In this document: one piece after another, positions 1 to 64,000 of the stretch | Numbering within the stretch: the stretch's first letter is position 1 | Layout of the letters: each line of letters opens with the position of its first letter | Assembly (NCBI RefSeq): GCF_014647755.1 | Contig: NZ_BMPU01000002.1 | Location: 248,001-312,000, forward strand | DNA from: Porphyromonas pasteri | GTDB lineage: Bacteria; Bacteroidota; Bacteroidia; Bacteroidales; Porphyromonadaceae | Length of the DNA stretch: 64,000 nt | Reading direction: 5' to 3' | Translations under genes and position numbers: made by a program | The notes under the pieces: model-generated | Told to the model about the DNA's origin: nothing | The model's database searches: none | Seen by the model: only the letters and a program-made list of their open reading frames with translations

Positions 1-1812
1 GCACGCTCCTTAGAGCTGCATCAAGACCTTGGCTATTCACGAGAAGGCGATGTCGAAGAGAGTTTCTTCATTGAGCTTCATAACTGGCTCGCGGATCTCA
101 AAGCCTCTATGGTGCGTGATGGCTTGCACATCTTCGGTCAGCCCCCTATGGAGGAGCGGATGGAGGCGAGCATACGTATGCTGCTCCGCTTGCCGCACGG
201 ATCGGTGACGACCTTGTTGGATGGTCTGGCTCGATACTATGGCTATACAGAGGAGTCTTTATTAATGGAGCTCGATGCTAAGATAAGCCCAACGCATACG
301 GCGTCGATGATGATCGATGAACTGACGGAACGAGGGCAACAGCTTATTGAAGCTATGCTTGCGGATGGCTTTATAGCACAGCCTGCAGGCGAGCTGTTAC
401 AGACGATACTTGGTGATTGTCTCGGAGAGGAGAAGTCTTTGCGAGGCGTCTTACAGCTTGCGATAGATGGGGTCTATCCACGTCTCTGTCGCATCACCGA
501 GGAGTTGGATCACTGTGCCCTCGGCGTGCGTGGGGGCTTTGTCCCGCCTTCTAAGGGAGGTAGTCCGAGCAGAGGTCAGTTGGAGATTCTCCCCACAGGG
601 CGCAATATGTATGCGATCGATCCCAGTGAGATCCCCTCACATGCGGCCTATCAGATAGGTGTGCGGCTTGGTCAGCAGCTCTTGGAGAAGCATCTTAATA
701 CCTCTGGAAGTCTACCTGAAAGCACTGCTTTTGTTCTCTATTCAGGTGACCAAATGCGTACCCATGGCGAAGATATTGGTGAGATACTTTGGTTGATGGG
801 GCTACGTCCTCAGTGGCTCAGTGAGCACTCCGATAAGGTCATCGGTCTGGAGGTTATCCCCTTGTCAGAGCTCGGACGTCCTCGTCTGGATGTCGTGTCA
901 CGTATCTCAGGGCTCCTTCGTGATACTTTCCCGACACTGATCACGCTACTTGACGAGGCGGTTCAGCTTGTGCTCTCCCTTGATGAGCCTATAGAAGCGA
1001 ACTGGGTGAAAAAGCACTATGAGGAGGAAGTGGCTGAGCTTCGAGCTGCAGGGATAGATCCAGGGACAGCACGCCAAGAAGCTAAGCTCCGAGTCTTCGG
1101 TTGTCCTCCAGGTACCTATGGTGGGGGGGTAGCTGTTTTGGTAGAGACGAAGCAATGGCAGAGTAGTGATGATCTTGGTGAGACGGCTATTACCTGGGGG
1201 TGTCATGCTTATAGCCAAGAGCTACACGGCCGTGTATCTCGAGGGGCTTTTGAGCGTAAGCTTGCTCGGGTCGAGGCGACGGTCAAGAATCAGAATATCA
1301 TTGGCTTTGATCTCTATGATATTGATGACGAATACATCTATCACGGAGGAATCATCGCTGCCGTAAAGAAGCTACGGGGTCAGGCTCCTATGTCCTATTA
1401 TGGTAATACCTCTGATCCGCGGCATAGTGTCGTGCGTACGCTTTCTGAAGAGTCGGCACGGGTGCTGCGCTCCCGCCTTCTTAACCCGCTATGGATCGAG
1501 GGACTTAAGCGCCATGGATATCGTGGGGCCTATGATGTGGCATACAATATGGATAATGTCTTTGGGTGGGATGCGACTGCGGACAGTGTCTTAGATTGGA
1601 ACTACGAAGCCCTTGCCTCACATTTTCTGGGAGATCCCTCCAATAGGGAGTGGCTCAAGTCTGCCAATCCTTGGGCACTCTATGAGATAGCTCAGCGTCT
1701 CTTGGAAGCTGCTCAGCGAGGTATGTGGCAAGCCAAGCCTGAGACGATAGAGATGATTACTGAGATATACCTCTCCTGTGAGGGGGTGCTGGAGGAGGGT
1801 AGTTCGGGATAA
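1..1812 (+). CDS. cobN: CobN-like tetrapyrrole chelatase large subunit (5' partial)
   Basis: About 603 C-terminal residues are visible; the reading frame is open from base 1, so the start lies upstream. Family landmarks in order: a RPRLDV followed by SGLLRDTFP block (fragment residues ~292-312), FGCPPGTYGGG (~367-377), a VKNQN segment, then NPLWIEGLKRHGYRGA (~495-510) and FGWDATA. These mark the CobN/BchH/HmuS family. CobN inserts cobalt into corrinoids together with two AAA+ subunits; HmuS-type homologues in Porphyromonas and Bacteroides belong to haem-uptake loci and have been described as removing iron from haem. The following BchI/BchD pair and CbiZ favour a corrinoid role; a TonB receptor scar four genes on fits either. 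The family is certain, the metal direction and substrate are not. A run of 7 G sits at about 1123-1129. Confidence 0.9.
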   Translation, partial: ARSLELHQDLGYSREGDVEESFFIELHNWLADLKASMVRDGLHIFGQPPMEERMEASIRMLLRLPHGSVTTLLDGLARYYGYTEESLLMELDAKISPTHTASMMIDELTERGQQLIEAMLADGFIAQPAGELLQTILGDCLGEEKSLRGVLQLAIDGVYPRLCRITEELDHCALGVRGGFVPPSKGGSPSRGQLEILPTGRNMYAIDPSEIPSHAAYQIGVRLGQQLLEKHLNTSGSLPESTAFVLYSGDQMRTHGEDIGEILWLMGLRPQWLSEHSDKVIGLEVIPLSELGRPRLDVVSRISGLLRDTFPTLITLLDEAVQLVLSLDEPIEANWVKKHYEEEVAELRAAGIDPGTARQEAKLRVFGCPPGTYGGGVAVLVETKQWQSSDDLGETAITWGCHAYSQELHGRVSRGAFERKLARVEATVKNQNIIGFDLYDIDDEYIYHGGIIAAVKKLRGQAPMSYYGNTSDPRHSVVRTLSEESARVLRSRLLNPLWIEGLKRHGYRGAYDVAYNMDNVFGWDATADSVLDWNYEALASHFLGDPSNREWLKSANPWALYEIAQRLLEAAQRGMWQAKPETIEMITEIYLSCEGVLEEGSSG

Positions 1813-1907
1813 TTCATCGGATGCCTTCTCCTTGAGCTGTTCCATTCGACTGCACTCCAGCCCGTGACTCATTAGCTTTTACTCGTCCTCACAATACCTC
1901 TCTCATT

Positions 1908-2876
1908 ATGTCTTCTTGCACAGCTTCTGTGGACTCGATCACTCATCCTTATTATTTCCCCTTCTCTGCTATCGTAGGGCAGGAGAAGATGAAGCGAGCC
2001 TTACTGCTCAATCTCATAGATCCTACCCTCGGAGGTGTACTCATCCTCGGGGAAAAAGGCACAGCAAAGTCGACCATTGTACGAGCTTTGAGCCAACTCC
2101 TCGAGGGACTCTCCGTCGTGGAGCTCCCTATTGCTACGACGGAGGATAAGCTCGTTGGTTCGATCGATGTGGAGCATGCTTTGTCTACGGGAGAGCTACG
2201 CTTCTCTCCTGGTATCTTGGCGCGTGCTCATAAGCAGATTCTCTATGTCGATGAAGTGAATCTCCTCGAGGACTACTTGGTCGATATCCTCTTAGATGTC
2301 GCAGCGATGGGCATCAATCATATAGAGCGTGAGGGGATCTCGCATAGTCACCCTGCACGCTTCACGCTCGTCGGGACGATGAATCCAGAAGAGGGTAGCC
2401 TGCGCCCTCAGCTTCTCGACCGCTTTGCTTTGTCCGTAGAAGTGCACGGAGAGCGAAGTGTCTCGGACCGCTGTGAGGTGCTGCAGCGACGACTCGACTA
2501 CGAACGAGATCCACAGGCCTTTTGTGCCCGATATCGAGAGGAAGAAGCTGTCCTTGCCGAACGAGTGCGCCAGGCTCGCCTGCTCTTGCCTCAACTGCGC
2601 TATACTGAGCCTCTCTTGGAGCTTATTGCTCGTCTGGGTATTGAGCTGGAGGTCGATGGACATCGCTCGGATATTATGCTCCTCAAAGCGGCTTTGGCTA
2701 CCGCAGCTCTCGAAGGAGCTACGGAGCTCAGTGCCGAGCATGTCTATACGGCGGCCGAATTGGTGCTGCCCCACCGACTGAGACGCTTACCATTTGAAGA
2801 GCGTTACTTTGCAGCTGAAGATATTCGTCAGCTGTGTGAGCGCTTGTTCCAAGAGTGTGTAACTAAGCTGCAATAG
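1908..2876 (+). CDS. Magnesium-chelatase BchI-type AAA+ ATPase subunit
   Basis: 322 residues, the usual size for the small ATPase subunit of Mg/Co chelatases. Walker A is GEKGTAKST (residues ~47-55), Walker B is ILYVDEVN (~111-118), followed by a GTMNPEEG sensor-1 segment (~156) and LLDRF with the arginine finger (~169). It should form a hexameric motor with the BchD-like protein that follows 11 bases downstream and drive the CobN-like subunit upstream. It begins 95 bases after that gene, on the same strand, so the three are probably one operon. Confidence 0.92.
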
Positions 2877-2887
2877 GAGAGAAAGAG

Positions 2888-4759
2888 ATGGGGGCGCATA
2901 CCTTCTCTCAGTGGATAGGTGCAGAGGTAGCACGTCAGGCACTTATCATCACTCTGATCCGTAGGCAGGGAGCAAGTCTTCTCCTGAGCGGAGGCAGTGG
3001 TACGGGTAAGTCTATGCTGCTCTCTTGCATCGCCTCGATGTATCCTGAGGACGTGATCTATTTACCTCTTCATCTGAGTCCAGAGATGCTCTATGCCCGA
3101 TATATGCTGGATACTGATGGAGGATTGCGCTTATCTCCAGGCTTTCTTGCTCGGCTTGAAGGACGTGTCTTATTGGTGGAGCAGCTCCCACTTCATAGTC
3201 GTGAGCTGCTCGGTCAGCTGATGGTCTACCAAGAACAATTGCCTGAGGAGAGACGCTGTACGCTCATCGCTACCACTAACCCCGAAGAAGGCGCAGTGCC
3301 ATCGGCGCTCCTGGATAAATTCGATCTCTTTGTTGAGCTCCATCCTACGCTGGATGTGGCTCTGCGTAAACGTATCCTTAGCGAAGCTCTCCGCATCCCT
3401 AAATCAGGTGAGGACATGACCTTCCTTAGCCTGGTGGAGGCAGCGCGCCAGCGATTGGGAGGAATGAGGATCGGGAAGGAGCTGCAGAAGTATGTCGTTC
3501 AGGTCTGTGCTGATCCTCTGACTTTAGGGCATAGAGGAGAGCTGGCTTTGGCTCATAGCGCTCTGGCATGGGCTGCTTGGCAGGGAAAGCGACAGGCAGA
3601 GCGGGGCGATGTCGATGCAGTCCGTCAGTTAGCTTTGGCTCATCGCTGGCTGGAGACGCACCCTGAGCCCCCTGCAGAGCTGCCCGATGACGAGGAGCAA
3701 GCGCAGGATTTCTCTTCTGATCATCACGAGGAAGGGGAATCAGAGGGGGGGGGAGACACTGAGATGATGAGAGGAGGGGATAACCCTGTTTCTTATGCTG
3801 AAGAGACAAACAACTCTCTGGATGCCTCGCACGCAGAGGACGAGCAGCAAGATGTTCCGATGATCCCTCCGCTCCAGTCGACGCCGAAGGAAGACCCCCA
3901 TACATCGAGCAGAGCGAGCTTACAGCAGGCTAAGGAGGCATACCTACTACACCAACCCTTGGAGACGAGGGAACGTCATCTGAAGGAATCTCTGGGCTCG
4001 GGGCGTCGTCTGTATAGTGACCAGCCGAGTCAGCGAGGGCGCTTAGGTCGCGTGCGTCCATATAGTACTCAGTGTCCCCAGCTCTCCCTGCCCGCTACGA
4101 TACGAGCGGCCATCCCCTACCAATATCTACGTCAGCGCCATCTCAAGGATCCGACTATGAAGCTCTGTATTCATCCAGAAGACTACCGCAGTAGGCAGCT
4201 ACATCATCGAGGCGGGTATCATATCCTATTCGTCCTGGATGTGTCTGGATCTATGGGGGTGCGCGAGCGCATGAGCCTTGTCAAGGGGACCATCATCGAG
4301 CTGCTCAAAGAGGCGTATGCTAAGCGTGATAAGGTCGGACTTATCACATTTGCACAAGATGAAGCGGAGCTGCGCCTGCCGTTCACGCATAGTGCTGAGC
4401 GGGCAGCACACTTGATGCAAGATATTCGTACGGGAGGTCGCACCCCACTGTGGCTTGCCATAGAGCGTGCTGGCGAATATCTTGATGCAGAGCGACGCCG
4501 TGTGGCGGAATGTCTGCCTGTGGTACTTCTCCTGACGGATGGTCGTGCGACTTCGGCGCAGCGCAGTGAGAACCATGCGATGCGCATAGCGGAGGCCGCT
4601 AAGATGCTGCAGCGCCGCTGTTATCGCTGTCTGATTATAGATACCGAGAGTGGCTTTATTCGTCTCAAGCAAGCGCGTCATCTTGCAGAGTCGCTCCAAG
4701 CCGAATACTATCATCTGGATGAATTGGCCCAGTTGCGTAGCCTCCTTCATCCCCGATAA
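2888..4759 (+). CDS. Magnesium-chelatase BchD-type subunit (AAA+ plus vWA)
   Basis: 623 residues in three parts. An N-terminal AAA+ domain has an intact Walker A (GGSGTGKS, ~35-42), but its arginine-finger position reads LLDKF rather than LLDRF, as expected for a non-catalytic D subunit. An acidic, Ser/Pro-rich linker spans about residues 265-400. A C-terminal von Willebrand A domain has the MIDAS motif DVSGS (~451), a GGRTPL segment and LLTDGRA. The start follows an AGGAGAG-like stretch by 6-8 bases. A nine-G run in the linker (3745-3753) is a possible slippage site; the frame is intact here. It bridges the motor subunit and the CobN-like catalytic subunit. Confidence 0.9.
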   Translation: MGAHTFSQWIGAEVARQALIITLIRRQGASLLLSGGSGTGKSMLLSCIASMYPEDVIYLPLHLSPEMLYARYMLDTDGGLRLSPGFLARLEGRVLLVEQLPLHSRELLGQLMVYQEQLPEERRCTLIATTNPEEGAVPSALLDKFDLFVELHPTLDVALRKRILSEALRIPKSGEDMTFLSLVEAARQRLGGMRIGKELQKYVVQVCADPLTLGHRGELALAHSALAWAAWQGKRQAERGDVDAVRQLALAHRWLETHPEPPAELPDDEEQAQDFSSDHHEEGESEGGGDTEMMRGGDNPVSYAEETNNSLDASHAEDEQQDVPMIPPLQSTPKEDPHTSSRASLQQAKEAYLLHQPLETRERHLKESLGSGRRLYSDQPSQRGRLGRVRPYSTQCPQLSLPATIRAAIPYQYLRQRHLKDPTMKLCIHPEDYRSRQLHHRGGYHILFVLDVSGSMGVRERMSLVKGTIIELLKEAYAKRDKVGLITFAQDEAELRLPFTHSAERAAHLMQDIRTGGRTPLWLAIERAGEYLDAERRRVAECLPVVLLLTDGRATSAQRSENHAMRIAEAAKMLQRRCYRCLIIDTESGFIRLKQARHLAESLQAEYYHLDELAQLRSLLHPR

Positions 4760-4771
4760 ATCCTACTATAG

Positions 4772-5935
4772 ATGTCCCGTTCTACTTCTCATACCCCGAG
4801 CTTAGAGCAAGGTGAGATGCTCTTCCGTACCCCTATGGGCGATGCGGTGTACTTTGCACAAGAGGCGATGATTATTTCTTTTTCAGGGCAACGTGGTGTC
4901 GTGAGTAGCTCCAATCTTAATGGTGGCTACCGCAATGACCTCCACTATGTGTTCAATCACAGTGTCGGGCGCGACCCAGATATCCTTCAGAAGCGATGCC
5001 CAGGGCTCAAGGGTGGGAATATCATAGAGCACTATACTGTCATCGCCTCAGAGCTGGGCTTGGATCCAGAGCGTACGACGGGAATGGGTACAGCTGCACT
5101 TATCGAGAATCATGCTCGAGCAGAGCGCACCTATCATGGGGTAACTGTGCAGGCCATAGCTACTGCGGGTATCGATGTCAATGGAGGCCGTGCCGGAGAC
5201 AAGGCCAGTTATGATGAGTTCGAGCAGCGAAGCCTATTGCCTCCTCCTGGTACGATCAATGTGTTCCTATTTATTGATGCATATCTTGATCCTGGGGCGC
5301 TTACTCGTGCGCTCATCACGGCTACCGAAGCTAAGGCAGCTGCTTTGCAGGAATTGATGGCTCCGAGTCGCTATTCGGAAGGGCTGGCGACGGGGTCGGG
5401 AACAGATAGCCTCATCGCAGTCTGCAATGAAGAATCTCCCGTTGTCCTCTACGGGGCGGGGAAACACGTCCTTCTTGGTGAGATGATCGGTCAGTCTGTG
5501 AAGGAGGCCGTGACGAAAGCTCTGGAGCGACAGTCCGGGATGAATGCTCAGCGGCAAAGCTCGTTCCTCCAGCAGGGAATACGCTACGGGCTAGGGATTG
5601 AGGATCTTCTTGCTCTTTATCAAGCACGTTATTCGGCGAGTGCTCAGGACGAAGCGACTCTTCGGGAGGCCCTCCAGCGGCTTGCCTCCGATAGCCACCT
5701 CTGCGCTGCCGTTGCTTCGATTCTCCACCTTGTGGATCAGTGGCGATGGGGGCTTATCAGTTGGGCGAGTCTTATGGACTTATCACAACTTACCTTCTCC
5801 TATGTCTCCCAGCGCTACCGACTGGATCCCTGTGGACTCTCGATAGAGCAAGGCAAAACTCCTTGCTATGAACTCATCTTAGACGAGCTGCGCAGCCTCC
5901 TGATTCTACTCCTCTATAGAGAAGTAGGCTCTTAA
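4772..5935 (+). CDS. cbiZ: CbiZ-type adenosylcobinamide amidohydrolase
   Basis: 387 residues. CbiZ signature blocks are present in order: SSNLNGGYRND (~45-55), GMGTAA (~108), an ATAGIDVNGGRAGD block (~130-143), GTINVFLFID (~153), TATEAKAAALQEL (~176) and ATGSGTDS (~200-208). CbiZ cleaves the aminopropanol arm of adenosylcobinamide or of pseudocobalamin, yielding adenosylcobyric acid so that the lower ligand can be rebuilt. The gene starts 12 bases after the BchD-like gene, so the cluster probably handles imported corrinoids. The C-terminal ~160 residues after the catalytic domain are not recognised. The domain assignment is strong; substrate preference cannot be read from the sequence. Confidence 0.85.
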   Translation: MSRSTSHTPSLEQGEMLFRTPMGDAVYFAQEAMIISFSGQRGVVSSSNLNGGYRNDLHYVFNHSVGRDPDILQKRCPGLKGGNIIEHYTVIASELGLDPERTTGMGTAALIENHARAERTYHGVTVQAIATAGIDVNGGRAGDKASYDEFEQRSLLPPPGTINVFLFIDAYLDPGALTRALITATEAKAAALQELMAPSRYSEGLATGSGTDSLIAVCNEESPVVLYGAGKHVLLGEMIGQSVKEAVTKALERQSGMNAQRQSSFLQQGIRYGLGIEDLLALYQARYSASAQDEATLREALQRLASDSHLCAAVASILHLVDQWRWGLISWASLMDLSQLTFSYVSQRYRLDPCGLSIEQGKTPCYELILDELRSLLILLLYREVGS

Positions 5936-5961
5936 CTATCACCTCTTAACTAAAAGCAATT

Positions 5962-6296
5962 ATGAAGAAGACATTGCTTCTTCTTGCGGCGATAGCTCCA
6001 GCGACAGCTGTGGCTCAGATCGCAAGTACGGACAGTATCGCCACGCACGAGCTGGACAAGGTACTTGTCTACTCTACGCGAACGGCTGTGCCACTCAAGC
6101 AAGTGCCTGGGAAAATCGAAGTTATCCGCCCCGAAGCTATTGCGACGTCTGGTCTGCTTCTGCACACTATGATGTCACAAAGCAGCTACATGTAGGAGCG
6201 AACTTCCGCAATATCTTCTCCGAATACTATACGGAGAAGGATGGCTACCATATGCCAGGGCGTTCGATTCAGTTCTCTGCGTCTTACCGCTTCTAA
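5962..6296 (+). pseudogene. TonB-dependent receptor, internally deleted remnant
   Basis: The start encodes a signal peptide (MKKTLLLLAAIAPATAVAQ) and the beginning of a plug domain (LDKVLVYSTRTAVPLKQVPG). At about 6140-6147 the sequence jumps to the end of a receptor barrel in another frame: from 6144 to the stop at 6294-6296 it reads the final strands, including LHVGANFRNIFSEYY and the terminal SFSASYRF-like strand ending in Phe (visible as QFSASYRF). A normal receptor has 600-900 residues; only ~110 remain and the two parts are out of frame. This is a deletion scar of the outer-membrane receptor that served the chelatase/CbiZ operon 26 bases upstream. The intended ligand (corrinoid or haem) is not determinable. 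Confidence 0.85.
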
Positions 6297-6319
6297 GCTA
6301 AATAACTACCTCCTTTATC

Positions 6320-6360
6320 ACAAGGGGCGCTGAAGGCATTTAGCCTTTGGTGCCCCTTGT
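6320..6360 (+). terminator. Stem-loop terminator after the chelatase/CbiZ cluster
   Basis: An inverted repeat with 18-base arms (6320-6337 and 6343-6360, two or three G-T pairs) around a 5-base loop starts 23 bases after the receptor remnant. The following T content is low, so it is a probable but not classic intrinsic terminator. Confidence 0.7.
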
Positions 6361-6490
6361 GGCTTTGGCTATTTGGTCGATGTGCTTTCTGCAGTCCGTC
6401 ATCCTTGTCCGTAGTCGCTTCATCTCTTTTTCTTAGACTTTTCTCCCTCGGTAGCTCCGAGTGGAGTGCATCGCGTCCAGGGCGTCTGCT

Positions 6491-6529
6491 CCACCGCTGG
6501 GGAGCAAACTTTCCAGCGGTGGAAAGTTT
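6491..6529. other. Two overlapping, mutually exclusive hairpins
   Basis: CCACCGCTGG (6491-6500) can pair with CCAGCGGTGG (6513-6522), while AACTTTCCA (6507-6515) can pair with TGGAAAGTT (6520-6528) across a GCGG loop. The two stems share bases and cannot form together. The stretch 6361-6542 holds no gene; function unknown. Confidence 0.45.
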
Positions 6530-6542
6530 TCTTACCTCCCTT

Positions 6543-7068
6543 GAGACCATTGTGCAAGGCCATCGCTTCACAGCTTGCACTTTCCTCTGTCGAACTTCTC
6601 AGCCTAAAGCCTCCGATTTGCGAGGGAACGAAGTCCGAGTAATGAAGAGGTGGGCTTACACAATGTCATCTATAGGTATGGGTGCGTGGGTGAAGCTATA
6701 TAGGATGGCGAAGAAAGCTATATAGCTTTGTGAAGTGACCTATATTAGAGTTGTTGCTCTGCGTAGGGATAAAAGTTGTGGACGAGTGGCAGAAAAGTTT
6801 GGGCTACGTACGTGGTCTTAAAATCTACGTGCGTGGATATTTGGATTTACGTGCCTGGTCTTTAAGACTACGTGCGTAGATGCGGAAAAGCCACTACGAG
6901 AAGGCGCTTTTTTCTTCACGAGAATGATGTTTTCCCCTCCGCTGGATAAGAGGAATACTCGCGATAAGGCGAGGGGCTTGTGTATCTCTTCGGAGAGGTA
7001 TATCGGAGAGCTGGGTGTGCGATGCCTTAGCCCAATCGATAGAGGACAGGACTCCGCGCAACAGTCTC
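6543..7068 (-). mobile_element. MITE-like dispersed repeat, copy A (BrickBuilt-like)
   Basis: The element opens with GAGACCATTGTGC (6543-6555) and closes with GCGCAACAGTCTC (7056-7068), terminal inverted repeats close to the ends of the IS5 element at 39572-40894. Its first ~128 bases resemble the right end of that IS. Inside are 22-bp units with CTATATAG cores at 6696, 6718 and 6740, then ACGTA motifs about 21-22 bases apart, then a unique arm shared with copies at 26673 and 48780 but inverted relative to them. It encodes nothing convincing. The size (526 bp) and lack of a transposase fit a non-autonomous element moved in trans. Confidence 0.75.
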
Positions 7069-7292
7069 CCCTTGGAAAGCTTGCTTTCCTCAGGCAAAAA
7101 GCACTTCAATTCTTTGGAGCATCCTCTCGACGTGCAATGTGGACATCAAAGGAGGCTACTTGTAGCACCTGGAGGAGACCCCTACGATGTCGGTGTGATT
7201 TATCGCCAAGACCCGTGCTTGGTCTCGTGTCTGATGGAGTCTTGGGTGGAAACTGCTGAGCGCAACGTGTGATGGAGCCCTGATCTATCGTA

Positions 7293-7322
7293 TTGTATAT
7301 TCGCAGATTATGTGTACCTTTG
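7293..7322 (+). promoter_or_regulatory. Bacteroidota-type promoter of the str operon
   Basis: TTG at 7293-7295, 19 bases, then TACCTTTG at 7315-7322: an exact match to the Bacteroidota housekeeping promoter TTG-N19-TAnnTTTG. Transcription would start near 7328, giving a leader of about 75 bases before rpsL. The preceding stretch 7069-7292 holds no gene I can support. Confidence 0.88.
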
Positions 7323-7402
7323 TGCACCCGTGGTATATGCCTGTGGTGTGTACTGCGACTACTAAAGAGTAGATAAGTTATTCAAACATAAGTAGAAACG
7401 AA

Positions 7403-7810
7403 ATGCCAACTATTCAACAATTGGTTAGAAAGGGACGTGAGTCACTCGTCGAGAAGGGTAAGAGCCCTGCTCTGGACTCCTGCCCCCAACGCCGAGGCGT
7501 CTGTGTGCGTGTGTACACGACGACCCCTAAGAAGCCAAACTCTGCGATGCGTAAGGTCGCTCGTGTCCGCCTGACGAATGGTAAGGAAGTCAATGCCTAC
7601 ATCCCAGGTGAAGGTCACAACCTGCAGGAGCACAGCATCGTGCTGGTACGTGGTGGTCGTGTAAAGGACCTCCCAGGGGTACGTTATCACATCGTACGTG
7701 GCTCGCTCGATACAGCTGGTGTCAATGGCCGTCTGCAGCGTCGCTCCAAGTATGGTGCTAAGCGTCCTAAGCCCGGTCAGGCAGCTGCTCCAGCAAAGGG
7801 TAAGAAGTAA
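7403..7810 (+). CDS. rpsL: 30S ribosomal protein S12
   Basis: 135 residues, beginning [12 protein letters not shown] and carrying the decoding-centre segments [12 protein letters not shown] (~40-51) and [12 protein letters not shown] (~86-97), where streptomycin-resistance changes arise; both lysines are wild type. It is first gene of the str operon, directly behind the promoter at 7293-7322. The C-terminal extension is rich in Lys, Pro and Ala. A 226-base gap separates it from rpsG. Confidence 0.98.
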
Positions 7811-8036
7811 TTCTCCCTCCGGCGAAAAAAAACTAACCCCCGAGAGCTCGTGCAGCTCTCACCTGGCGAGCCCGCCACATATATATAATGTATAGGGCCG
7901 CCAAGCTAAGAGTCAATAGAACCAAGTTTCTTGAGTTCGTTGGATAGGCTATCAAGGTTGAGTAAATGCTCCAGCGGGAGCGTTGAAGTAAGATCACAGC
8001 ACAACCAATCGACAGAAACGCAATTTACATTAAGCA
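7811..8036 (+). promoter_or_regulatory. Structured rpsL-rpsG intercistronic leader
   Basis: 226 bases without a gene, unusual in an operon whose other gaps are mostly under 45 bases. It contains a 7-bp hairpin GAGAGCT/AGCTCTC (7842-7860), and GCTCC/GGAGC (7969-7982) close to rpsG. In E. coli, S7 regulates its own translation from the S12-S7 gap; an analogous role here is inference only. An internal promoter or processing site is the alternative. Confidence 0.4.
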
Positions 8037-8513
8037 ATGAGAAAAGCTAAACCCAAAAAGAGACAGGTACTCCCTGATCCCGTATTTGGTGACGTTAAGG
8101 TGACGAAGTTCGTTAATCACCTGATGTACGACGGTAAGAAGAGCATCGCCTTCGATATCTTCTACACCGCGCTCGAGATTGTAGGCAAGAAGATCCAGCA
8201 GGAAGACAAGTCTGCCCTGGAGATCTGGAAGGCTGCCCTCGACAACATCACTCCTCAGGTAGAAGTCAAGAGCCGCCGTATCGGTGGTGCTACCTTCCAG
8301 GTGCCTACCGAAATCCGCGCCGAGCGTAAGGAATCTATCTCCATGAAGAATCTCATCCTCTTTGCTCGCAAGCGTGGTGGTAAGACCATGGCAGATAAGC
8401 TTGCTGCAGAGATCGTGGATGCATTCAATAGCCAAGGTGCCGCCTTCAAGCGCAAGGAAGATATGCACCGTATGGCAGAAGCCAACCGCGCATTTGCTCA
8501 CTTCCGATTCTAA
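8037..8513 (+). CDS. rpsG: 30S ribosomal protein S7
   Basis: 158 residues, starting [15 protein letters not shown], with the S7 signature [20 protein letters not shown] near the start (~12-31). It binds the 3' major domain of 16S rRNA and nucleates assembly of the 30S head. It lies between rpsL and fusA, 15 bases before fusA. Length and context are canonical. Confidence 0.98.
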
Positions 8514-8528
8514 GAATAGCAAAAGACA

Positions 8529-10652
8529 ATGGCTGACAACAAACACTTAGAGCTCACGAGAAACATCGGCATCATGGCCCACATCGATGCCGGTAAGACG
8601 ACTACGTCTGAGCGTATCCTCTTTTATACGGGTCTGACCCACAAGATCGGTGAAGTACACGATGGTGGTGCTACGATGGACTGGATGGAGCAGGAGCAGG
8701 AGCGTGGTATCACGATTACCTCCGCTGCTACGACTACCTTCTGGAACTACGACAACACCAAGTACAAGATCAATCTCATCGACACCCCAGGGCACGTTGA
8801 CTTCACTGTCGAAGTAGAGCGCTCGCTCCGTATCCTCGATGGTGCTGTCGCTACGTTCTGTGCTGTCGGTGGTGTACAGCCCCAGAGTGAGACCGTATGG
8901 CGTCAGGCTGACAAGTACCGCGTACCCCGCGTGTGCTACGTCAACAAGATGGACCGCTCCGGTGCTAACTTCTTCGAAGTAGTACGTCAGATCAAGACCA
9001 TCCTCGGTGCTACCCCTTGCCCCATCCAGATCCCCGTCGGTCAGGAAGAAACTTTCCGCGGTGTCGTTGACCTCGTCACGATGAAGGCTCTTGTCTGGGA
9101 TGACGAGACGATGGGTGCTCACTACGACACGATCGATATCCCTGCTGAGCTGCAGGCTGAAGCCGAAGAATGGCGTGATAAGATGCTTGAGACGCTCGCT
9201 GACTGCGATGACGTCCTCATGGAGAAGTACTTCGACGATCCCTCTACGATCACCGAAGACGAGATCCGCGCTGCCCTGCGTAAGGGTACGCTCGCGATGA
9301 AGATCAACCCCATGCTCTGCGGTTCTTCATTCAAGAACAAGGGTGTCCAGACCCTCCTCGACGCTGTCGCAGCTTACCTGCCCAGCCCTATGGATACCCC
9401 CGAAGTCATCGGTACCGACCCCGATGATCCTGAAAAGGAAATCATCCGTAAGGTAGACCCCAGCTCGCCTCTGACGGCTCTGGCGTTCAAGATCGCTACG
9501 GACCCCTATGTAGGTCGTCTCTGCTTCTTCCGCGTGTACGCTGGTGAGCTGCCTGCAGGCTCCTACGTCTACAACTCCCGCTCGGGCAAGAAGGAACGTA
9601 TCTCACGCCTCTTCCAGATGCACTCCAACAAGCAGAACCCTATGGAAGTCATCGGCTGCGGTGACATCGGTGCTGGTGTAGGCTTCAAGGATATCCGTAC
9701 GGGTGACACGCTCTGCGCCGAAGATGCTCCTATCATCCTCGAGTCTATCGACTTCCCCGAGCCCGTTATCGGTATCGCTGTCGAGCCTAAGACGCAGAAG
9801 GATATGGACAAGATGGGTGTCGGTCTGGCTAAGCTCGCCGAAGAAGACCCCACCTTCCGTGTGCAGACCAACGAAGAGACCGGTCAGACCGTCATCAGCG
9901 GTATGGGTGAGCTCCACCTGGAGATCATTATCGACCGTCTGAAGCGCGAATTCAAGGTCGAAGCTAACCAGGGTAAGCCCCAGGTATCTTATAAGGAAGC
10001 TATCACGAAGCCCGTTGAGCTCCGTGAAGTCTACAAGAAGCAGACGGGTGGTCGCGGTAAGTTCGCTGACATCATCGTCCGTGTAGAGCCCGCCGACGAA
10101 GGCTTCGAAGGCGATCTGCAGTTCGTAGACGAAGTCAAGGGCGGTAACGTGCCTAAGGAATTCATCCCCTCTGTACAGAAGGGCTTCCAGAAGGCTATGA
10201 CCAACGGTGTCCTCGCAGGCTATGCGCTGGATAAGCTGAAGGTGACGCTCCTCGACGGTTCGTTCCACCCCGTGGACTCTGACCAGCTCTCCTTCGAGAT
10301 CTGTGCTATCCAGGCATTCAAGAATGCTGCTGCTCAGGCAGGTCCCGTTCTCCTCGAGCCTATCATGAAGCTCGAAGTCGATACGCCTGAAGAAAGCATG
10401 GGTGACGTGATCGGTGACCTCAACAAGCGTCGCGGTCAGGTAGAAGGTATGGACAGCACTCCTTCGGGTGCACGCCTTGTGAAGGCTAAGGTGCCTCTGG
10501 CAGAGATGTTCGGTTACGTGACGAGCCTCCGTACGATCACTTCCGGTCGTGCTACCTCGTCGATGACCTTCTCTCACTACGAAGCAGTATCCTCTTCTAT
10601 CGCTCGCCAGGTCCTCGAGGAAGTAGGCGGCCGTGTAGATCTCATCAAGTAA
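8529..10652 (+). CDS. fusA: Translation elongation factor G
   Basis: 707 residues. GTPase motifs: AHIDAGKTT (G1, ~17-25), the switch I block with RGITI, DTPGH (G3, ~87) and NKMD (G4, ~141). Domains II-V follow, including the GRGKFAD region of domain IV. EF-G drives translocation with GTP hydrolysis. It is followed by rpsJ after 19 bases with no tuf between them, the usual Bacteroidota arrangement. Codon use is strongly biased, fitting high expression. Confidence 0.98.
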
Positions 10653-10671
10653 ATAGTACTATAACAGAGAT

Positions 10672-10977
10672 ATGAGCCAAAAGATTAGAATTAAGTTGAA
10701 GTCGTACGATCACACCCTGCTCGACAAGTCGGCAGAGAAGATCGTCAAGACCGTCAAGGCCTCTGGTGCTGTAGTCAGCGGACCAATTCCCCTGCCCACG
10801 CACAAGCGTATCTTCACGGTGAACCGCTCGACCTTCGTCAACAAGAAGAGCCGCGAGCAGTTCGAGCTTAGCTCCTACAAGCGACTCATCGACATCTACA
10901 ACTCCACGGCTGAGACGATCGATGCTCTCATGAAGCTCGAGCTCCCCAGCGGTGTAGAAGTAGAAATCAAGGTGTGA
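10672..10977 (+). CDS. rpsJ: 30S ribosomal protein S10
   Basis: 101 residues with the S10 core ([17 protein letters not shown] near the N-terminus; [17 protein letters not shown] ~38-54). It is part of the 30S head and, as NusE, of antitermination complexes. It opens the S10 gene block, 19 bases after fusA and 19 before rplC, so str and S10 are probably one transcription unit. Confidence 0.98.
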
Positions 10978-10996
10978 TTATTAATACGAAACTGAA

Positions 10997-11617
10997 ATGC
11001 CAGGTTTATTAGGAAAGAAAATCGGAATGACATCCGTGTTCAGTGCCGAGGGGAAGAACATCCCATGCACTGTTATTGAAGTAGGTCCTTGCGTGGTGAC
11101 GCAGATCAAGTCTCTGGAAAAGGATGGCTATGAAGCACTTCAGCTTGGGTTCGTTGATGCTAAGGAAAAGCACACGTCCAAGCCTCTTCAGGGTCACTTC
11201 CAGAAGGCTGGCGTTGCTCCCAAGCGACACTTGGCCGAGTTCAAGGGGTTCGATTGCAGCCAGTATAATCTGGGTGATGTGATCGACGTGAATTTCTTCG
11301 AAGGGACGGTATTCGTCGACGTCGTCGGTACCTCCAAGGGTAAGGGATTCCAGGGTGTAGTCAAGCGCCACGGCTTCGGCGGTGTCGGTCAGGCTACGCA
11401 CGGTCAGCACAACCGTCTTCGTGCTCCCGGGTCTGTAGGTGCGTGTTCGTATCCTGCTAAGGTCTTCAAGGGTACGCGTATGGCGGGCCAGACGGGTAAT
11501 GAGCGTGTAACCGTTCAGAACCTCGAAGTGATCAAGGTAATGCCCGAGCACAACCTCCTCCTCATCAAGGGTAGCGTGCCAGGTGCTAAAGGTTCAATCG
11601 TTGTAATCGAAAAGTAA
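10997..11617 (+). CDS. rplC: 50S ribosomal protein L3
   Basis: 206 residues, starting [15 protein letters not shown]. The extended internal loop with the [13 protein letters not shown]-like region ([19 protein letters not shown], ~132-150) reaches toward the peptidyl-transferase centre; its Gln is the usual methylation site in relatives. The stop codon is followed immediately by the rplD start with no spacer. Confidence 0.97.
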
Positions 11618-12247
11618 ATGGAACTGAGTGTATATAACATCAAGGGAGAAGATACCGGTCGTAAGATCACGCTCGATGATGCTATCTTCGCTATCGAGCC
11701 TAACGACCACGCCATCTACTTAGACGTAAAGCAATTTTTGGCCAACCAGCGCCAGGGTACGCACAAGTCTAAGGAGCGTAGCGAAATCTCGGGTAGTACC
11801 CGCAAGCTCATCCGCCAGAAGGGCGGTGGCGGTGCTCGCCGTGGGGATATCAACTCTCCCGTACTCGTCGGTGGTGGTCGCGTCTTCGGGCCTACCCCAC
11901 GTGACTATGGCTTCAAGCTCAACAAGAAGGTAAAGGCTCTGGCTCGCCGCTCGGCTCTGACCTACAAGGCTCAGAAGCAGGAGATCGTCGTAGTCGAAAA
12001 CTTTGAGCTCGCTGCCCCCAAGACTAAGGACTTCGTCGCTCTGTCGAAGGCGCTTCAGGTCGCTGACAAGAAGGCCCTCTTCGTCGTCGAAGCTCTCTCG
12101 GACAACCTCGTCCTCTCTTCACGCAACCTCCGCACTGCTCGCGTGATGAACGCCTTCCAGCTGAACACCTACTCGGTGCTCGACTGCAAGAAGCTCATCC
12201 TCACCGAGGCTGCTGTTGCTGTGATCAACGAACAGTTTAAGGCATAA
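11618..12247 (+). CDS. rplD: 50S ribosomal protein L4
   Basis: 209 residues. The exit-tunnel loop region ([20 protein letters not shown], ~67-86) is intact and contains the positions changed in some macrolide-resistant mutants elsewhere. The gene abuts rplC directly, suggesting translational coupling, and precedes rplW by 19 bases. Confidence 0.97.
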
Positions 12248-12266
12248 TCAATAGGAGAAACGAATC

Positions 12267-12560
12267 ATGGGAATTATCATCAAGCCGGTTATCACCGAGA
12301 AGACAACTGCCCTGACAGAGAAGACTGCTGAACGCTACGTCTTCCGTGTCTCTCCTGATGCCAACAAGATCGAGATCAAGAAGGCCATCGAGGCGCTGTA
12401 CAATGTAAAGGTCGAGAGTGTAAACACCGTGAATTATAGCGGTAAGCGCAAGGCTCGCTATACGAAGAGTGGACTCATCCGCGGCAAGGTCGCTGCGTTT
12501 AAGAAGGCTGTCGTTACACTCGAGAAGGGTCAGACCATCGACTTTTACGCTAACATCTAA
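12267..12560 (+). CDS. rplW: 50S ribosomal protein L23
   Basis: 97 residues with the L23 opening [16 protein letters not shown] and the RNA-binding core including [14 protein letters not shown]23 lies at the tunnel exit and docks trigger factor and SRP. It precedes rplB by 8 bases. Confidence 0.97.
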
Positions 12561-12568
12561 GTTCAACA

Positions 12569-13393
12569 ATGGCAATACGTAAACTCAAGCCCACAACGCC
12601 GGGGCAAAGACATAAGGTTATTGGTGCGTTCGATAACATCACTGCCAGCGCACCAGAGAAGTCCCTTGTCGTAGGTAAGAAGAAGTCCGGTGGTCGTAAC
12701 AACACCGGTAAGATGACTATGCGCTACATCGGTGGTGGTCACAAGCAGAAGCTTCGTCTCATCGACTTCAAGAGAAATAAGGACGGTATCCCTGCTACGG
12801 TCAAGAGCATCGAGTACGATCCCAATCGTACGGCTCGCATCGCTCTGCTGTACTACGCTGATGGTGCGAAGGCTTATATCCTCGCTCCCAACGGCCTGCA
12901 GGTAGGTCAGAAAGTGATGTCAGGTGCAGAAGCTGCGCCTGAGGTAGGGAACAGCCTCCCACTGGCTAACATCCCTGTCGGTACGATCATTCACAACATC
13001 GAGCTTCGTCCAGGTCAGGGCGCTAAGATGGTCCGCTCTGCTGGCGTCTTCGCTCAGCTTACTTCTCGCGAAGGTCTCTACGCCGTCATCAAGATGCCTT
13101 CGGGCGAGACGCGTCGTATCCTCTCCGCTTGTAAGGCTACCATCGGTGCCGTAGGCAACTCCGACCACGCTCTCGAGCGCTCCGGTAAGGCCGGTCGTAG
13201 CCGCTGGCTCGGCCGTCGTCCTCACAACCGTGGTGTCGTCATGAACCCTGTCGATCACCCAATGGGTGGTGGTGAAGGCCGCGCTTCTGGTGGTCACCCA
13301 CGCTCACGTACGGGTCTCTACGCTAAGGGTCTCAAGACTCGTGCTCCTAAGAAGCACTCGTCTAAGTATATCATCGAGAGACGTAAGAAGTAA
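12569..13393 (+). CDS. rplB: 50S ribosomal protein L2
   Basis: 274 residues. Typical blocks include [19 protein letters not shown] (~39-57), [19 protein letters not shown] (~134-152) and the C-terminal [13 protein letters not shown] (~226-238) containing the conserved His near the peptidyl-transferase centre. It supports subunit association and peptide-bond formation. rpsS follows after 20 bases. Confidence 0.98.
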
Positions 13394-13413
13394 CTGATTA
13401 ATCAAAAAGAATT

Positions 13414-13683
13414 ATGAGTCGTTCATTAAAGAAAGGTCCATATATCAACCTGAAGCTCGAGAAGAAGGTCTTGGCGATGAATGAATCCGGCAAGAAGGTC
13501 GTCATCAAGACTTGGGCTCGCGCCTCGATGATCAGCCCTGACTTCGTCGGTCATACGATTGCCGTACACAACGGGAATAAGTTCATCCCCGTCTTCATCA
13601 CCGAAAACATGGTGGGTCACAAGCTCGGAGAATTCTCTCCCACGCGCACCTTCCGTGGTCACGGCGGTAATAAGAAGAAGTAA
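13414..13683 (+). CDS. rpsS: 30S ribosomal protein S19
   Basis: 89 residues, beginning [11 protein letters not shown], with the family block [19 protein letters not shown] (~67-85). It forms part of the 30S head with S13. It sits at its usual place between rplB and rplV. Confidence 0.98.
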
Positions 13684-13726
13684 TTCGGCTGGAAGTAATT
13701 CAGACCTTTAAGTAAGAAAAGAAACA

Positions 13727-14131
13727 ATGGGTGCAAGAAAGAAAATATCAGCCGAAGAAAGAAAGCAAGCCCTGAAGTCTACGTACTTCGCTGCGCTCCG
13801 CAACGTCCCTACGTCGCCTCGTAAGATGCGCCTCGTAGCTGACCTCGTGCGTGGCATGGAAGTAGGTCGTGCTCTTGGGGTACTCAAGTTCTCTAACAAG
13901 GAAGCCGCTGCTCGCGTGGAGAAGCTCCTCCGCTCAGCTATCGCTAACTGGGAAGAGAAGAACGGACGCAAGGCCGAAGACGGTGAGCTCTATATCTCCC
14001 GCATCTTCGTCGATGGTGCTGCTACGCTCAAGCGTATGCGCCCCGCCCCTCAGGGTCGTGGCTATCGTATCCGTAAGCGTTCGAACCACGTCACGATCTT
14101 TGTCGATTCAATAACCAATAAAGAGAACTAA
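13727..14131 (+). CDS. rplV: 50S ribosomal protein L22
   Basis: 134 residues; the tunnel-lining beta hairpin near the C-terminus ([19 protein letters not shown], ~104-122) is present. The N-terminus is somewhat charged (EERKQALK). The gene follows rpsS by 43 bases, the largest gap between rpsJ and rpsN, and precedes rpsC by 5. Confidence 0.97.
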
Positions 14132-14136
14132 ACCAG

Positions 14137-14886
14137 ATGGGACAAAAGATTAATCCTATAAGCAATCGTTTGGGATACATCCGTGGATGGGATTCCAACT
14201 GGTATGGCGGTCGTAAGTACGGTGACAAGCTTCTTGAAGATAGCCGTCTGCGTCGCTACCTGAGCGTCCGTCTGGCTAAGGCAAGTGTCTCTCGTATCGT
14301 CATCGAGCGTGCTCTCAAGCACGTCACTATCACGATCTGCACGGCTCGCCCCGGTATCGTGATCGGTAAGGGCGGTCAGGATGTGGATACGCTCAAGGAA
14401 GAGCTCAAGAAGATCACCAACAAGGATGTTCAGATCAACATCTTTGAAGTTCGTCGTCCAGATATCGATGCTGCGATTGTCGCTGACAACATCGCTCGTC
14501 AGCTCGAAGGGAAGATCGCTTACCGTCGCGCAGTCAAGGGCGCCATTGGCGCTGCTATGCGTGGTGGGGCAGAAGGGATCAAGGTACAGATCTCTGGTCG
14601 TCTGAATGGTGCAGAAATCGCTCGCTCCGAGATGTACAAGGAAGGCCGTACGCCTCTGCACACGCTTCGTGCAGACATCGACTACGCTCAGGCTGAAGCT
14701 CTGACGAAGGTCGGTATCCTTGGTATCAAGGTGTGGATCTGCAAGGGTGAAGTCTACGGCAAGCGTGACCTCGCTCCTTCGTTCACCAACCCTCAGCCAG
14801 GACATGGTGGTCGCCGTGAAGGCGGTCGCGAACGTCGTGATGGCCGTCGTGATGCTCGTGGTGGCAGACGTGGGGGTAATCGCTAA
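14137..14886 (+). CDS. rpsC: 30S ribosomal protein S3
   Basis: 249 residues: an N-terminal KH-type domain with the [14 protein letters not shown] loop (~78-91), a C-terminal domain with [13 protein letters not shown] (~148-160), and a Gly/Arg-rich tail from about residue 222 to the end. The tail is repetitive at the DNA level (GGTCGT-type runs). S3 lines the mRNA entry channel. Confidence 0.98.
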
Positions 14887-14908
14887 CGTATAAGAACAGA
14901 AGACAGCA

Positions 14909-15343
14909 ATGTTACAACCTAAGAAAACTAAGTTTAGAAGAGTCCAGAAGGGTCGCGCTAAGGGTAACGCCCAGCGTGGCAACCAGCTCGCCTTCGGTTC
15001 TTTCGGGATCAAGTCTCTGGGTACGCGCTGGATCACCGGTCGTCAGATCGAGGCCGCTCGTATCGCTGTGACTCGCTATATGCAGCGTCAGGGTCAGGTA
15101 TGGGTACGTATCTTCCCCGATAAGCCTATCACCAAGAAGCCTGCCGACGTCCGAATGGGTAAGGGTAAGGGTTCGCCCGAAGGCTTCGTGGCTAACGTAA
15201 CTCCAGGCCGTATGCTCTTCGAAATCGAAGGGGTATCCTTCGAGATCGCTAAGGAAGCTCTCCGCCTGGCTGCACAGAAGCTTCCCGTGACGACGAAGTT
15301 CGTCGTCCGCCGCGACTACGATATGTCTAACACTAACCTGTAA
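14909..15343 (+). CDS. rplP: 50S ribosomal protein L16
   Basis: 144 residues, beginning [19 protein letters not shown], with the [17 protein letters not shown] block (~72-88). It organises the A-site tRNA region of the 50S subunit. It follows rpsC by 22 bases and precedes rpmC by 8. Confidence 0.98.
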
Positions 15344-15351
15344 TAGAAGAG

Positions 15352-15549
15352 ATGAAATTAGCAGAGATCAAGGCGCTCACTACGCCTGAGCTACAGGAGC
15401 GTGTAGTAGCCGAAGAGGCAGCTTACAACAAGAAGTGCATCGACCATGCTGTGACCCCCGCAGACAACCCTGCTGAGATCCGCCGCATGCGCCGCACGAT
15501 CGCTCAGATGAAGACCATCCTTCGTGAGCGCGAACTCAACAACAATTAA
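15352..15549 (+). CDS. rpmC: 50S ribosomal protein L29
   Basis: 65 residues, helical, with the L29 signature NPAEIRRMRRTIAQMKTIL (~39-57). Located between rplP and rpsQ as expected. Confidence 0.96.
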   Translation: MKLAEIKALTTPELQERVVAEEAAYNKKCIDHAVTPADNPAEIRRMRRTIAQMKTILRERELNNN

Positions 15550-15561
15550 TGTGTCCTCCCG

Positions 15562-15819
15562 ATGGAACAGAGAAGATTAAGAAAAGAACGTGTAGGCGTC
15601 GTTTCTTCCAATAAGATGGACAAGACCATTACGGTCGCTGTCAAGTGGAAGGAAAAGCACCCTATCTATGGTAAGTTCGTCAACAAGACGAAGAAGTACC
15701 ATGCTCACGACGAGAAGAACGAGTGCAACATCGGTGATACGGTCCGTATCATGGAGACTCGCCCTTTGAGCCGTACCAAGAGATGGAGATTAGTCAATAT
15801 TATCGAAAGAGCTAAGTAG
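15562..15819 (+). CDS. rpsQ: 30S ribosomal protein S17
   Basis: 85 residues, OB-fold; starts [14 protein letters not shown], with [10 protein letters not shown] and [18 protein letters not shown] blocks. It binds 16S rRNA early in assembly. rplN begins 3 bases after its stop. Confidence 0.97.
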
Positions 15820-15822
15820 TAT

Positions 15823-16188
15823 ATGATCCAGCAAGAATCAAGACTCGTAGTAGCAGACAATAGCGGTGCAAAGGAAGCCCTCTGTATCCGCGTCCTCGGC
15901 GGTACGCGCCGTCGCTATGCCTCTGTCGGTGATATCATCGTCGTTGCTGTCAAGAGCGTCATCCCCTCTTCTGACCTGAAGAAGGGTGTCGTATCTAAGG
16001 CAATCATCGTCCGTACGAAGAAGGAAGTTCGTCGTCCCGACGGCTCCTACATCCGCTTCGATGACAACGCTTGCGTCCTGCTCAATGCTGCTGGCGATAT
16101 GCGTGGTAGCCGTATCTTCGGCCCTGTAGCTCGTGAGCTGCGTGCCGTGAATATGAAGATCGTTTCTCTCGCGCCTGAAGTCCTCTAA
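15823..16188 (+). CDS. rplN: 50S ribosomal protein L14
   Basis: 121 residues, starting [18 protein letters not shown], with the family motif [17 protein letters not shown] (~72-88). L14 contacts the 30S subunit and is the docking site of the silencing factor RsfS in relatives. rplX follows by 21 bases. Confidence 0.98.
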
Positions 16189-16209
16189 CCCTTAAAGACG
16201 AAAGAAGAA

Positions 16210-16530
16210 ATGAGTAAGTTACATATCAAGAAGGGCGACCAGGTCGTCGTCCTCAGCGGTGTAGATAAGGGGAAGACGGGCCGTGTGCTTGAAGTCCTCG
16301 TAGACAAGCAGCGCGCTATCGTCGAAGGCGTAGCCATCGTCGCTAAGCACGCTAAGCCCAGCGCAAAGAACCCTCAGGGAGGGATCGAGAAGAAGGAAGC
16401 TCCTATCCATATCGCTAAGCTCAACCTCGTCGATCCTAAGACGGGTAAGGCTACGCGTATCGGTCGTCGTCTCAACGACGAAGGGAAGCTCGTACGTTAT
16501 TCCAAAAAGTCAGGAGAGGAGATTAAGTAA
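16210..16530 (+). CDS. rplX: 50S ribosomal protein L24
   Basis: 106 residues with a KOW motif at the start ([20 protein letters not shown], ~7-26). It initiates 50S assembly. Its stop codon overlaps the rplE start by one base (TAATG at 16528-16532). Confidence 0.97.
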
Positions 16531-17090
16531 TGAGCAATACTGCAAGTCTTAAGAACGAATATAAGGAACGCATCGTTCCCGCCCTCATCGAGCAGTTCGG
16601 TTATCAGTCTCGCATGCAGGTGCCCGTCCTGAAGAAGATCGTCATCAATCAGGGCCTCGGTATGGCTACGGCTGATAAGAAGATCATTGACGTAGCTATC
16701 GCAGAACTCTCTGCCATCACCGGTCAGAAGGCTGTTGCTACGGTTTCGAAGAAGGACATCTCTAACTTCAAGCTTCGTAAGAAGATGCCTATCGGTGTTA
16801 TGGTTACCCTGCGCCGCGAGCAGATGTACGAGTTCCTCGAGCGTCTGATCCGTATCGCGCTGCCTCGTATCCGTGACTTCAAGGGGATCGAAAGCAAGTT
16901 CGATGGCCGTGGTAACTATACCCTCGGTATCAGCGAGCAGATCATCTTCCCTGAGATCAACCTCGACGGCATCACCAAGATCCTCGGTATGAACATCACG
17001 TTCGTTACCTCGGCTCAGACTGACGAAGAAGGTTACGCACTCCTCAAGGAGTTCGGCCTCCCATTCAAGAACGCTAAGAAAGGCAACTAA
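16530..17090 (+). CDS. rplE: 50S ribosomal protein L5
   Basis: 186 residues; contains [14 protein letters not shown] (~29-42), [12 protein letters not shown] and the [20 protein letters not shown] block (~110-130). It binds 5S rRNA. Its start overlaps the rplX stop by one base, and rpsN starts 5 bases after its end. Confidence 0.98.
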
Positions 17091-17095
17091 ATACT

Positions 17096-17365
17096 ATGGC
17101 AAAGGAATCAATGAAGGCACGCGAAGTAAAGCGTGCAAAGCTCGTCGCTAAGTATGCTGCCAAGCGTGCTCAGCTCAAGGCCGAAGGGAACTACGAAGCA
17201 CTTCAGGCTCTGCCTAAGAACGCTTCTCCCGTACGTCTGCACAACCGCTGCAGCATGACGGGTCGTCCCAAGGGCTATATGCGCCAGTTCGGCATCTCTC
17301 GTATCCAGTTCCGTGAGATGGCTTCTGCCGGTCTCATCCCTGGGGTGAAGAAGGCCAGCTGGTAA
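17096..17365 (+). CDS. rpsN: 30S ribosomal protein S14, zinc-independent form
   Basis: 89 residues. The signature [20 protein letters not shown] (~43-62) has one Cys only, so this is the form without a zinc ribbon. This is the last ribosomal gene of the block: a terminator follows at 17390 and rpsH-rplF-rplR-rpsE-rpmD-rplO-secY, which normally continue the spc operon, are not in the window. Confidence 0.97.
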
Positions 17366-17389
17366 GCACTTAGCTATCCAACCCTAAGG

Positions 17390-17432
17390 AAGGAGACTGT
17401 ACCACTATCTCGTGGTATAGTCTCCTTCTTCA
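17390..17432 (+). terminator. Terminator ending the ribosomal operon after rpsN
   Basis: A 16-bp near-perfect stem (17390-17405 with 17412-17427, one G-T pair) with a 6-base loop, followed by TTCTTCACTTT. It begins 24 bases after rpsN, which shows the operon genuinely ends here. Confidence 0.85.
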
Positions 17433-17516
17433 CTTTGCCCCCAGTGCTCATTCTGTATCTCTGTGGCATCACCACGCGTGTGGTGCTCAGAAGCACTACT
17501 GCATAGCGGAATGAAG

Positions 17517-17660
17517 CTATATAGCTTCGTCGTCGGACCAATACTGGTTTGTCATCGGAGCAGTATTGGTTCACGCTCGTTTCTATATAGGAATGCCCAG
17601 CGATCAGTATAGCTTTCCTCTCCCCACACTATAGCTCCGCCTCTTTGGGCAATATTGCTT
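17517..17660 (+). repeat. 22-bp phased repeat array, seven units
   Basis: Units start at 17517, 17539, 17561, 17583, 17605, 17627 and 17650 (steps of 22, last 23). Each has an 8-9 base near-palindromic core (CTATATAG, CAATACTGG, CAGTATTGG, CAGTATAG, CACTATAG, CAATATTG) and a variable 11-13-base remainder. The first 24 bases are identical to 27060-27083 inside repeat copy B. No gene is seen between rpsN and 17677. Confidence 0.85.
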
Positions 17661-17676
17661 AGACCTATTCCTCTTT

Positions 17677-17877
17677 ATGAAGCGTCGATTACTCCTCTCT
17701 CTATTCACCTTCTCCCTCCTTGCTGCTTCGTCTCTCTCCTGCACCTCTTCGCATGCTACCGAAGGCGGTCGCTGCACGGGTAAGAAGTACTGTACCGCTT
17801 GTAAGAACTGCCGTTACTGCAAGCATTGCGCCAAGGGCGGTGGTAGTTGCGGTATCTGCACCCTCTCCCGTCGCTAA
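17677..17877 (+). CDS. Small Cys-rich exported peptide (CxxC repeats)
   Basis: 66 residues. An N-terminal signal sequence (MKRRLLLSLFTFSLLAASS) ends at SLSC, which could be a loose lipobox. The rest holds nine further or mature Cys, with the run CTACKNCRYCKHC (CxxCxxCxxCxxC, ~41-53) and a closing GGGSCGIC. The spacing suggests metal or Fe-S binding, or disulphides after export; no family function is known to me. Similar small CxxC-rich exported peptides occur in other Bacteroidales as far as I recall. It lies just behind the 22-bp array and 37 bases before an acyltransferase. Confidence 0.7.
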   Translation: MKRRLLLSLFTFSLLAASSLSCTSSHATEGGRCTGKKYCTACKNCRYCKHCAKGGGSCGICTLSRR

Positions 17878-17914
17878 GTCCTCCTCCCTCTCCCTTTAAA
17901 GTTTAGCTATCACT

Positions 17915-18904
17915 ATGTCTTCCCTATCGACCGAAAGACAGCCTGCTACCGCTCGAGCATCTGTCTCCTCGCTCTACGTACTGAAGGCCTTGCTGGCATT
18001 CTTCGTCGTCACGTGCCATGCTCCCATCCTACTTCCTTGGGTGAATATACCAGGGTTGGCGACCGAACTCTTCTTCGCTATCACGGGTTACTTCCTCTAT
18101 TCGGAGGATCTCGGGAAGATCCAGTCGCGTATATGGAAGTCAATCAAGAAGGTTATCCCCATCATGATCTTCCTGCAGCTTCTTTATATCCCCTTGGCAC
18201 CACCAGACTGGAAGTCACCTGTGGTCCTCTTTAACTGGGCCTTTATGGGGATTGCGAACTTTGATGCGGTACACTTGTGGTATCTGACCTCTCTACTTTA
18301 TTCCTTAATCACCTTCTCCCTGTTTATACGCTTCACCAAGGGAAAATATATCCCAGTACTCTTCTTGTGTGTACTAGGCTGGATGATATTGGGTGATTAT
18401 CGATATTTCATCGATGGAAAGGATGGATCTATTTATCTATTCAACTTCATTAGCCGTGCCCTGCCTTTCCTTGCGATGGGCTATTGGATACGTGCTAATG
18501 AGTCAGTGCTTCTCCAGCGCAAATGGCTGAATATTTACATCGTCCTCTGGGTCTTATCATGCTCAGAGAATCTGCTCATCCATACCTTATCTCAGGGACA
18601 AGCCGACGGCGGCTTTGTGGAGATTTTCCCACTGCGATTTGCTTTCTTCATGCTGATCATCTCATATAAGGAGCTCGGTCAGGGTACGTGGCTCGAGACC
18701 ATTGGGGACAAGTACTCGGGGAATATCTACTACTATCATATGGCTGTGATTATCGGATGGAAGGCTCTTAATCCACATAGTCCATTGCTTAATCAGATTT
18801 ATGACTATGCCGGTGCCTTCGTCGTCTTCTTCATTAGTCTGCTTATTGCGATACTCATTGAGCGGTGTTCCTTGTTATTTAAGAGATTTCTTTCACGTAG
18901 CTAG
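17915..18904 (+). CDS. Acyltransferase-3 family membrane protein, first of a tandem pair
   Basis: 329 residues, about ten hydrophobic segments. Family marks: LYVLKALLAFFVVTCHAPIL near the N-terminus (the conserved His at about residue 35), FFAITGYFLYS, HLWYLTSLLYSL (~110-121) and the C-terminal YSGNIYYYHMAVIIGW (~268-283). Acyltransferase-3 proteins O-acetylate or otherwise acylate surface glycans in the inner membrane. It is followed 17 bases later by a clear paralogue, so the pair arose by tandem duplication. The substrate is unknown. Confidence 0.82.
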   Translation: MSSLSTERQPATARASVSSLYVLKALLAFFVVTCHAPILLPWVNIPGLATELFFAITGYFLYSEDLGKIQSRIWKSIKKVIPIMIFLQLLYIPLAPPDWKSPVVLFNWAFMGIANFDAVHLWYLTSLLYSLITFSLFIRFTKGKYIPVLFLCVLGWMILGDYRYFIDGKDGSIYLFNFISRALPFLAMGYWIRANESVLLQRKWLNIYIVLWVLSCSENLLIHTLSQGQADGGFVEIFPLRFAFFMLIISYKELGQGTWLETIGDKYSGNIYYYHMAVIIGWKALNPHSPLLNQIYDYAGAFVVFFISLLIAILIERCSLLFKRFLSRS

Positions 18905-18921
18905 AATTAGTGAATTAACGT

Positions 18922-19923
18922 ATGACACAAGTTACTCCCTCTATTTCGAATGGTGAGGGCATGTCTCAGGCGATCTCGTCCCTCTATGTACTGAAAGCTC
19001 TACTCGCTTTTGCGGTGGTGGTATCCCATTCTCCTTTATTACTCCCTTGGGTGCGAATCCCAGGGTTTATGGTGGAGCTCTTCTTCTCTATTACAGGGTA
19101 CTTCCTCTATGCATCAGACCTTGGTAAAGTGCATTCGCGCATTTGGAAATCGGTCAAGAAAGTCGTCCCTATCATCATCGTCCTACAACTCTTTTATTCC
19201 CTAATCTATCCACCAAATCTTGGGCCAATCAGCGTCTCGTACATGCGCTATGTACAGTGGCTTTTCTTGGGCTTTAATAACTATGTCACGGGACACCTGT
19301 GGTACCTGTCGGCTGTGCTCTTTGGGTTGCTCTTCTTTGGGGGATATCTGCGGATTATGAAGGGGCGCCGGGTGCCTTTGCTCTTCCTCTTGATCCTGCT
19401 ATGGGTATTCATTGGCCCCTACCGCATGCTGCTCTTTGGGAAGCCAGAGTCGGCCTTTGTGTTTAACTTCCTGACCCGTGCAGTGCCCTTCCTTGCGATG
19501 GGCTACTGGGTGAGAGCCAATGAAACTCGCTTGCTGAGCTATCGCTGGATCAATATTTTCTTCCTTGTGCTCACCCTCATGGGAATTGAATGCCTAGTGA
19601 CGTGGTGCTTGAGTGGCTATACATATGCTGCTAGTGCTATTGCGCTGTTCCCCATGCCGTTCGCTGCGTTCATGCTGATGCTCTCCTATAAGAGTCTGGG
19701 GCAGGGTACGTGGCTGGAGACTATTGGGGAGAAGTATTCGGGGAACATCTACTACTTCCATATCGCTGTGATCATCGGATGGAAGGCACTCAATGCACAT
19801 AGCCCACTTCTCAGCGAGATCTACGAATACGGAGGTGCCTTCATCGTCTTCTTCATTAGTCTCGGGATCGCTTGGCTTGTTGTCAAGCTACAGGATCTCA
19901 TCGGCTACCACGTGTTGAAGTAA
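18922..19923 (+). CDS. Acyltransferase-3 family membrane protein, second of the pair
   Basis: 333 residues, alignable end to end with the preceding protein: LYVLKALLAFAVVVSHSPLL, FFSITGYFLY, HLWYLSAVLFGL and YSGNIYYFHIAVIIGW all recur at matching positions, and TWLETIG precedes the last block in both. Catalytic His equivalents are kept, so both copies should be active. The best guess is two related acyl modifications of one surface polysaccharide. The gene ends at the terminator shared with dnaA. Confidence 0.82.
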   Translation: MTQVTPSISNGEGMSQAISSLYVLKALLAFAVVVSHSPLLLPWVRIPGFMVELFFSITGYFLYASDLGKVHSRIWKSVKKVVPIIIVLQLFYSLIYPPNLGPISVSYMRYVQWLFLGFNNYVTGHLWYLSAVLFGLLFFGGYLRIMKGRRVPLLFLLILLWVFIGPYRMLLFGKPESAFVFNFLTRAVPFLAMGYWVRANETRLLSYRWINIFFLVLTLMGIECLVTWCLSGYTYAASAIALFPMPFAAFMLMLSYKSLGQGTWLETIGEKYSGNIYYFHIAVIIGWKALNAHSPLLSEIYEYGGAFIVFFISLGIAWLVVKLQDLIGYHVLK

Positions 19924-19946
19924 GACGGATACTCGTAGTAGAAACA

Positions 19947-19996
19947 AAAAAGTAGCGGCCCCCACCTCACGATTGAGGTGGGGGCCGCTACTTTTA
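19947..19996. terminator. Bidirectional terminator between acyltransferase and dnaA
   Basis: A perfect stem of about 20 bp around CGAT, with A-run on the left and TTTTATA on the right, so it can stop the plus-strand acyltransferase transcript and the minus-strand dnaA transcript. Confidence 0.92.
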
Positions 19997-20010
19997 TATA
20001 GGTGTGTGCT

Positions 20011-21414
20011 TTAAGCGAAGAGGGTAGCTTCGACCTGCTCGATGCGCTCCTTGAGAGCGGGCTCGAGGGAGAGGCGGCCTTCGATAGCCTTGCAGCCGTG
20101 CATAATCGTCGTGTGGTCGTTGCGGTTCAGCAGCTGGGCGATCGTATTGTAGGACGCACTGGTGTGCTTCTTCACGAGGTACATCGTGACCTGGCGGGGG
20201 AGGGCAAGGACGGCCTTACGTGAGGGTGTGCGGAGCTGTGCCTTCTCGACGCCGAAAACGGAGCAGACGGTATCGAGGATGGACTCGGGCGTTACCTCAC
20301 GGCGCTCGATGGAGACGGTGCCCCCGACGATGCGGCGCGTGGCCTCGAGGTCTACTGCACCATGATCGGAGAACTGCGAGTGCGTGATGATCGTGCGGAT
20401 AGCCCCCTCGAGCTGGCGGACGTTGTCCTGCATGCTCTCGGCGATGAACTCTACGCACTCTTCTCCGAGTTCGACACCGCTGTCGGCGACACGGCGCTGG
20501 AGGATCTTGCGGCGAAGCTCCAGGTCGGGGCGGTCAATGCGTAGCATCATCGCGCTCTGGATACGCGTCATGATACGCGTCTCCATTCCCTTGAGGTCCA
20601 CAGGAGGGACGTCACAGGTGACGATGATCTGCTTGCCGAGGAGGTAGAGGTGATTGAAGATATCGAAGAACGCCTGCTGCGTCTTGGTCTTACCGATGAG
20701 CCCCTGGATATCGTCGATGATGAGCATATCCATCTGCTGGTAGAAGTCTACGAACATACCACGCTCGGGACCGCGCATCAGGCTGTCACGGACGAATTGT
20801 GCTTCGAACTTCGAGCTCGACACGTAGCAGACGCGCATCGTGGGGTGGAGCTCCATGGCACGCTGCCCAATAGCCTGCGAGAGGTGGGTCTTCCCTACGC
20901 CACTGGGGCCATAGATGAAGATGAAGTTCAGCGGAGCCTGCCCTGGGCGCGCGGCCGTAGCTTCGGCGATGCGCAGGGCCTCGCGGTTACAAGCACTCTC
21001 GTAGAAAGTCTCGAAGCGGAGATCGGCACTGAGGTGCGACGTATAGTCTTGCGTGCGCGCCAGCTTAGGCTGAGGTGCTGGCTGAGCCGTCTGAGCGGGT
21101 GTCAGGTAGATCTCGAGCCCTTGAGGAGAGAGGATCTCGTTCTGAGCTCGTACGAGTAGGGTCTCATAGGTGCGTACGAGTTCCTCGTAGAATGCCTTCG
21201 AAGGGACCTCGAGCACGAGCGCTTTGAAACGCCCCTGCTCATCCTCGCGCGTCTCGATGCCGAGCGGACGGATGGGGGCGAACCAGCGCTGGAGCGTCTG
21301 GGGGTCACAGGAGCCGGCTATGATCTGGAGGCATTGCTTCCAGAGCTGCTCCCCTGAAGGAGGAGTTGTCGTTTGCATGAGGGGTTGCCTTACGTAGTCG
21401 TGGACCAAGGGCAT
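20011..21414 (-). CDS. dnaA: Chromosomal replication initiator DnaA
   Basis: 467 residues. Domain I contains LWKQCLQIIAGS (~23-34) and a WFAPIRPL segment. Domain III has Walker A GPSGVGKT (~168-175), Walker B LIIDDI (~229-234) and the sensor II region. Domain IV ends with the DNA-binding signature containing NRNDHTTIMHGCKAIE (~428-443). It binds DnaA boxes and opens the origin. The start at 21414 is the longest; a Met 12 codons in (21378, MQTTTPP) is equally plausible because relatives begin near the LW motif. A DnaA-box cluster lies upstream. Confidence 0.97.
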   Translation of the reverse strand: MPLVHDYVRQPLMQTTTPPSGEQLWKQCLQIIAGSCDPQTLQRWFAPIRPLGIETREDEQGRFKALVLEVPSKAFYEELVRTYETLLVRAQNEILSPQGLEIYLTPAQTAQPAPQPKLARTQDYTSHLSADLRFETFYESACNREALRIAEATAARPGQAPLNFIFIYGPSGVGKTHLSQAIGQRAMELHPTMRVCYVSSSKFEAQFVRDSLMRGPERGMFVDFYQQMDMLIIDDIQGLIGKTKTQQAFFDIFNHLYLLGKQIIVTCDVPPVDLKGMETRIMTRIQSAMMLRIDRPDLELRRKILQRRVADSGVELGEECVEFIAESMQDNVRQLEGAIRTIITHSQFSDHGAVDLEATRRIVGGTVSIERREVTPESILDTVCSVFGVEKAQLRTPSRKAVLALPRQVTMYLVKKHTSASYNTIAQLLNRNDHTTIMHGCKAIEGRLSLEPALKERIEQVEATLFA

Positions 21415-21860
21415 TACTATATTTAGGAGCCAAGCGGGGGCGTCGGGCGCGGTGGTAGGCGCTCGTGCTGCTGGGCCTCAGTTGCTATGGGGTGAGGAGG
21501 TTATCCACAAGGTGATTTTGCCCTTAATGTGCTATACATTAGTCGTATAGTGTGGTATAGGGGGTGTCTTGTGTGACCTCTTATCTGGTGCAAAGTTTGG
21601 CAAAAGTGCGGAGAAAAAAAAACGGCCTTGAGGCTTGCTTTTCTCATACTAATTCTATGGGTTTTGTTCTCAAGCGATTACCACCTTCCCGCAGAAGGAG
21701 CTTCTGTGATGTCCTCCTAAGCGCTTATAAATCAAGCCTTCTCTTCGCTATGCACAGAACTACTCACAGAGTTATCCACATGATGTCGTCGGGATAAGGT
21801 GTTGAGGATAAGTGTTCTTCTTCTTTTGGAACAAAAGATTTCCACAGGTGGGTTACTGCT
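21415..21860. other. Candidate oriC: DnaA-box cluster upstream of dnaA
   Basis: Two perfect TTATCCACA boxes occur at 21501-21509 and 21772-21780 (plus strand). Box-like sites are TTATCCCGA (21789-21797, minus), TTATCCTCA (21803-21811, minus) and TTTCCACA (about 21839-21846). The region lies between dnaA and a divergent-free gap with no coding sequence. No strongly AT-rich unwinding element stands out. This is the normal setting of a bacterial origin, but location by GC skew was not computed. Confidence 0.6.
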
Positions 21861-21910
21861 TGCTTTAGGCGGGGGAGTGTAAACTTTTCCGCGGAAGAGG
21901 GATGGAAGGG

Positions 21911-22105
21911 TGCGCGGAAGAGGGGCGGGAAGGAGTATAGAAGGATGGCTGCGAGATGCTGAGGACGGAGTGAGAGTGTGCGGAAGAGTGGGGAGAAGCT
22001 CTGCAGAAGGATGGAGAGGGCTACTGAGGGCAGGGTGAAAACGTGTGGAAGAAGGGTGGAGAGAGGTGCTGAAGATGGGATCAGAACGTGTGAGAGGAGG
22101 TGGGT
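21911..22105. repeat. Degenerate ~65-bp purine-rich tandem repeat
   Basis: Units start at 21911, 21977 and 22042 (spacings 66 and 65), with a partial unit from 22087. Shared landmarks are TGYGCGGAAGA, then AGAAGGATGG, then a closing GGAGTGA or GGGTGA. The plus strand is overwhelmingly purine with a strong G excess from about 21860 to 22190. The minus-strand open frame through it is a low-complexity artefact. Function unknown; it abuts the candidate origin. Confidence 0.65.
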
Positions 22106-22197
22106 GTGAGGTGTATATATAGAGGTGGAGTATGGAGGGCAGGAGGTAGGGCGGGGTGCGGTGTGGTGTGGCGTGGGTGGTGAGGCGCGGGCATCGA

Positions 22198-22395
22198 CTA
22201 CCGGCGGTAGTGGTAGTCGATGCCAAAGAGGGCGCCGGCGAAGGTCATCACCTCGCCGTAAGCAATGAGCACGCTGGAGTGAATCTCCCCAGGTGGGGCG
22301 GTGACGAAGGCTGCACCGAGGAGGAGCATGCCGAAGAGGCTGAGCAGGGTGGCGATGACGAGCTGGAGTGTCGCCTTGGATTTATTTGGTTGCAT
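22198..22395 (-). CDS. Small two-helix membrane protein, holin-like
   Basis: 65 residues with two hydrophobic helices (~11-32 and ~43-58), a short charged N-terminus and a basic end (HYRR). Its start lies 14 bases inside the upstream amidase gene (22382-22395), so the two are translationally linked. Size, topology and position after an endolysin-like amidase fit a holin; no family signature is visible, so this rests on context. Confidence 0.6.
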   Translation of the reverse strand: MQPNKSKATLQLVIATLLSLFGMLLLGAAFVTAPPGEIHSSVLIAYGEVMTFAGALFGIDYHYRR

Positions 22396-22867
22396 GGCTT
22401 ATTGGGCTGATGGAGATGTCGTGATATTCCCTCTGTGCATCGAAGCAGGGGCATAGCTTGATCCATTCGTCGGGGGTGATACGGCCGTCACCGTTGCGGT
22501 CGGGGCTGAGGTCACGGTGGCCGAGGATGGTAGCTTGTGGGGCGAGTGCGTGGAGGTGCTCAAGGAGCTGACGGAGGGCCGTGCGCTGCTCGGCGGTGCG
22601 GGTATCTGCGGGATGGCCCGTGTCATCTAAGCCACCTTCGTAGCAGACGCCGTAGCTCGAGCGGTTGTAGCCTCGTGCGTGGGCACCTATCTGCTCAAGC
22701 GGGCGCAGAGGGATGATAGCACCTGAGCGACGGATGTAGAAGTGGTAGCCTGCCGAGCGGAAGCCACGGGCACGATGGTCACGCTCCAAGGCTTCGGGCG
22801 AATAGGATTGGCTGGCACGCGTGGCGCTGCAGTGCACGACGATGTAGCGGATGTCCGTGGGTCTCAT
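22382..22867 (-). CDS. N-acetylmuramoyl-L-alanine amidase, Amidase_2 type
   Basis: 161 residues, no signal peptide. Zinc-site segments: VVHCSATR (His ~12), GYHFYIRRSG, and GHRDLSP (~118). DRNGDGRITPDE next to it is an EF-hand-like loop, followed by LCPCFD. It should cut the amide bond between MurNAc and the stem peptide. Absence of a signal sequence means it needs a holin or lysis to reach the wall, as phage endolysins do. It overlaps the spanin-like gene by 4 bases and the holin-like gene by 14. Confidence 0.88.
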   Translation of the reverse strand: MRPTDIRYIVVHCSATRASQSYSPEALERDHRARGFRSAGYHFYIRRSGAIIPLRPLEQIGAHARGYNRSSYGVCYEGGLDDTGHPADTRTAEQRTALRQLLEHLHALAPQATILGHRDLSPDRNGDGRITPDEWIKLCPCFDAQREYHDISISPISHATK

Positions 22868-23340
22868 CGCTTGGTCCTCTTATAAGTAAGGTAGACGGCT
22901 CCGAGAAGGAGGGGAAGGGTGACGCCGAGGGCGAAGGGACGTAAGGGGCTGGCTGGTACCTTATGCGACGTGATGCCCTTATCTATGGTGCGGGTCGTGG
23001 AGCGAAGGCTATTGACCTCCCGTAGAGCGCCCGTGGTGGTCGCCTGATGCCGCCCGATCTGTCGGAGGTGGTAGTGCGCTATCCAGCCTGCACCCTTCGC
23101 CTTGGAGGAGACGGTAGTATCATCGCTTGGAGGGAGGAGCTGCACGACCTCGGTGAGGTCCAGTGTGAGGGTGTCGAGGGCGTGCTCTTGGTGAGTGGTG
23201 TGCAGGGTGCGCTGTAGGTCGCTCGTGGTGTGGCTCTCGGTCGTGCTCTCGTGTGTCGTGCGGTGGTGTGAGGCACAGCCATAGAGCCCGATGAGGAGGG
23301 CTAAGGTGAGGAGCCTCGGCTGCAGAATGGTGATGTACAT
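22864..23340 (-). CDS. Lipoprotein with C-terminal membrane anchor, u-spanin-like
   Basis: 158 residues. The N-terminus is a lipoprotein signal (LLIGLYGC, acceptor Cys22). The middle is polar, Thr/His-rich and probably extended. The C-terminus has one hydrophobic helix (ALGVTLPLLLGAVYLTY, ~135-152) with a basic tail (KRTKR). A lipid anchor at one end and an inner-membrane helix at the other is the architecture of phage unimolecular spanins such as T1 gp11, which fuse the two membranes in the last lysis step. First gene of a three-gene unit with the amidase and the holin-like protein. Confidence 0.6.
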   Translation of the reverse strand: MYITILQPRLLTLALLIGLYGCASHHRTTHESTTESHTTSDLQRTLHTTHQEHALDTLTLDLTEVVQLLPPSDDTTVSSKAKGAGWIAHYHLRQIGRHQATTTGALREVNSLRSTTRTIDKGITSHKVPASPLRPFALGVTLPLLLGAVYLTYKRTKR

Positions 23341-23407
23341 AAGTCAATCAATAAAGAGGAATACAGCCCCTTTCTGGGGGCACTCCGCCTACCTTGGGGG
23401 AGCGATA

Positions 23408-23415
23408 CAAAGGTA
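23408..23415 (-). promoter_or_regulatory. -7 element upstream of the lysis-like operon
   Basis: TACCTTTG on the minus strand, about 68 bases before the lipoprotein start; no TTG at the usual spacing upstream. The stretch 23416-23706 holds nothing I can support. Confidence 0.5.
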
Positions 23416-23706
23416 GTGGGGCGGGGTAGGGGTGGTGGTCTTTATTGGTCGTCTTCGTCGGTGATGGCTCGTACCTGTGTTCTCCCTCGGTGGTGTGTGT
23501 GGCGGAGGAGGGCGCGAGAGGCGGTGCATCGCCTGATTCTGGTAGAGTAGTGCGGGGCGTGTGCGTGGTGCGCGGTCCCTATGAAGGCGCTCGGTCGTGC
23601 TGGAAGGGTCGCGGAGGGAGCGTGGCGGAGGCGTGCCGTAGGGTATAGTATATATAAGGTTACGCGCGCGCGAAGGCGTGTGGCTTTATGGTAAGGAGAT
23701 ATAAGA

Positions 23707-23751
23707 CTCGGGGGCTACACCATCAGCTAAGTGCTGGGTGTAGCCCCCGAG
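23707..23751 (-). terminator. Terminator after oadA
   Basis: A perfect 14-16 bp GC-rich stem (CTCGGGGGCTACAC with its complement ending at 23751) 30 bases beyond the oadA stop. Confidence 0.8.
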
Positions 23752-23780
23752 AGGAATGGTTGCCCTATGGGCGGTGTCGC

Positions 23781-25646
23781 TTACTTCTTAGCGCGGCGAG
23801 CACGGATGACGTGGCGAACTTCCTCGAGCTGCTCTACGCGACGCAGGCGTTCGGGTTCGCTCTCTACGAAGAGCTCTTCCTTCTCAGCGGGGCGGACGTA
23901 AGCGAGGGCTTCACCCTTGCGGATGTTAGCACCCTGAGCAGCTACCTCAGCGAGGCGGCCGGTGAAGTTCGAGATGACGGGCTCGAAGTAGCCTGCAGTC
24001 GTCTGGATGTAGCAGAGAGGCTCACCCGTCTTGATGAAGGTACCGAGGGCAGGAGCCGTAGAGTAGTCTTCGGGGTCTACCTCCCAGATGATCTGACCGG
24101 AGGCAGGAGCTTCGATAGGCTCGGTGCCCTGGCGCTTGATCTTCACTGCATCTTCGGCGCTGTAGCCCTTCTTGACGAGGGCGTCGGTCTTGGCCTTGTC
24201 GAGCTCAGCCTGGAAGCGCTCCTTAGCTGCACCGCTCTTGTAGTCGCGGTACTGAGCTTCGTGCATAGCGAATTCGAAGAGTTCTTCGTCGTCTTCGCCG
24301 AGCTCCCAGCCGTTCTCCTTCATCTCAGCGCGGAACTTATCCAGCGCATCGGGGTAGTTGAGCTGAGGATCTTCGGTGGTGAATTCGAAGCCCTTTTCCT
24401 TCGCCAGGTCGATGATTTCCTGATCGAGCTTGCCTGGCAGACGGCCGGACTTCCCGAGGATCATACCCCACGTGTTGTTGTCGATAGCCTCCCAGCGGCC
24501 CTTGCCGATGGTGAGGTTGTAGACGTTCATCAGAGCGACGTTCTTGACGTACTGGCTGAATGGCGTGACGAGTGGGGGGTAGCCGAGGCGAGGCCATACG
24601 TAGGCGACTTCGTCGAAGAGGCGGACGAGTAGGTCGTCGACGCTCAGCTCGGGTTCGCCCTTCTTACGCAGGTGCATGTTGATACCAGCGTGTACGCCCT
24701 TGAGGTCAGCCATCATCGAGCCCATCATACCGCCAGGCAGACCGCAGCCTACGAGGAGCGAAGAGGTCAGCATATTGGAGGGGTTGATGAAGTAGCCGAG
24801 GAAGTCATCGATGAACTCCTGCGTGAGGGCGCGAGCCTTCATGTAGGCGTCCATATTGATATCAGCGACCTTGTAGCCAGCGTCGATGAGCATCTCGCGG
24901 ATGGTGATGACGTCTGGGTGGATCTTACCCCAAGATAGGGGCTCCATAGCTACGTCGATGACGTCAGCGCCGTTGTCACAGACCTCGAGCATGGAGGCTA
25001 CGGAGAAGCCAGGGCCTGAGTGACCGTGGTACTCGATGATGACGTCGGGGTGCTTGGTCTTGATAGCCTTCACCAGACGGCCGAGGAAGCGCGGACGGCC
25101 GATACCTGCCATATCCTTGAGGCAGATCTCGGGGGCGCCAGCTGCGATGAACTGGTCCGCCAGGTCAGCGTAGTACTCGACGGTGTGGACGGGGGAGTGG
25201 GTGATACAGAGCGTAGCCTGTGGGATCATCCCAGCTTCCTTCGCGTAGTGGATGGAGGGGATGACGTTGCGGGGGTCGTTGAGCCCGTCGAAGATACGGG
25301 TGATATCGACACCCTGGGCCTTCTTGACCTTGTACATCAGGCGACGTACGTCAGCAGGGACGGGGAACATACGCAGGCCGTTGAGACCACGGTCGAGCAT
25401 GTGCGTCTGGATGCCAGCTTCGTTGAGGGGCTTAGTGAAGGCGCGGACGGCCTTGTTGGGGTTCTCCCCGTAGAGGAGGTTGACCTGTTCGAAGGCCCCC
25501 CCGTTGGTTTCGACGCGTGCGAAGCAGCCCATCTCGACTAAGACGGGGGCGATACGCTCGAGCTGGTCCTTGCGGGGCTGGTACTTCCCTGAGGACTGCC
25601 ACATGTCACGGTAGACAAGGCTAAGTTTGATTTCTCTCTGTGCCAT
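23781..25646 (-). CDS. oadA: Oxaloacetate decarboxylase alpha-type carboxyltransferase
   Basis: 621 residues. An N-terminal HMGL-like TIM barrel contains the metal/substrate segments YRDMWQSS (~12-19), EICLKDMAG (Lys ~180) and EYHGHSGPG (~206). A conserved PYC/OADA domain spans roughly 300-480. The C-terminal ~80 residues fold like a biotinyl domain (GTFIKTGEPLCYIQTTAGY), but where AMKM normally stands there is TTAG, with no lysine to biotinylate. The enzyme therefore needs a separate biotin carrier, or the domain only has a structural role. It could serve oxaloacetate or pyruvate carboxyl transfer. It lies 35 bases after rsmE on the same strand. Confidence 0.88.
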   Translation of the reverse strand: MAQREIKLSLVYRDMWQSSGKYQPRKDQLERIAPVLVEMGCFARVETNGGAFEQVNLLYGENPNKAVRAFTKPLNEAGIQTHMLDRGLNGLRMFPVPADVRRLMYKVKKAQGVDITRIFDGLNDPRNVIPSIHYAKEAGMIPQATLCITHSPVHTVEYYADLADQFIAAGAPEICLKDMAGIGRPRFLGRLVKAIKTKHPDVIIEYHGHSGPGFSVASMLEVCDNGADVIDVAMEPLSWGKIHPDVITIREMLIDAGYKVADINMDAYMKARALTQEFIDDFLGYFINPSNMLTSSLLVGCGLPGGMMGSMMADLKGVHAGINMHLRKKGEPELSVDDLLVRLFDEVAYVWPRLGYPPLVTPFSQYVKNVALMNVYNLTIGKGRWEAIDNNTWGMILGKSGRLPGKLDQEIIDLAKEKGFEFTTEDPQLNYPDALDKFRAEMKENGWELGEDDEELFEFAMHEAQYRDYKSGAAKERFQAELDKAKTDALVKKGYSAEDAVKIKRQGTEPIEAPASGQIIWEVDPEDYSTAPALGTFIKTGEPLCYIQTTAGYFEPVISNFTGRLAEVAAQGANIRKGEALAYVRPAEKEELFVESEPERLRRVEQLEEVRHVIRARRAKK

Positions 25647-25681
25647 AAGGGTGAGTTATTGATAAGGGATTATTTCGTGTA

Positions 25682-26446
25682 TTATTTCTCGTGTGTCGTG
25701 GGCCTACGCTGGCTCGTCATATCGAGTGTGTGTAGCCATTGCAGGGCGATGAGGCTGGCGGTCTCGGTGCGCAGGCGGCTCGCTCCGAGGGTGATGGGCT
25801 GGCACCCGCGACGGGTAGCCTCCTCGATCTCCTCGACGGAGAAGTCTCCTTCGGGCCCGACCATCAGGAGTGTCTTCGCCTCGGGGCGGAAGAAGTGATC
25901 GATGGTGTGGCGCTCGGGGCCGACGGTGCTACGGCAGTGGGCCATGAGCCGCAGGTCATAGTCCGCTGTCATCTCGAGGAGCTGGGCAAAGGGCACATCG
26001 GGGATGAGGCGAGGAAGGAGGGCCTTGTGGGACTGCTTCATCGCGCTCTGGATGATACGCTCCAGACGCTCGGCGCTGGTATGCTTGCGCTCGGAGTGCT
26101 GGGTGCGGATGAGATAGACTTCATCCAGACCTACCTCGACCATCTTCTCGAGCGTCCACTCGAGGCGGTCGATGTTCTTCGTGGGAGCGACGGCTACGGC
26201 CCAGTGGCCTCTCCAGTACTTCTGCCAGGGCTCCTCGCGCTCTATCGAGAGGAGGCAGTGACGGCGGTCTACGCCTGAGACGCGGGTCTCGAAGAGGGTG
26301 CCACAGCCATCGGTGACGAGGAACTCATCGCCTACCTTCGCGCGCAGCACACGGATAGCATGCTGGGCTTCTCCCTCGGGGAGCTGGAGCTCCTCGCGTA
26401 GGGTTGGGGCATAGAAGAGTGGTAGGTCTTTCATCTTTGTGCTCAT
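25682..26446 (-). CDS. rsmE: 16S rRNA m3U1498 methyltransferase RsmE
   Basis: About 254 residues from the start chosen here; MKDLPLF at 26434 is the alternative. Upstream starts are excluded because the -7 element lies at 26461-26468. Features: an N-terminal PUA-like part (HAIRVLRAKVGD), PTKNIDRLEWTLEKMVEVG (~90-110), and the SPOUT knot LLMVGPEGDFSVEEIEEA (~195-212) and LGASRLRTETA (~222-232), which bind SAM. It methylates U1498 of 16S rRNA. Confidence 0.93.
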   Translation of the reverse strand: MSTKMKDLPLFYAPTLREELQLPEGEAQHAIRVLRAKVGDEFLVTDGCGTLFETRVSGVDRRHCLLSIEREEPWQKYWRGHWAVAVAPTKNIDRLEWTLEKMVEVGLDEVYLIRTQHSERKHTSAERLERIIQSAMKQSHKALLPRLIPDVPFAQLLEMTADYDLRLMAHCRSTVGPERHTIDHFFRPEAKTLLMVGPEGDFSVEEIEEATRRGCQPITLGASRLRTETASLIALQWLHTLDMTSQRRPTTHEK

Positions 26447-26460
26447 TGATTTCCTCGTAC

Positions 26461-26468
26461 CAAAGTTA
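26461..26468 (-). promoter_or_regulatory. -7 element of the rsmE-oadA operon
   Basis: TAACTTTG on the minus strand, 14 bases before the chosen rsmE start and 26 before the alternative. It decides against the longer reading frame that begins at 26512. Confidence 0.6.
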
Positions 26469-26643
26469 CGCTTTTTACCGCGGAATAAAGAAAGAAAACG
26501 GCAATTGCACACTATTCATTTCAGTGTGCTTGTTCTCTGCTGTTTGTTCGCTCCAGAGGAAGGGGGGAGTCCCTCCCTGCTGGCGGGTCGCTGCGAAGCT
26601 TCTGATAAGGGATCTATCTTCCTCTATGGATGGGGCAAAGCAA

Positions 26644-27237
26644 CCTATATTGGTCGGCGGGCTGACCTATATGAGACGGTTGCGGCAGAGTCCTGCTCTC
26701 TATGTATTGTGCTAAGGCATCGCACGCCCAGCTCCCCGATACACCTCTCCGAAGTGATACGCACGCCCCTCGCCTTATCGCGCGTATTCCTCTTATTCAG
26801 CGGAGGGAAAAGCATCGTTCTCGTGAAGAAAAAAGCACCTTCACGTAGTGGTTTTCCTCTGTCTATGCACGTAGTCTTAAAGACCAAGCACGTAAATCCA
26901 AATATCCACGTACGTAGATTTATCGTCCACACACGTAGCCTAAACTTATCTGCCACTCGTCCACAACTTTTCTCCCTACGCGGACCAACAACCTAATATA
27001 GGTCATTTCACAAAGCTATATAGCTTTCTTCGCCATCCTATATAGGTCGCCATCGCGACCTATATAGCTTCGTCGTCGGACCAGTATAGGTCAGCCCGCC
27101 GACCAATATAGGTCGGAGCAATGACCAATAGTCATTTGGACTCGGTTCAGTAGTTGTTTGGGGTGCGAACGAATAGTGGTTTGATCCCCGAACCCATAGT
27201 GGTTTGAGTGCAGACCAATAGTTGTCTGCGGATCGGC
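26644..27237 (+). mobile_element. MITE-like dispersed repeat, copy B, with 11-unit 22-bp array
   Basis: Two units precede (26644, 26666), the second running into a GAGACGGTTGCG terminus at 26673 similar to the IS5 ends. An arm to about 26830 is shared with copies A (inverted) and C. ACGTA motifs follow at 26843, 26869, 26890, 26912 and 26933. Then 22-bp units start at 26994, 27016, 27038, 27060, 27082, 27104, 27126, 27148, 27171, 27194 and 27216. No matching downstream terminus was found, so the right border is uncertain. 27238-27442 holds no feature I can support. Confidence 0.75.
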
Positions 27238-27442
27238 CTAACTGCATGAGCAGGACGCCATCTCAAAAGCCCCTGCAACGAGCTTCTACGAGCGGCTGGT
27301 CTTACCAGAGATTTCACTTAGTTTCGGTCGATATAGGCTTGATGTGACCCTCGGGTTTTAGGATGGAAGCTATGGATTTGGTAGTCTGGGGATAATTGGT
27401 TAGGTTTGACTCGTTAATTCACATACTAACTAATCTGGTCTT

Positions 27443-28795
27443 ATGAAACAGAAAAAACTATCTCGGTTGGTCGCCCTCTGTGGGGTGTCCATGACCCTGC
27501 TTGCGGGCGTGATCTCCTGTAAGCAAGAAGCTCCTACTCCTGCATCAAAGCAAGAAGCTCCCTCAAAGGAAGCTGCCACGAGTGTTCAGCTCAGTGAACA
27601 GCAGGCTCGTATTTACGCTACTATGTTCCTCAAGCATGAGGATAGTATCTCTCGTCCTCAAAACTTGAGATCTATCGCTGTACCACGCGAGATTTCGGAT
27701 GTTAATTACTACGTGGAGGGGCGTGATACGCTACTGTATGCAATTAACTATAGAGATAATGGAGGATTCGTGATCCTGTCAGGTGATAATAGCTCGTTCC
27801 CGATTGTTGCTCATTCAGATAAGGGGCATCTTGTCCTTTCTGAAGTGTCGTCGGAAAATCCTCTGCATGGAGCACTTCAGGGCTACATAGATAAAGCGAA
27901 AAAGCATATCAATGACCCCAGTCGAGTTAACTCCCCCTACTTCGAAAAGTGGAAGGACTTGGGAAAGAAGGACTATGAATATGAAATAGTCCCGGAGAAC
28001 GCTGCGCCTGTTGCAGGGATGCGATCAACTCGAGAATATTCATCTGGCAAGCCAGCGATATACCCGCATACGGGGAAAGACCTTAATTGGTCGCAAGCTG
28101 GGAACTTTAATTATGCTGCAAAGGATGGGAGCTTAATCGGATGCCCTGCAGTTGCTATAGGGATGTTGCTCTACGATTGTGAGCATCGTATCAATGGTAG
28201 CTACACTTCTGTAACTCCAAGTGTTCGCTATGATGCCAAGTTTGCCACTGCAAATAACACCCAAGGAAGAGAGGTCTCGAAGGTTCTTCGTCAGATAGCA
28301 GATAGCATTCCCGGCTATGGCTGGAGTCCATATGTTAGTGGAGCAAGTCCTGATGCGATCATTAAAGGATTGCGTAAGCTCGGCTTTCCAGATGCAGACC
28401 GTGTGAATTATGATATTGAGACACTCTATAAGAACCTTTCGTTTAAGGCTCGTGTCTATGGTGATCAGGAGGCTGATTGCCAAAGAGGAGTTCTTTTGAT
28501 AGGCTACAGGAATGGCACTGGATATGATGGTCATATCTGGTTCTGTGATGGATATTATGAACAGGCTTATAAGGTCACGAAGAAGTTCTTATTCATCAAG
28601 CTTAAGACGTGGACAGAATATGAGGATCGCATCTATATGAACTGGGGGTGGGGACCCGATGGAGGAAACGGGTGGTACTCTGCAACCGATGATGTATGGT
28701 TGGATGAATTTCAACGCCCCCGTCTACAAAAGGATAATCCTCAAATTGTGGTTGGGCTTCATCGCTATCATACTCCAAGGGTTCCTGCTTTATGA
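27443..28795 (+). CDS. C10-family (streptopain-like) cysteine peptidase lipoprotein
   Basis: 450 residues. A lipoprotein signal ends LLAGVISC (Cys26). A pro-region with a Spi-like look (QARIYATMFLKH, then NGGFVILSGDN) covers about 45-190. The catalytic domain has GCPAVAIG with nucleophile Cys234, GHIWFCDGYY with His364 and the NWGWGPDGGNGWY segment (~400-412). These match the streptopain/PrtT/Bfp family of secreted cysteine peptidases. It is probably surface-anchored and activated by removal of the pro-region. It overlaps the next lipoprotein gene by 4 bases. Host-protein degradation is a likely role from the family, not shown here. Confidence 0.85.
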   Translation: MKQKKLSRLVALCGVSMTLLAGVISCKQEAPTPASKQEAPSKEAATSVQLSEQQARIYATMFLKHEDSISRPQNLRSIAVPREISDVNYYVEGRDTLLYAINYRDNGGFVILSGDNSSFPIVAHSDKGHLVLSEVSSENPLHGALQGYIDKAKKHINDPSRVNSPYFEKWKDLGKKDYEYEIVPENAAPVAGMRSTREYSSGKPAIYPHTGKDLNWSQAGNFNYAAKDGSLIGCPAVAIGMLLYDCEHRINGSYTSVTPSVRYDAKFATANNTQGREVSKVLRQIADSIPGYGWSPYVSGASPDAIIKGLRKLGFPDADRVNYDIETLYKNLSFKARVYGDQEADCQRGVLLIGYRNGTGYDGHIWFCDGYYEQAYKVTKKFLFIKLKTWTEYEDRIYMNWGWGPDGGNGWYSATDDVWLDEFQRPRLQKDNPQIVVGLHRYHTPRVPAL

Positions 28796-29358
28796 AAACA
28801 ATCTCCCGTCTGATGCTGCTATGGCTTATAACCGTAGTGTGCTACGCTTGTCACAAGGATACTCCTCGTCGTGTCACGGGAATGGATGAGCCCTATCGAC
28901 AGCGCCCCGTAAAGAGTAATTTCCATGTCCTTGTCGTCAATGAGCAGCAGCAGGATATTACTGCTGAGGTGTACCAGAAGCATCTCTTAGGCTTTGTCGA
29001 TGGGAAGACGAATGGGCTGCTTAAAGATAGCTTGGATGTGACGTACAATTCAATTGTGGTCACAGCTCCACGCCCCGATTTCTACCCTCTTGAGGGGAAG
29101 ATTGACCCCTCGTTTGTGCGCGTGCTGAGTGCCAATGGGGGGGCAGAGCTGGAGTGTGAGTTTCTTCCTCCCGTGATTAATAATTCGACTTGGCTTGTCA
29201 ATGGGGCAGAGGCAATACTCTTCTTGGTGGGGATTTATAATGGGGGTGAGCCTATTTATCAGATCTCAGGGCCGAACAGGCCGGATGGTATTTGGGTGAG
29301 GCTTCAGCTCTCCGATGGCATCGTCACTCCACTCAAGAGGAGGGTGAGTGAGCTGTAG
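28792..29358 (+). CDS. Lipoprotein coupled to the C10 peptidase (possible inhibitor)
   Basis: 188 residues with a lipoprotein signal (VVCYAC, Cys20) and no domain I recognise. The mature part looks beta-rich (VRVLSANGGAELECEF, IWVRLQLSDG). Its ATG overlaps the peptidase stop (ATGA, 28792-28795), so both are made together. In Streptococcus pyogenes and Bacteroides fragilis, C10 peptidases are encoded beside dedicated inhibitors (Spi, Bfi). A cognate inhibitor or surface partner is therefore a reasonable inference; an unrelated lipoprotein remains possible. Confidence 0.6.
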   Translation: MKTISRLMLLWLITVVCYACHKDTPRRVTGMDEPYRQRPVKSNFHVLVVNEQQQDITAEVYQKHLLGFVDGKTNGLLKDSLDVTYNSIVVTAPRPDFYPLEGKIDPSFVRVLSANGGAELECEFLPPVINNSTWLVNGAEAILFLVGIYNGGEPIYQISGPNRPDGIWVRLQLSDGIVTPLKRRVSEL

Positions 29359-29401
29359 GATATGTAAATGACAGGCGCTTATCCAAGCGCTGTAATGTGT
29401 G

Positions 29402-29435
29402 ATGCGAGGGGGCTCTCTTAGAGACCTCCTCGCAT
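29402..29435 (+). terminator. Terminator after the C10/lipoprotein pair
   Basis: An ATGCGAGG stem with its complement ending at 29435 and an 11-12-base loop, then TTTCG; directly ahead of the ychF promoter. Confidence 0.6.
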
Positions 29436-29440
29436 TTCGC

Positions 29441-29448
29441 TATCTTTG
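29441..29448 (+). promoter_or_regulatory. -7 element of the ychF-mnmG operon
   Basis: TATCTTTG at 29441-29448, 34 bases before the ychF start. No TTG lies at the ideal upstream distance. Confidence 0.6.
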
Positions 29449-29482
29449 CATCTTATAATAAGGTATATAATCAATACGCATA

Positions 29483-30586
29483 ATGGCCCTACAATGTGGT
29501 ATCGTAGGCTTGCCCAACGTCGGTAAGTCCACCCTCTTCAACTGCCTCTCCAACGCGAAGGCGCAGTCCGCTAACTTCCCCTTCTGCACCATCGAGCCCA
29601 ACGTCGGGGTCATCACCGTCCCCGATGAGCGCCTGACGAAGCTGGCCGAGATCGTCCAGCCCCAGCGCATCGTCCCCACGACCGTCGAGATCGTCGACAT
29701 CGCTGGTCTGGTGAAGGGTGCGAGCAAGGGCGAAGGGCTGGGGAATAAGTTCCTGGCCAACATCCGTGAGACGGATGCTATCCTGCACGTGCTGCGCTGC
29801 TTCGATGACGACAACATCACGCACGTCGACGGCAGTGTCGACCCCCTGCGCGACAAGTCCATCATCGACACCGAGCTGCAGCTCAAGGATCTCGAGACGG
29901 TCGAAGCCCGCTTGCAGAAGGTCTACAAGCAGGCCCAGACGGGCGGTGACAAGCAGGCAAAGCTCGCCTGCGACGTCCTGATGCGCTACAAGGAAGCTCT
30001 GGAGCAGGGCCTCAACGCCCGCACCGTCACCTTCGAGACGAAGGATGAGCAGAAGGTCGCTCGTGAGCTCTACCTCTTGACCAGCAAGCCCGTACTCTAC
30101 GTCTGCAATGTCGACGAGGCCTCCGCTGTCTCGGGCAACGAGTATGTAGAGCGTGTCCGCGAAGCTGTCGCCAGCGAAGGGGCCGAACTCCTGGTCGTCG
30201 CTGCGAAGATCGAGAGTGAGATCGCCGAGCTGGAGACCTACGAGGAGCGTCAGATGTTTCTCGCTGAGATCGGTCTCGAGGAGTCGGGCGTGGCTCGTCT
30301 GATCAAGGCCGCTTACAAGCTCCTTGATCTGGAGACTTACTTCACCGCTGGGGTGCAGGAGGTACGTGCCTGGACCTACACCAAGGGCAGCAAGGCGCCC
30401 CGTGCCGCTGCTGCTATCCACACCGACTTCGAGAAGGGCTTCATCCGTGCCGAGGTCATCAAGTACGAGGACTTCCTCCACTACGGCAGCGAGGCGGCTG
30501 TCAAGGAGGCCGGTAAGATGGCTGTCGAAGGCAAGGACTACGTCGTGCAGGATGGGGACATCATGCACTTCCGCTTCAACGTCTGA
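29483..30586 (+). CDS. ychF: YchF/OLA1-type GTPase/ATPase
   Basis: 367 residues. G1 motif GLPNVGKST (~8-16), the NFPFCTIEPNVG switch I block, DIAGLVKGASKGEG (G3, ~72-85) and the NVDE segment in place of NKxD (~208), which explains the ATP preference of the family. A TGS domain forms the C-terminus, ending FRFNV. It binds ribosomes and modulates stress responses. Its stop overlaps the mnmG start by one base (TGATG). Confidence 0.96.
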   Translation: MALQCGIVGLPNVGKSTLFNCLSNAKAQSANFPFCTIEPNVGVITVPDERLTKLAEIVQPQRIVPTTVEIVDIAGLVKGASKGEGLGNKFLANIRETDAILHVLRCFDDDNITHVDGSVDPLRDKSIIDTELQLKDLETVEARLQKVYKQAQTGGDKQAKLACDVLMRYKEALEQGLNARTVTFETKDEQKVARELYLLTSKPVLYVCNVDEASAVSGNEYVERVREAVASEGAELLVVAAKIESEIAELETYEERQMFLAEIGLEESGVARLIKAAYKLLDLETYFTAGVQEVRAWTYTKGSKAPRAAAAIHTDFEKGFIRAEVIKYEDFLHYGSEAAVKEAGKMAVEGKDYVVQDGDIMHFRFNV

Positions 30587-32460
30587 TGCCCCACTACGAC
30601 ATCATCGTCATCGGGGCTGGCCACGCCGGCTGTGAGGCTGCTGCTGCTGCGGCACACCTCGGCTCTCATACGCTCCTCATCACGCCCGATATGAATAAGA
30701 TCGGGCAGATGAGCTGCAACCCCGCTGTGGGCGGTATCGCCAAGGGACAGATCGTCCGCGAGATCGATGCCCTCGGGGGGCGCATGGGGCTTATCACCGA
30801 CCGCACCTCTATTCAGTTCCGCATGCTCAATCGCAGCAAGGGCCCCGCTATGTGGAGCCCTCGTGCGCAGAGTGATCGTATGCACTTTATGGAGGCTTGG
30901 CGTGAGGAGCTGGATAGCGAGCCGCTACTCGATCTGTGGCAGGATACCGTCACGCGCCTCACCCTCGAGGAGGGGCGTGTGCGTGGCGTAGAGACCCAGC
31001 TGGGCGTGCACTTCTCCGCTGATGCCGTCATCTTGACCGCGGGGACCTTCCTCTCGGGGCTGATGCACTTCGGTGAGCTGCAGATCACGGGTGGCCGTAT
31101 CTCCGAGCCAGCTACCTACGGCATCTCCGAGCAGCTGCAGGAGGCGGGTATCCGCACCGACCGCATGAAGACGGGTACGCCCCCACGTATCGATGCTCGT
31201 AGCCTGCACTTCGATGAGATGGGCGTACAGGAGGGCGAGGATGATCATCATAAGTTCTCCTACCTCGATACGCCTACCCGCTCGACGCTGCGTCAGCTCC
31301 CCTGCTATACGCTCTATACCAATGAGGCCTGCCACGCTGTCCTCCGTGAGGCCCTCGATCGCTCACCGCTGTACAATGGCCAGATCCAGAGTATCGGCCC
31401 CCGCTACTGCCCGAGCATCGAGACGAAGATCGTCACCTTCGCCGACAAGGACCGTCATCAGCTCTTCCTCGAGCCCGAGGGCGAGCGCACGAATGAGTAC
31501 TACCTCAATGGCTTCTCCTCCTCGCTGCCCTTAGAGGTGCAGCTCGAGGCCCTGCGACAGATCCCTGCGCTGCGTGATGTGCGCCTCTATCGCCCAGGCT
31601 ACGCCATCGAGTACGACTTCTTTGACCCCACACAGCTGCATCATACGCTCGAGAGCAAGGTCATCGCAGGCCTCTTCCTCGCAGGTCAGGTCAACGGGAC
31701 CACCGGCTACGAAGAAGCAGCAGGCCAAGGGCTCATCGCGGGTATCAATGCCCACCAGCAGGTGCACGACCTCCCTCCCTTCACGCTCAGCCGTTCCGAG
31801 GCGTATATCGGGGTGCTCATCGATGACCTCGTCACGAAGGGCGTGGACGAACCCTACCGTATGTTCACCTCGCGCGCCGAGTACCGCATCCTCCTACGAC
31901 AGGATGATGCAGACGTGCGTCTCACGCCCCGTGCTGCCGAGATCGGCTTAGCTACCGAGGAGCGAGTGCGCCTTCTCGAGGAGAAGATCCGCCTGCGCGA
32001 CGAACTCATCGCCTTCATCTCGGGCTACTCCATCCGCCCCGACAAGATCAATCCTCAGCTCGAGGCGCGTGGGCTCGCTCCGCTCCGTCAGGGCTGTAAG
32101 CTCGTGGACCTCGTCCTGCGTCCCCAGCTGACGCTCTCCGACCTCAGTGAGATGGTGCCCGCCCTCCGTCGTGCCATCGAAGCCATCCCTTCGCGTCGCG
32201 AGGAGATCACCGAGTGTGCCGAGATCCTCATCAAGTACAGCGGCTATATACAGCGTGAGCGTGAGCAGGCCGAGAAGCTCGAGCGTCTGGAGTACGTCTT
32301 CATCCCCGAGGGACTCGACTATGCCGAGATACAAGCGCTGAGCACGGAGGCACGGCAGAAGCTCGACCGCATCCGTCCGCGTACCATCGGTCAGGCCTCG
32401 CGTATCCCAGGCATCTCGCCCCACGACGTGAGCGTCCTGCTCGTCCTCTCGGGCCGCTAA
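30586..32460 (+). CDS. mnmG: tRNA uridine carboxymethylaminomethyl modification enzyme MnmG
   Basis: 624 residues. FAD-binding GAGHAGCEAA (~9-18), SCNPAVGGIAKGQIVREIDA near 44-63, the NGFSSSLPLE region, GLFLAGQVNGTTGYEEAA (~363-380) and YRMFTSRAEYR (~423-433). Together with MnmE it installs the cmnm5 group at U34 of several tRNAs, including tRNA-Glu(UUC), which this window encodes twice. Overlaps ychF by one base. Confidence 0.97.
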   Translation: MPHYDIIVIGAGHAGCEAAAAAAHLGSHTLLITPDMNKIGQMSCNPAVGGIAKGQIVREIDALGGRMGLITDRTSIQFRMLNRSKGPAMWSPRAQSDRMHFMEAWREELDSEPLLDLWQDTVTRLTLEEGRVRGVETQLGVHFSADAVILTAGTFLSGLMHFGELQITGGRISEPATYGISEQLQEAGIRTDRMKTGTPPRIDARSLHFDEMGVQEGEDDHHKFSYLDTPTRSTLRQLPCYTLYTNEACHAVLREALDRSPLYNGQIQSIGPRYCPSIETKIVTFADKDRHQLFLEPEGERTNEYYLNGFSSSLPLEVQLEALRQIPALRDVRLYRPGYAIEYDFFDPTQLHHTLESKVIAGLFLAGQVNGTTGYEEAAGQGLIAGINAHQQVHDLPPFTLSRSEAYIGVLIDDLVTKGVDEPYRMFTSRAEYRILLRQDDADVRLTPRAAEIGLATEERVRLLEEKIRLRDELIAFISGYSIRPDKINPQLEARGLAPLRQGCKLVDLVLRPQLTLSDLSEMVPALRRAIEAIPSRREEITECAEILIKYSGYIQREREQAEKLERLEYVFIPEGLDYAEIQALSTEARQKLDRIRPRTIGQASRIPGISPHDVSVLLVLSGR

Positions 32461-32623
32461 ATGCACCCGCTCAGCGGCTACGACTTGAGTAGAGGGCTAC
32501 GGGAGTTATACTAAATCAGCAGACTAATCGTAGTAAGATATAAGGGTAGAGACTGTGGCGACTATGCCTTTAGCTCTCCTCGTCGCTACCCCAATCCCTT
32601 CACTTTCTAATCATATCCGTCAG

Positions 32624-33385
32624 ATGTTCATTTCCGTCTCATCTAACTACTCTCCTATTAAGGTCTTCGAGGTCAACCTCAAGTCTCCCCTCTCAGGTGA
32701 GGTAGAGACCCTCGAGCTCGTCCTTTATTCTCTTACCGTAGAGACGTGGCTCTCTCGCAATGTGCGCAAGAAGCCCACAGCTGCCTACCGCGTCAAGGCT
32801 ACGGGCGAGGATATCGCTGCGGCTCACTGGACCGATGAGATGGAGGCTTTCTATAAGGAGTGCGCCGCCACTTGTACCCCCGTACCTGGTGCTGGTATGC
32901 ACTTTTCCGTGTTGGGTAAGACCGTTATGGCGCTGGGGCTCTTTGTGATCCTCTTTGCCGTCTTCTCCATCGTCAAGGAGCTTACCTATAATCGCTGGCA
33001 GAAGGCCAACGCCACCGAGGAGGTGACGAAGGCTCCCGTCACGGGCGATGAATATCATATCGGCCTGCCCATCGTGACCTACGGACCTGATGGTAAGCCC
33101 TCTTCGCGTGGTGTCAACATCCTCTGGTGCCGCGTCATCGGTACGGAGCCTGACGGCTCGCTTCGCCTGAAGATGACCGAGCCCCTCGGTGCGAATGAGC
33201 AGCTTGATGGCCCCTTCGCCAAGGAAGTCGGTGCTGATGGCACGTTCACGGCTGTCTTCCGTATGGAGGCTGCTAAGTCCTCGTCGAGCTACCCCACCAT
33301 TTTCTTCCAGTCTACTGGATCGGGTGAGCGTCTCGAAGTCTTCTTCTATGGTAGTGTAGAGAAGGCCAAGCGTCCAGCGAAGTAA
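32624..33385 (+). CDS. Unknown protein with one transmembrane helix
   Basis: About 253 residues from Met at 32624; an upstream start at 32555 would add 23. The N-terminal ~90 residues are soluble, followed by one hydrophobic helix (VMALGLFVILFAVFSIV, ~103-119) and a C-terminal ~130-residue polar domain. No family recognised. It precedes a second small membrane protein by 36 bases, and both are probably one operon. The DNA composition matches the neighbours, so there is no sign of transfer. Confidence 0.6.
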   Translation: MFISVSSNYSPIKVFEVNLKSPLSGEVETLELVLYSLTVETWLSRNVRKKPTAAYRVKATGEDIAAAHWTDEMEAFYKECAATCTPVPGAGMHFSVLGKTVMALGLFVILFAVFSIVKELTYNRWQKANATEEVTKAPVTGDEYHIGLPIVTYGPDGKPSSRGVNILWCRVIGTEPDGSLRLKMTEPLGANEQLDGPFAKEVGADGTFTAVFRMEAAKSSSSYPTIFFQSTGSGERLEVFFYGSVEKAKRPAK

Positions 33386-33421
33386 TCCCCACGTCATTCA
33401 ATTCATAAATCCCCATAAGCA

Positions 33422-33748
33422 ATGAGCAACGACAACGACAACAAGTTCATCTCCCGTAATATGTACACGGGTTCTGGTAGCCGTAAGCCTATTACCGGTG
33501 CTATCCTCTCCGCTGTCTGCGGTCTTATCGTTATCGCTTTCGGCGTCTGGCGCTACTTCTCTATGACCTCTACCTTCGATGCTGGGGGTACAGTCTCCGT
33601 CAACCGCTACGAGCACCTCGTCTATAAGATCGGTGGCTTCACGGGTATCCTCATCACCTATATCCTCATCGGTATCGCTGTCATCTACTACGCTTACAGC
33701 GACTACAAGAAGAAGACTGAGGCCAATCCTAAGGACGATCAGCAGTAG
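33422..33748 (+). CDS. Unknown small protein with two transmembrane helices
   Basis: 108 residues: an N-terminal polar stretch, hydrophobic helices at about 25-46 and 71-91, and a charged C-terminus (KKKTEANPKDDQQ). No family recognised. Likely partner of the preceding membrane protein; a terminator closes the unit at 33783. Confidence 0.6.
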   Translation: MSNDNDNKFISRNMYTGSGSRKPITGAILSAVCGLIVIAFGVWRYFSMTSTFDAGGTVSVNRYEHLVYKIGGFTGILITYILIGIAVIYYAYSDYKKKTEANPKDDQQ

Positions 33749-33782
33749 TCCTCTCGTAGCGTGACGTGCTACGCTAAGACAT

Positions 33783-33827
33783 CGCCCCGCCCCATCTACC
33801 GCTCTTGCGGTCGGTGGGGCGGGGCGC
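33783..33827 (+). terminator. Terminator after the two membrane proteins
   Basis: GC-rich stem CGCCCCGCCCCA paired with TGGGGCGGGGCG, loop in between, then TTG; 34 bases beyond the stop at 33748. Confidence 0.85.
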
Positions 33828-33922
33828 TTGTATATGGGCGTGCTGTTGCCTTAGCGTGTATAGTCGTGGTACGCTTTGGAGCGCAGGCGCGGTGAGAAAC
33901 CCCTCCCCTCGGCATTTTCTCC

Positions 33923-33930
33923 TAACTTTG
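33923..33930 (+). promoter_or_regulatory. -7 element upstream of hemL
   Basis: TAACTTTG at 33923-33930, 69 bases before the hemL start; the upstream TTG is absent. Confidence 0.55.
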
Positions 33931-33999
33931 TAGGAGAGCATATTATAGGCTGGCAGTAGCTCCCCTTCGGGCCTCGCCAGCGAGACTTCAATAGATAGT

Positions 34000-35295
34000 A
34001 TGAGACGAGTAGACTCTTCGGCTGCGCTCTTTGAGCGGGCCTCGCAGTATATCCCTGGCGGGGTCAATAGCCCCGTGCGTGCCTTCCGCTCGGTAGGCCT
34101 CACCCCCCTCTATATCGATCACGGCAAGGGCGCCCACGTCTTTGACGTCGATGGCAATGAATACATCGACTACATCAGCTCCTGGGGACCCCTGCTCCTC
34201 GGGCACGCTTACCCTCCCATCCAGGAGGCTATCCGCCGTGAGCTGGAGAAGGGGACGAGCTACGGGGCTTGTAATGCCCGCGAGGTCGAGATGGCAGAGC
34301 TTATTTGCACGAAGTTCTTCCCCTCGGTAGAGCGTGTGCGTATGGTGAACTCGGGGACGGAGGCGACGATGAGTGCCGTCCGTCTGGCACGTGGCTTCAC
34401 GGGGCGCGACAAGATCATCAAGTTCGAGGGCTGCTACCACGGCCATGCCGATACCTTCCTCATCTCGGCAGGCTCGGGGCTGGCTACCTTTGGTCAGACG
34501 TCGAGCGCTGGTGTGACGAAGCACATCATCGAGGACACGCTGGTAGCTACCTACAATGATATTGAGAGCGTGCGCCGCACCCTCGAGGCGCATCGTGGTG
34601 AGGTCGCTGCTATCATCCTCGAGCCGATCATGGGCAATATGGGGCTCATTCCTCCCGCACCAGGCTTCCTCGAGGAGCTGCGCCGAGTGACGGAGGAAGA
34701 GGGCGTACTGCTCATCTTCGACGAAGTCATCAGCGGCTTCCGTGCTGCTCGTGGTGGTGCGCAGGAGCTCTATGGTATTCGTCCTGATCTCACCTGCCTC
34801 GGGAAGATCATCGGTGGTGGGCTCCCCGTCGGGGCCTTCGGTGGTCGTGCCGACATTATGGATCGCTTGGCTCCGCTCGGCGACGTCTATCAGGCAGGGA
34901 CGCTCTCGGGCAATCCGCTCGCTCTGGCAGCAGGTATCACGATGCTCCAGACGCTCGCCGAGCCTGACTTCTATACCCGTCTTGAGGAGAAGGGGCAGGC
35001 CTTCGAGGCAACGATCCGCCCCATCCTCGACCGCTACACCGATCGCCTCTCGTACAACCGCGTCGGCTCGCTCTCGACGATCTTCTTCACGCCCGGTGGT
35101 GTGCACTCGAATGCCGATGCTAAGCGCTCCGACACGGAGGCTTATGCCCGCTACTTCCGTGGCATGATCGAGCGTGGGATCTACCTGCCCCCCTCGCAGT
35201 TTGAGTGTATCTTCCTCTCGATGGCCCACAGCCGTGAGGACTTCGACCGCACCGCTACCGCTATGGATGAGGTGCTCCGTGAGGTCTTAGGCTAA
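34000..35295 (+). CDS. hemL: Glutamate-1-semialdehyde 2,1-aminomutase
   Basis: 431 residues, class-III aminotransferase fold. The N-terminal ALFERASQYIPGGVNSPVRA block, NSGTEATMSAVRLARG (~118-133), IFDEVISGFR (~239) and the PLP lysine in LGKIIGGGLPVGAFGG (Lys269) are all present. It makes 5-aminolevulinate from GSA, the entry step of tetrapyrrole synthesis, and so links to hemB at 51383 and to the chelatase cluster at the window start. prmA follows after 44 bases. Confidence 0.97.
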   Translation: MRRVDSSAALFERASQYIPGGVNSPVRAFRSVGLTPLYIDHGKGAHVFDVDGNEYIDYISSWGPLLLGHAYPPIQEAIRRELEKGTSYGACNAREVEMAELICTKFFPSVERVRMVNSGTEATMSAVRLARGFTGRDKIIKFEGCYHGHADTFLISAGSGLATFGQTSSAGVTKHIIEDTLVATYNDIESVRRTLEAHRGEVAAIILEPIMGNMGLIPPAPGFLEELRRVTEEEGVLLIFDEVISGFRAARGGAQELYGIRPDLTCLGKIIGGGLPVGAFGGRADIMDRLAPLGDVYQAGTLSGNPLALAAGITMLQTLAEPDFYTRLEEKGQAFEATIRPILDRYTDRLSYNRVGSLSTIFFTPGGVHSNADAKRSDTEAYARYFRGMIERGIYLPPSQFECIFLSMAHSREDFDRTATAMDEVLREVLG

Positions 35296-35310
35296 CGGCT
35301 CTCCCGCCTA

Positions 35311-35340
35311 TTCATCCCTATCTATCCCTATCTATCCCTA
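35311..35340 (+). repeat. 10-bp tandem repeat running into the prmA start codon
   Basis: TCTATCCCTA occurs at 35321-35330 and 35331-35340, preceded by the variant TTCATCCCTA (35311-35320). The last A of the array is the A of the prmA ATG, so copy-number change would alter the leader. Confidence 0.6.
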
Positions 35341-36212
35341 TGCAATACCTACAGCTGACTATCAGCTACCACTACGATAGCGCCGCCACGTCTCTTCGTG
35401 ATGAAGACCTTAGCGACTGGCTCATCGCCGAGCTGGGGCCCTTGGGCTTCGATAGCTTCGAGCAAGATGCCTACGAGCTGAAGGCCTTCATCCCGACGGA
35501 GCAGTACGATGCTGACGCGACCCGCGAGCTCCTCGATGGCTTCCCCGTCGCAGGCTTCTCCTATACGCTTACGGCGGAAGAGCTGCCCGACATCAACTGG
35601 AATGAGGAGTGGGAGAAGAATTACTTCCAGCCCATCCTCCTCGGCGATGGAGCATGCCTGATCCGTGCCCCCTTCCATGACCCACGTCCCGAGGTGCCTC
35701 TGGAGATCATCATCAACCCCAAGATGGCCTTCGGTACGGGCAATCACGAGACGACCTCCCTCGTCGGGGAATGGATCCTCTCGCACGACGTCTCGGGACA
35801 GCGTGTCCTCGATATGGGCTGCGGTACGGGTATCCTTGGTCTCATCGCCCTCAAGCGTGGCGCACGTCACCTCACGGCGATCGATATCGACCCTTGGGCT
35901 TATGCTAATGTGCAGGAGAATGCCACACTCTCAGGCGTCACCATCGACGAGATGCTCTGCGGAGATGCAGCCCTCCTCGAGGGGCGCGAAGGCTACGACC
36001 TCATCTTGGCGAACATCACACGCAATATCCTGCTCGAGGACATGCCCCGCTACCGCGAGGTGATGCGCCCTGGCGCACGTCTCATCCTCAGCGGCTTCTA
36101 CGAGGAGGACATACCCCTCCTGCGTGCTCGAGGCGAAGAGCTTGGCCTCACCTTCGTCAGCAGCGAAGTGCGCCAGCGCTGGAGCCGTGTCGAGCTGCTC
36201 CTCCCCGCTTAG
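35340..36212 (+). CDS. prmA: Ribosomal protein L11 methyltransferase
   Basis: 290 residues. A substrate-binding N-terminal part with INWNEEWEKNYFQP (~88-101), then MAFGTGNHETT (~131-141) and the SAM motif LDMGCGTGILGL (~157-168), LILANITRNIL (~221-231). PrmA trimethylates L11. It is the second gene after hemL, and the PafA-like phosphatase follows 31 bases downstream. Confidence 0.94.
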   Translation: MQYLQLTISYHYDSAATSLRDEDLSDWLIAELGPLGFDSFEQDAYELKAFIPTEQYDADATRELLDGFPVAGFSYTLTAEELPDINWNEEWEKNYFQPILLGDGACLIRAPFHDPRPEVPLEIIINPKMAFGTGNHETTSLVGEWILSHDVSGQRVLDMGCGTGILGLIALKRGARHLTAIDIDPWAYANVQENATLSGVTIDEMLCGDAALLEGREGYDLILANITRNILLEDMPRYREVMRPGARLILSGFYEEDIPLLRARGEELGLTFVSSEVRQRWSRVELLLPA

Positions 36213-36243
36213 CCACGAAAGACGACTATTCACACCCTACATT

Positions 36244-37959
36244 ATGATACATAAGAACCTCTTTGGCGCCCTCGCCTTGACTGCGCTCACGCTCACCGCG
36301 CCCGTGGCAGCGAAGGCCGCTCCGCAGCACAACCGCCCCCGCATCGTCGTCACGATGATGGTCGACCAGATGACGTGGGACTACCTCTACCGCTATCAGG
36401 CTCGCTTCGTCGAGGGTGGCTTCAAGCGCCTCCTCACGCAGGGCTTCAACTGCGAGAATACCCGCATCAACTACCTCCCTGCCTATACCGCTATCGGGCA
36501 CAGCTCCGTCCACACCGGTAGTGTCCCCTCGATCCACGGTATCGCAGGGAATGACTTCTTCAAGGATGGCAACCCCATCTACTGCACGCAAGACACGACG
36601 GTAAGCTCGGTCGGTGTACCCAACGGCGTCAGCGGGCAGATGTCTCCCCGCAACCTCCTCACGACGACCATCTCCGATGAGCTGCGCATCGCTACGAACT
36701 TCCGCTCGAAGACCATCGGAGTAGCTATCAAGGACCGCGCCTCCATCCTCCCCGCAGGCCACACGGCTAACGGTGCTTACTGGCTGGACGACAAGACGGG
36801 CAACTTCATCACCAGCACCTACTACATGCAGGACCTGCCCGAGTGGGTGAAGAAGTTCAATGCTCGTGGTCGTGTCGCTGAGCTCCTCAAGGACGGCTGG
36901 AATACGCTCTATCCTATCGATACCTATCGTGAGAGCACGGCCGACGCTGTGCCTTACGAACAGCCTTGGGATAAGGATGGCAAGTTCCCCGCTACACTCC
37001 CTCTCAACACCGCCGAGCTGGCGAAGGTCAAGGGCCCTGGTGTCATCCGCACCACGCCTATGGGGAATACGCTGACCTTCGAGATGGCTAAGGCCGCTAT
37101 CGAAGGAGAAAGCCTCGGCTCGCGTGCTGACGAGACGGACTTCCTCGCTATGAGCCACTCGGCTACCGATTATGTGGGTCACCGCTATGGTACCTTCGCT
37201 GTCGAGACCGAGGATACCTACCTCCGTCTAGATAAGGATCTCGCCGACTTCTTCCGCTACCTCGATGGGCGCTTCGGTCGTGACGGCTACCTCTTCATCC
37301 TCACTGCCGACCACGCTGCTGCGCACAACCTCACCTTTGACCGCGATCACAAGATCCCCGGGCAGGCCTTCCGTAGCGACTTGGCTCGCCGCATCGCTGA
37401 CTCCGCAGCCTGTGCTTACATCGGCCGTGATGCACAGATCGTCCGTGGGTATATGAATTATCAGGTCTTCTTCCGTCAGGACCTCATCGACTCGCTTGGC
37501 GTCAATCGCCACGGCCTCTATCAGGCGATCTGCAAGGCACTCAAGGATAAGCTCCCTGGTGTGGCGTACGCTGTACCTGCCGAAGAAGTGGCTATGGCTG
37601 CGATCCCCGATGCGATCAAGACGCGTATCATCAACGGCTACCGCAAGGGTCGCAGTGGTGATATCTTCATCGTGCCCGATCCAGGGTGGTACTCGAAGTC
37701 AGGCACTTCGCTCCCTCAGGGTACGACACACGGCGTGTGGTCTCCCTACGACACGCACATCCCCCTCGTCTTCATGGGGCATGGCGTCCGTGCAGGCCAT
37801 CTCTATCGTGAGACGTATATCACGGATATCGCCGCTACGCTGGCTGCTCTGCTGAAGACGCAGTATCCCTCGGGTTGCATCGGGCATCCTATCACCGAAG
37901 CCTTCGCACCCGCCGCGACTTCGGCTGCTCCCACTGCTACCACGACGCGCCGCAGATAG
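36244..37959 (+). CDS. PafA-like alkaline phosphatase, exported
   Basis: 571 residues from MIHKNLFGALALTALT, a signal peptide that favours this start over the longer frame from 36124, which would overlap prmA. Alkaline phosphatase superfamily features: VTMMVDQM metal site (~35-42), nucleophile Thr82 in LPAYTAIGHSS, HTGSVPSIHG, and ILTADHAAAHN (~352-362). The Thr and neighbouring residues resemble Elizabethkingia PafA, a periplasmic phosphomonoesterase. The tail is Ala/Thr-rich. A terminator follows. Confidence 0.87.
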   Translation: MIHKNLFGALALTALTLTAPVAAKAAPQHNRPRIVVTMMVDQMTWDYLYRYQARFVEGGFKRLLTQGFNCENTRINYLPAYTAIGHSSVHTGSVPSIHGIAGNDFFKDGNPIYCTQDTTVSSVGVPNGVSGQMSPRNLLTTTISDELRIATNFRSKTIGVAIKDRASILPAGHTANGAYWLDDKTGNFITSTYYMQDLPEWVKKFNARGRVAELLKDGWNTLYPIDTYRESTADAVPYEQPWDKDGKFPATLPLNTAELAKVKGPGVIRTTPMGNTLTFEMAKAAIEGESLGSRADETDFLAMSHSATDYVGHRYGTFAVETEDTYLRLDKDLADFFRYLDGRFGRDGYLFILTADHAAAHNLTFDRDHKIPGQAFRSDLARRIADSAACAYIGRDAQIVRGYMNYQVFFRQDLIDSLGVNRHGLYQAICKALKDKLPGVAYAVPAEEVAMAAIPDAIKTRIINGYRKGRSGDIFIVPDPGWYSKSGTSLPQGTTHGVWSPYDTHIPLVFMGHGVRAGHLYRETYITDIAATLAALLKTQYPSGCIGHPITEAFAPAATSAAPTATTTRRR

Positions 37960-37987
37960 TACCTGTCTGCCGGAACAGCCGCCTTAC

Positions 37988-38030
37988 ATCCGCGCCCGAT
38001 ACCCCAGCTGGTATCGGGCGCGGATGCTTT
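37988..38030 (+). terminator. Terminator after the PafA-like gene
   Basis: A perfect 16-bp stem (ATCCGCGCCCGATACC with its complement) around a 6-base loop, followed by GCTTTG. Confidence 0.88.
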
Positions 38031-38091
38031 GTATAGGGGTGCTGATAGACTTTCTCTATGGAGGTGGAAAGTCCGTGGAGCTATATTGAGC

Positions 38092-38099
38092 TATCTTTG
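38092..38099 (+). promoter_or_regulatory. -7 element deciding the U32 protein start
   Basis: TATCTTTG at 38092-38099. It lies inside the longer possible reading frame (from 38029), so translation must begin downstream, at 38125. Confidence 0.65.
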
Positions 38100-38124
38100 C
38101 ACTCCATATCTCTATTTATCACAA

Positions 38125-39375
38125 ATGAACAGGAAAGATTACGAAATCATGGCCCCCGTGGGCTCCTATGAGTCGCTCATGGCAGCTATCAACGCGGGTG
38201 CTGACTCCATATACTTCGGTATCGAAGGTCTCAACATGCGCTCGAAGAGTGCAAATAACTTCACCACCGAAGACCTCCATAAGATCGCGGCGATCTGCCG
38301 TGAGCATGACGTCAAGAGCTATCTTACCGTCAATACCATCATCTACGACGAAGACCTTGCGCTCATGCGTGAGATCATTGACTCGGCGAAGGATGCCGAC
38401 GTGTCGGCTATCATCGCTGCCGACGTCGCACCCATGCTCTACGCGCGTAGTATCGGTGTCGAAGTCCACCTCTCCACCCAGCTCAATATCACCAATGTCG
38501 AGGCGCTGCGCTTCTACGCACAGTTTGCTGACGTCGTGGTCTTGGCACGTGAGCTGAATATGGACCAGGTCGCTGCCATCCATAAGGCGATCATTGAGGA
38601 GCCCATCGTCGGCCCTGCTGGTGAGCCCATCCGTATCGAGATGTTTGCCCACGGCGCCCTCTGTATGGCCGTCTCAGGTAAGTGCTACCTCAGCCTGCAC
38701 GAGCAGGGGAAGAGCGCTAACCGTGGCTCTTGCTCGCAGATCTGCCGCCGCTCCTATGAGGTCAAGGATAAGGAGACGGGCATTGAGCTGGAGATCGACA
38801 ACCAGTACATCATGTCGCCCAAGGATCTGAAGACGATCCACTTCCTCAATAAGATGCTTGATGCTGGTGTGCGCGTCCTCAAGATCGAGGGCCGTGCGCG
38901 TGGCCCCGAGTACGTCGATACGGTCGTGCGTGCTTACCGCGAGGCCGTCGACACCTATTGCGTGGGGAACTTCACCACGGACAACGTCGAGAAGTGGGAC
39001 AACCACCTCGGGCAGGTCTTCAACCGTGGCTTCTGGGACGGCTATTATCTCGGCCAGCGCCTCGGCGAATGGACGTCGAGCTACGGCTCTTCGGCTACGA
39101 AGCAGAAGGTCTACGTTGCCAAGACGACCAAGTATTTCGGTAAAGTCGGTGTCGGGGAGTTTGCCGTCGAGAGTGGTGAGCTGAAGGTCGGTGATGAGAT
39201 CATCATCACGGGCCCGACGACGGGGCTTGTGCGCTTTGTCGTCGAAGAGATCCGTGTGGACATGGAGCCTGTAGAGAAGGCTGTCAAGGGTCAGCTCTGC
39301 TCGATCGCCGTGCCTGAGAAGGTGCGCCCAGGTGACCGCCTCTATCTCTTCACCGATCGTAAGGTGATGCAGTAG
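38125..39375 (+). CDS. U32 family protein, TrhP/RlhA-like
   Basis: 416 residues from MNRKDYEIMAPVGS. The barrel opening VGSYESLMAAINAGADSIYFG (in part ~9-25) and the U32 signature IEMFAHGALCMAVSGKCYLS region (~170-188, Cys-containing), followed by a Cys pair in GSCSQICRR. The family was named as peptidases, but characterised members (TrhP, RlhA) act in hydroxylation of tRNA U34 or 23S rRNA using prephenate. The C-terminal ~90 residues resemble the usual beta-barrel extension. Exact RNA target unknown. Confidence 0.88.
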   Translation: MNRKDYEIMAPVGSYESLMAAINAGADSIYFGIEGLNMRSKSANNFTTEDLHKIAAICREHDVKSYLTVNTIIYDEDLALMREIIDSAKDADVSAIIAADVAPMLYARSIGVEVHLSTQLNITNVEALRFYAQFADVVVLARELNMDQVAAIHKAIIEEPIVGPAGEPIRIEMFAHGALCMAVSGKCYLSLHEQGKSANRGSCSQICRRSYEVKDKETGIELEIDNQYIMSPKDLKTIHFLNKMLDAGVRVLKIEGRARGPEYVDTVVRAYREAVDTYCVGNFTTDNVEKWDNHLGQVFNRGFWDGYYLGQRLGEWTSSYGSSATKQKVYVAKTTKYFGKVGVGEFAVESGELKVGDEIIITGPTTGLVRFVVEEIRVDMEPVEKAVKGQLCSIAVPEKVRPGDRLYLFTDRKVMQ

Positions 39376-39421
39376 TTGCTACCCATCGCTTCATCTCCTG
39401 CCCCTTATCTGGCGGGCTAAT

Positions 39422-39460
39422 GACCCATCCCCTACGGAGCTACTCCGTAGGGGATGGGTC
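39422..39460 (+). terminator. Terminator after the U32 gene
   Basis: A perfect 18-bp stem (GACCCATCCCCTACGGAG with its complement) around CTA. Confidence 0.88.
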
Positions 39461-39521
39461 GTATATGGAGTGGGGGAGTGGATCGGGAGGATATGGCTCT
39501 CTGCGGGGGAGTAATGTGAAC

Positions 39522-39571
39522 CTATATTGGTCGCTGAGCTGACCTATATAGGTCACGACGGCGACCTATAT
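39522..39571 (+). repeat. 22-bp phased array, left part, interrupted by the IS
   Basis: Units start at 39522, 39544 and 39566 (22-base steps) with CTATATTGG and CTATATAGG cores. The third core, CTATAT, is cut by the IS5 element and resumes at 40895. Confidence 0.8.
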
Positions 39572-39666
39572 GAGACCATTGCACGGCACTGGAGGGGACC
39601 CAGGTCTATTCCATTTCCGTATATTTCTGATATTTAGTACCTTCACAGCAAAAACAGTCGTATCGC

Positions 39667-40749
39667 TTGCCAACCAAACAAACCGAATCCGCGCCGAGCT
39701 TCCTACAAGTTTATACGCAGGTGCGCCGCGACCGCATGAAGCACTCGTTCCTTCGACAGATCAGCGCTTGCGTTGACTGGCGAGGTATTCGCACACTACT
39801 CAACAAGAAGTATACAAAGACCCAGAACGCCACCGGCAATCCAGCCTATGATGCCTTGATGATGTTCAAGATCCTACTGCTTCAGACCTGGTACGGCCTG
39901 AGTGATTACGAAGTCGAAGAACGGATCAATGACTCCCTCCTCTTCAGCGAATTCCTCCTCTTGGATATGGGCCTTCCAGCTCCAGACCACAGCACCATCT
40001 GTCGCTTTCGCGCTGAACTGACACGCTTGGGGATTATGGATAAGCTCCTTCGCGAGCTGAATAAGCAGTTCAAAAAGCACGGGATTAGTCGTATTGACCA
40101 AGGGGCTATCGTGGATGCGAGCATTGTGGATAGCCCGCACGCTCCCGATGGAAGTATCCTCATCGAAGTGGCCGACGACCGAGAAGACTTGCGCACCGAA
40201 GAAGAGCAAGCGCAAGAGCAGGCTTATCAGTATGAGCTAAAAAGTCGCAGACCAGGGGTGGATACGGAAGCTCGTTGGGTGCGCAAAGGCAGGCACTATC
40301 GCTACGGATATAAAAAGCACGTGCTGACCGATGGGCAAGGGTTGGTGGAGAGCATAATTACCACGCCAGCCAATTGTGCCGACACGGTGGTATTGCCCGA
40401 GCTGATAGAGAAGGCAGAGCTTACACAGGGTATTAGTGTCCTTGCCGATAAAGGGTATTGTAGCAAGAAGAACTCGGCTTGTCTGCTTGAGCACGGCTTG
40501 ATTGATGGAATTATGCTCAAGGCGCAGAAGGGGATGAAGCTTACAGAGCGACAACGTGAACTGAATAACGCCATCAGCAAAATGCGCTGTTTGATAGAGC
40601 GCACCTTCGGGAGTATCCGAAGGTGGTTTTCAGGAGGGCGATGTCGTTACCGAGGGCTTGAGCGAACGCATACACAGAATATCTTGGAAGCTATGGCATA
40701 CAATCTGAAGCGTATGCCTGGGCTTCTTGTGCTCCAGAGTGCCAAATAG
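39667..40749 (+). CDS. IS5-family DDE transposase
   Basis: 360 residues if the TTG at 39667 is used; the first ATG is 39736. DDE landmarks: VDASIVDSPH (first Asp), SVLADKGYC (second Asp) and LIERTFGSIRRWFSGG (Glu), with NKKYTKTQNATGNPAYDALM near the N-terminus. Related Porphyromonas transposases begin MAYQ-x-K; here the bases ahead of 39667 read as ATCGCTTGCCAA, which looks like a damaged ATG-GCT-TAC-CAA start with a lost base. The protein may therefore be made from TTG or not at all. Confidence 0.88.
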   Translation: MPTKQTESAPSFLQVYTQVRRDRMKHSFLRQISACVDWRGIRTLLNKKYTKTQNATGNPAYDALMMFKILLLQTWYGLSDYEVEERINDSLLFSEFLLLDMGLPAPDHSTICRFRAELTRLGIMDKLLRELNKQFKKHGISRIDQGAIVDASIVDSPHAPDGSILIEVADDREDLRTEEEQAQEQAYQYELKSRRPGVDTEARWVRKGRHYRYGYKKHVLTDGQGLVESIITTPANCADTVVLPELIEKAELTQGISVLADKGYCSKKNSACLLEHGLIDGIMLKAQKGMKLTERQRELNNAISKMRCLIERTFGSIRRWFSGGRCRYRGLERTHTQNILEAMAYNLKRMPGLLVLQSAK

Positions 40750-40758
40750 CCCAGAAAA

Positions 40759-40795
40759 GCCCCCTCTCGGGAGGATGATCCTCCCGAGAGGGGGC
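40759..40795 (+). terminator. Palindromic hairpin after the transposase gene
   Basis: A perfect inverted repeat (GCCCCCTCTCGGGAGGAT and its complement) 10 bases after the transposase stop, inside the IS; it can terminate transposase mRNA and block read-through. Confidence 0.75.
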
Positions 40796-40894
40796 AAGGG
40801 AGAGAGACAGCCATCCCACTTCTCAGCCTAAAGACTCCGATTTTCGAGGCAAGAAGGTACGTGCAATGAAGAGGTGGCCTTGCGCAATGGTCTC

Positions 40895-41094
40895 TATATA
40901 GCTTCGTGTGACGACCAATATAGGTCAGCCCAGCGACCAATATAGGTCGGAGCAATGACCAATAGTCGTTTGATCTCAGACCAGTATTCATCCGTAGGCG
41001 AACGAGTAGTTGTTCGCATACGAAACGAATAGTGGTTTGACCCCGAAACGAGTAGTTGTTCTATGTGCAGACCAGTAGTTGTTTGCGCCTTGAC
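40895..41094 (+). repeat. 22-bp phased array, right part, after the IS
   Basis: Units at 40894/40895, 40916, 40938, 40960, 40982, 41004, 41027, 41050 and 41073. Cores change along the array from CTATATAG and CAATATAGG to CAGTATTC, GAGTAGTTG and GAATAGTGG; steps change from 22 to 23 bases at the far end. The order parallels the array at 26994-27237. 41095-41200 holds nothing recognisable. Confidence 0.8.
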
Positions 41095-41200
41095 TTACCG
41101 AGCTTCATTCGCGAAGCCTATAAATAATGGAGTCGTATAGTGCAGGGGGAGGGGAGTGGCACGGCTATCTGACGGGCTTTCCCGATAGGGGGAAAGTAAC

Positions 41201-41300
41201 CAGTACTGGTCGCACGACGAACCAGTACTGGTCACCATAGTCAAGCAGTACTGGTCACTCGCGCGACCAGTACTGCTCGCTTCACTGATCAGTACTGGTT
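41201..41300 (+). repeat. 22-bp phased array of perfect CCAGTACTGG palindromes
   Basis: Five units start at 41201, 41223, 41246, 41268 and 41290. The core CAGTACTGG is nearly invariant and usually preceded by C, giving a perfect 10-base palindrome; the fourth has CAGTACTGC. The remaining 11-12 bases differ. This is the most homogeneous array here and so perhaps the youngest. 41301-41523 shows no gene. Confidence 0.85.
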
Positions 41301-41523
41301 GCTTTTTGCCCCTTCGCTGGGGCTTGCTTCTCAGTGTCTTGCAAGGGACGATTTTTCGCCTCGCTTCGGGAGCTTCGCTAGTCCGCTATGCCTTACGATC
41401 CGCTCTCTACTAATTATCCTCCGTACTACTGTAATGCCGTGAACTGCGCGCTGCACCGCTTGGAGAGCGTAGTTAAGTAGCCTATATGTATATAGGTAAG
41501 GGCGACAAATTTGCTTGGGGTGT

Positions 41524-41553
41524 TTGGTGGATAAATAATTTGTTATACCTTTG
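41524..41553 (+). promoter_or_regulatory. Promoter of the tRNA-Glu/rpsT unit
   Basis: TTG at 41524-41526, 19 bases, TACCTTTG at 41546-41553: exact Bacteroidota promoter. The transcript would start about 40 bases before the first tRNA-Glu. Confidence 0.88.
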
Positions 41554-41600
41554 CACTCGCAACTGAATGCTACTCATATGGTAGGCGGTTGACATTGGGA

Positions 41601-41672
41601 GGCCCATTCGTCTATCGGTTAGGACGCAAGATTTTCATTCTTGAAAGGGGGGTTCGATTCCCCCATGGGCTA
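41601..41672 (+). tRNA. tRNA-Glu (UUC), CCA not encoded
   Basis: Cloverleaf: acceptor GGCCCAT with ATGGGCT (one G-T at the end), anticodon stem CAAGA/TCTTG with loop TTTTCAT giving anticodon TTC, T arm GGGGG-TTCGATT-CCCCC. The discriminator A is followed by CGA, so CCA is added after transcription. 28 bases before rpsT. Confidence 0.95.
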
Positions 41673-41699
41673 CGATAACAACAAAAAGAAAAGATACAA

Positions 41700-41954
41700 A
41701 TGGCAAATCATAAGTCATCCATCAAGAGAATCCGTCAGACCAACGCTCGTCGTCTGCACAACCGCTACTACGCCAAGACGGCTCGTAACGCTGTGCGTCG
41801 CTTCCGTGCGCTGACCGATGCTGCTGAAGCTCGCGCTGCTCTGCCTCAGCTCAGCTCGATGCTCGACCGCCTCGCTGGCAAGAAGATCATCCACAAGAAC
41901 AAGGCTGCAAACCTCAAGAGCAAGCTCGCTAAGCAGATCGCACGCCTCGGCTAA
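41700..41954 (+). CDS. rpsT: 30S ribosomal protein S20
   Basis: 84 residues, very basic, helical; opens [13 protein letters not shown] and has [18 protein letters not shown] near the C-terminus, the family hallmark. It sits between two tRNA-Glu genes in one transcript, so expression probably depends on tRNA processing on both sides. Confidence 0.97.
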
Positions 41955-42022
41955 GAGTAGCCACTCTCCCCATCTGCTGTCAAGCGCCTCCCCTCGGAGA
42001 AGGTGTGAGACAGAATTCAGGC

Positions 42023-42097
42023 GGCCCCTTCGTCTATCGGTTAGGACGCAAGATTTTCATTCTTGAAAGGGGGGTTCGATTCCCCCAGGGGCTACCA
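42023..42097 (+). tRNA. tRNA-Glu (UUC), CCA encoded
   Basis: Same D, anticodon and T arms as the copy at 41601, base for base, but the acceptor stem is GGCCCCT/AGGGGCT, with compensating changes in both strands, and CCA follows the discriminator (42095-42097). Confidence 0.95.
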
Positions 42098-42104
42098 AGC
42101 AAAA

Positions 42105-42148
42105 AGCACCGACATACTCCTCGTGAGGTATGTCGGTGCTTCGCTTTT
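42105..42148 (+). terminator. Terminator of the tRNA-Glu/rpsT unit
   Basis: A perfect 13-bp stem AGCACCGACATAC with its complement ending at 42140, then TCGCTTTT. Confidence 0.9.
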
Positions 42149-42213
42149 ATAGGCTCGCTATCTGAAGAGGACTGGTCAAGAGCCCCTTTTGTAATAGCCT
42201 GCTCTATATGACG

Positions 42214-42247
42214 ATGCCCCCTCCATCTCTACTGATGGAGGGGGCAT
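42214..42247 (-). terminator. Terminator of the MoaF-like lipoprotein gene
   Basis: A perfect 14-bp stem ATGCCCCCTCCATC with its complement, three bases beyond the end of the minus-strand gene. Confidence 0.75.
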
Positions 42248-42249
42248 TG

Positions 42250-42624
42250 CTATAGGGGGGCGTAGATGAAGGCGGTGACTTGCTGGGCCTTGAGGTCTAC
42301 GATCTGTGCGACGACTTCGCCGCTCGCCTCCTGCCAAGTGGCGAAGGTGCGCCCATCGCCGAGGGCTTCGTAGTTGGGCTCTTCCTTCGTCTGCTCAGAG
42401 GTCTTGCCGTCGGGAGAGCTGGTCTGCCAGATGAGCGTGTCGTGCCCGTAGGTCACGATCGCCTGCATCTGCCCGTAGTCGATATGGAGCGTTCGTCCGA
42501 TGAGGGGGAGGCTGTCGGTAGCAGTGGTCTGCTCCTGGGAGGCTGTCGTGCCCTTGCTGCCTTCGCCGCAGCTGGTGAGCAGAGCGGGGATCATAATGCT
42601 TGCGATGATGAGTGATTTTGTCAT
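42250..42624 (-). CDS. Lipoprotein with a MoaF-like (calycin) look
   Basis: 124 residues from MTKSLIIASIMIPALLTSC (acceptor Cys19), chosen because the -7 element at 42694-42701 lies inside the longer frame. After a Ser/Thr-rich spacer, LIGRTLHIDYGQ, ATWQEASGEVVAQIVDL and the spacing of aromatic residues recall MoaF-like small beta-barrels. Ligand and role unknown; the family match is by eye and tentative. Confidence 0.6.
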   Translation of the reverse strand: MTKSLIIASIMIPALLTSCGEGSKGTTASQEQTTATDSLPLIGRTLHIDYGQMQAIVTYGHDTLIWQTSSPDGKTSEQTKEEPNYEALGDGRTFATWQEASGEVVAQIVDLKAQQVTAFIYAPL

Positions 42625-42693
42625 TGCTTGTGATGTGTTACGATCTGTACTCTTGCGATGAATGAGAGAGGGGAGCCTCCCTTGAGAGTAAAG

Positions 42694-42701
42694 CAAAGGT
42701 A
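42694..42701 (-). promoter_or_regulatory. -7 element of the MoaF-like lipoprotein gene
   Basis: TACCTTTG on the minus strand, about 70 bases before the start at 42624. Confidence 0.55.
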
Positions 42702-42785
42702 GGTAATTGCTGTTCGAGGCTCATTCCAAGAGGGATTAGATGCTTTGAGAGAAGCAGGTAGGGAAGTGCTCCGAGGGAAATTCCG

Positions 42786-42793
42786 TATCTTTG
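42786..42793 (+). promoter_or_regulatory. -7 element of the GT5-like/DUF4270 operon
   Basis: TATCTTTG at 42786-42793, 84 bases before the gene at 42878; it faces away from the divergent lipoprotein promoter at 42694. Confidence 0.6.
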
Positions 42794-42877
42794 TAGAAGC
42801 TCTATGCCCTACCAGCGGCGGGGCTACTACGGCTGCCCCTCGGGAGAGCTGCATCAAAAAGTATAATCGATAGACGA

Positions 42878-43684
42878 ATGAAATCAAGACGAATATTGTA
42901 TATCTCGCAGGAGATCTTCCCTTACCTCCCCGAATCCGATATCGCGACGACGGCACGTCACCTGCCGCAGGGGATTCAGGAGCTGGGCAATGATATCCGC
43001 ATCTTCATGCCCCGCTTCGGTGTCATCAATGAGCGCCGCAACCAGCTGCATGAAGTCATCCGCCTCTCGGGGATCAACATGATCATCAATAACAATGACC
43101 ATCCACTGATCATCAAGGTCGCTTCACTGCCGACCGCCCGCCTGCAGGTATACTTCATTGACAACGATGATTTCTTCAAGCGTAAGACCGTCTTCGACGT
43201 CGACCCCAAGGTAGGCAACGACAACGACGAGCGCTCGATCTTCTTCGTGCGTGGTGCCCTCGAAGCCATCAAGAAGCTCCGCTGGATCCCCGATATCATC
43301 CACTGCCACGGTACCTTCACCGCGCTGGGTATGCTCTATCTGAAGAAGTACTACCACGATGACCCTTGCCTGAAGAAGGCCAAGATCATCTACTCGCTCT
43401 ACGATGAGCCCGCTCCCGTAGAGATCCCCGACACGCTCTTCGAGTGCCTGAAGTTCGACAAGATCAAGCCCGCAGCACTTTCCGTACTCGATGGCAAGAC
43501 CGACTACGAGGCACTGAACCGTCTGGCCATCCACTACGCCAACGGGGTCGTACAGGGTAGTGCCGAGATCTCGCCCAGCCTCAAGCAGTACATCGACGAG
43601 AGTGGGGTGAACTTCCTCCCCTATACTCCTGTCGAAGGGTGTGCCGAGGTGTATAATGAATTCTATAAGAAGATCCTCCCATGA
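42878..43684 (+). CDS. Glycogen/starch synthase N-terminal-domain protein (GT5-like)
   Basis: 268 residues. RRILYISQEIFPYLPES, HLPQGIQELGNDIRIFMPRFG (first ~45 residues in part) and the IPDIIHCHGTFTALG segment (~138-152) match the N-terminal Rossmann domain of GlgA. The C-terminal ADP-glucose-binding domain is absent. Such short versions coupled to DUF4270 genes are, as I recall, common in Bacteroidota, so this is probably a real short protein, not a fresh truncation. Catalysis alone is doubtful. Overlaps the next gene by 4 bases. Confidence 0.78.
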   Translation: MKSRRILYISQEIFPYLPESDIATTARHLPQGIQELGNDIRIFMPRFGVINERRNQLHEVIRLSGINMIINNNDHPLIIKVASLPTARLQVYFIDNDDFFKRKTVFDVDPKVGNDNDERSIFFVRGALEAIKKLRWIPDIIHCHGTFTALGMLYLKKYYHDDPCLKKAKIIYSLYDEPAPVEIPDTLFECLKFDKIKPAALSVLDGKTDYEALNRLAIHYANGVVQGSAEISPSLKQYIDESGVNFLPYTPVEGCAEVYNEFYKKILP

Positions 43685-45108
43685 TGAAGCTTGCTTCAGC
43701 TCTATATGTAGGCCTCCTCTCGCTGGGCCTTGCGACGCTCTCCACCTCCTGCACCGAGGACAACCTCTCGGGTATCGGTGAGAGCATCCAGCCTAACCGT
43801 GACAAGGTCACCGGGCTTGCGACGACGATCACCTTCGACGCCACCACGGTAGCCACCCCTACACTCTATACCGATGGTACGACTTCGCTCCTCGGTACGC
43901 TCATCGACGAGACGGGCTCGACCGTCACGGGTGAGTTCATCAAGCAGATCCGTACTGCCGAAGGGGTTGCCTTTGAGGATGCTGACAACGCCCAGCTGAC
44001 TATTGACTCGGTCTACTTCCGCATCTATTCGGACCGCACCGAGGGGAATGCAGATGCTCAGATTAAGGTCAACGTCTACAAGCTCGCTCAGCCCGTCACC
44101 ACGGCTGGTACCTCGAGCCAGACGCTCGGCCAGTACCGCACGGGCGCGACGCTCTTGGGCTCTGCTACTATCCAGCCCAGCGCTGGGACGCTCATCCAGC
44201 AGAACTCCACGATGCGCTACTTCACCATCCCTCTGGATGTGAGCCTCGGGAAGCACTTCTTCGATGCGACGCGCTCGTCGACGCTGAAGAGTGCCTTCAA
44301 CTCGCAGTCGCGCTTTGACCGCGAGATCTTCCCTGGCTTCTACGTCGCACCTGTCACGGGTCGTGGCTTCCTCCTCGAGGTCACGGAGGTCGCTCTCATG
44401 ATCCACTACAGTGTGCCCAACAAGGAGAAGCCCGCCGAGCGCGTGAAGTACGTGAAGACCTTCGTCGATACGAAGCTTACCTCACGCCTGAACGCTCTGA
44501 GCAGCGGCGACATCTCGAGCCTCACGGCTCCGTCTACGGAGTACAGCTATGTCAAGGGCCCTGCTGGCGTGACGACGAAGTACACGCTCTCGGTGAGCGA
44601 GCTGCAGAAGCTCCTCGCTTCCGCGCCTAAGCCCACCACGACGCCTGTGCCCAGCGACTTCATCGGCCGCGCTTGGATGCTCGCTGATGCGAACTTCTCC
44701 GTCAAGGTCAATAGCCCTGAAGGGCAGCGCACGAACCAGCCCGACTACCTCCTGCTCCTCCCCTCAGACAAGGTGACGGAGTTCTTCTCGGCCGATGTGC
44801 AGGCCATCCAGTCGGGTAAGTCGTACCTCTCGAAGAAGTATGCCGCCAGCGACAAGGCGTATAAGTTCAACAACATCGCCCGCATCGTCACGGAGCATCT
44901 GGCAAAGTACGCCACCTACTCCGCCGCTACGGGCTGGACGATCTCCACGCCACTGGAGCTGAGCCTCGTACCTGTATCGGTGACGTCATCGGGCTCCAAT
45001 GGCTCTGCAAGCATCGCTGAGCTCATCCGTCCGAGCTTCCTCCGCCTCTCAAAGGCTACCACGGACCGCCAGGTGAGCTTCGTGAGCGTACAGCTCCAGC
45101 AGCAGTAA
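43681..45108 (+). CDS. DUF4270 lipoprotein
   Basis: 475 residues with lipoprotein signal ending LSTSC (Cys24). The opening CTEDNLSGIGESIQP and the following FDATTVATPTLYTDGTTSLLG block fit DUF4270, a surface-lipoprotein family of Bacteroidota with unknown function. It overlaps the GT5-like gene (ATGA). Beta-rich throughout, Ser/Thr/Ala-rich. Confidence 0.78.
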   Translation: MMKLASALYVGLLSLGLATLSTSCTEDNLSGIGESIQPNRDKVTGLATTITFDATTVATPTLYTDGTTSLLGTLIDETGSTVTGEFIKQIRTAEGVAFEDADNAQLTIDSVYFRIYSDRTEGNADAQIKVNVYKLAQPVTTAGTSSQTLGQYRTGATLLGSATIQPSAGTLIQQNSTMRYFTIPLDVSLGKHFFDATRSSTLKSAFNSQSRFDREIFPGFYVAPVTGRGFLLEVTEVALMIHYSVPNKEKPAERVKYVKTFVDTKLTSRLNALSSGDISSLTAPSTEYSYVKGPAGVTTKYTLSVSELQKLLASAPKPTTTPVPSDFIGRAWMLADANFSVKVNSPEGQRTNQPDYLLLLPSDKVTEFFSADVQAIQSGKSYLSKKYAASDKAYKFNNIARIVTEHLAKYATYSAATGWTISTPLELSLVPVSVTSSGSNGSASIAELIRPSFLRLSKATTDRQVSFVSVQLQQQ

Positions 45109-45118
45109 ACCCCTATCT

Positions 45119-45177
45119 GACGCCCACAGAGAACAGGCCTCGTCACCCCGAGAACTCCCTGCTCTTTGTGGGCGTCA
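45119..45177 (+). terminator. Long stem-loop after the DUF4270 gene
   Basis: TGACGCCCACA pairs with TGTGGGCGTCA at the far end, and CAGG with CCTG inside, leaving a loop of about 20 bases. Possible terminator, without a clear T-run. Confidence 0.5.
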
Positions 45178-45214
45178 CTCTATACACTACCTAAGTACCT
45201 ATACGACTACGTCT

Positions 45215-46480
45215 ATGCAGTCCTCCATCAAGCTCCGCCTGACGGTGATGAACTTCCTCCAGTTTGCAGTCTGGGGGGCCTACCTTACTTCTATGGGGCG
45301 CTACCTCGGTACCGCAGGCTTCGGCTCCGAGATCGGGAACTTCTACGCCATGCAAGGTCTCGTGTCGCTCTTCATGCCTGCTCTCATGGGTATCGTCGCT
45401 GACCGCTGGATCCCAGCACAGCGCCTCTTAGGGGTCTGCCATATGTTGGCAGGGATGCTGATGCTTGGCGTCTTCCTCTACACGCAGACCGATGCGCCCT
45501 CTTATCCCAGCCTCTTCGCGCTCTACTCGCTGAGTGTCGCCTTCTATATGCCGACGCTGGCGCTGAGCAACTCCGTCGCCTACACCTCGCTCGATCAGGC
45601 CGGGCTGGATCTGGTGAAGAGCTTCCCTCCGATCCGTGTCTTCGGTACGGTGGGCTTCATCTGCACGATGATCGCGGTGAGCCTGCTCGGTCTCGAGGCT
45701 ACGAGTGGGCAGTTCGCTGTCTCGGCTATCATCAGCCTCGTCCTGGCAGTCTACGCGCAGACGCTACCCAACTGCCCCACGGCTCCCAAGGGGCAGAGCA
45801 AGAGCCTCGTCGAAGCCCTTGGCCTACGTGCCTTCGTGCTCTTCAAGCAGCGTAAGATGGCGCTCTTCTTCATCTTCTCGATGCTCCTCGGTGTCAGCCT
45901 GCAGATCACCAATGGCTTTGCTAACCCCTTCATCAGCACCTTCGGCGAGATCCCTGCTTATGCTGATACCTTCGGCGTGAAGTACGCGAATATCCTCATC
46001 TCCCTCTCGCAGCTCTCCGAGACGCTCTGTATCCTGCTCATCCCCTTCGCGCTGCGTCGCTTCGGTATCCGCCGTGTGATGCTCATCGCTATGGTGGCGT
46101 GGGTCCTGCGCTTTGCCCTCCTCGGTCTTGGTAACCCAGGTAGCGGCGTATGGCTCTTCCTGCTGAGTATGATCGTCTACGGGGTGGCCTTCGACTTCTT
46201 CAATGTGTCGGGCTCGCTCTTCGTGGACAAGGAGACTGACCCCTCGATTCGCTCCAGTGCCCAAGGCCTCTTCATGATCATGACCAATGGTATCGGTGCG
46301 ACGCTCGGCTCGCTCGGTGCGCAGGCGGTGATCAATCACTTCGTCCACACGGAGCATGACACGACGGCGATCCTCGCTGGCTGGAGCATGAGCTGGTACA
46401 TCTTCGCTGCCTACGCTGCTGTCGTAGCAGTGCTCTTCGCGCTGCTCTTCCGCTACAATACCACCACCGAGGCGAAGTAG
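45215..46480 (+). CDS. NupG-like nucleoside:H+ symporter (MFS)
   Basis: 421 residues, about 12 membrane helices. The opening LRLTVMNFLQFAVWGAYLTS and PTLALSNSVAYTSL (~109-122), KSFPPIRVFGTVGFI (~130-144) and FNVSGSLFVDKE (~330-341) are hallmarks of the nucleoside permease branch of MFS. It imports purine/pyrimidine nucleosides. Single-gene unit, with a GT4 gene 46 bases later. Confidence 0.87.
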   Translation: MQSSIKLRLTVMNFLQFAVWGAYLTSMGRYLGTAGFGSEIGNFYAMQGLVSLFMPALMGIVADRWIPAQRLLGVCHMLAGMLMLGVFLYTQTDAPSYPSLFALYSLSVAFYMPTLALSNSVAYTSLDQAGLDLVKSFPPIRVFGTVGFICTMIAVSLLGLEATSGQFAVSAIISLVLAVYAQTLPNCPTAPKGQSKSLVEALGLRAFVLFKQRKMALFFIFSMLLGVSLQITNGFANPFISTFGEIPAYADTFGVKYANILISLSQLSETLCILLIPFALRRFGIRRVMLIAMVAWVLRFALLGLGNPGSGVWLFLLSMIVYGVAFDFFNVSGSLFVDKETDPSIRSSAQGLFMIMTNGIGATLGSLGAQAVINHFVHTEHDTTAILAGWSMSWYIFAAYAAVVAVLFALLFRYNTTTEAK

Positions 46481-46526
46481 TGCACCCGTCCTCGTCCCTT
46501 ATCCCTCTTGTAGCCTCACTGAGCCG

Positions 46527-47669
46527 ATGAATATCGCCTTCGATGCCAAGCGCATTACACACAATGCTACCGGCCTCGGGAACTACAGCCGCTTCGTGCT
46601 CGACACGCTCACGGAGTTCCGCCCAGAGAACCGCTATCTGCTCTTCTCGCCCTCTACGGGTGACCCCTCGCTCTACAAGCGCTTGCTGTCCAATCGCTCG
46701 GTGCGGCTCATCACGCCCCATCGTGCACTGGCCTTCGCTGGGGGCAATCTCTGGCGCAACTTCTCCGTGGCCTCGCGCTGCCGTACGGAGCAGGTCGACC
46801 TCTTCCACGGGCTGACCAACGAGCTCCCCATCGGGCTGTACAATGCCCAGCGCATAGGTACGGTCGTCACCATGCACGACTTGGCCTTCATCCGCTACCC
46901 ACAGTTCTACAAGCCCATTGACCGCCTGCTTTACCGCAAGAAGTACGGCGCTTCGGCCCGTCATGCCGACCACGTCATCACCGTGAGTGACCAGACGCGT
47001 CGTGATGTCATCGATATCTTCGGCATCGAGGAGGAGCGTGTGACGACCGTCTATCAGGGTTGCTCCGAAGCCTTCGCTGCGGTGACGCCCGAGGATGTCG
47101 TAGTGGCACGTCAGGCACTGAACCTCCCCGAGCGCTATATCCTCTTCGTCGGGAGTATCGAGGAGCGCAAGAACCTCGCTCTCATCGTCGAGGCACTTGC
47201 TCAGCTTCAGGACAAGGACATTCACCTCGTGGCTGTCGGTCGTAAGACACCCTATGTGAATACCGTCGTCGACAGCGCCCGCCGCTTGGGAGTCCTCTCC
47301 CGCCTGCACCTCTTGCATGGGGTCGGATCGGCGATGCTCCCTGGCATCTATGCCGGAGCGAAGGTCTTCGTCTACCCCTCGCGCTTCGAGGGCTTTGGTA
47401 TCCCACTTATCGAAGCACTGAATGCCGGCGTACCCGTCATCGGTGCTACGGGCTCCTGTCTGGAGGAAGCTGGTGGCCCCAGCAGCCTCTATACCGACCC
47501 CAGTGACGCCACGATGCTCGCCAGCATGATCGACCGCGTCCTCATCGACATCTCCCTGCGTCAGAAGATGATCACCGACGGCCGCGAGTACGTGGAGCGC
47601 TTCACGCCGAAGCGCCTTGCTCGGGACCTCTCCGCTGTGTATGAGAACGTCCTCCTCACCTACGAATAA
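46527..47669 (+). CDS. GT4-family glycosyltransferase
   Basis: 380 residues, GT-B fold. N-terminal [20 protein letters not shown], then [15 protein letters not shown] (~113-127), [11 protein letters not shown] (~207-217) and the sugar-nucleotide motif [15 protein letters not shown] (E-x7-E, ~287-301). Retaining transferase, probably for surface polysaccharide or LPS mannose-type residues; acceptor unknown. The pth gene starts 16 bases after its end. Confidence 0.87.
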
Positions 47670-47685
47670 CCCCTTACCTCACTCA

Positions 47686-48249
47686 ATGAAATACCTCATC
47701 GTAGGCCTCGGCAATATCGGGGCTGAATACGATATGACCCGCCACAACATCGGCTTCCGTGTAGCCGATGCCATCGCAGCCCGTCTGGGTGTGCGCTTCG
47801 AGACGAAGCGCTACGGCGATGTCGCTATGGGTCGTGCTAAGAGCGCGCAGATCGTCCTGCTCAAGCCCTCCACCTATATGAACCTCAGCGGCGAAGCTGT
47901 CCGCTACTGGATGAGCACGGAGAAGATCCCCATCGAGCGCGTGCTGGTCATCGTCGATGACCTCGCTCTGCCCTTCGGTGCGCTCCGCCTCAAGGGCAAG
48001 GGAAGTGACGCGGGTCACAATGGGCTGAAGAATATCGCCCAGCTCCTCGGCTCGCAGTCCTATGCCCGTCTGCGCTTCGGTATCGGGAATGACTTCCCAC
48101 AAGGCGCACAAATAAACTATGTCCTCGGGCGTTTCTCCCCTGAGGAAGAGGCGCAGATGCCTGAGCGTCTGGAGACCTTCGTCGACGCCTCCATCGCCTT
48201 CTGCCTGGAGGGGATCGCCTCTACGATGAACCGCTTCAACGCTAAGTAA
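47686..48249 (+). CDS. pth: Peptidyl-tRNA hydrolase
   Basis: 187 residues from [12 protein letters not shown]; the upstream frame from 47617 would overlap the glycosyltransferase gene. Active-site features: TRHNIGF with the catalytic His (~20-22), [10 protein letters not shown] (~64-73), [10 protein letters not shown] (~93-102) and [12 protein letters not shown] (~109-120). Recycles peptidyl-tRNA. Confidence 0.96.
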
Positions 48250-48297
48250 TCGCCCCCGTCGTCCAACTATTCATCACCTAAATACAACCTCTTACTC

Positions 48298-48675
48298 ATG
48301 AAGCAAGTCATTGCCACCACCAAGGCACCAGCCGCTATCGGCCCTTACAGTCAGGCTATCCTCGTCGGAGATATGCTCTTCGCATCGGGTCAGCTCGGTA
48401 TTGATCCCGCTACGGGCGAGTTCCCCGAAGGCGTCACCGCTCAGACCGAGCAGGTCTTCCGCAACATCCACGCGATCCTCGCTGAAGCTGGCTTCACCAT
48501 CGATCAGGTCGTCAAGACCACGTGCTTCCTCGCTGATATGGGCGACTTCGCTGCTATGAACGCTGTCTATGAGAAGCAGTTCACAGGCACCTTCCCCGCA
48601 CGCTCTGCCGTAGCTGTGAAGACGCTGCCTAAGAACGGCCTCGTAGAGATCGAGATCATCGCACACCGCGGCTAA
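48298..48675 (+). CDS. ridA: RidA family 2-iminobutanoate/2-iminopropanoate deaminase
   Basis: 125 residues. KAPAAIGPYSQAI (~10-22), FASGQLGIDP (~30-39) and PARSAVAVKTLPK (with the substrate-binding Arg, ~102-114), EIEIIA at the end. Trimeric enzyme that clears reactive enamines from PLP enzymes. It follows pth by 48 bases. Confidence 0.95.
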   Translation: MKQVIATTKAPAAIGPYSQAILVGDMLFASGQLGIDPATGEFPEGVTAQTEQVFRNIHAILAEAGFTIDQVVKTTCFLADMGDFAAMNAVYEKQFTGTFPARSAVAVKTLPKNGLVEIEIIAHRG

Positions 48676-48703
48676 GCCACTGCGGTAAGATCCTGCCACG
48701 CAT

Positions 48704-48754
48704 AAGCCCCACGGCTTCCCTCGCGAAGGGAGGCCGTGGGGCTTCTCTTTTCTC
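48704..48754 (+). terminator. Terminator after ridA
   Basis: An almost perfect 18-bp stem AAGCCCCACGGC to its complement ending at 48744, followed by CTCTTTTCTC. Confidence 0.9.
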
Positions 48755-48779
48755 TCCTCCCAGCACGCCCTCTGAATGC

Positions 48780-49165
48780 GATCTTCTGCAGAATCCTGTC
48801 CTCTATATTTAGAGGGCTAAGGTATCGCACGCCCAGCTCCCCGATACGCCTCTCCGAAGTGAGACGCAAGCCCTTCGCCTTATCGTGAGTATTCCTCTTA
48901 TTCAGCGCGGGGAAAAGTGCCCTTCTCGCGAAGGGAAAAGAGCCTTCACGTAGTGGCTTTTCCGCATCTATGCACGTAGTCTTAAAGACCAGGCACGTCA
49001 GTCCAAATATCCACGTACGTAGATATTAGATCCACGTACGTAGCCCAAACTTATCTACCACTCGTCCGCAACTTTTATCCCTACGCGGAGCAGCAACCTA
49101 ATAGAGGTCACTTCAAAAAGCTATATAGCTTTCTTCACCATCCTATATAGGTCGATATCACCCCC
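48780..49165 (+). mobile_element. MITE-like dispersed repeat, copy C
   Basis: Same orientation and order as copy B: a degenerate left end (GATCTTCTGCAGAATCCTGTCC), the GGCTAAGGTATCGCACGCCC arm, ACGTA motifs around 48945-49045, then 22-bp units at 49099, 49121 and 49143. The array is short (three units). No coding capacity. It ends about 80 bases before the promoter of the next gene. Confidence 0.7.
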
Positions 49166-49243
49166 TCGTAGTGTGGAGGGGCAAAGAGCTGGGGCGAAAG
49201 GTGAATATACCTCCTTGGGGAGCGGGATTAGCGGGGCAAGCCG

Positions 49244-49251
49244 TACCTTTG
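49244..49251 (+). promoter_or_regulatory. -7 element of the LtaS-like gene
   Basis: TACCTTTG at 49244-49251; it lies inside the longer frame from 49173 and so selects the ATG at 49284. Confidence 0.6.
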
Positions 49252-49283
49252 TGACAAATAGAAATAGATCTACTCGTCGCACG

Positions 49284-51101
49284 ATGCGCTCACGACTCCT
49301 TTACCTCCTCCGCTTCGCCCTTGTGGTGCTGCTGAGCTTCCTCGTCCTCAAGGGATGCTTCCTTCTGCTCGTCCCAGCCGAGGGGGCGCTGAGTATGGGG
49401 GATATCTTCGCTGTACTCTATCACGGGCTGAGCCTGGACTTCTCCGTACTGGGCTACCTACTCGTCATACCCCTCTTGACGACGGCGGTGAGCTGCTTCT
49501 TCTGCGCCTTCCCCGCGCGTCGTGCTCTCCGACCTTATCATATCCTCACGGCTGCACTCATCAGCATCGTGGGCATCACTGACCTGCGGCTCTATCCCTT
49601 CTGGGGCTTCAAGCTCGATGCCTCGATCTTCCTCTATCTGGATCAGCCAGGCGAAGCCTTCGCGAGTGTTAGCCTTCCCTTCATCCTCCTCTCGATCCTT
49701 CTGGTGCTCGTCATCGGCCTTGCCGTCGGCTTCGCCCTCGACCGCACGACGGAGAAGCGCTGGCCCGAGCTTCGCCGTGGCGGACTCTACGCCCTGCCCT
49801 TTGTCCTCCTCTTAGGCCCGACCTTCCTTATGATCCGTGGGGGTGTGAGTCAAGCTACCGCCAATGTCGGGCAGGTCTACTTCAGCGATCGCCAGTACCT
49901 CAATCACGCAGCCGTCAATCCGCTCTTCAGCCTCTTCTCTTCGCTGGGGAAGGCAGAGGACTACGGTGCCGAATACAATGCCTTCGATGAGAAGACGCTC
50001 GGCGAGCTGACCAAAGACCTCTTCCCCGCCGAGTCTCTTGAGGGTGATACGCTGCTGACGACCCGAAGACCGAATATCGTCCTCCTCATCCTCGAGAGCT
50101 ACGGCGCACGCTATACGGGTGTCTTGGGCGAGAAGCCCGAGGTCAGCCCCCACTTTGATAGCCTGGCTCGCGAAGGTGTGCTCTTCTCGCGCTGCTATGC
50201 CAATAGCTACCGCACCGACCGTGGGCTCATCTCCATCCTCAGCGGCTACACGAGCTTCCCCACGCACTCGGTGATGAAGCTCCCTGTGAAGAGCCGTACC
50301 CTGCCCTCCATCGCGGAGAGTCTGCGTGATGCGGGCTATGCGACGAGCTTCCTCTACGGGGGCGATGCGAACTTCACCGGCATGAAGGGCTACCTCCTCG
50401 GCTCGGGCTACCAGCAGGTCACCGATGACCACACGCTCCCTCATAGCCTTCCGCGGACGAACTGGGGTGTGCCTGACGGCCCTGCCTTAGACGTCCTCTA
50501 TGATGAGATTGTCCGTATGCCCTCGGATCGCCCGTGGTACAAGACGATGCTCACGCTCAGCAGTCACGAGCCGTTTGACGTGCCATACAAGCGCCTATCT
50601 TCACCCGTGTCGAATGCCTTTGCCTACCTTGATGAGTCGCTGGGGCGCTTCGTTGCTCGTCTCAAGGCGACCCCACAGTGGAAGGACCTCCTCATCATCT
50701 GTGTAGCGGACCACGGCTATTCGGAGCTCGGCTCGGACGACCGCAATAGTACGGCCGTGCACCACATCCCGCTGCTCTGGATCGGTGGTGCAGTGCGCTC
50801 GCCCCGTGTCGTCGATGCGCTGATGACGCAGTCCGACCTCTCGGCGACGCTCTTAGCGCAGCTTGGACTCAGCTACCGCTCGTTCACCTTCGCTCGCAAT
50901 GTCCTTGCGCCGAACTATACCTATCCCTTCGCCTACTACACGTTCAATGATGGCTTCGGCTTCGTCGACAACACGGGCGTCACGGTGATGGACAATGTCA
51001 GCGGCCGTGGTATCGAGGTGACTCCCGCGCCCTCGAAGCGCCGCACAGCCCTCGGCCGTGCACTCCTCCAGCTGACGCACGACGACCTCGCCCGCAGGTA
51101 G
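49284..51101 (+). CDS. LtaS/OpgB-like membrane phosphotransferase (sulfatase fold)
   Basis: 605 residues. Five hydrophobic helices in the first ~190 residues, then an exported alkaline-phosphatase-like domain: NIVLLILESYG (~265-275), the nucleophile Thr in NSYRTDRGLIS (~307-317), SYGGDANF-like LYGGDANFTGM (~355-365) and CVADHGYSE (~473-481). Such enzymes transfer phosphoglycerol or phosphoethanolamine onto envelope glycans. Which one is not decidable; LtaS-type teichoic acid is not expected in this group. Confidence 0.85.
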   Translation: MRSRLLYLLRFALVVLLSFLVLKGCFLLLVPAEGALSMGDIFAVLYHGLSLDFSVLGYLLVIPLLTTAVSCFFCAFPARRALRPYHILTAALISIVGITDLRLYPFWGFKLDASIFLYLDQPGEAFASVSLPFILLSILLVLVIGLAVGFALDRTTEKRWPELRRGGLYALPFVLLLGPTFLMIRGGVSQATANVGQVYFSDRQYLNHAAVNPLFSLFSSLGKAEDYGAEYNAFDEKTLGELTKDLFPAESLEGDTLLTTRRPNIVLLILESYGARYTGVLGEKPEVSPHFDSLAREGVLFSRCYANSYRTDRGLISILSGYTSFPTHSVMKLPVKSRTLPSIAESLRDAGYATSFLYGGDANFTGMKGYLLGSGYQQVTDDHTLPHSLPRTNWGVPDGPALDVLYDEIVRMPSDRPWYKTMLTLSSHEPFDVPYKRLSSPVSNAFAYLDESLGRFVARLKATPQWKDLLIICVADHGYSELGSDDRNSTAVHHIPLLWIGGAVRSPRVVDALMTQSDLSATLLAQLGLSYRSFTFARNVLAPNYTYPFAYYTFNDGFGFVDNTGVTVMDNVSGRGIEVTPAPSKRRTALGRALLQLTHDDLARR

Positions 51102-51116
51102 TACTTCGCATTAGAT

Positions 51117-51169
51117 ATAAAGCAGCCCGCCCCCGTCCACTTATGTTGGACGGGGGCGGGCTGCGCTTT
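51117..51169. terminator. Bidirectional terminator, LtaS-like gene and hemB operon
   Basis: A perfect 18-bp stem (GCAGCCCGCCCCCGTCCA with its complement) flanked by AAAG on the left and CTTTG on the right, between two convergent genes. Confidence 0.9.
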
Positions 51170-51181
51170 GTGGGGCTGGGC

Positions 51182-51370
51182 TTACTTCTTCTTGCGCTCG
51201 CGCCAGCTCTTGATGATGGGATAGAAGACCGTGACGCCCGAGAAGGCGAGCATGAGGATCGTCAAGCCATCGAGGCGCAGGCCAGAGGAGATGATCCAGA
51301 TGACCAGCACCAACCAGAGGATGGTGATGACGACCATCTGCGTCGGGGTCAGGGGACGACGGTAGGCCAT
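51182..51370 (-). CDS. Small membrane protein, last gene of the hemB operon
   Basis: 62 residues, two hydrophobic helices (~11-29 and ~35-53), ends ERKKK. No family recognised. Starts 12 bases after the hemB stop; the operon terminator follows. Confidence 0.65.
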   Translation of the reverse strand: MAYRRPLTPTQMVVITILWLVLVIWIISSGLRLDGLTILMLAFSGVTVFYPIIKSWRERKKK

Positions 51371-51382
51371 AGCGGTCGGCTC

Positions 51383-52357
51383 TTAGCGGCGAAGAAGCTC
51401 AGCAGCTTCGCGTGCGAAGTAGGTGAGGATGAGGTCGGCACCAGCGCGCTTGATCGAGAGCAGGCTCTCCATCATGATGCGCTCGCGGTCGATCCAGCCA
51501 TTGAGACCAGCGGCCTGGATCATGGCATATTCGCCACTGACCTGATAGGCTGCCAAGGGCAGGTCGTAGCGGTCGCGTGCCCAGCGGATGACGTCGAGGT
51601 AGGGCAGGGCGGGCTTGACCATGACGATGTCAGCACCTTCGGTGATGTCGCCTTCGATCTCACGCATAGCTTCACGGATATTCGCAGGATCCATCTGGTA
51701 GCTGCGGCGGTCACCGAAGCTGGGGGCGGAGTCGGCAGCATCACGGAAGGGGCCGTAGAAGGCGGAGCTGAACTTCGCAGCGTACGACATGATGGGGAGC
51801 TGCTCGTAGCCAGCTTCGTCGAGGGCCTGACGCATAGCGGCGATACGGCCGTCCATCATATCGGAGGGAGCGACGATGTCGGCACCTGCTTCGGCGAAGG
51901 AGACCGCCTGACGGCAGAGATAGGGGAGCGTGGCATCATTGTCCACGGTATAGTGGTCATGGAGGATGCCACAGTGGCCGTGGTCGGTGTACTCGCACAT
52001 ACAGATATCTGCGATGACGATGAGGTCGGGCAGAGCGGCCTTGAGGGCGCGGATACCCTGCTGTACGATGCCGTTGTGTGAATAGGCTTCGCTACCGGTG
52101 TGGTCCTTGTGCTCGGGGATACCGAAGAGCATCACCGAGAGTACGCCCACACTGTAGAGGTCTTCGCACTCCTTGACGAGCTCATCGACCGAGAGGCGGT
52201 ACTGCCCAGGCATGGTCTTGATCTCCTCGCGGATGCCACTGCCGTGGACGACGAAGAGGGGAGCGATGAAGTCAGCGGGCTCGAGAGCGGTCTCACGAAC
52301 GAGCGCACGGAGGTTGGGAGTCATGCGTAGGCGACGCAGACGACTGATTGGATACAT
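51383..52357 (-). CDS. hemB: Porphobilinogen synthase
   Basis: 324 residues. The zinc-site Cys cluster is in [14 protein letters not shown] (~117-130); Schiff-base lysines are in [14 protein letters not shown] (~193-206) and [11 protein letters not shown] (~245-255). It condenses two 5-aminolevulinates; with hemL it supplies early tetrapyrrole precursors. Placement in an envelope/tRNA operon is odd and may only reflect shared promoter use. Confidence 0.97.
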
Positions 52358-52362
52358 AGGGC

Positions 52363-53067
52363 TTATGGTTGATTAGGAATACTATCTGTGGTGTGTGCTG
52401 CCGTGCCGTCCACGAAGTAGGGGCTGAGGCGAATGCTATCCTCGCGGGAGAAAGGCCCCGCAGTGCGCAGGACTGCCCAGCTAAGACGCTTGCCGTGGCG
52501 CAGGATGAGCTTGCGTAGGGTGGCACTCTGCTCTCGTGAGAGGTAGGGATGCCAGGGGAGGGAGTCGGCACGGAGCTTGGGGAGGGCGAAGCGCTTCGGC
52601 GGTGTCTTGATGACGAACCATGGGCGCAGGGCGAGGAACTTATCCTCATCCATGCCATAGACCTCCTGCAGCTGCAAGACGGTGTAGTAGCCACCGAGGC
52701 GCTCACGTAGAGCGAGGATGCGATGGGCATAGGCGGGACCGATACCCGGGACACGCAGGAGCGTCAGCGAGTCGATGCGGTTGAGGTCAAGGCTGACGTA
52801 GTGGGCGAACTTCTCCCCACGCGCTGCAGCTCCTGCTGGCGGGCCTACATAGTGCGGGTCACGTATGAGGCTATCGCGGTGGGGCTGCTGCCCTTCGGGT
52901 GTGCTGCTCTTGAGCTTGCTCCCCGCTTCGGTCGCCTGCGTAGGCTGTGGGGCGGGCGAGCTGTGCGGGGCGAAGGCATAGAGTGCCAGCCCCGAGAGGG
53001 TGATGAGCGAGAGGATGAGTAAGAATAGGCGCTCACTGCGGCTCGTGGTGGTCTTCCTCTGACGCAT
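52363..53067 (-). CDS. ComEA-like helix-hairpin-helix membrane protein
   Basis: 234 residues: short basic N-terminus, one helix ([19 protein letters not shown], ~14-32), a Pro/Ser spacer, then tandem HhH-like segments with [19 protein letters not shown] (~97-115) and VYGMDEDKF (~127). The C-terminal third has a second set ([21 protein letters not shown]). HhH motifs bind DNA without sequence preference; ComEA homologues take up DNA, but a DNA-repair-type role is equally open. 12 bases after lolD. Confidence 0.75.
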
Positions 53068-53079
53068 CGCTGGGGTGGC

Positions 53080-53781
53080 TTAGCCGATGTGCTCCTCGGT
53101 GGGGGCTTCGGTGCGGGTGTGTATGGCCTCGATACGGCCGTCACGCAGCACGATCATACGGTCGGCTTGGGCGGCAAAGTCGGGGTCGTGGGTGACGATG
53201 ACGAAGGTCTGTCCGAGTTCGTCGCGCAGATCGAAGAAGAGCTGGTGAAGGCTTTGCTTATTCGCCGTGTCAAGGCTCCCCGATGGTTCGTCGGCGAAGA
53301 TGACCGCAGGCGAATTGATGAGGGCGCGGGCTACGGCGACACGCTGGCTCTCACCACCCGACAGCTCGGCAGGCTTGTGTGAGGCACGCTCCGCAAGGCC
53401 GAGACGCTCGAGGAGTCCAAAGGCACGCTCACGTACCTTCGAGCGGGACTCTCCAGCGATGAGGGCGGGGAGCATAACGTTCTCCAGTGCAGTGAACTCC
53501 GGTAGGAGCTGGTGCGCCTGGAAGATGAAGCCTATCTGGCGATTGCGGAGCTCGGCTTGACGGCGGGCGCTGAGGCGGGTGACTTCCTCCCCGCAGATCT
53601 TCAGCGAAGCACCTTCGGCTGGGGCTTCGAGTGTGCCGAGGATCTGGAGTAGGGTCGTCTTCCCTGCGCCGCTGGCTCCGACGATGGAGATGATCTCTCG
53701 GGGCGCGACGGTGAGGTCGATCCCCTTGAGGACCTCGAGTGAGCCGAAGCTCTTATGTATATGGGTAGCCTCGATGATCAT
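53080..53781 (-). CDS. lolD: LolD-type ABC transporter ATPase
   Basis: 233 residues: Walker [10 protein letters not shown] (~35-43), Q-loop [11 protein letters not shown] (~90), signature [15 protein letters not shown] (~140-154), Walker [13 protein letters not shown] (~160-171) and the H-loop VTHD. The [15 protein letters not shown] style fits LolD, which powers lipoprotein release by LolCE. No LolC/E partner is adjacent. Overlaps tcdA by 4 bases. Confidence 0.87.
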
Positions 53782-54548
53782 AGGCTGGTAGGCTCAGTGG
53801 TGGGGTGATGCTGGATATGCTGGATGACGTAGGCCGCCAGATGACAGCCGAAGAGTGCGGGCATATAGGAGACGGTGCCAGCGGTAGAGCGCTTACACTG
53901 CTCGCCCTCGATCTCCTTGACGGCATCGGAGTCCGGTAGCTCCGTGGAGAAGACCACGGGGAGTCCCTTGTGGATGCCGAACTTACGCAGGCGCTTGCGC
54001 AGGGCACGTGCCAGCGTACAGTTGTAGCTCTTATTCAGGTCGGCCTGGTGGATCTGCGTCGGGTCGCTCTTGGCGCCTGCACCCATGGAGCTGATGATCG
54101 GCAGGCCGCGCTCTATGGACTTGGCGATGAGGTGCACCTTCGGGCTCAGCGAGTCGATGGCGTCGATGACGTAGTCGTAGCGGTGACGGTCGAGGAGCTC
54201 GATCATGTTCTCATCCTTGAGGAAGGCCTCGATGACCTCCAGCTGGATGTGGGGGTTGATGGCGCGAAGGCGTGCAGCCAGGACGCTGGCTTTCGCCTCG
54301 CCGATGGTCTCGGTGGTGGCTACGAGCTGGCGATTGATATTCGAAGGCTGCACGATGTCGGCGTCGACGATGGTCATACGACCGATGCCTGCGCGGGCGA
54401 TGAGCTCGGCAGCGAAGCCACCGACACCGCCGAGACCGACGATGAGGACGTGGCACTGGGCGAGCTCGCTCACGCGCTCGTCACCGAAGAGGAGGCGGGT
54501 ACGCTCGGTCCACGCCTCGGGAGGAGTCTGTTGCTGGGGCTGGTTCAT
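53778..54548 (-). CDS. tcdA: tRNA threonylcarbamoyladenosine dehydratase TcdA
   Basis: 256 residues, E1-like fold: [32 protein letters not shown]-type nucleotide loop (~31-50), [13 protein letters not shown] (~60-72), [14 protein letters not shown] (~126-139). It cyclises t6A37 of tRNAs to ct6A. Overlaps mltG and lolD by 4 bases each. Confidence 0.93.
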
Positions 54549-55651
54549 TGAATGCCTCGGTCGTTGAGGGCTTGCTGGTAGCGCTTAGCATTCAGCATGT
54601 GCACGGCGAAGGAGGAGGCGAAGTTGTGGTAGCCTGAGAAGTCTTCCTTAGCACACATATAGAGGTAGTCGTGGCTCTCGGCCGCGAGGACGCTGTCGAT
54701 GGTGCTCGTGCGGGGCTGTACGATAGGCGTCGGGGGTAGGCCTGTGACCTTGTAGGTATTGTAGGGAGAGTTCACCATGAGGTGCTCACCACGGATGCGC
54801 TTGAGGTCGAAGTTGCCGAGGGCGTACTTGACCGTGGGGTCAGACTGCAGGCGCATCTCCTTGCGTAGGCGGTTGAGATAGAGCCCAGCGATACGGCGGT
54901 ACTCATCGCGCTTGCCTGATTCGCTCTCGACGATGGAGGCGAGCGTCGTCACCTCGAGGGGATTCAGCCCGAGGCGCTCTGCCTCTTCGGTACGCTTACC
55001 CTTCCAGAAGAGCTGGTAGTGGGCATGGAGGCTGTCGAGGACTTCGCGCCCTGAGGCTGCCCAGCGTAGGGTGTGGGGCTCGCGGATGACCTCGGAGTAG
55101 AAGGCGCCGGGCTTCGTGCCATATTGCGCCATGAGGGCGGAGTCAGCGAGGAGCGTGCGGAGCGTGTCGGCCTTCACCCAGAGGTGCTGGGCGAGGAAGT
55201 CCACGAGCTCGGAGTCCTTGCGTACGGAGGGAGGCGTGAGCTTCAGTGGGCTGTCCTTCCCTTCCTTGAGGAGGGTGATAAGCTCCTGCATCGTCGTGGA
55301 GCGGAGGACTGCATAGCGACCTGGGCGCAGCGCATCGCCCGTCTCGCTAAGCCCCTGCACTGCCGCAAGGCGGTCAAAGACACGGGGGAAGCGCAGCCAG
55401 AGCTTCTTCTGCATCTGCTCACGTAGCTCGGCATAGTTGCTCCCTGGGGCTACGAGAAGGTAGGTCGTGTCGGTGGCGGGGCGACCAGCAGGTGTGGTAT
55501 AGAGATAGCCACCAGCGAGGGCTGCTGCGGCTACGATGATGAGGATCAGGATGACGAAGACGCGCGTGCCTCGGCCACGACTGCGGTGGGGCGAGGAGAA
55601 GGAGCGTCGGCCATTGAGCCGCTGGTAGTGGGCTACTGAATGCTTACTCAT
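54545..55651 (-). CDS. mltG: Endolytic murein transglycosylase MltG
   Basis: 368 residues. Basic N-terminus, one membrane helix (~30-50), LysM-like subdomain, then the YceG core: ASIVESESGKRDEYRRIAGL with the catalytic Glu (~237-256), LQSDPTVKYALG (~270-281), SPYNTYKVTGLPPTPI (~300-315). It cuts nascent glycan strands and sets their length. Overlaps tcdA by 4 bases. Confidence 0.95.
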   Translation of the reverse strand: MSKHSVAHYQRLNGRRSFSSPHRSRGRGTRVFVILILIIVAAAALAGGYLYTTPAGRPATDTTYLLVAPGSNYAELREQMQKKLWLRFPRVFDRLAAVQGLSETGDALRPGRYAVLRSTTMQELITLLKEGKDSPLKLTPPSVRKDSELVDFLAQHLWVKADTLRTLLADSALMAQYGTKPGAFYSEVIREPHTLRWAASGREVLDSLHAHYQLFWKGKRTEEAERLGLNPLEVTTLASIVESESGKRDEYRRIAGLYLNRLRKEMRLQSDPTVKYALGNFDLKRIRGEHLMVNSPYNTYKVTGLPPTPIVQPRTSTIDSVLAAESHDYLYMCAKEDFSGYHNFASSFAVHMLNAKRYQQALNDRGIQ

Positions 55652-55669
55652 ACGGAGAGGGATGTCGGA

Positions 55670-56818
55670 TTAGCGGAAGATATCGGCGGGCTCAGCGAGG
55701 CGCTTCAGCTCGCTACCGCGGATAGCATAGAAGGAGGGCAGGCTCTGGGTATTGTAGTCCTGAGCTGCGGTATGGTTGAGGTCTTGGACGCAGATCCAGG
55801 GCAGAGCGCGTGAAGCATTCTTCCACAGATAGGCGTCTTGGTCTTCGGAGACTTCGAAGATGATGAGGTCGGGATGGGCGGACTGCAGGGCGCGCAGCTC
55901 GGCGACGAGGGCGGGAGACCAGTCGCCAGCGTAGGCGGTGAAGCAGACGAGGACGGGGTGACCCTTAGCGACCTCAGCCGTGAGGGAGCGCATCTGTCCC
56001 TTCTGATCACGCAGGCGGATCTCGGGGAAGGCGACGACCTCCACGGGCGCAGCCGTCATCGTCGTGTCGGGATGGGCCTCACGCTGACGAGCACGTGCCA
56101 TAGCGATGGAGCGCAGAGCCGCCTGCTTCAGGAGCGGCGTGTAGGGGGCATTGGGGTGGAAGGCATCGTAGGCCGTGGCGACAGCGGCGAAGGCGCGGTC
56201 ATCGCCAGGATGGTCGATGGAGAAGTACGTCCCGCCGAGGTAGCTCTGGAAGAGGGCGTAGTAGGCGGCAGCGCCCTTGGGGTCGCTGAAGATATACTTG
56301 CTCGTGAGGGTGTTCTTCAGCTGCGTGGAGAGTGAGTCGATACGTGCCAGAGCGATGCCACGGTCGAGGGTGCCATTATTGAGCTGTGTGAGGATCACCT
56401 CGATAGCCTTGTCGGTGGCGGTGCGCAACTGACCGATCTCACGGATCTGCTTATTGGCCTCGTCGCCCGACTCGATCTTGTAGGTCGAGAAGAGGTCCTT
56501 GCCCGAAGCCGAGAGGGTGAGGTGCGTGACGGAGTCGGCTGCGAAGGGGATGAAGCTCTCCCCGAGACGCAGGCGGTAGAAGGCGGGATAGCTATGTGCC
56601 TCGTGACGGAAGCGGAAGCGACCCTTCTCGTCGAGAGTCACGGAGTCGATGAGCTGAGGTTCGTCGGTGTCGGTCGTTTCGAGGTAGAGCGTCTTGCCTG
56701 CGGCATCGGTGATGGTGCCTTCGGCGGTGAACTCATTGCCTCCGCTGCGGGAGCAGGAGCCGAGAGCGAGGGAGCCGAGGAGGAGAAGGAGGGAGAGGCG
56801 GAGCTTCGTCTTATTCAT
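55670..56818 (-). CDS. DUF4369/thioredoxin-like lipoprotein without CxxC
   Basis: 382 residues. Lipoprotein signal LALGSC (Cys22). DUF4369-like N-terminal part (FTAEGTITDAAGKTLYLE, ~30-47), helical middle, and a thioredoxin-fold C-terminus (PEIRLRDQKGQMRSLTAE, HPVLVCFTAYAGDWSPAL, QSLPSFYAIRG with cis-Pro). Where the active CxxC belongs the sequence is AYAGDWS, so it cannot be a disulphide reductase. Probably a binding or structural protein on the outer membrane. Confidence 0.75.
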   Translation of the reverse strand: MNKTKLRLSLLLLLGSLALGSCSRSGGNEFTAEGTITDAAGKTLYLETTDTDEPQLIDSVTLDEKGRFRFRHEAHSYPAFYRLRLGESFIPFAADSVTHLTLSASGKDLFSTYKIESGDEANKQIREIGQLRTATDKAIEVILTQLNNGTLDRGIALARIDSLSTQLKNTLTSKYIFSDPKGAAAYYALFQSYLGGTYFSIDHPGDDRAFAAVATAYDAFHPNAPYTPLLKQAALRSIAMARARQREAHPDTTMTAAPVEVVAFPEIRLRDQKGQMRSLTAEVAKGHPVLVCFTAYAGDWSPALVAELRALQSAHPDLIIFEVSEDQDAYLWKNASRALPWICVQDLNHTAAQDYNTQSLPSFYAIRGSELKRLAEPADIFR

Positions 56819-56853
56819 TGTCTGCCGTGTGAGGTATGTGATAGATGGGGCTA

Positions 56854-57867
56854 TTAGAGTGTGGGGGCGTCCCAGTGCTCGCCGGTGGCGAGGAGCATCT
56901 CCTCAGCGCGGGCGACCTCGGCGAAGAGCTCTTCGCGTGTGGCAGCCTTGAGCATGGCGATGCGTACGGGGCGGAAGTTATCGATACCCTTGAAGATAGG
57001 GCTGGCGGCTATATGGCGGCGGCTGTGGAGGATGCCACGGCGCTCGTCGAGCTTGCGGATGTTGTTGTCGACGAGCTGACGGAGTACGTCGACGTAGAAG
57101 GCCTTCGGGTGGCGGGGAGCAGGCTCGCCCGTCTGGAGGTAGTGCTTCATCTCCTCGAAGATCCAGGGCTGGCCGATGGTAGCACGTCCGACCATCACGG
57201 CATCGACGCCGTAGGTGCCGAAGGCACGCTTCACCTCTTCGCCCGTGGTGATGTCACCATTGCCGATGATAGGGATGTGCATACGCGGGTTCTCCTTCAC
57301 CTTGCCGATGAGCGTCCAGTCGGCAGAGCCGGTGTACATCTGGGCGCGGGTACGGCCGTGGATGGTGAGGGCTTGGATGCCCACGTCCTGGAGGGCTTCG
57401 GCCAGCTCAACGATGATCTTACTATCGTTGTCCCAGCCGAGGCGGGTCTTTACGGTGACGGGGATCTTCACGGCCTTGACGATCTCGCTGACGATGCGGA
57501 GCATGACGTCGGGACAGCGGAGCATACCGCTACCAGCGCCCTTGCCAGCGACACGCTTGACGGGGCACCCGAAGTTCAGGTCCAGCACCTCGGGGCCGGC
57601 GGTCTCGGCGATACGGGCAGCTTCGACCATAGGCTCGACCTCGCGGCCGTAGATCTGGATGGCTACGGGGCGCTCTTCGGTGCTGATCTCGAGCTTGCGC
57701 GTCGTGCCAGCGACCTGACGGATGAGGGCGTCAGCACTGAGGAACTCGGTGTAGACCATATCTGCACCGAAGCGGCGACAGAGGAGACGGAAGGCGGCAT
57801 CCGTCACATCCTCCATAGGGGCCAGTAGTAGGGGGCGCTCCCCGAGATCGACCGTACCTATTTTCAT
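56854..57867 (-). CDS. dusB: tRNA-dihydrouridine synthase DusB-type
   Basis: 337 residues. LLAPMEDVTDAAFRLLC (~14-30), FGCPVKRVAGKGAGSGML with the catalytic Cys (~97-114), HGRTRAQMY (~175-183) and the FMN phosphate loop GNGDITTG, VMVGRATIGQPWIF. It reduces uridines in tRNA. Overlaps the SulP gene by 4 bases. Confidence 0.93.
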   Translation of the reverse strand: MKIGTVDLGERPLLLAPMEDVTDAAFRLLCRRFGADMVYTEFLSADALIRQVAGTTRKLEISTEERPVAIQIYGREVEPMVEAARIAETAGPEVLDLNFGCPVKRVAGKGAGSGMLRCPDVMLRIVSEIVKAVKIPVTVKTRLGWDNDSKIIVELAEALQDVGIQALTIHGRTRAQMYTGSADWTLIGKVKENPRMHIPIIGNGDITTGEEVKRAFGTYGVDAVMVGRATIGQPWIFEEMKHYLQTGEPAPRHPKAFYVDVLRQLVDNNIRKLDERRGILHSRRHIAASPIFKGIDNFRPVRIAMLKAATREELFAEVARAEEMLLATGEHWDAPTL

Positions 57868-59558
57868 TCGCTTATATGGGCTATGTATTGGGAGGCCGTC
57901 GTGAGGGCCTCGTGGATATTGGGGCAGATGTAGGTGTCACCGATGAGGTCGGCGATACCTGTGGCACGCAGGGTCTCATGGACGCTGGGGCGCACGCCCG
58001 AGAGGACGAGCTGGATGCCCTCAGCCTGTGAGGTCTCGATGAGAATGCGGAGGTTGCGCACGGCCGTCGAGTCCATGAAGGGCACCTGACGCATACGCAG
58101 GATGCGCACCTTCGGGCGCGCCTTGGTGGCGAGGACGATCTCCTCGAAGCGGTTGGCGATACCGAAGAAGAAGGGTCCTTCGATCTCGTAGACCTCGACA
58201 CCCTTCGGCAGGTCGAGGGCTTCCTCACGACCTGCGAGCTGGCCGTCATCCTCGGAGCTGTGTACGTGGAGCTTGTCGCGGGAGACGACGATGCGCGTGG
58301 ACTCGATGATACGGCGCATGAAGAGGAGCATGGAGAGTAGGAGCCCCAGCTCGATAGCTATGGTGAGGTCGAAGAGTACCGTGAGGAAGAAGGTGACGGC
58401 AAGCACGGCGATATCGCTCTTCGGGCCACGCAGCGAAGCGCGTACCGAGCGCCATCCGCTCATATTATACGAGATGACGACGAGCACACCCGAGAGGCAG
58501 GCCATAGGGATGTAGGCCATCAAGGGCATGAGGAAGAGGAAGATGAGCAGAAGGACCAGAGCGTGGGTGATGCCTGCGATGGGCGTGCGGGCGCCGTTGT
58601 TGATGTTGGTCATCGTGCGGGCGATAGCTCCTGTGACGGGGATCCCACCGAAGAAGGGCACGATGATGTTCGCTACGCCCTGGGCCATCAGCTCGGTATT
58701 CGAGCGGTGGCGCTCACCGATGACCCCGTCAGCGACGCTGGCAGAGAGGAGGGACTCGATAGCGCCAAGGAGGGCGATGGTGAAGGCGGGGCCGATGAGG
58801 TGCTGCATAGTCGCCCAGCTCAGCTCGGGCACGACGAGGTCGGGGATCTTCGAGGAGATCGTGTAGCGGTCGCCGATGGTGTCGAGGCCCGTGACGCCAG
58901 CATACTCCTTGAGGAGGTAGCAGACGATGGTCATCACGATGATGGCGACGAGGGAGCCAGGGACGACCTTCGTGACGCGTGGGGTGAGCTGGATGAGGAG
59001 GATGCTCCCCAGACCGATGGCGAGCGTAGGCAGGTGGACGGAGCCGAGTGAGGAGAGGAGGACGCCCCACTTCGGTACAAACTCCTTCGGTAGACCCGTC
59101 AGCCCGAGGCCGAGGAGGTCATTGACCTGCGTGGTGAAGATGGTCACAGCGATACCAGCCGTGAAGCCTAAGATAATCGGATAGGGGATGAACTTGATGA
59201 GCGATCCGAGCTTCAGCGCGCCCATCAGCAGGAGGAGGATACCCGCCATCAGCGTGGCGATGAGTAGTCCGCCCTGACCGTATTCGCCGATGATGCCGAG
59301 GACGATGATGATGAAGGCCCCCGTAGGCCCCCCGATCTGCACGGAGCTACCCCCGAGAGCCGAGACGATGAGCCCCCCGAGGACGGCGGTGATAAGCCCC
59401 ACTTCGGGCGATACCCCGCTGGCGATAGCGAATGCGATGGCCATAGGTAGGGCGACGATCCCCACGATGAGCCCCGCTAAGAGGTCACGCGTGAGGCCCT
59501 GCCGCGTGTAGCCCTTGAGGCTATCGATGAGCATGGGGCGGAAGTTCAAGCGCTGCAT
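57864..59558 (-). CDS. SulP-family anion transporter with STAS domain
   Basis: 564 residues. DLLAGLIVGIVALPMAIAFA (~24-43), ~10-12 helices to about residue 410, including PTGAFIIIVLGII and NIIVPFFGGIPVTGAIART (~295-313), then a cytosolic STAS domain (~440-555) with FMDSTAVRNLRIL. SulP members carry sulfate, bicarbonate or dicarboxylates; the substrate is open. First gene of a nine-gene minus-strand operon ending with the small membrane protein at 51182. Confidence 0.9.
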   Translation of the reverse strand: MQRLNFRPMLIDSLKGYTRQGLTRDLLAGLIVGIVALPMAIAFAIASGVSPEVGLITAVLGGLIVSALGGSSVQIGGPTGAFIIIVLGIIGEYGQGGLLIATLMAGILLLLMGALKLGSLIKFIPYPIILGFTAGIAVTIFTTQVNDLLGLGLTGLPKEFVPKWGVLLSSLGSVHLPTLAIGLGSILLIQLTPRVTKVVPGSLVAIIVMTIVCYLLKEYAGVTGLDTIGDRYTISSKIPDLVVPELSWATMQHLIGPAFTIALLGAIESLLSASVADGVIGERHRSNTELMAQGVANIIVPFFGGIPVTGAIARTMTNINNGARTPIAGITHALVLLLIFLFLMPLMAYIPMACLSGVLVVISYNMSGWRSVRASLRGPKSDIAVLAVTFFLTVLFDLTIAIELGLLLSMLLFMRRIIESTRIVVSRDKLHVHSSEDDGQLAGREEALDLPKGVEVYEIEGPFFFGIANRFEEIVLATKARPKVRILRMRQVPFMDSTAVRNLRILIETSQAEGIQLVLSGVRPSVHETLRATGIADLIGDTYICPNIHEALTTASQYIAHISE

Positions 59559-59610
59559 GTCGAGTAAAAAGTAGGTTTTCTTCCTATACGATTAAATAGC
59601 TGTTAGGTTA

Positions 59611-59618
59611 CAAAGATA
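59611..59618 (-). promoter_or_regulatory. -7 element of the nine-gene SulP-hemB operon
   Basis: TATCTTTG on the minus strand 53 bases before the SulP start. No TTG at the ideal distance. 59619-59794 holds nothing else I can support. Confidence 0.6.
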
Positions 59619-59794
59619 AGGAAAAGCCCCCGTGCCTCTGGGGGCGCTGACCTCGTGGGCAGGGCTTGCGCATCGAAATCCTCCCGTGCCGTTGGCGTCT
59701 ATACGCTGCATTGTATGCACGTGTACTTCTCCTGCTCATCGCGACCTCTGCATATCCTATTACTCGCCCAGTGAGGATAGAGCCAAAGACAAGA

Positions 59795-59820
59795 CAGGAG
59801 AAGGCGATTGCCTTCTCCTG
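59795..59820 (-). terminator. Terminator of the paralogous secreted-protein pair
   Basis: A perfect 11-bp stem (CAGGAGAAGGC with its complement) and a 4-base loop; on the minus strand it is followed by TCTTGTCTTTGG. Confidence 0.7.
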
Positions 59821-59896
59821 CTATTTTGATTGAGGTAGTCCCCGTGTCAAGGTGGGCTTCCGTATGCTTTACCCGAGGCTGTATAAGGAGCTTCCC

Positions 59897-60511
59897 CTAC
59901 TTCTTCACGCGTCGTAGCGTGCAGACCTCAGCGTCATACGGGACCGATAGATAATCAGGTATGATCACAGGACGATCGATTCCGACCAAGTGACTTCGGC
60001 GTACTACTATCGTATCGTGTGCAGCATTCAAGCAGAGAAGCACATTGGCAAGTTCCTGATAAGGCTTGTCAGCTTTACCATAGAAGAAAGGCATTCTGTA
60101 AACATTTAATTGTAGAGAGCTCTTCTCTCTGTCCCAGACAAACCCCCAGCCTTGAATAAAGGAGGTCCCAGGAAGGAAGGAGTCCGTCGGGGTGATACAC
60201 GCTTTACCATTCTTTGTGATTGATAGCTCTAAGCCAAGAGCATCGTACCAGTAGGAATCGTAATAGTTTGCCTTTTTCTGCACGATGATACGGGCACGCC
60301 ACTGGTGGTCGCCAAAGCCCGTACCTTCCCATTCACCTGCGAACTTATCGAGGTCATGGTGTCGGTCCTCAAAGTAGTAGCCTTCAGGGTTGCCACGGTT
60401 GTTATCCGACACGCGCGTGAAGTCGCGCAAGGCTGCGACCTTCGTCTGAGCAGAGACCCTCGCTCCAGAGAGGAGCAGTATGAGGGATAAGAGCCTAATT
60501 AGCTTGGTCAT
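59897..60511 (-). CDS. Secreted protein, LDKFxGEWEGTG family, copy 2
   Basis: 204 residues from MTKLIRLLSLILLLSG, a signal peptide ending VSAQT; a longer start at 60568 adds only 19 non-hydrophobic residues. Shared with the next gene: VAALRD, GYYFEDRHHDLDKFAGEWEG, ALGLELS, PGTSFIQG and the identical end EVCTLRRVKK. No domain recognised; possibly a small beta-barrel (lipocalin-like) protein. 72 bases downstream of its paralogue. Confidence 0.7.
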   Translation of the reverse strand: MTKLIRLLSLILLLSGARVSAQTKVAALRDFTRVSDNNRGNPEGYYFEDRHHDLDKFAGEWEGTGFGDHQWRARIIVQKKANYYDSYWYDALGLELSITKNGKACITPTDSFLPGTSFIQGWGFVWDREKSSLQLNVYRMPFFYGKADKPYQELANVLLCLNAAHDTIVVRRSHLVGIDRPVIIPDYLSVPYDAEVCTLRRVKK

Positions 60512-60583
60512 AGTAAAAAGGGGCGGGTTTATTCGGTGAGTAGTTCGGGTGACGAGTTGGTGTATCAAACAGGGGGAGTTCCC

Positions 60584-61228
60584 CTACTTCTTCACGCGCC
60601 GTAGCGTACAGACCTCAGCCAGATAGCCCCCAGAGGGGATATAATCTGGGATGTTCGCACTGTACTCTATCTCGATAGTATATCCCCGCCGTATCACGAT
60701 CGTGTCATGGGTAGCATTGATATAGAGAAGCACTTCGACTGTCCCTCGGTAAGGCTCATCAGATACACCATAAGCGAAGAGGACTTTATAAATGTTAGGA
60801 TCTACAGCCTGCTGCTGCTTCACCCATCGAAGCCCAAATCCTTGTATAAAAGAGGTCCCAGGGATTAAATCCCTGGTCGGCGTGATAGCGTCCTTGCCAT
60901 CCTTCTTGATTGATAGCTCTAAGCCGAGGGCATCAGACCAATAGAAATTGTGGCAGTTCGCTTTCTTTTGCACCGCGATACGGGTACGCCACTGATAGCC
61001 ACCAAAGCCAGTACCCTCCCACTCACCTACGAACTTGTCGAGGTCGTGGTGTTGGTCCTCAAAGTAGTAGCCTCGAGAATTGTAGTAATTGTTTACTGCC
61101 ACTTGGTGGTAGTCGCGCAAGGCTGCGACCTGCGTCTGAGCATATCCTTCATTAGAGGGGAGAAAGAGTGCGAAGAATAGTAAGACCGATAGCGCTCTTA
61201 CGGCCGAGGGGATCGGATGGGTGAGCAT
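60584..61228 (-). CDS. Secreted protein, LDKFxGEWEGTG family, copy 1
   Basis: 214 residues from MLTHPIPSAVRALSVLLFFA (signal peptide ending GYAQT). A start at 61294 (MALFTLREY) is also possible; one at 61438 is excluded by the -7 element at 61321. Alignable with copy 2 over the full length, so this is a tandem duplication that has since diverged. Function unknown; strong conservation of HHDLDKF-x-GEWEGTGFG suggests a binding site. Confidence 0.7.
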   Translation of the reverse strand: MLTHPIPSAVRALSVLLFFALFLPSNEGYAQTQVAALRDYHQVAVNNYYNSRGYYFEDQHHDLDKFVGEWEGTGFGGYQWRTRIAVQKKANCHNFYWSDALGLELSIKKDGKDAITPTRDLIPGTSFIQGFGLRWVKQQQAVDPNIYKVLFAYGVSDEPYRGTVEVLLYINATHDTIVIRRGYTIEIEYSANIPDYIPSGGYLAEVCTLRRVKK

Positions 61229-61320
61229 CTTGAATTGGCGTCCGACTTGTCGGGTAGCTTTGATCGTGTATTCTCTGAGAGTAAAGAGAGCCATAGAGTA
61301 GCTGTAAGTGTTAGATGACT

Positions 61321-61328
61321 CAAAGGTA
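61321..61328 (-). promoter_or_regulatory. -7 element of the paralogous secreted-protein operon
   Basis: TACCTTTG on the minus strand, 27 bases before the ATG at 61294 and 93 before the one at 61228. Confidence 0.6.
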
Positions 61329-61404
61329 ATAAGTTTTCCCTTGGATTTTAGGGGAGAAAAAGGGGTGACGAGTAGCGGGATAATTTCATCCGAGTGCGGG
61401 GAAG

Positions 61405-61612
61405 AGTCGCGGACGAGTAGTAGAAAAGCTTTGTCCACGTGTGTGGCTCTAAAATCTACGTACGTGGATCATAGAGATTACGTGCCGAGTCCTTAGGACT
61501 ACGTACGTGGACAGAGAAAATGCCGTAGAGGAAGGGGCTTTTTCTTCGTGAAGGAGGAGGCTTTTCCTCCCGCTGGATGAGAAAAATCCCCGCGATAGGC
61601 GAGGGGCTCGGA
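61405..61612 (-). repeat. Partial MITE-like repeat, copy D
   Basis: Same orientation as copy A: GGACGAGTAGTAGAAAAG, ACGTA/ACGTG motifs in ~21-base steps, and the GCTGGATGAGAAAAA...GCGAGGGGCTCG arm. Both termini and all CTATATAG units are missing, so it is a decayed fragment. It fills most of the gap between two genes. Confidence 0.65.
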
Positions 61613-61663
61613 CTATGGCGGGGAAGAGGGATGCTGTGCTGGGGCGGGCAGGTGTGTCGTGGC

Positions 61664-62566
61664 TTAGCTCGGTGTCGCGCCTTCGCCTGCCTGGAGCTTC
61701 TTGCGGTACTCGGTGGGTGTGAGGCCCGTCTGCTGCTTGACGAACTTGCCGAAGAAGGCAAGGCTCGAGAAGCCCTGCTGGAAGGCAATCTCCTTAGCTG
61801 TCTTGCTTGAGTAGCGTAGCTCCTGCGTGATGGCGCGCATCATGTACTGATGGATGAAGTGGATGGGTGTCTCTCCCGTTTGCTCCTTGATGATGCGTGA
61901 GAGGTACTTCGGCGTGAGGTTCATCAGGGTAGCGACCTCCGAGACGGAGCGTATGTGCCCGCGTCGCATGCCCAGCAGGTCGAAGAAGAGGCGCATCTGC
62001 TGGTTGGCACGGGTCAGGTCTTGCGGGGTCGCTTGGCGGATCTCTTCGCTGACCTCACGGATGAAGGAGTAGAGGAGCGCCTGGATATGGATGTGCAGGA
62101 GTTCGTCACGGAAGAGGGGATTGGGCGAGTGACAAAGCTTGTAGATCTGCTGGTGGTAGATCTTGGTCACGCTCAGCGCTTCCTCGCTGAGGGTGTGGAT
62201 GGGAGACTGGCGTACATAGTCCGCGATGCTCCATACCATGGTATTCAGCGCCTCGGTCGCCGCGATGAGCTCCCATGAGAGTCCCATAAGGACCAGATCG
62301 GCATCGCTCGAGGCGAGGCATTCCTCGATGAGAGAGCCCTCTTGGTAGCTGAAGCTCTGCCCCTGCTTCAGGCGATACTGCAGGCCGTCGACCGTGATCA
62401 GTGCTGCCCCTTGGCGGCAGTAGATCGCCATGCCGAAGCGCATGCGTGCGCCTATCATACGCTCGGGGAGCGTGTGCAGGCTATTGGCAAAGAGGAACTT
62501 GTCATGGCAGTAGTCTATGCCAGGATCTCCCTTGAAGTCATTGGTCGTCCACTCGTGCGGCTGCAT
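61664..62566 (-). CDS. AraC-family transcriptional regulator
   Basis: About 300 residues from MQPHEWTTND; the longer start at 62671 would lie upstream of the TACCTTTA element at 62605. An N-terminal cupin-like sensing part (AALITVDGLQYRLKQGQSF, ~55-73) and a C-terminal double HTH: SEVATLMNLTPKYLSRIIKE (~205-224) and AKEIAFQQGFSSLAFFGKFV (~255-274), ending PTEYRKKL. Ligand and targets unknown; murD is divergent. Confidence 0.87.
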   Translation of the reverse strand: MQPHEWTTNDFKGDPGIDYCHDKFLFANSLHTLPERMIGARMRFGMAIYCRQGAALITVDGLQYRLKQGQSFSYQEGSLIEECLASSDADLVLMGLSWELIAATEALNTMVWSIADYVRQSPIHTLSEEALSVTKIYHQQIYKLCHSPNPLFRDELLHIHIQALLYSFIREVSEEIRQATPQDLTRANQQMRLFFDLLGMRRGHIRSVSEVATLMNLTPKYLSRIIKEQTGETPIHFIHQYMMRAITQELRYSSKTAKEIAFQQGFSSLAFFGKFVKQQTGLTPTEYRKKLQAGEGATPS

Positions 62567-62604
62567 CTTGTCTCGGTAATGTGTCGGGGCTGTATTTGTG
62601 GGTG

Positions 62605-62612
62605 TAAAGGTA
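62605..62612 (-). promoter_or_regulatory. -7-like element of the AraC-type gene
   Basis: TACCTTTA on the minus strand, about 39 bases before the start at 62566; one mismatch to TAnnTTTG. Confidence 0.4.
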
Positions 62613-62891
62613 GGGGATATATGTGATATCTCGCTGTTGTCTAAATGTCGCATGGAGCGGGTAAAGCTCATCCTTTCTTCACATCGAGGGGGAGGGTGGG
62701 GGAGAAAAAGCGACTATTTGCCCCCTCCGTGCAAAGGCGTATCGCTCCTTCCCCGCGCGAGTGCGCACGCATACAGCTTGCATATATGGGCGAAAATGAC
62801 GAAAATTGTAGTCTAAAAGCAGGCTATGCGAGGTAGGGTGAAGAGGTCCTTTGCCCTACCTCCCATTGCACCCCATAGCAAGACAAATAAG

Positions 62892-64000
62892 ATGATAGAA
62901 GAGAAGTTCCAGGCCGTCGTCCTGGGCGCTGGCGAAAGTGGTGTCGGCGCAGCCCTATTATACCAGAGTCGTGGTATATCCGTCATGGTCTCGGACTACG
63001 GGCATATCGCCCCGAAGTACAAGCAGGAGCTCGAAGCCAATGGTATCCCCTACGAAGAGGGTAGCCATACTACAGAGCTCATCCTGCGTGCCGAGGAGAT
63101 CGTCAAGAGCCCTGGTATCCCCGAGAAGGCGCCTATCATGGTAGCTATCCGTGAGCGTGGCATCCCCGTCATCTCCGAGATCGAGCTGGCAGGTCGCTAC
63201 CTCAAGGGTAAGGTCATCGGTATCACGGGGAGCAATGGGAAGACCACGACGACGATGTGGCTGCACCACATCCTCACCGAGGCAGGTATGAAGCCCGCAC
63301 TGGCTGGGAACGTCGGCTTCAGCCTCGCCCGTCAGGTGATCCCCGACGAGCAGCCCGACTACTTCGTCGTCGAGCTGAGTAGCTTCCAGCTGGATGATAT
63401 GTACAAGTTCCGCGTGCATATCGCCCTCCTGATGAACATCACGCCCGACCACCTCGACCGCTATCACTACAACTTCGAGGAGTACGCTATGGCGAAGATG
63501 CGCATCCTGCAGAACCAGACCGCAGAGGATGCCTTCATCTATTGGGGTGAAGATGAGTTCGTCTCCCGCTACGTCATGAGCCACCAGCCCATGCCGATGC
63601 AGACGCTCTCCTTCCTGACCTATCCGCAGGTAGGCTCTGCAGCTGACAAGTCGGACGACAATATGATGCGCCTGCACTTCGACGGGAAGAGCTTTGAGTT
63701 CCCCATCGATCAGCTCGCACTCCAGGGGCCGCACAACCTGCAGAATGCTATGGCCGCCTCGATCGCAGCCCTGCGTCTCGGCGTCTCGCATGATGTCCTG
63801 AGACGTGCGCTCAGCGACTTCGTGAACGTGCCCCACCGCCTCGAGAAGGTCGGGGTACTCGATGGCGTGCGCTATATCAACGACTCCAAGGCCACCAACG
63901 TCAGCTCCACCTACTATGCTCTGCGGACGATGACCACGCCCTACGTGCTCATCCTCGGTGGCGAAGACAAGGGGAATGACTACATGGATATCACCGAGCT
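62892..64000 (+). CDS. murD: UDP-N-acetylmuramoylalanine-D-glutamate ligase (3' partial)
   Basis: About 369 residues, running off the window. VVLGAGESGVGAALLY (~9-24) binds the UDP part; ITGSNGKTTTTMWL (~111-124) is the ATP loop; then LAGNVGFSL, VVELSSFQLDD (~158-168), NITPDHLDRY (~178-187), GPHNLQNAMAA (~278) and VPHRLEKVG, NDSKATN (~310-335). It adds D-Glu to UDP-MurNAc-L-Ala. Start ATG at 62892 with no competing upstream frame. Confidence 0.97.
   Translation, partial: MIEEKFQAVVLGAGESGVGAALLYQSRGISVMVSDYGHIAPKYKQELEANGIPYEEGSHTTELILRAEEIVKSPGIPEKAPIMVAIRERGIPVISEIELAGRYLKGKVIGITGSNGKTTTTMWLHHILTEAGMKPALAGNVGFSLARQVIPDEQPDYFVVELSSFQLDDMYKFRVHIALLMNITPDHLDRYHYNFEEYAMAKMRILQNQTAEDAFIYWGEDEFVSRYVMSHQPMPMQTLSFLTYPQVGSAADKSDDNMMRLHFDGKSFEFPIDQLALQGPHNLQNAMAASIAALRLGVSHDVLRRALSDFVNVPHRLEKVGVLDGVRYINDSKATNVSSTYYALRTMTTPYVLILGGEDKGNDYMDITE

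What the first reader, a model, noticed from the sequence alone, without database searches (positions are those of the whole stretch)
6670..49165. Helically phased 22-bp repeat arrays with palindromic cores at several intergenic loci
Arrays at 6696-6740, 17517-17660, 26994-27237, 39522-41094, 41201-41300 and 49099-49165 share one design: an 8-10-base near-palindromic core (CTATATAG, CAGTACTGG, CAATATTG, GAGTAGTTG) and a variable remainder, in steps of 22 (sometimes 23) bases, about two helical turns. Every core keeps TA at positions 4-5. That means cores face one side of the helix, as in multi-site protein binding. They resemble the minisatellite of BrickBuilt MITEs known from P. gingivalis, but cores here vary by array, and the 41201 array is a pure palindrome type. 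Protein binding, nucleoid or boundary function is inference.
Basis: partly seen in the sequence, partly recalled or inferred. Interest (0 to 1): 0.75.

Follow-up and report, generated by a model that had tools for sequence, protein, structure and literature searches.

The report
Phased palindrome arrays between bacterial genes
Between its genes this Porphyromonas-like bacterium carries dozens of short rows of a palindromic DNA word set about two turns of the double helix apart, other bacteria of the same order carry rows with the same spacing but different words, and they look like docking strips for an unknown DNA-binding protein.

Summary
RACCWRTAYWGGTY occurs 380 times exactly in the 2.17-Mb genome against 1 for the reversed control; 22-bp-spaced pairs number 524 against 0. 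The 41198-41300 array is one of about 65 alike: five 14-bp palindromes spaced 22,23,22,22. Spacers are unrelated between loci (39% identity; units 87%). Of 67 deviant units 65 deviate in one half only (both halves: 2, against 11.1 expected; 0 of 5000 permutations), and type-B spacers and units do not covary. That favours a dimeric protein reading double-stranded DNA over hairpins. Relatives nearly lack this word but have other repeated words at 21-23 bp. In 76 loci of other Bacteroidales, diverged triplets occur in 16-19 of 493 gaps at 21-22 bp and in at most 4 at any other step from 14 to 40. Three window arrays lie in MITE-like DNA and one is split by an IS. Best reading: binding arrays with conserved geometry whose word turns over between species; protein and role (nucleoid or boundary) are inferred. 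The literature searches made showed no description beyond BrickBuilt and a mention of 22-nt repeats in P. gingivalis.

The parts
6543..7068 (.). MITE-like element: ends GAGACCATTG and CAACAGTCTC, flanked by CCCTT on both sides; carries a 22-bp array and a 21-bp ACGTACGT array
   Evidence: ends and flanks; 308-nt and 295-nt inverted copies at 26685 and 48803
6693..6750 (+). array of three CTATATAG-type units, 22-bp steps, inside the MITE-like element
6805..6880 (+). TACGT[AG]CGT[AG]G units about 21 bp apart, in the MITE-like element
   Evidence: (period 21 at 6804-6877)
17514..17571 (+). three clear units, 22-bp steps, followed by degenerate units to about 17650; between a ribosomal S14 gene (ends 17365) and an acyltransferase-domain ORF
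26642..26672 (+). start of a TATATA-type array, cut inside its second core by a GAGACGGTTG end
26991..27226 (+). eleven-unit array running from CTATATAG-type to CAATAGT/GAGTAGT-type units, steps of 22, then 23,23,22
39519..39571 (+). left part of a TATATA-type array (AACCTATATTGGTC, GACCTATATAGGTC, half of a third unit)
39572..40894 (+). insertion sequence with DDE transposase (ORF 39667-40749), ends GAGACCATTG / CAATGGTCTC; flanked by TATAT on both sides; lies inside one array unit
   Evidence: PF01609, PF05598
40895..41083 (+). right part of the same array, continuing into CAATAGT/GAGTAGT-type units at 22 then 23 bp
41198..41300 (+). type-B array: five 14-bp palindromes (consensus RACCAGTACTGGTY), steps 22,23,22,22, 103 bp
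   Evidence: (C2:289202)
49096..49153 (+). three CTATATAG-type units, 22-bp steps, next to a copy of the MITE-like flank (48801-49100)

Best explanation
The arrays are clusters of binding sites for a sequence-specific, dimeric DNA-binding protein (or a small set of related ones). Each 14-bp palindrome is one dimer site. Sites are held two helical turns (21-23 bp) apart so that neighbouring dimers sit on the same side of the DNA and can contact each other, giving a multi-dimer nucleoprotein complex (five dimers on 103 bp for type B). Because the arrays lie in intergenic gaps, mostly upstream of the predicted promoter box of the facing gene, and beside unrelated housekeeping genes, the complex most likely organises or insulates the chromosome rather than switching one pathway. 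The same geometry with other words recurs in other Bacteroidales, so protein and sites would have to change together between species. Shown: geometry, palindromes, half-site rule, unrelated spacers, intergenic location, species-specific words. Inferred: the protein, cooperativity, and the architectural role.
For: Spacing is locked to 22/23 bp genome-wide, and diverged triplets occur at 21-22 bp and almost nowhere else between 14 and 40 bp in other Bacteroidales. Type B is a fixed design: 24 of 26 type-B arrays in C1:1-800000 have five units, 23 of them spanning exactly 103 bp. Units are conserved (87%) while spacers are not (39%, highest 64%, over 253 pairs of 23 arrays), as expected of purifying selection on sites. 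One-half rule: 65 of 67 deviant units deviate in one half only; both halves 2 observed against 11.1 expected, 0 of 5000 permutations (units were admitted at up to 3 mismatches, so a unit with one change in each half would have been counted). In relative G016, 34 of 35 matched units keep at least one GGG half (the search pattern itself limits the variants seen). No covariation between spacers or between paired units in type B. A -7 box TAnnTTTG lies between array and start codon for 21 of 28 gene starts facing a type-B array. Neighbours have no common pathway: UMP kinase, TypA, MutL, transketolase, dihydroorotase, cytidylate kinase and others.
Against: No protein has been identified: of 35 distinct neighbour proteins scanned (five were given twice), none matched a sequence-specific regulator family, and three had no family match in the libraries tried. 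The same word is nearly absent from relatives, and such turnover is unusual for a regulator with about 65 target arrays. Positions are only partly shared between species: phased repeats score 10 or more upstream of pyrH in 10 of 26 genomes, at typA in 7 of 26 and at mutL in 5 of 24 (scores not calibrated). Type-B edges carry an A/T tract and 33 of 52 edges score as terminator-like, and the RNA of the window array folds strongly (z -7.4 and -8.9), so an RNA role is not excluded. I did not look for promoters on the far side of arrays. Type-A arrays do show arm complementarity.
Confidence: 0.55

Rival explanations
1. Bidirectional transcription terminators: neighbouring palindromes pair as RNA hairpins, and the flanking A/T tracts give a U-run on both strands.
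For: Edge consensus with an A tract outside the first unit; 33 of 52 array edges score as terminator-like, while only 8 of 19 gene 3' ends facing a type-B array have another terminator-like hairpin before it; RNA folds far better than shuffles on both strands.
Against: No compensatory change between units or spacers or within units (0 complementary double changes in 120 units). Hairpins do not need helical phasing. 8 of 26 type-B arrays lie in divergent gaps and 2 in convergent ones, close to the share of intergenic bases (24% and 14%). The terminator scan is loose: it fires in 12 of 29 array-to-start stretches, as often as before the arrays.
Confidence: 0.13
2. Selfish or MITE-type repeats without host function: arrays are the body of small mobile elements, and lone arrays are old copies.
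For: Three window arrays lie in a MITE-like repeat with IS-like ends, the complete copy with 5-bp flanking repeats; type-A arrays have complementary arms; BrickBuilt is a published MITE with a 23-nt array (PMC4596501); species-specific families are typical of MITEs (recalled); in L288 the array lies between inverted repeats.
Against: Type-B arrays share no flank beyond a soft A-rich edge and have unrelated spacers, yet keep unit number, spacing and one perfect half-site; a decaying copy would be expected to lose these. The near-identical type-B copies lie in clusters on one contig or near contig ends, which looks like segmental duplication (not tested further).
Confidence: 0.2
3. Repetitive extragenic palindromes moved by a RAYT (Y1) transposase.
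For: Intergenic, palindromic, many copies, species-specific words.
Against: No Y1 transposase (PF01797) in the genome, while the control rings in 5 of 14 known genomes. REPs are described as 20-40 bp, mostly tagged GTAG or CGTC (PMC3733652, start of abstract and passages); 22-bp phasing is not in the passages seen.
Confidence: 0.03
4. Plain minisatellites made by replication slippage.
For: Tandem, unit-sized steps; some rows have long series of weaker units.
Against: Slippage copies the whole 22-bp unit, but here the palindrome is alike and spacers differ; one palindrome recurs at dozens of loci; the period is 21-23 in unrelated sequences while other periods are nearly absent (which left out units 85% or more alike and so disfavours fresh minisatellites).
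Confidence: 0.05

Closest known systems
BrickBuilt MITE minisatellite of P. gingivalis / P. gulae (PMC4596501; parts 1-3 and 5 of 9 of the text read)
   Same: Intergenic tandem array, 23-bp step, conserved first part and variable second part; IS5-type ends; MITE context for three arrays of this window. The paper also says 22-nt and 23-nt tandem direct repeats had been described in strain W83 without locations
   Different: The 23-mer is absent here; BrickBuilt has 1 to 22.8 copies at 19 loci, most with leader or tail, while type B has five units at about 65 loci without such flanks; palindromes and a half-site rule are not described in the parts read
REP / BIME elements with RAYT transposases (PMC3733652, PMC6006769: start of abstracts and passages seen)
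   Same: Many intergenic palindromes, species-specific, unknown or multiple roles
   Different: No Y1 transposase here; spacing locked to two helical turns; GTAG/CGTC tags were not tested
Iteron and multi-operator arrays such as plasmid iterons of about 22 bp (recalled, not searched)
   Same: Several direct sites two turns apart bound by a protein
   Different: Dozens of copies across a chromosome beside unrelated genes; a Rep gene was not searched for
Helically phased A-tracts linked to nucleoid proteins (PMC3940949, search listing only)
   Same: Sequence features spaced by helical turns
   Different: Here specific palindromes at two turns in discrete arrays, not a diffuse 10-11-bp periodicity

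Membership tests
BrickBuilt MITE | 23-nt repeat AGAYCATARTATCCTCTCRTRTG | tested here: not met
   0 in window at up to 3 mismatches; 0 in G000 at up to 2, against 112 forward in G006 and 12 in G008
BrickBuilt MITE | IS5-like terminal inverted repeats around leader, array and tail | tested here: inconclusive
   Ends of that kind at 6543-7068; not seen at type-B arrays; leader and tail homology to BrickBuilt not tested
REP/RAYT | Y1 (TnpA-REP) transposase in the genome | tested here: not met
   PF01797: 0 matches in G000
Structured RNA of a known Rfam family | covariance-model match at an array | tested here: not met
   Only two tRNAs in the window; none in three other 20-kb stretches that hold type-B arrays
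RNA hairpin / intrinsic terminator | compensatory changes in the stems | tested here: not met
   Type B (23 arrays): permutation p 0.58-0.95 for the six spacer pairs and 0.74-0.997 for the five unit pairs tested; 0 complementary double changes in 120 units. Type A (9 arrays) differs: S1-S4 p 0.03, U2-U4 p 0.004, uncorrected for 12 tests
Dimer-binding operator array | dyad-symmetric sites on one helix face with half-site constraint | tested here: met
Dimer-binding operator array | a cognate protein that binds | not testable with these tools
   no binding data; no candidate among 35 distinct neighbour proteins scanned
Replication-oriented element (KOPS-like) | orientation follows replication direction | tested here: inconclusive
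   C1: 19 of 25 agree with the two GC-skew arms (two of the 25 lie beyond the measured 800 kb), 16 of 23 with local 20-kb skew; C2-C4 only 10 of 20 without near-identical copies, 14 of 24 with them

The most novel reading that the evidence does not exclude
Bacteroidales share an unrecognised chromosome-organising system: a fast-evolving dimeric DNA-binding protein assembles on intergenic arrays of palindromic sites locked to two helical turns, the geometry is conserved across the order, and the recognised word is replaced from species to species, so that each species carries its own set of arrays.
Probability: 0.33. Interest if true: 0.9.

Novelty: new variant of a known kind. Interest (0 to 1): 0.72.

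Why it matters
If right, a major order of gut and mouth bacteria has a widespread non-coding system that sequence-similarity searches miss, because only its geometry is conserved. It would give Bacteroidales, where little is known of nucleoid proteins and boundaries (recalled), a directly testable set of sites, and a case of binding-word turnover with conserved architecture. It also puts the IS and MITE insertions seen in TATATA cores in context. Genome G006, which carries the BrickBuilt repeat and has the size recalled for P. gingivalis ATCC 33277, has such arrays too, so tests in a laboratory strain look possible.

Tried and rejected
Replication polarity: suggested by C1 (12 plus / 3 minus left of the skew maximum, 3 / 7 right) but at chance on C2-C4 (10 of 20); not adopted. 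Regulon of one pathway: neighbours are unrelated. Convergent-gap terminators: gap classes follow available bases. Positional conservation: arrays of different word upstream of pyrH in G000, G012 (by eye) and G016, but typA and mutL arrays of G000 have no counterpart in most relatives; my first pyrH scan took wrong reading frames for many genomes and was redone with the listed strands. Conserved-gap comparison with called orthologs had too few shared gaps (13 over five genomes, none with an array). Palindrome-only chains were too insensitive in species with odd-centred or asymmetric units; the repeat-triplet test replaced them. E. coli control: 0 of 29 gaps, too few to say whether the pattern is absent outside Bacteroidales. 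Palindromicity of the 21 arrays from other Bacteroidales is moderate (0.70 against 0.54 in controls; 3 of 21 at 0.8 or more), and by eye several of the 21 look like ordinary repeats. In G016 and G002 none of 17 and 15 arrays reaches 0.8 by that measure. Literature: the searches gave few or no papers, and nothing in the listings, abstract starts and passages I saw describes these arrays beyond BrickBuilt and the mention of 22-nt and 23-nt repeats in W83; several listed papers were not opened, and the library lacks most subscription journals.
Full report
What was checked. The window is G000:C2:248001-312000 of a 2.17-Mb genome in nine contigs, 55% GC in the first 400 kb of C1. That it is a Porphyromonas rests on two things: G006 and G008 of the same genus carry the published BrickBuilt repeat, and the best-matching named record around typA is a Porphyromonas (92%). 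That G006 is P. gingivalis ATCC 33277 is a recollection of genome size, not a call.

The arrays. The stated arrays exist. The unit RACCWRTAYWGGTY has 32 window hits at up to 2 mismatches against 3.97 expected, 380 exact hits genome-wide against 1 for the reversed control, and 524 pairs at 22 bp (up to 3 mismatches) against 0 for the control. Identical intergenic 6-mers recur 2415 times at lag 22, 248 and 269 times at lags 21 and 23, and 18-95 times at lags away from these and from 43-45. In C1:1-800000 I found 71 arrays: 37 TATATA-type (A), 26 AGTACT-type (B), 7 TAGT-type (C), 1 other. Genes were called with a home-made codon-usage script, so gap counts are approximate.

Type B is a fixed device. 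24 of the 26 type-B arrays have five units; three of the 24 chains also held a sixth, weaker unit that I cut, and 23 span exactly 103 bp. The one 23-bp step is the second or third, at an AT-rich 9-bp spacer. Genome-wide the five-unit pattern gives 72 matches (39 forward, 33 reverse); removing seven off-register second hits by eye leaves 65 (36 and 29), including small groups of near-identical copies on C2 and near contig ends that look like segmental duplicates. Outer units deviate least and the middle one most.

How the units change. Over 253 pairs of 23 arrays, units agree at 87% and spacers at 39%, with a highest value of 64%, so these arrays are not recent copies of one another. In 120 units of 24 arrays, 53 fit the consensus, 65 deviate in one half only and 2 in both; 11.1 with both were expected and none of 5000 permutations was as low. 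Units had been admitted at up to 3 mismatches. There is no complementary double change, and neither spacers nor units covary across an array. Nearly every unit keeps one perfect half-site. This is what a dimer reading double-stranded DNA would select and not what a hairpin would. Type-A arrays differ: their outer spacers and second/fourth units are complementary (9 arrays, p 0.03 and 0.004, uncorrected), so some are long inverted repeats.

Where they lie. Type-B arrays fall in codirectional, divergent and convergent gaps (16, 8, 2), close to the share of intergenic bases (62, 24, 14%). For 21 of 28 gene starts facing one, a -7 box TAnnTTTG lies between array and start, so the array is outside the transcript from that box; I did not look for promoters beyond the array. 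By a loose scan, 8 of 19 gene 3' ends facing an array have a terminator-like hairpin before it, no more than in array-to-start stretches (12 of 29), and 33 of 52 array edges score too, so termination cannot be dismissed on position alone. Among 35 distinct neighbour proteins scanned there is no common theme.

Mobile DNA. An IS (DDE_Tnp_1) occupies 39572-40894 inside one TATATA core, flanked by TATAT on both sides, and the 22-bp register continues across it. A MITE-like element of 6543-7068 has matching ends and CCCTT on both sides; related copies lie at about 26685 and 48803. A GAGAC-type end also cuts the core at 26673. Of 37 end-like sequences (in C1 outside called genes, plus all in the window), 7 abut TATAT or ATATA. 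Arrays are therefore insertion sites, and some are carried in MITE-like DNA, but type B shows no sign of this.

Other species. The 22-bp pair is nearly absent from 37 other genomes of the family (1 hit in G002, 2 in G007, 0 in 35) and a type-B pair pattern was absent from genome contigs (0, own genome left out). Yet relatives have their own words at the same step: CTGAGGGATATCCCTCAG in G016, CGACCTACSGTAGGTCG in G012, GAGTTAYSRTAACTC at 23 bp in G002, GATYTATATA-type in G006, and paired blocks of CCACGTGG in G001, six units where complete. Upstream of pyrH, G000, G012 and G016 each have an array with a different word; in G012 it is seen by eye and scores only 5. By eye, G000 and G012 words share the arms GACC and GGTC. 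At typA and mutL most relatives have no counterpart (scores of 10 or more in 7 of 26 and 5 of 24).

Order-wide test. In one search I counted gaps holding a 6-mer three times at step L (or L+1) with units less than 85% alike. G000: 63 and 64 of 220 gaps at L 21 and 22, 0-2 at the other steps from 16 to 29. In 76 loci around typA of other Bacteroidales (Parabacteroides, Bacteroides, Prevotellaceae, Tannerellaceae and others; I set aside four of the 80, L262, L263, L280 and L283, as Porphyromonas-like and left two titled Porphyromonadaceae in): 19 and 16 of 493 gaps at L 21 and 22, 4 at 20, and 0-2 at every other step from 14 to 40. Against this, G006, G010 and G017 gave only 0-1 gaps of 33-38, although phased arrays are visible in G006. 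Examples are GAACATATGTTC x4 in L302, CGCAGATATCTCCG-type x4 twice in L288, and AAGTATNNATACTT x3 in L276. Not all 21 arrays found there are palindromic. Whether the pattern exists outside Bacteroidales is open: 29 E. coli gaps gave none.

Reading. Geometry is conserved and sequence is not. The simplest mechanism is a multi-dimer nucleoprotein complex on phased sites, with protein and word changing together between species. The protein is unknown and the architectural role is inference. Main rivals are mobile repeats and bidirectional terminators, set out with their tests in the fields above.

Noticed in passing
window 41598-41673 and 42020-42095: Two tRNA genes 422 bp apart, 96% identical; anticodon TTC (Glu) by eye.
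   Followed up: no
window 61389-61597: 71% complementary relic of the MITE-like leader, with ACGTACGT units at 61457 and 61500.
   Followed up: no
window 17915-19923 and 59892-61142: Two pairs of tandemly duplicated sequence: 215 nt at 80% identity at 18626/19648 and 267 nt at 78% at 60186/60876; the first pair lies in neighbouring ORFs, one of which matches an acyltransferase domain.
   Followed up: no
window 27443-28795: ORF with Spi inhibitor and C10 peptidase domains lies just after the eleven-unit array; my gene caller did not score it as coding.
   Followed up: no
L156-L160 (G001:C1:400001-500000): Composite elements: three CCACGTGG units at 22 bp, two 21-bp direct repeats, three more CCACGTGG units, with complementary spacers by eye.
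   Followed up: partly
L126-L130 (G012:C21:1-100000): Runs of N in the contig fall inside phased arrays at three places.
   Followed up: no
L288:11824-12033: The GATATC array sits between inverted repeats (CCCGTTGGCGGAATTA type); by eye the right-hand motif recurs at the second array of the locus.
   Followed up: no
L136-L140 (G006:C1:2000001-2100000): A genome that also carries BrickBuilt has separate 22-bp arrays of GATYTATATA-type palindromes.
   Followed up: partly
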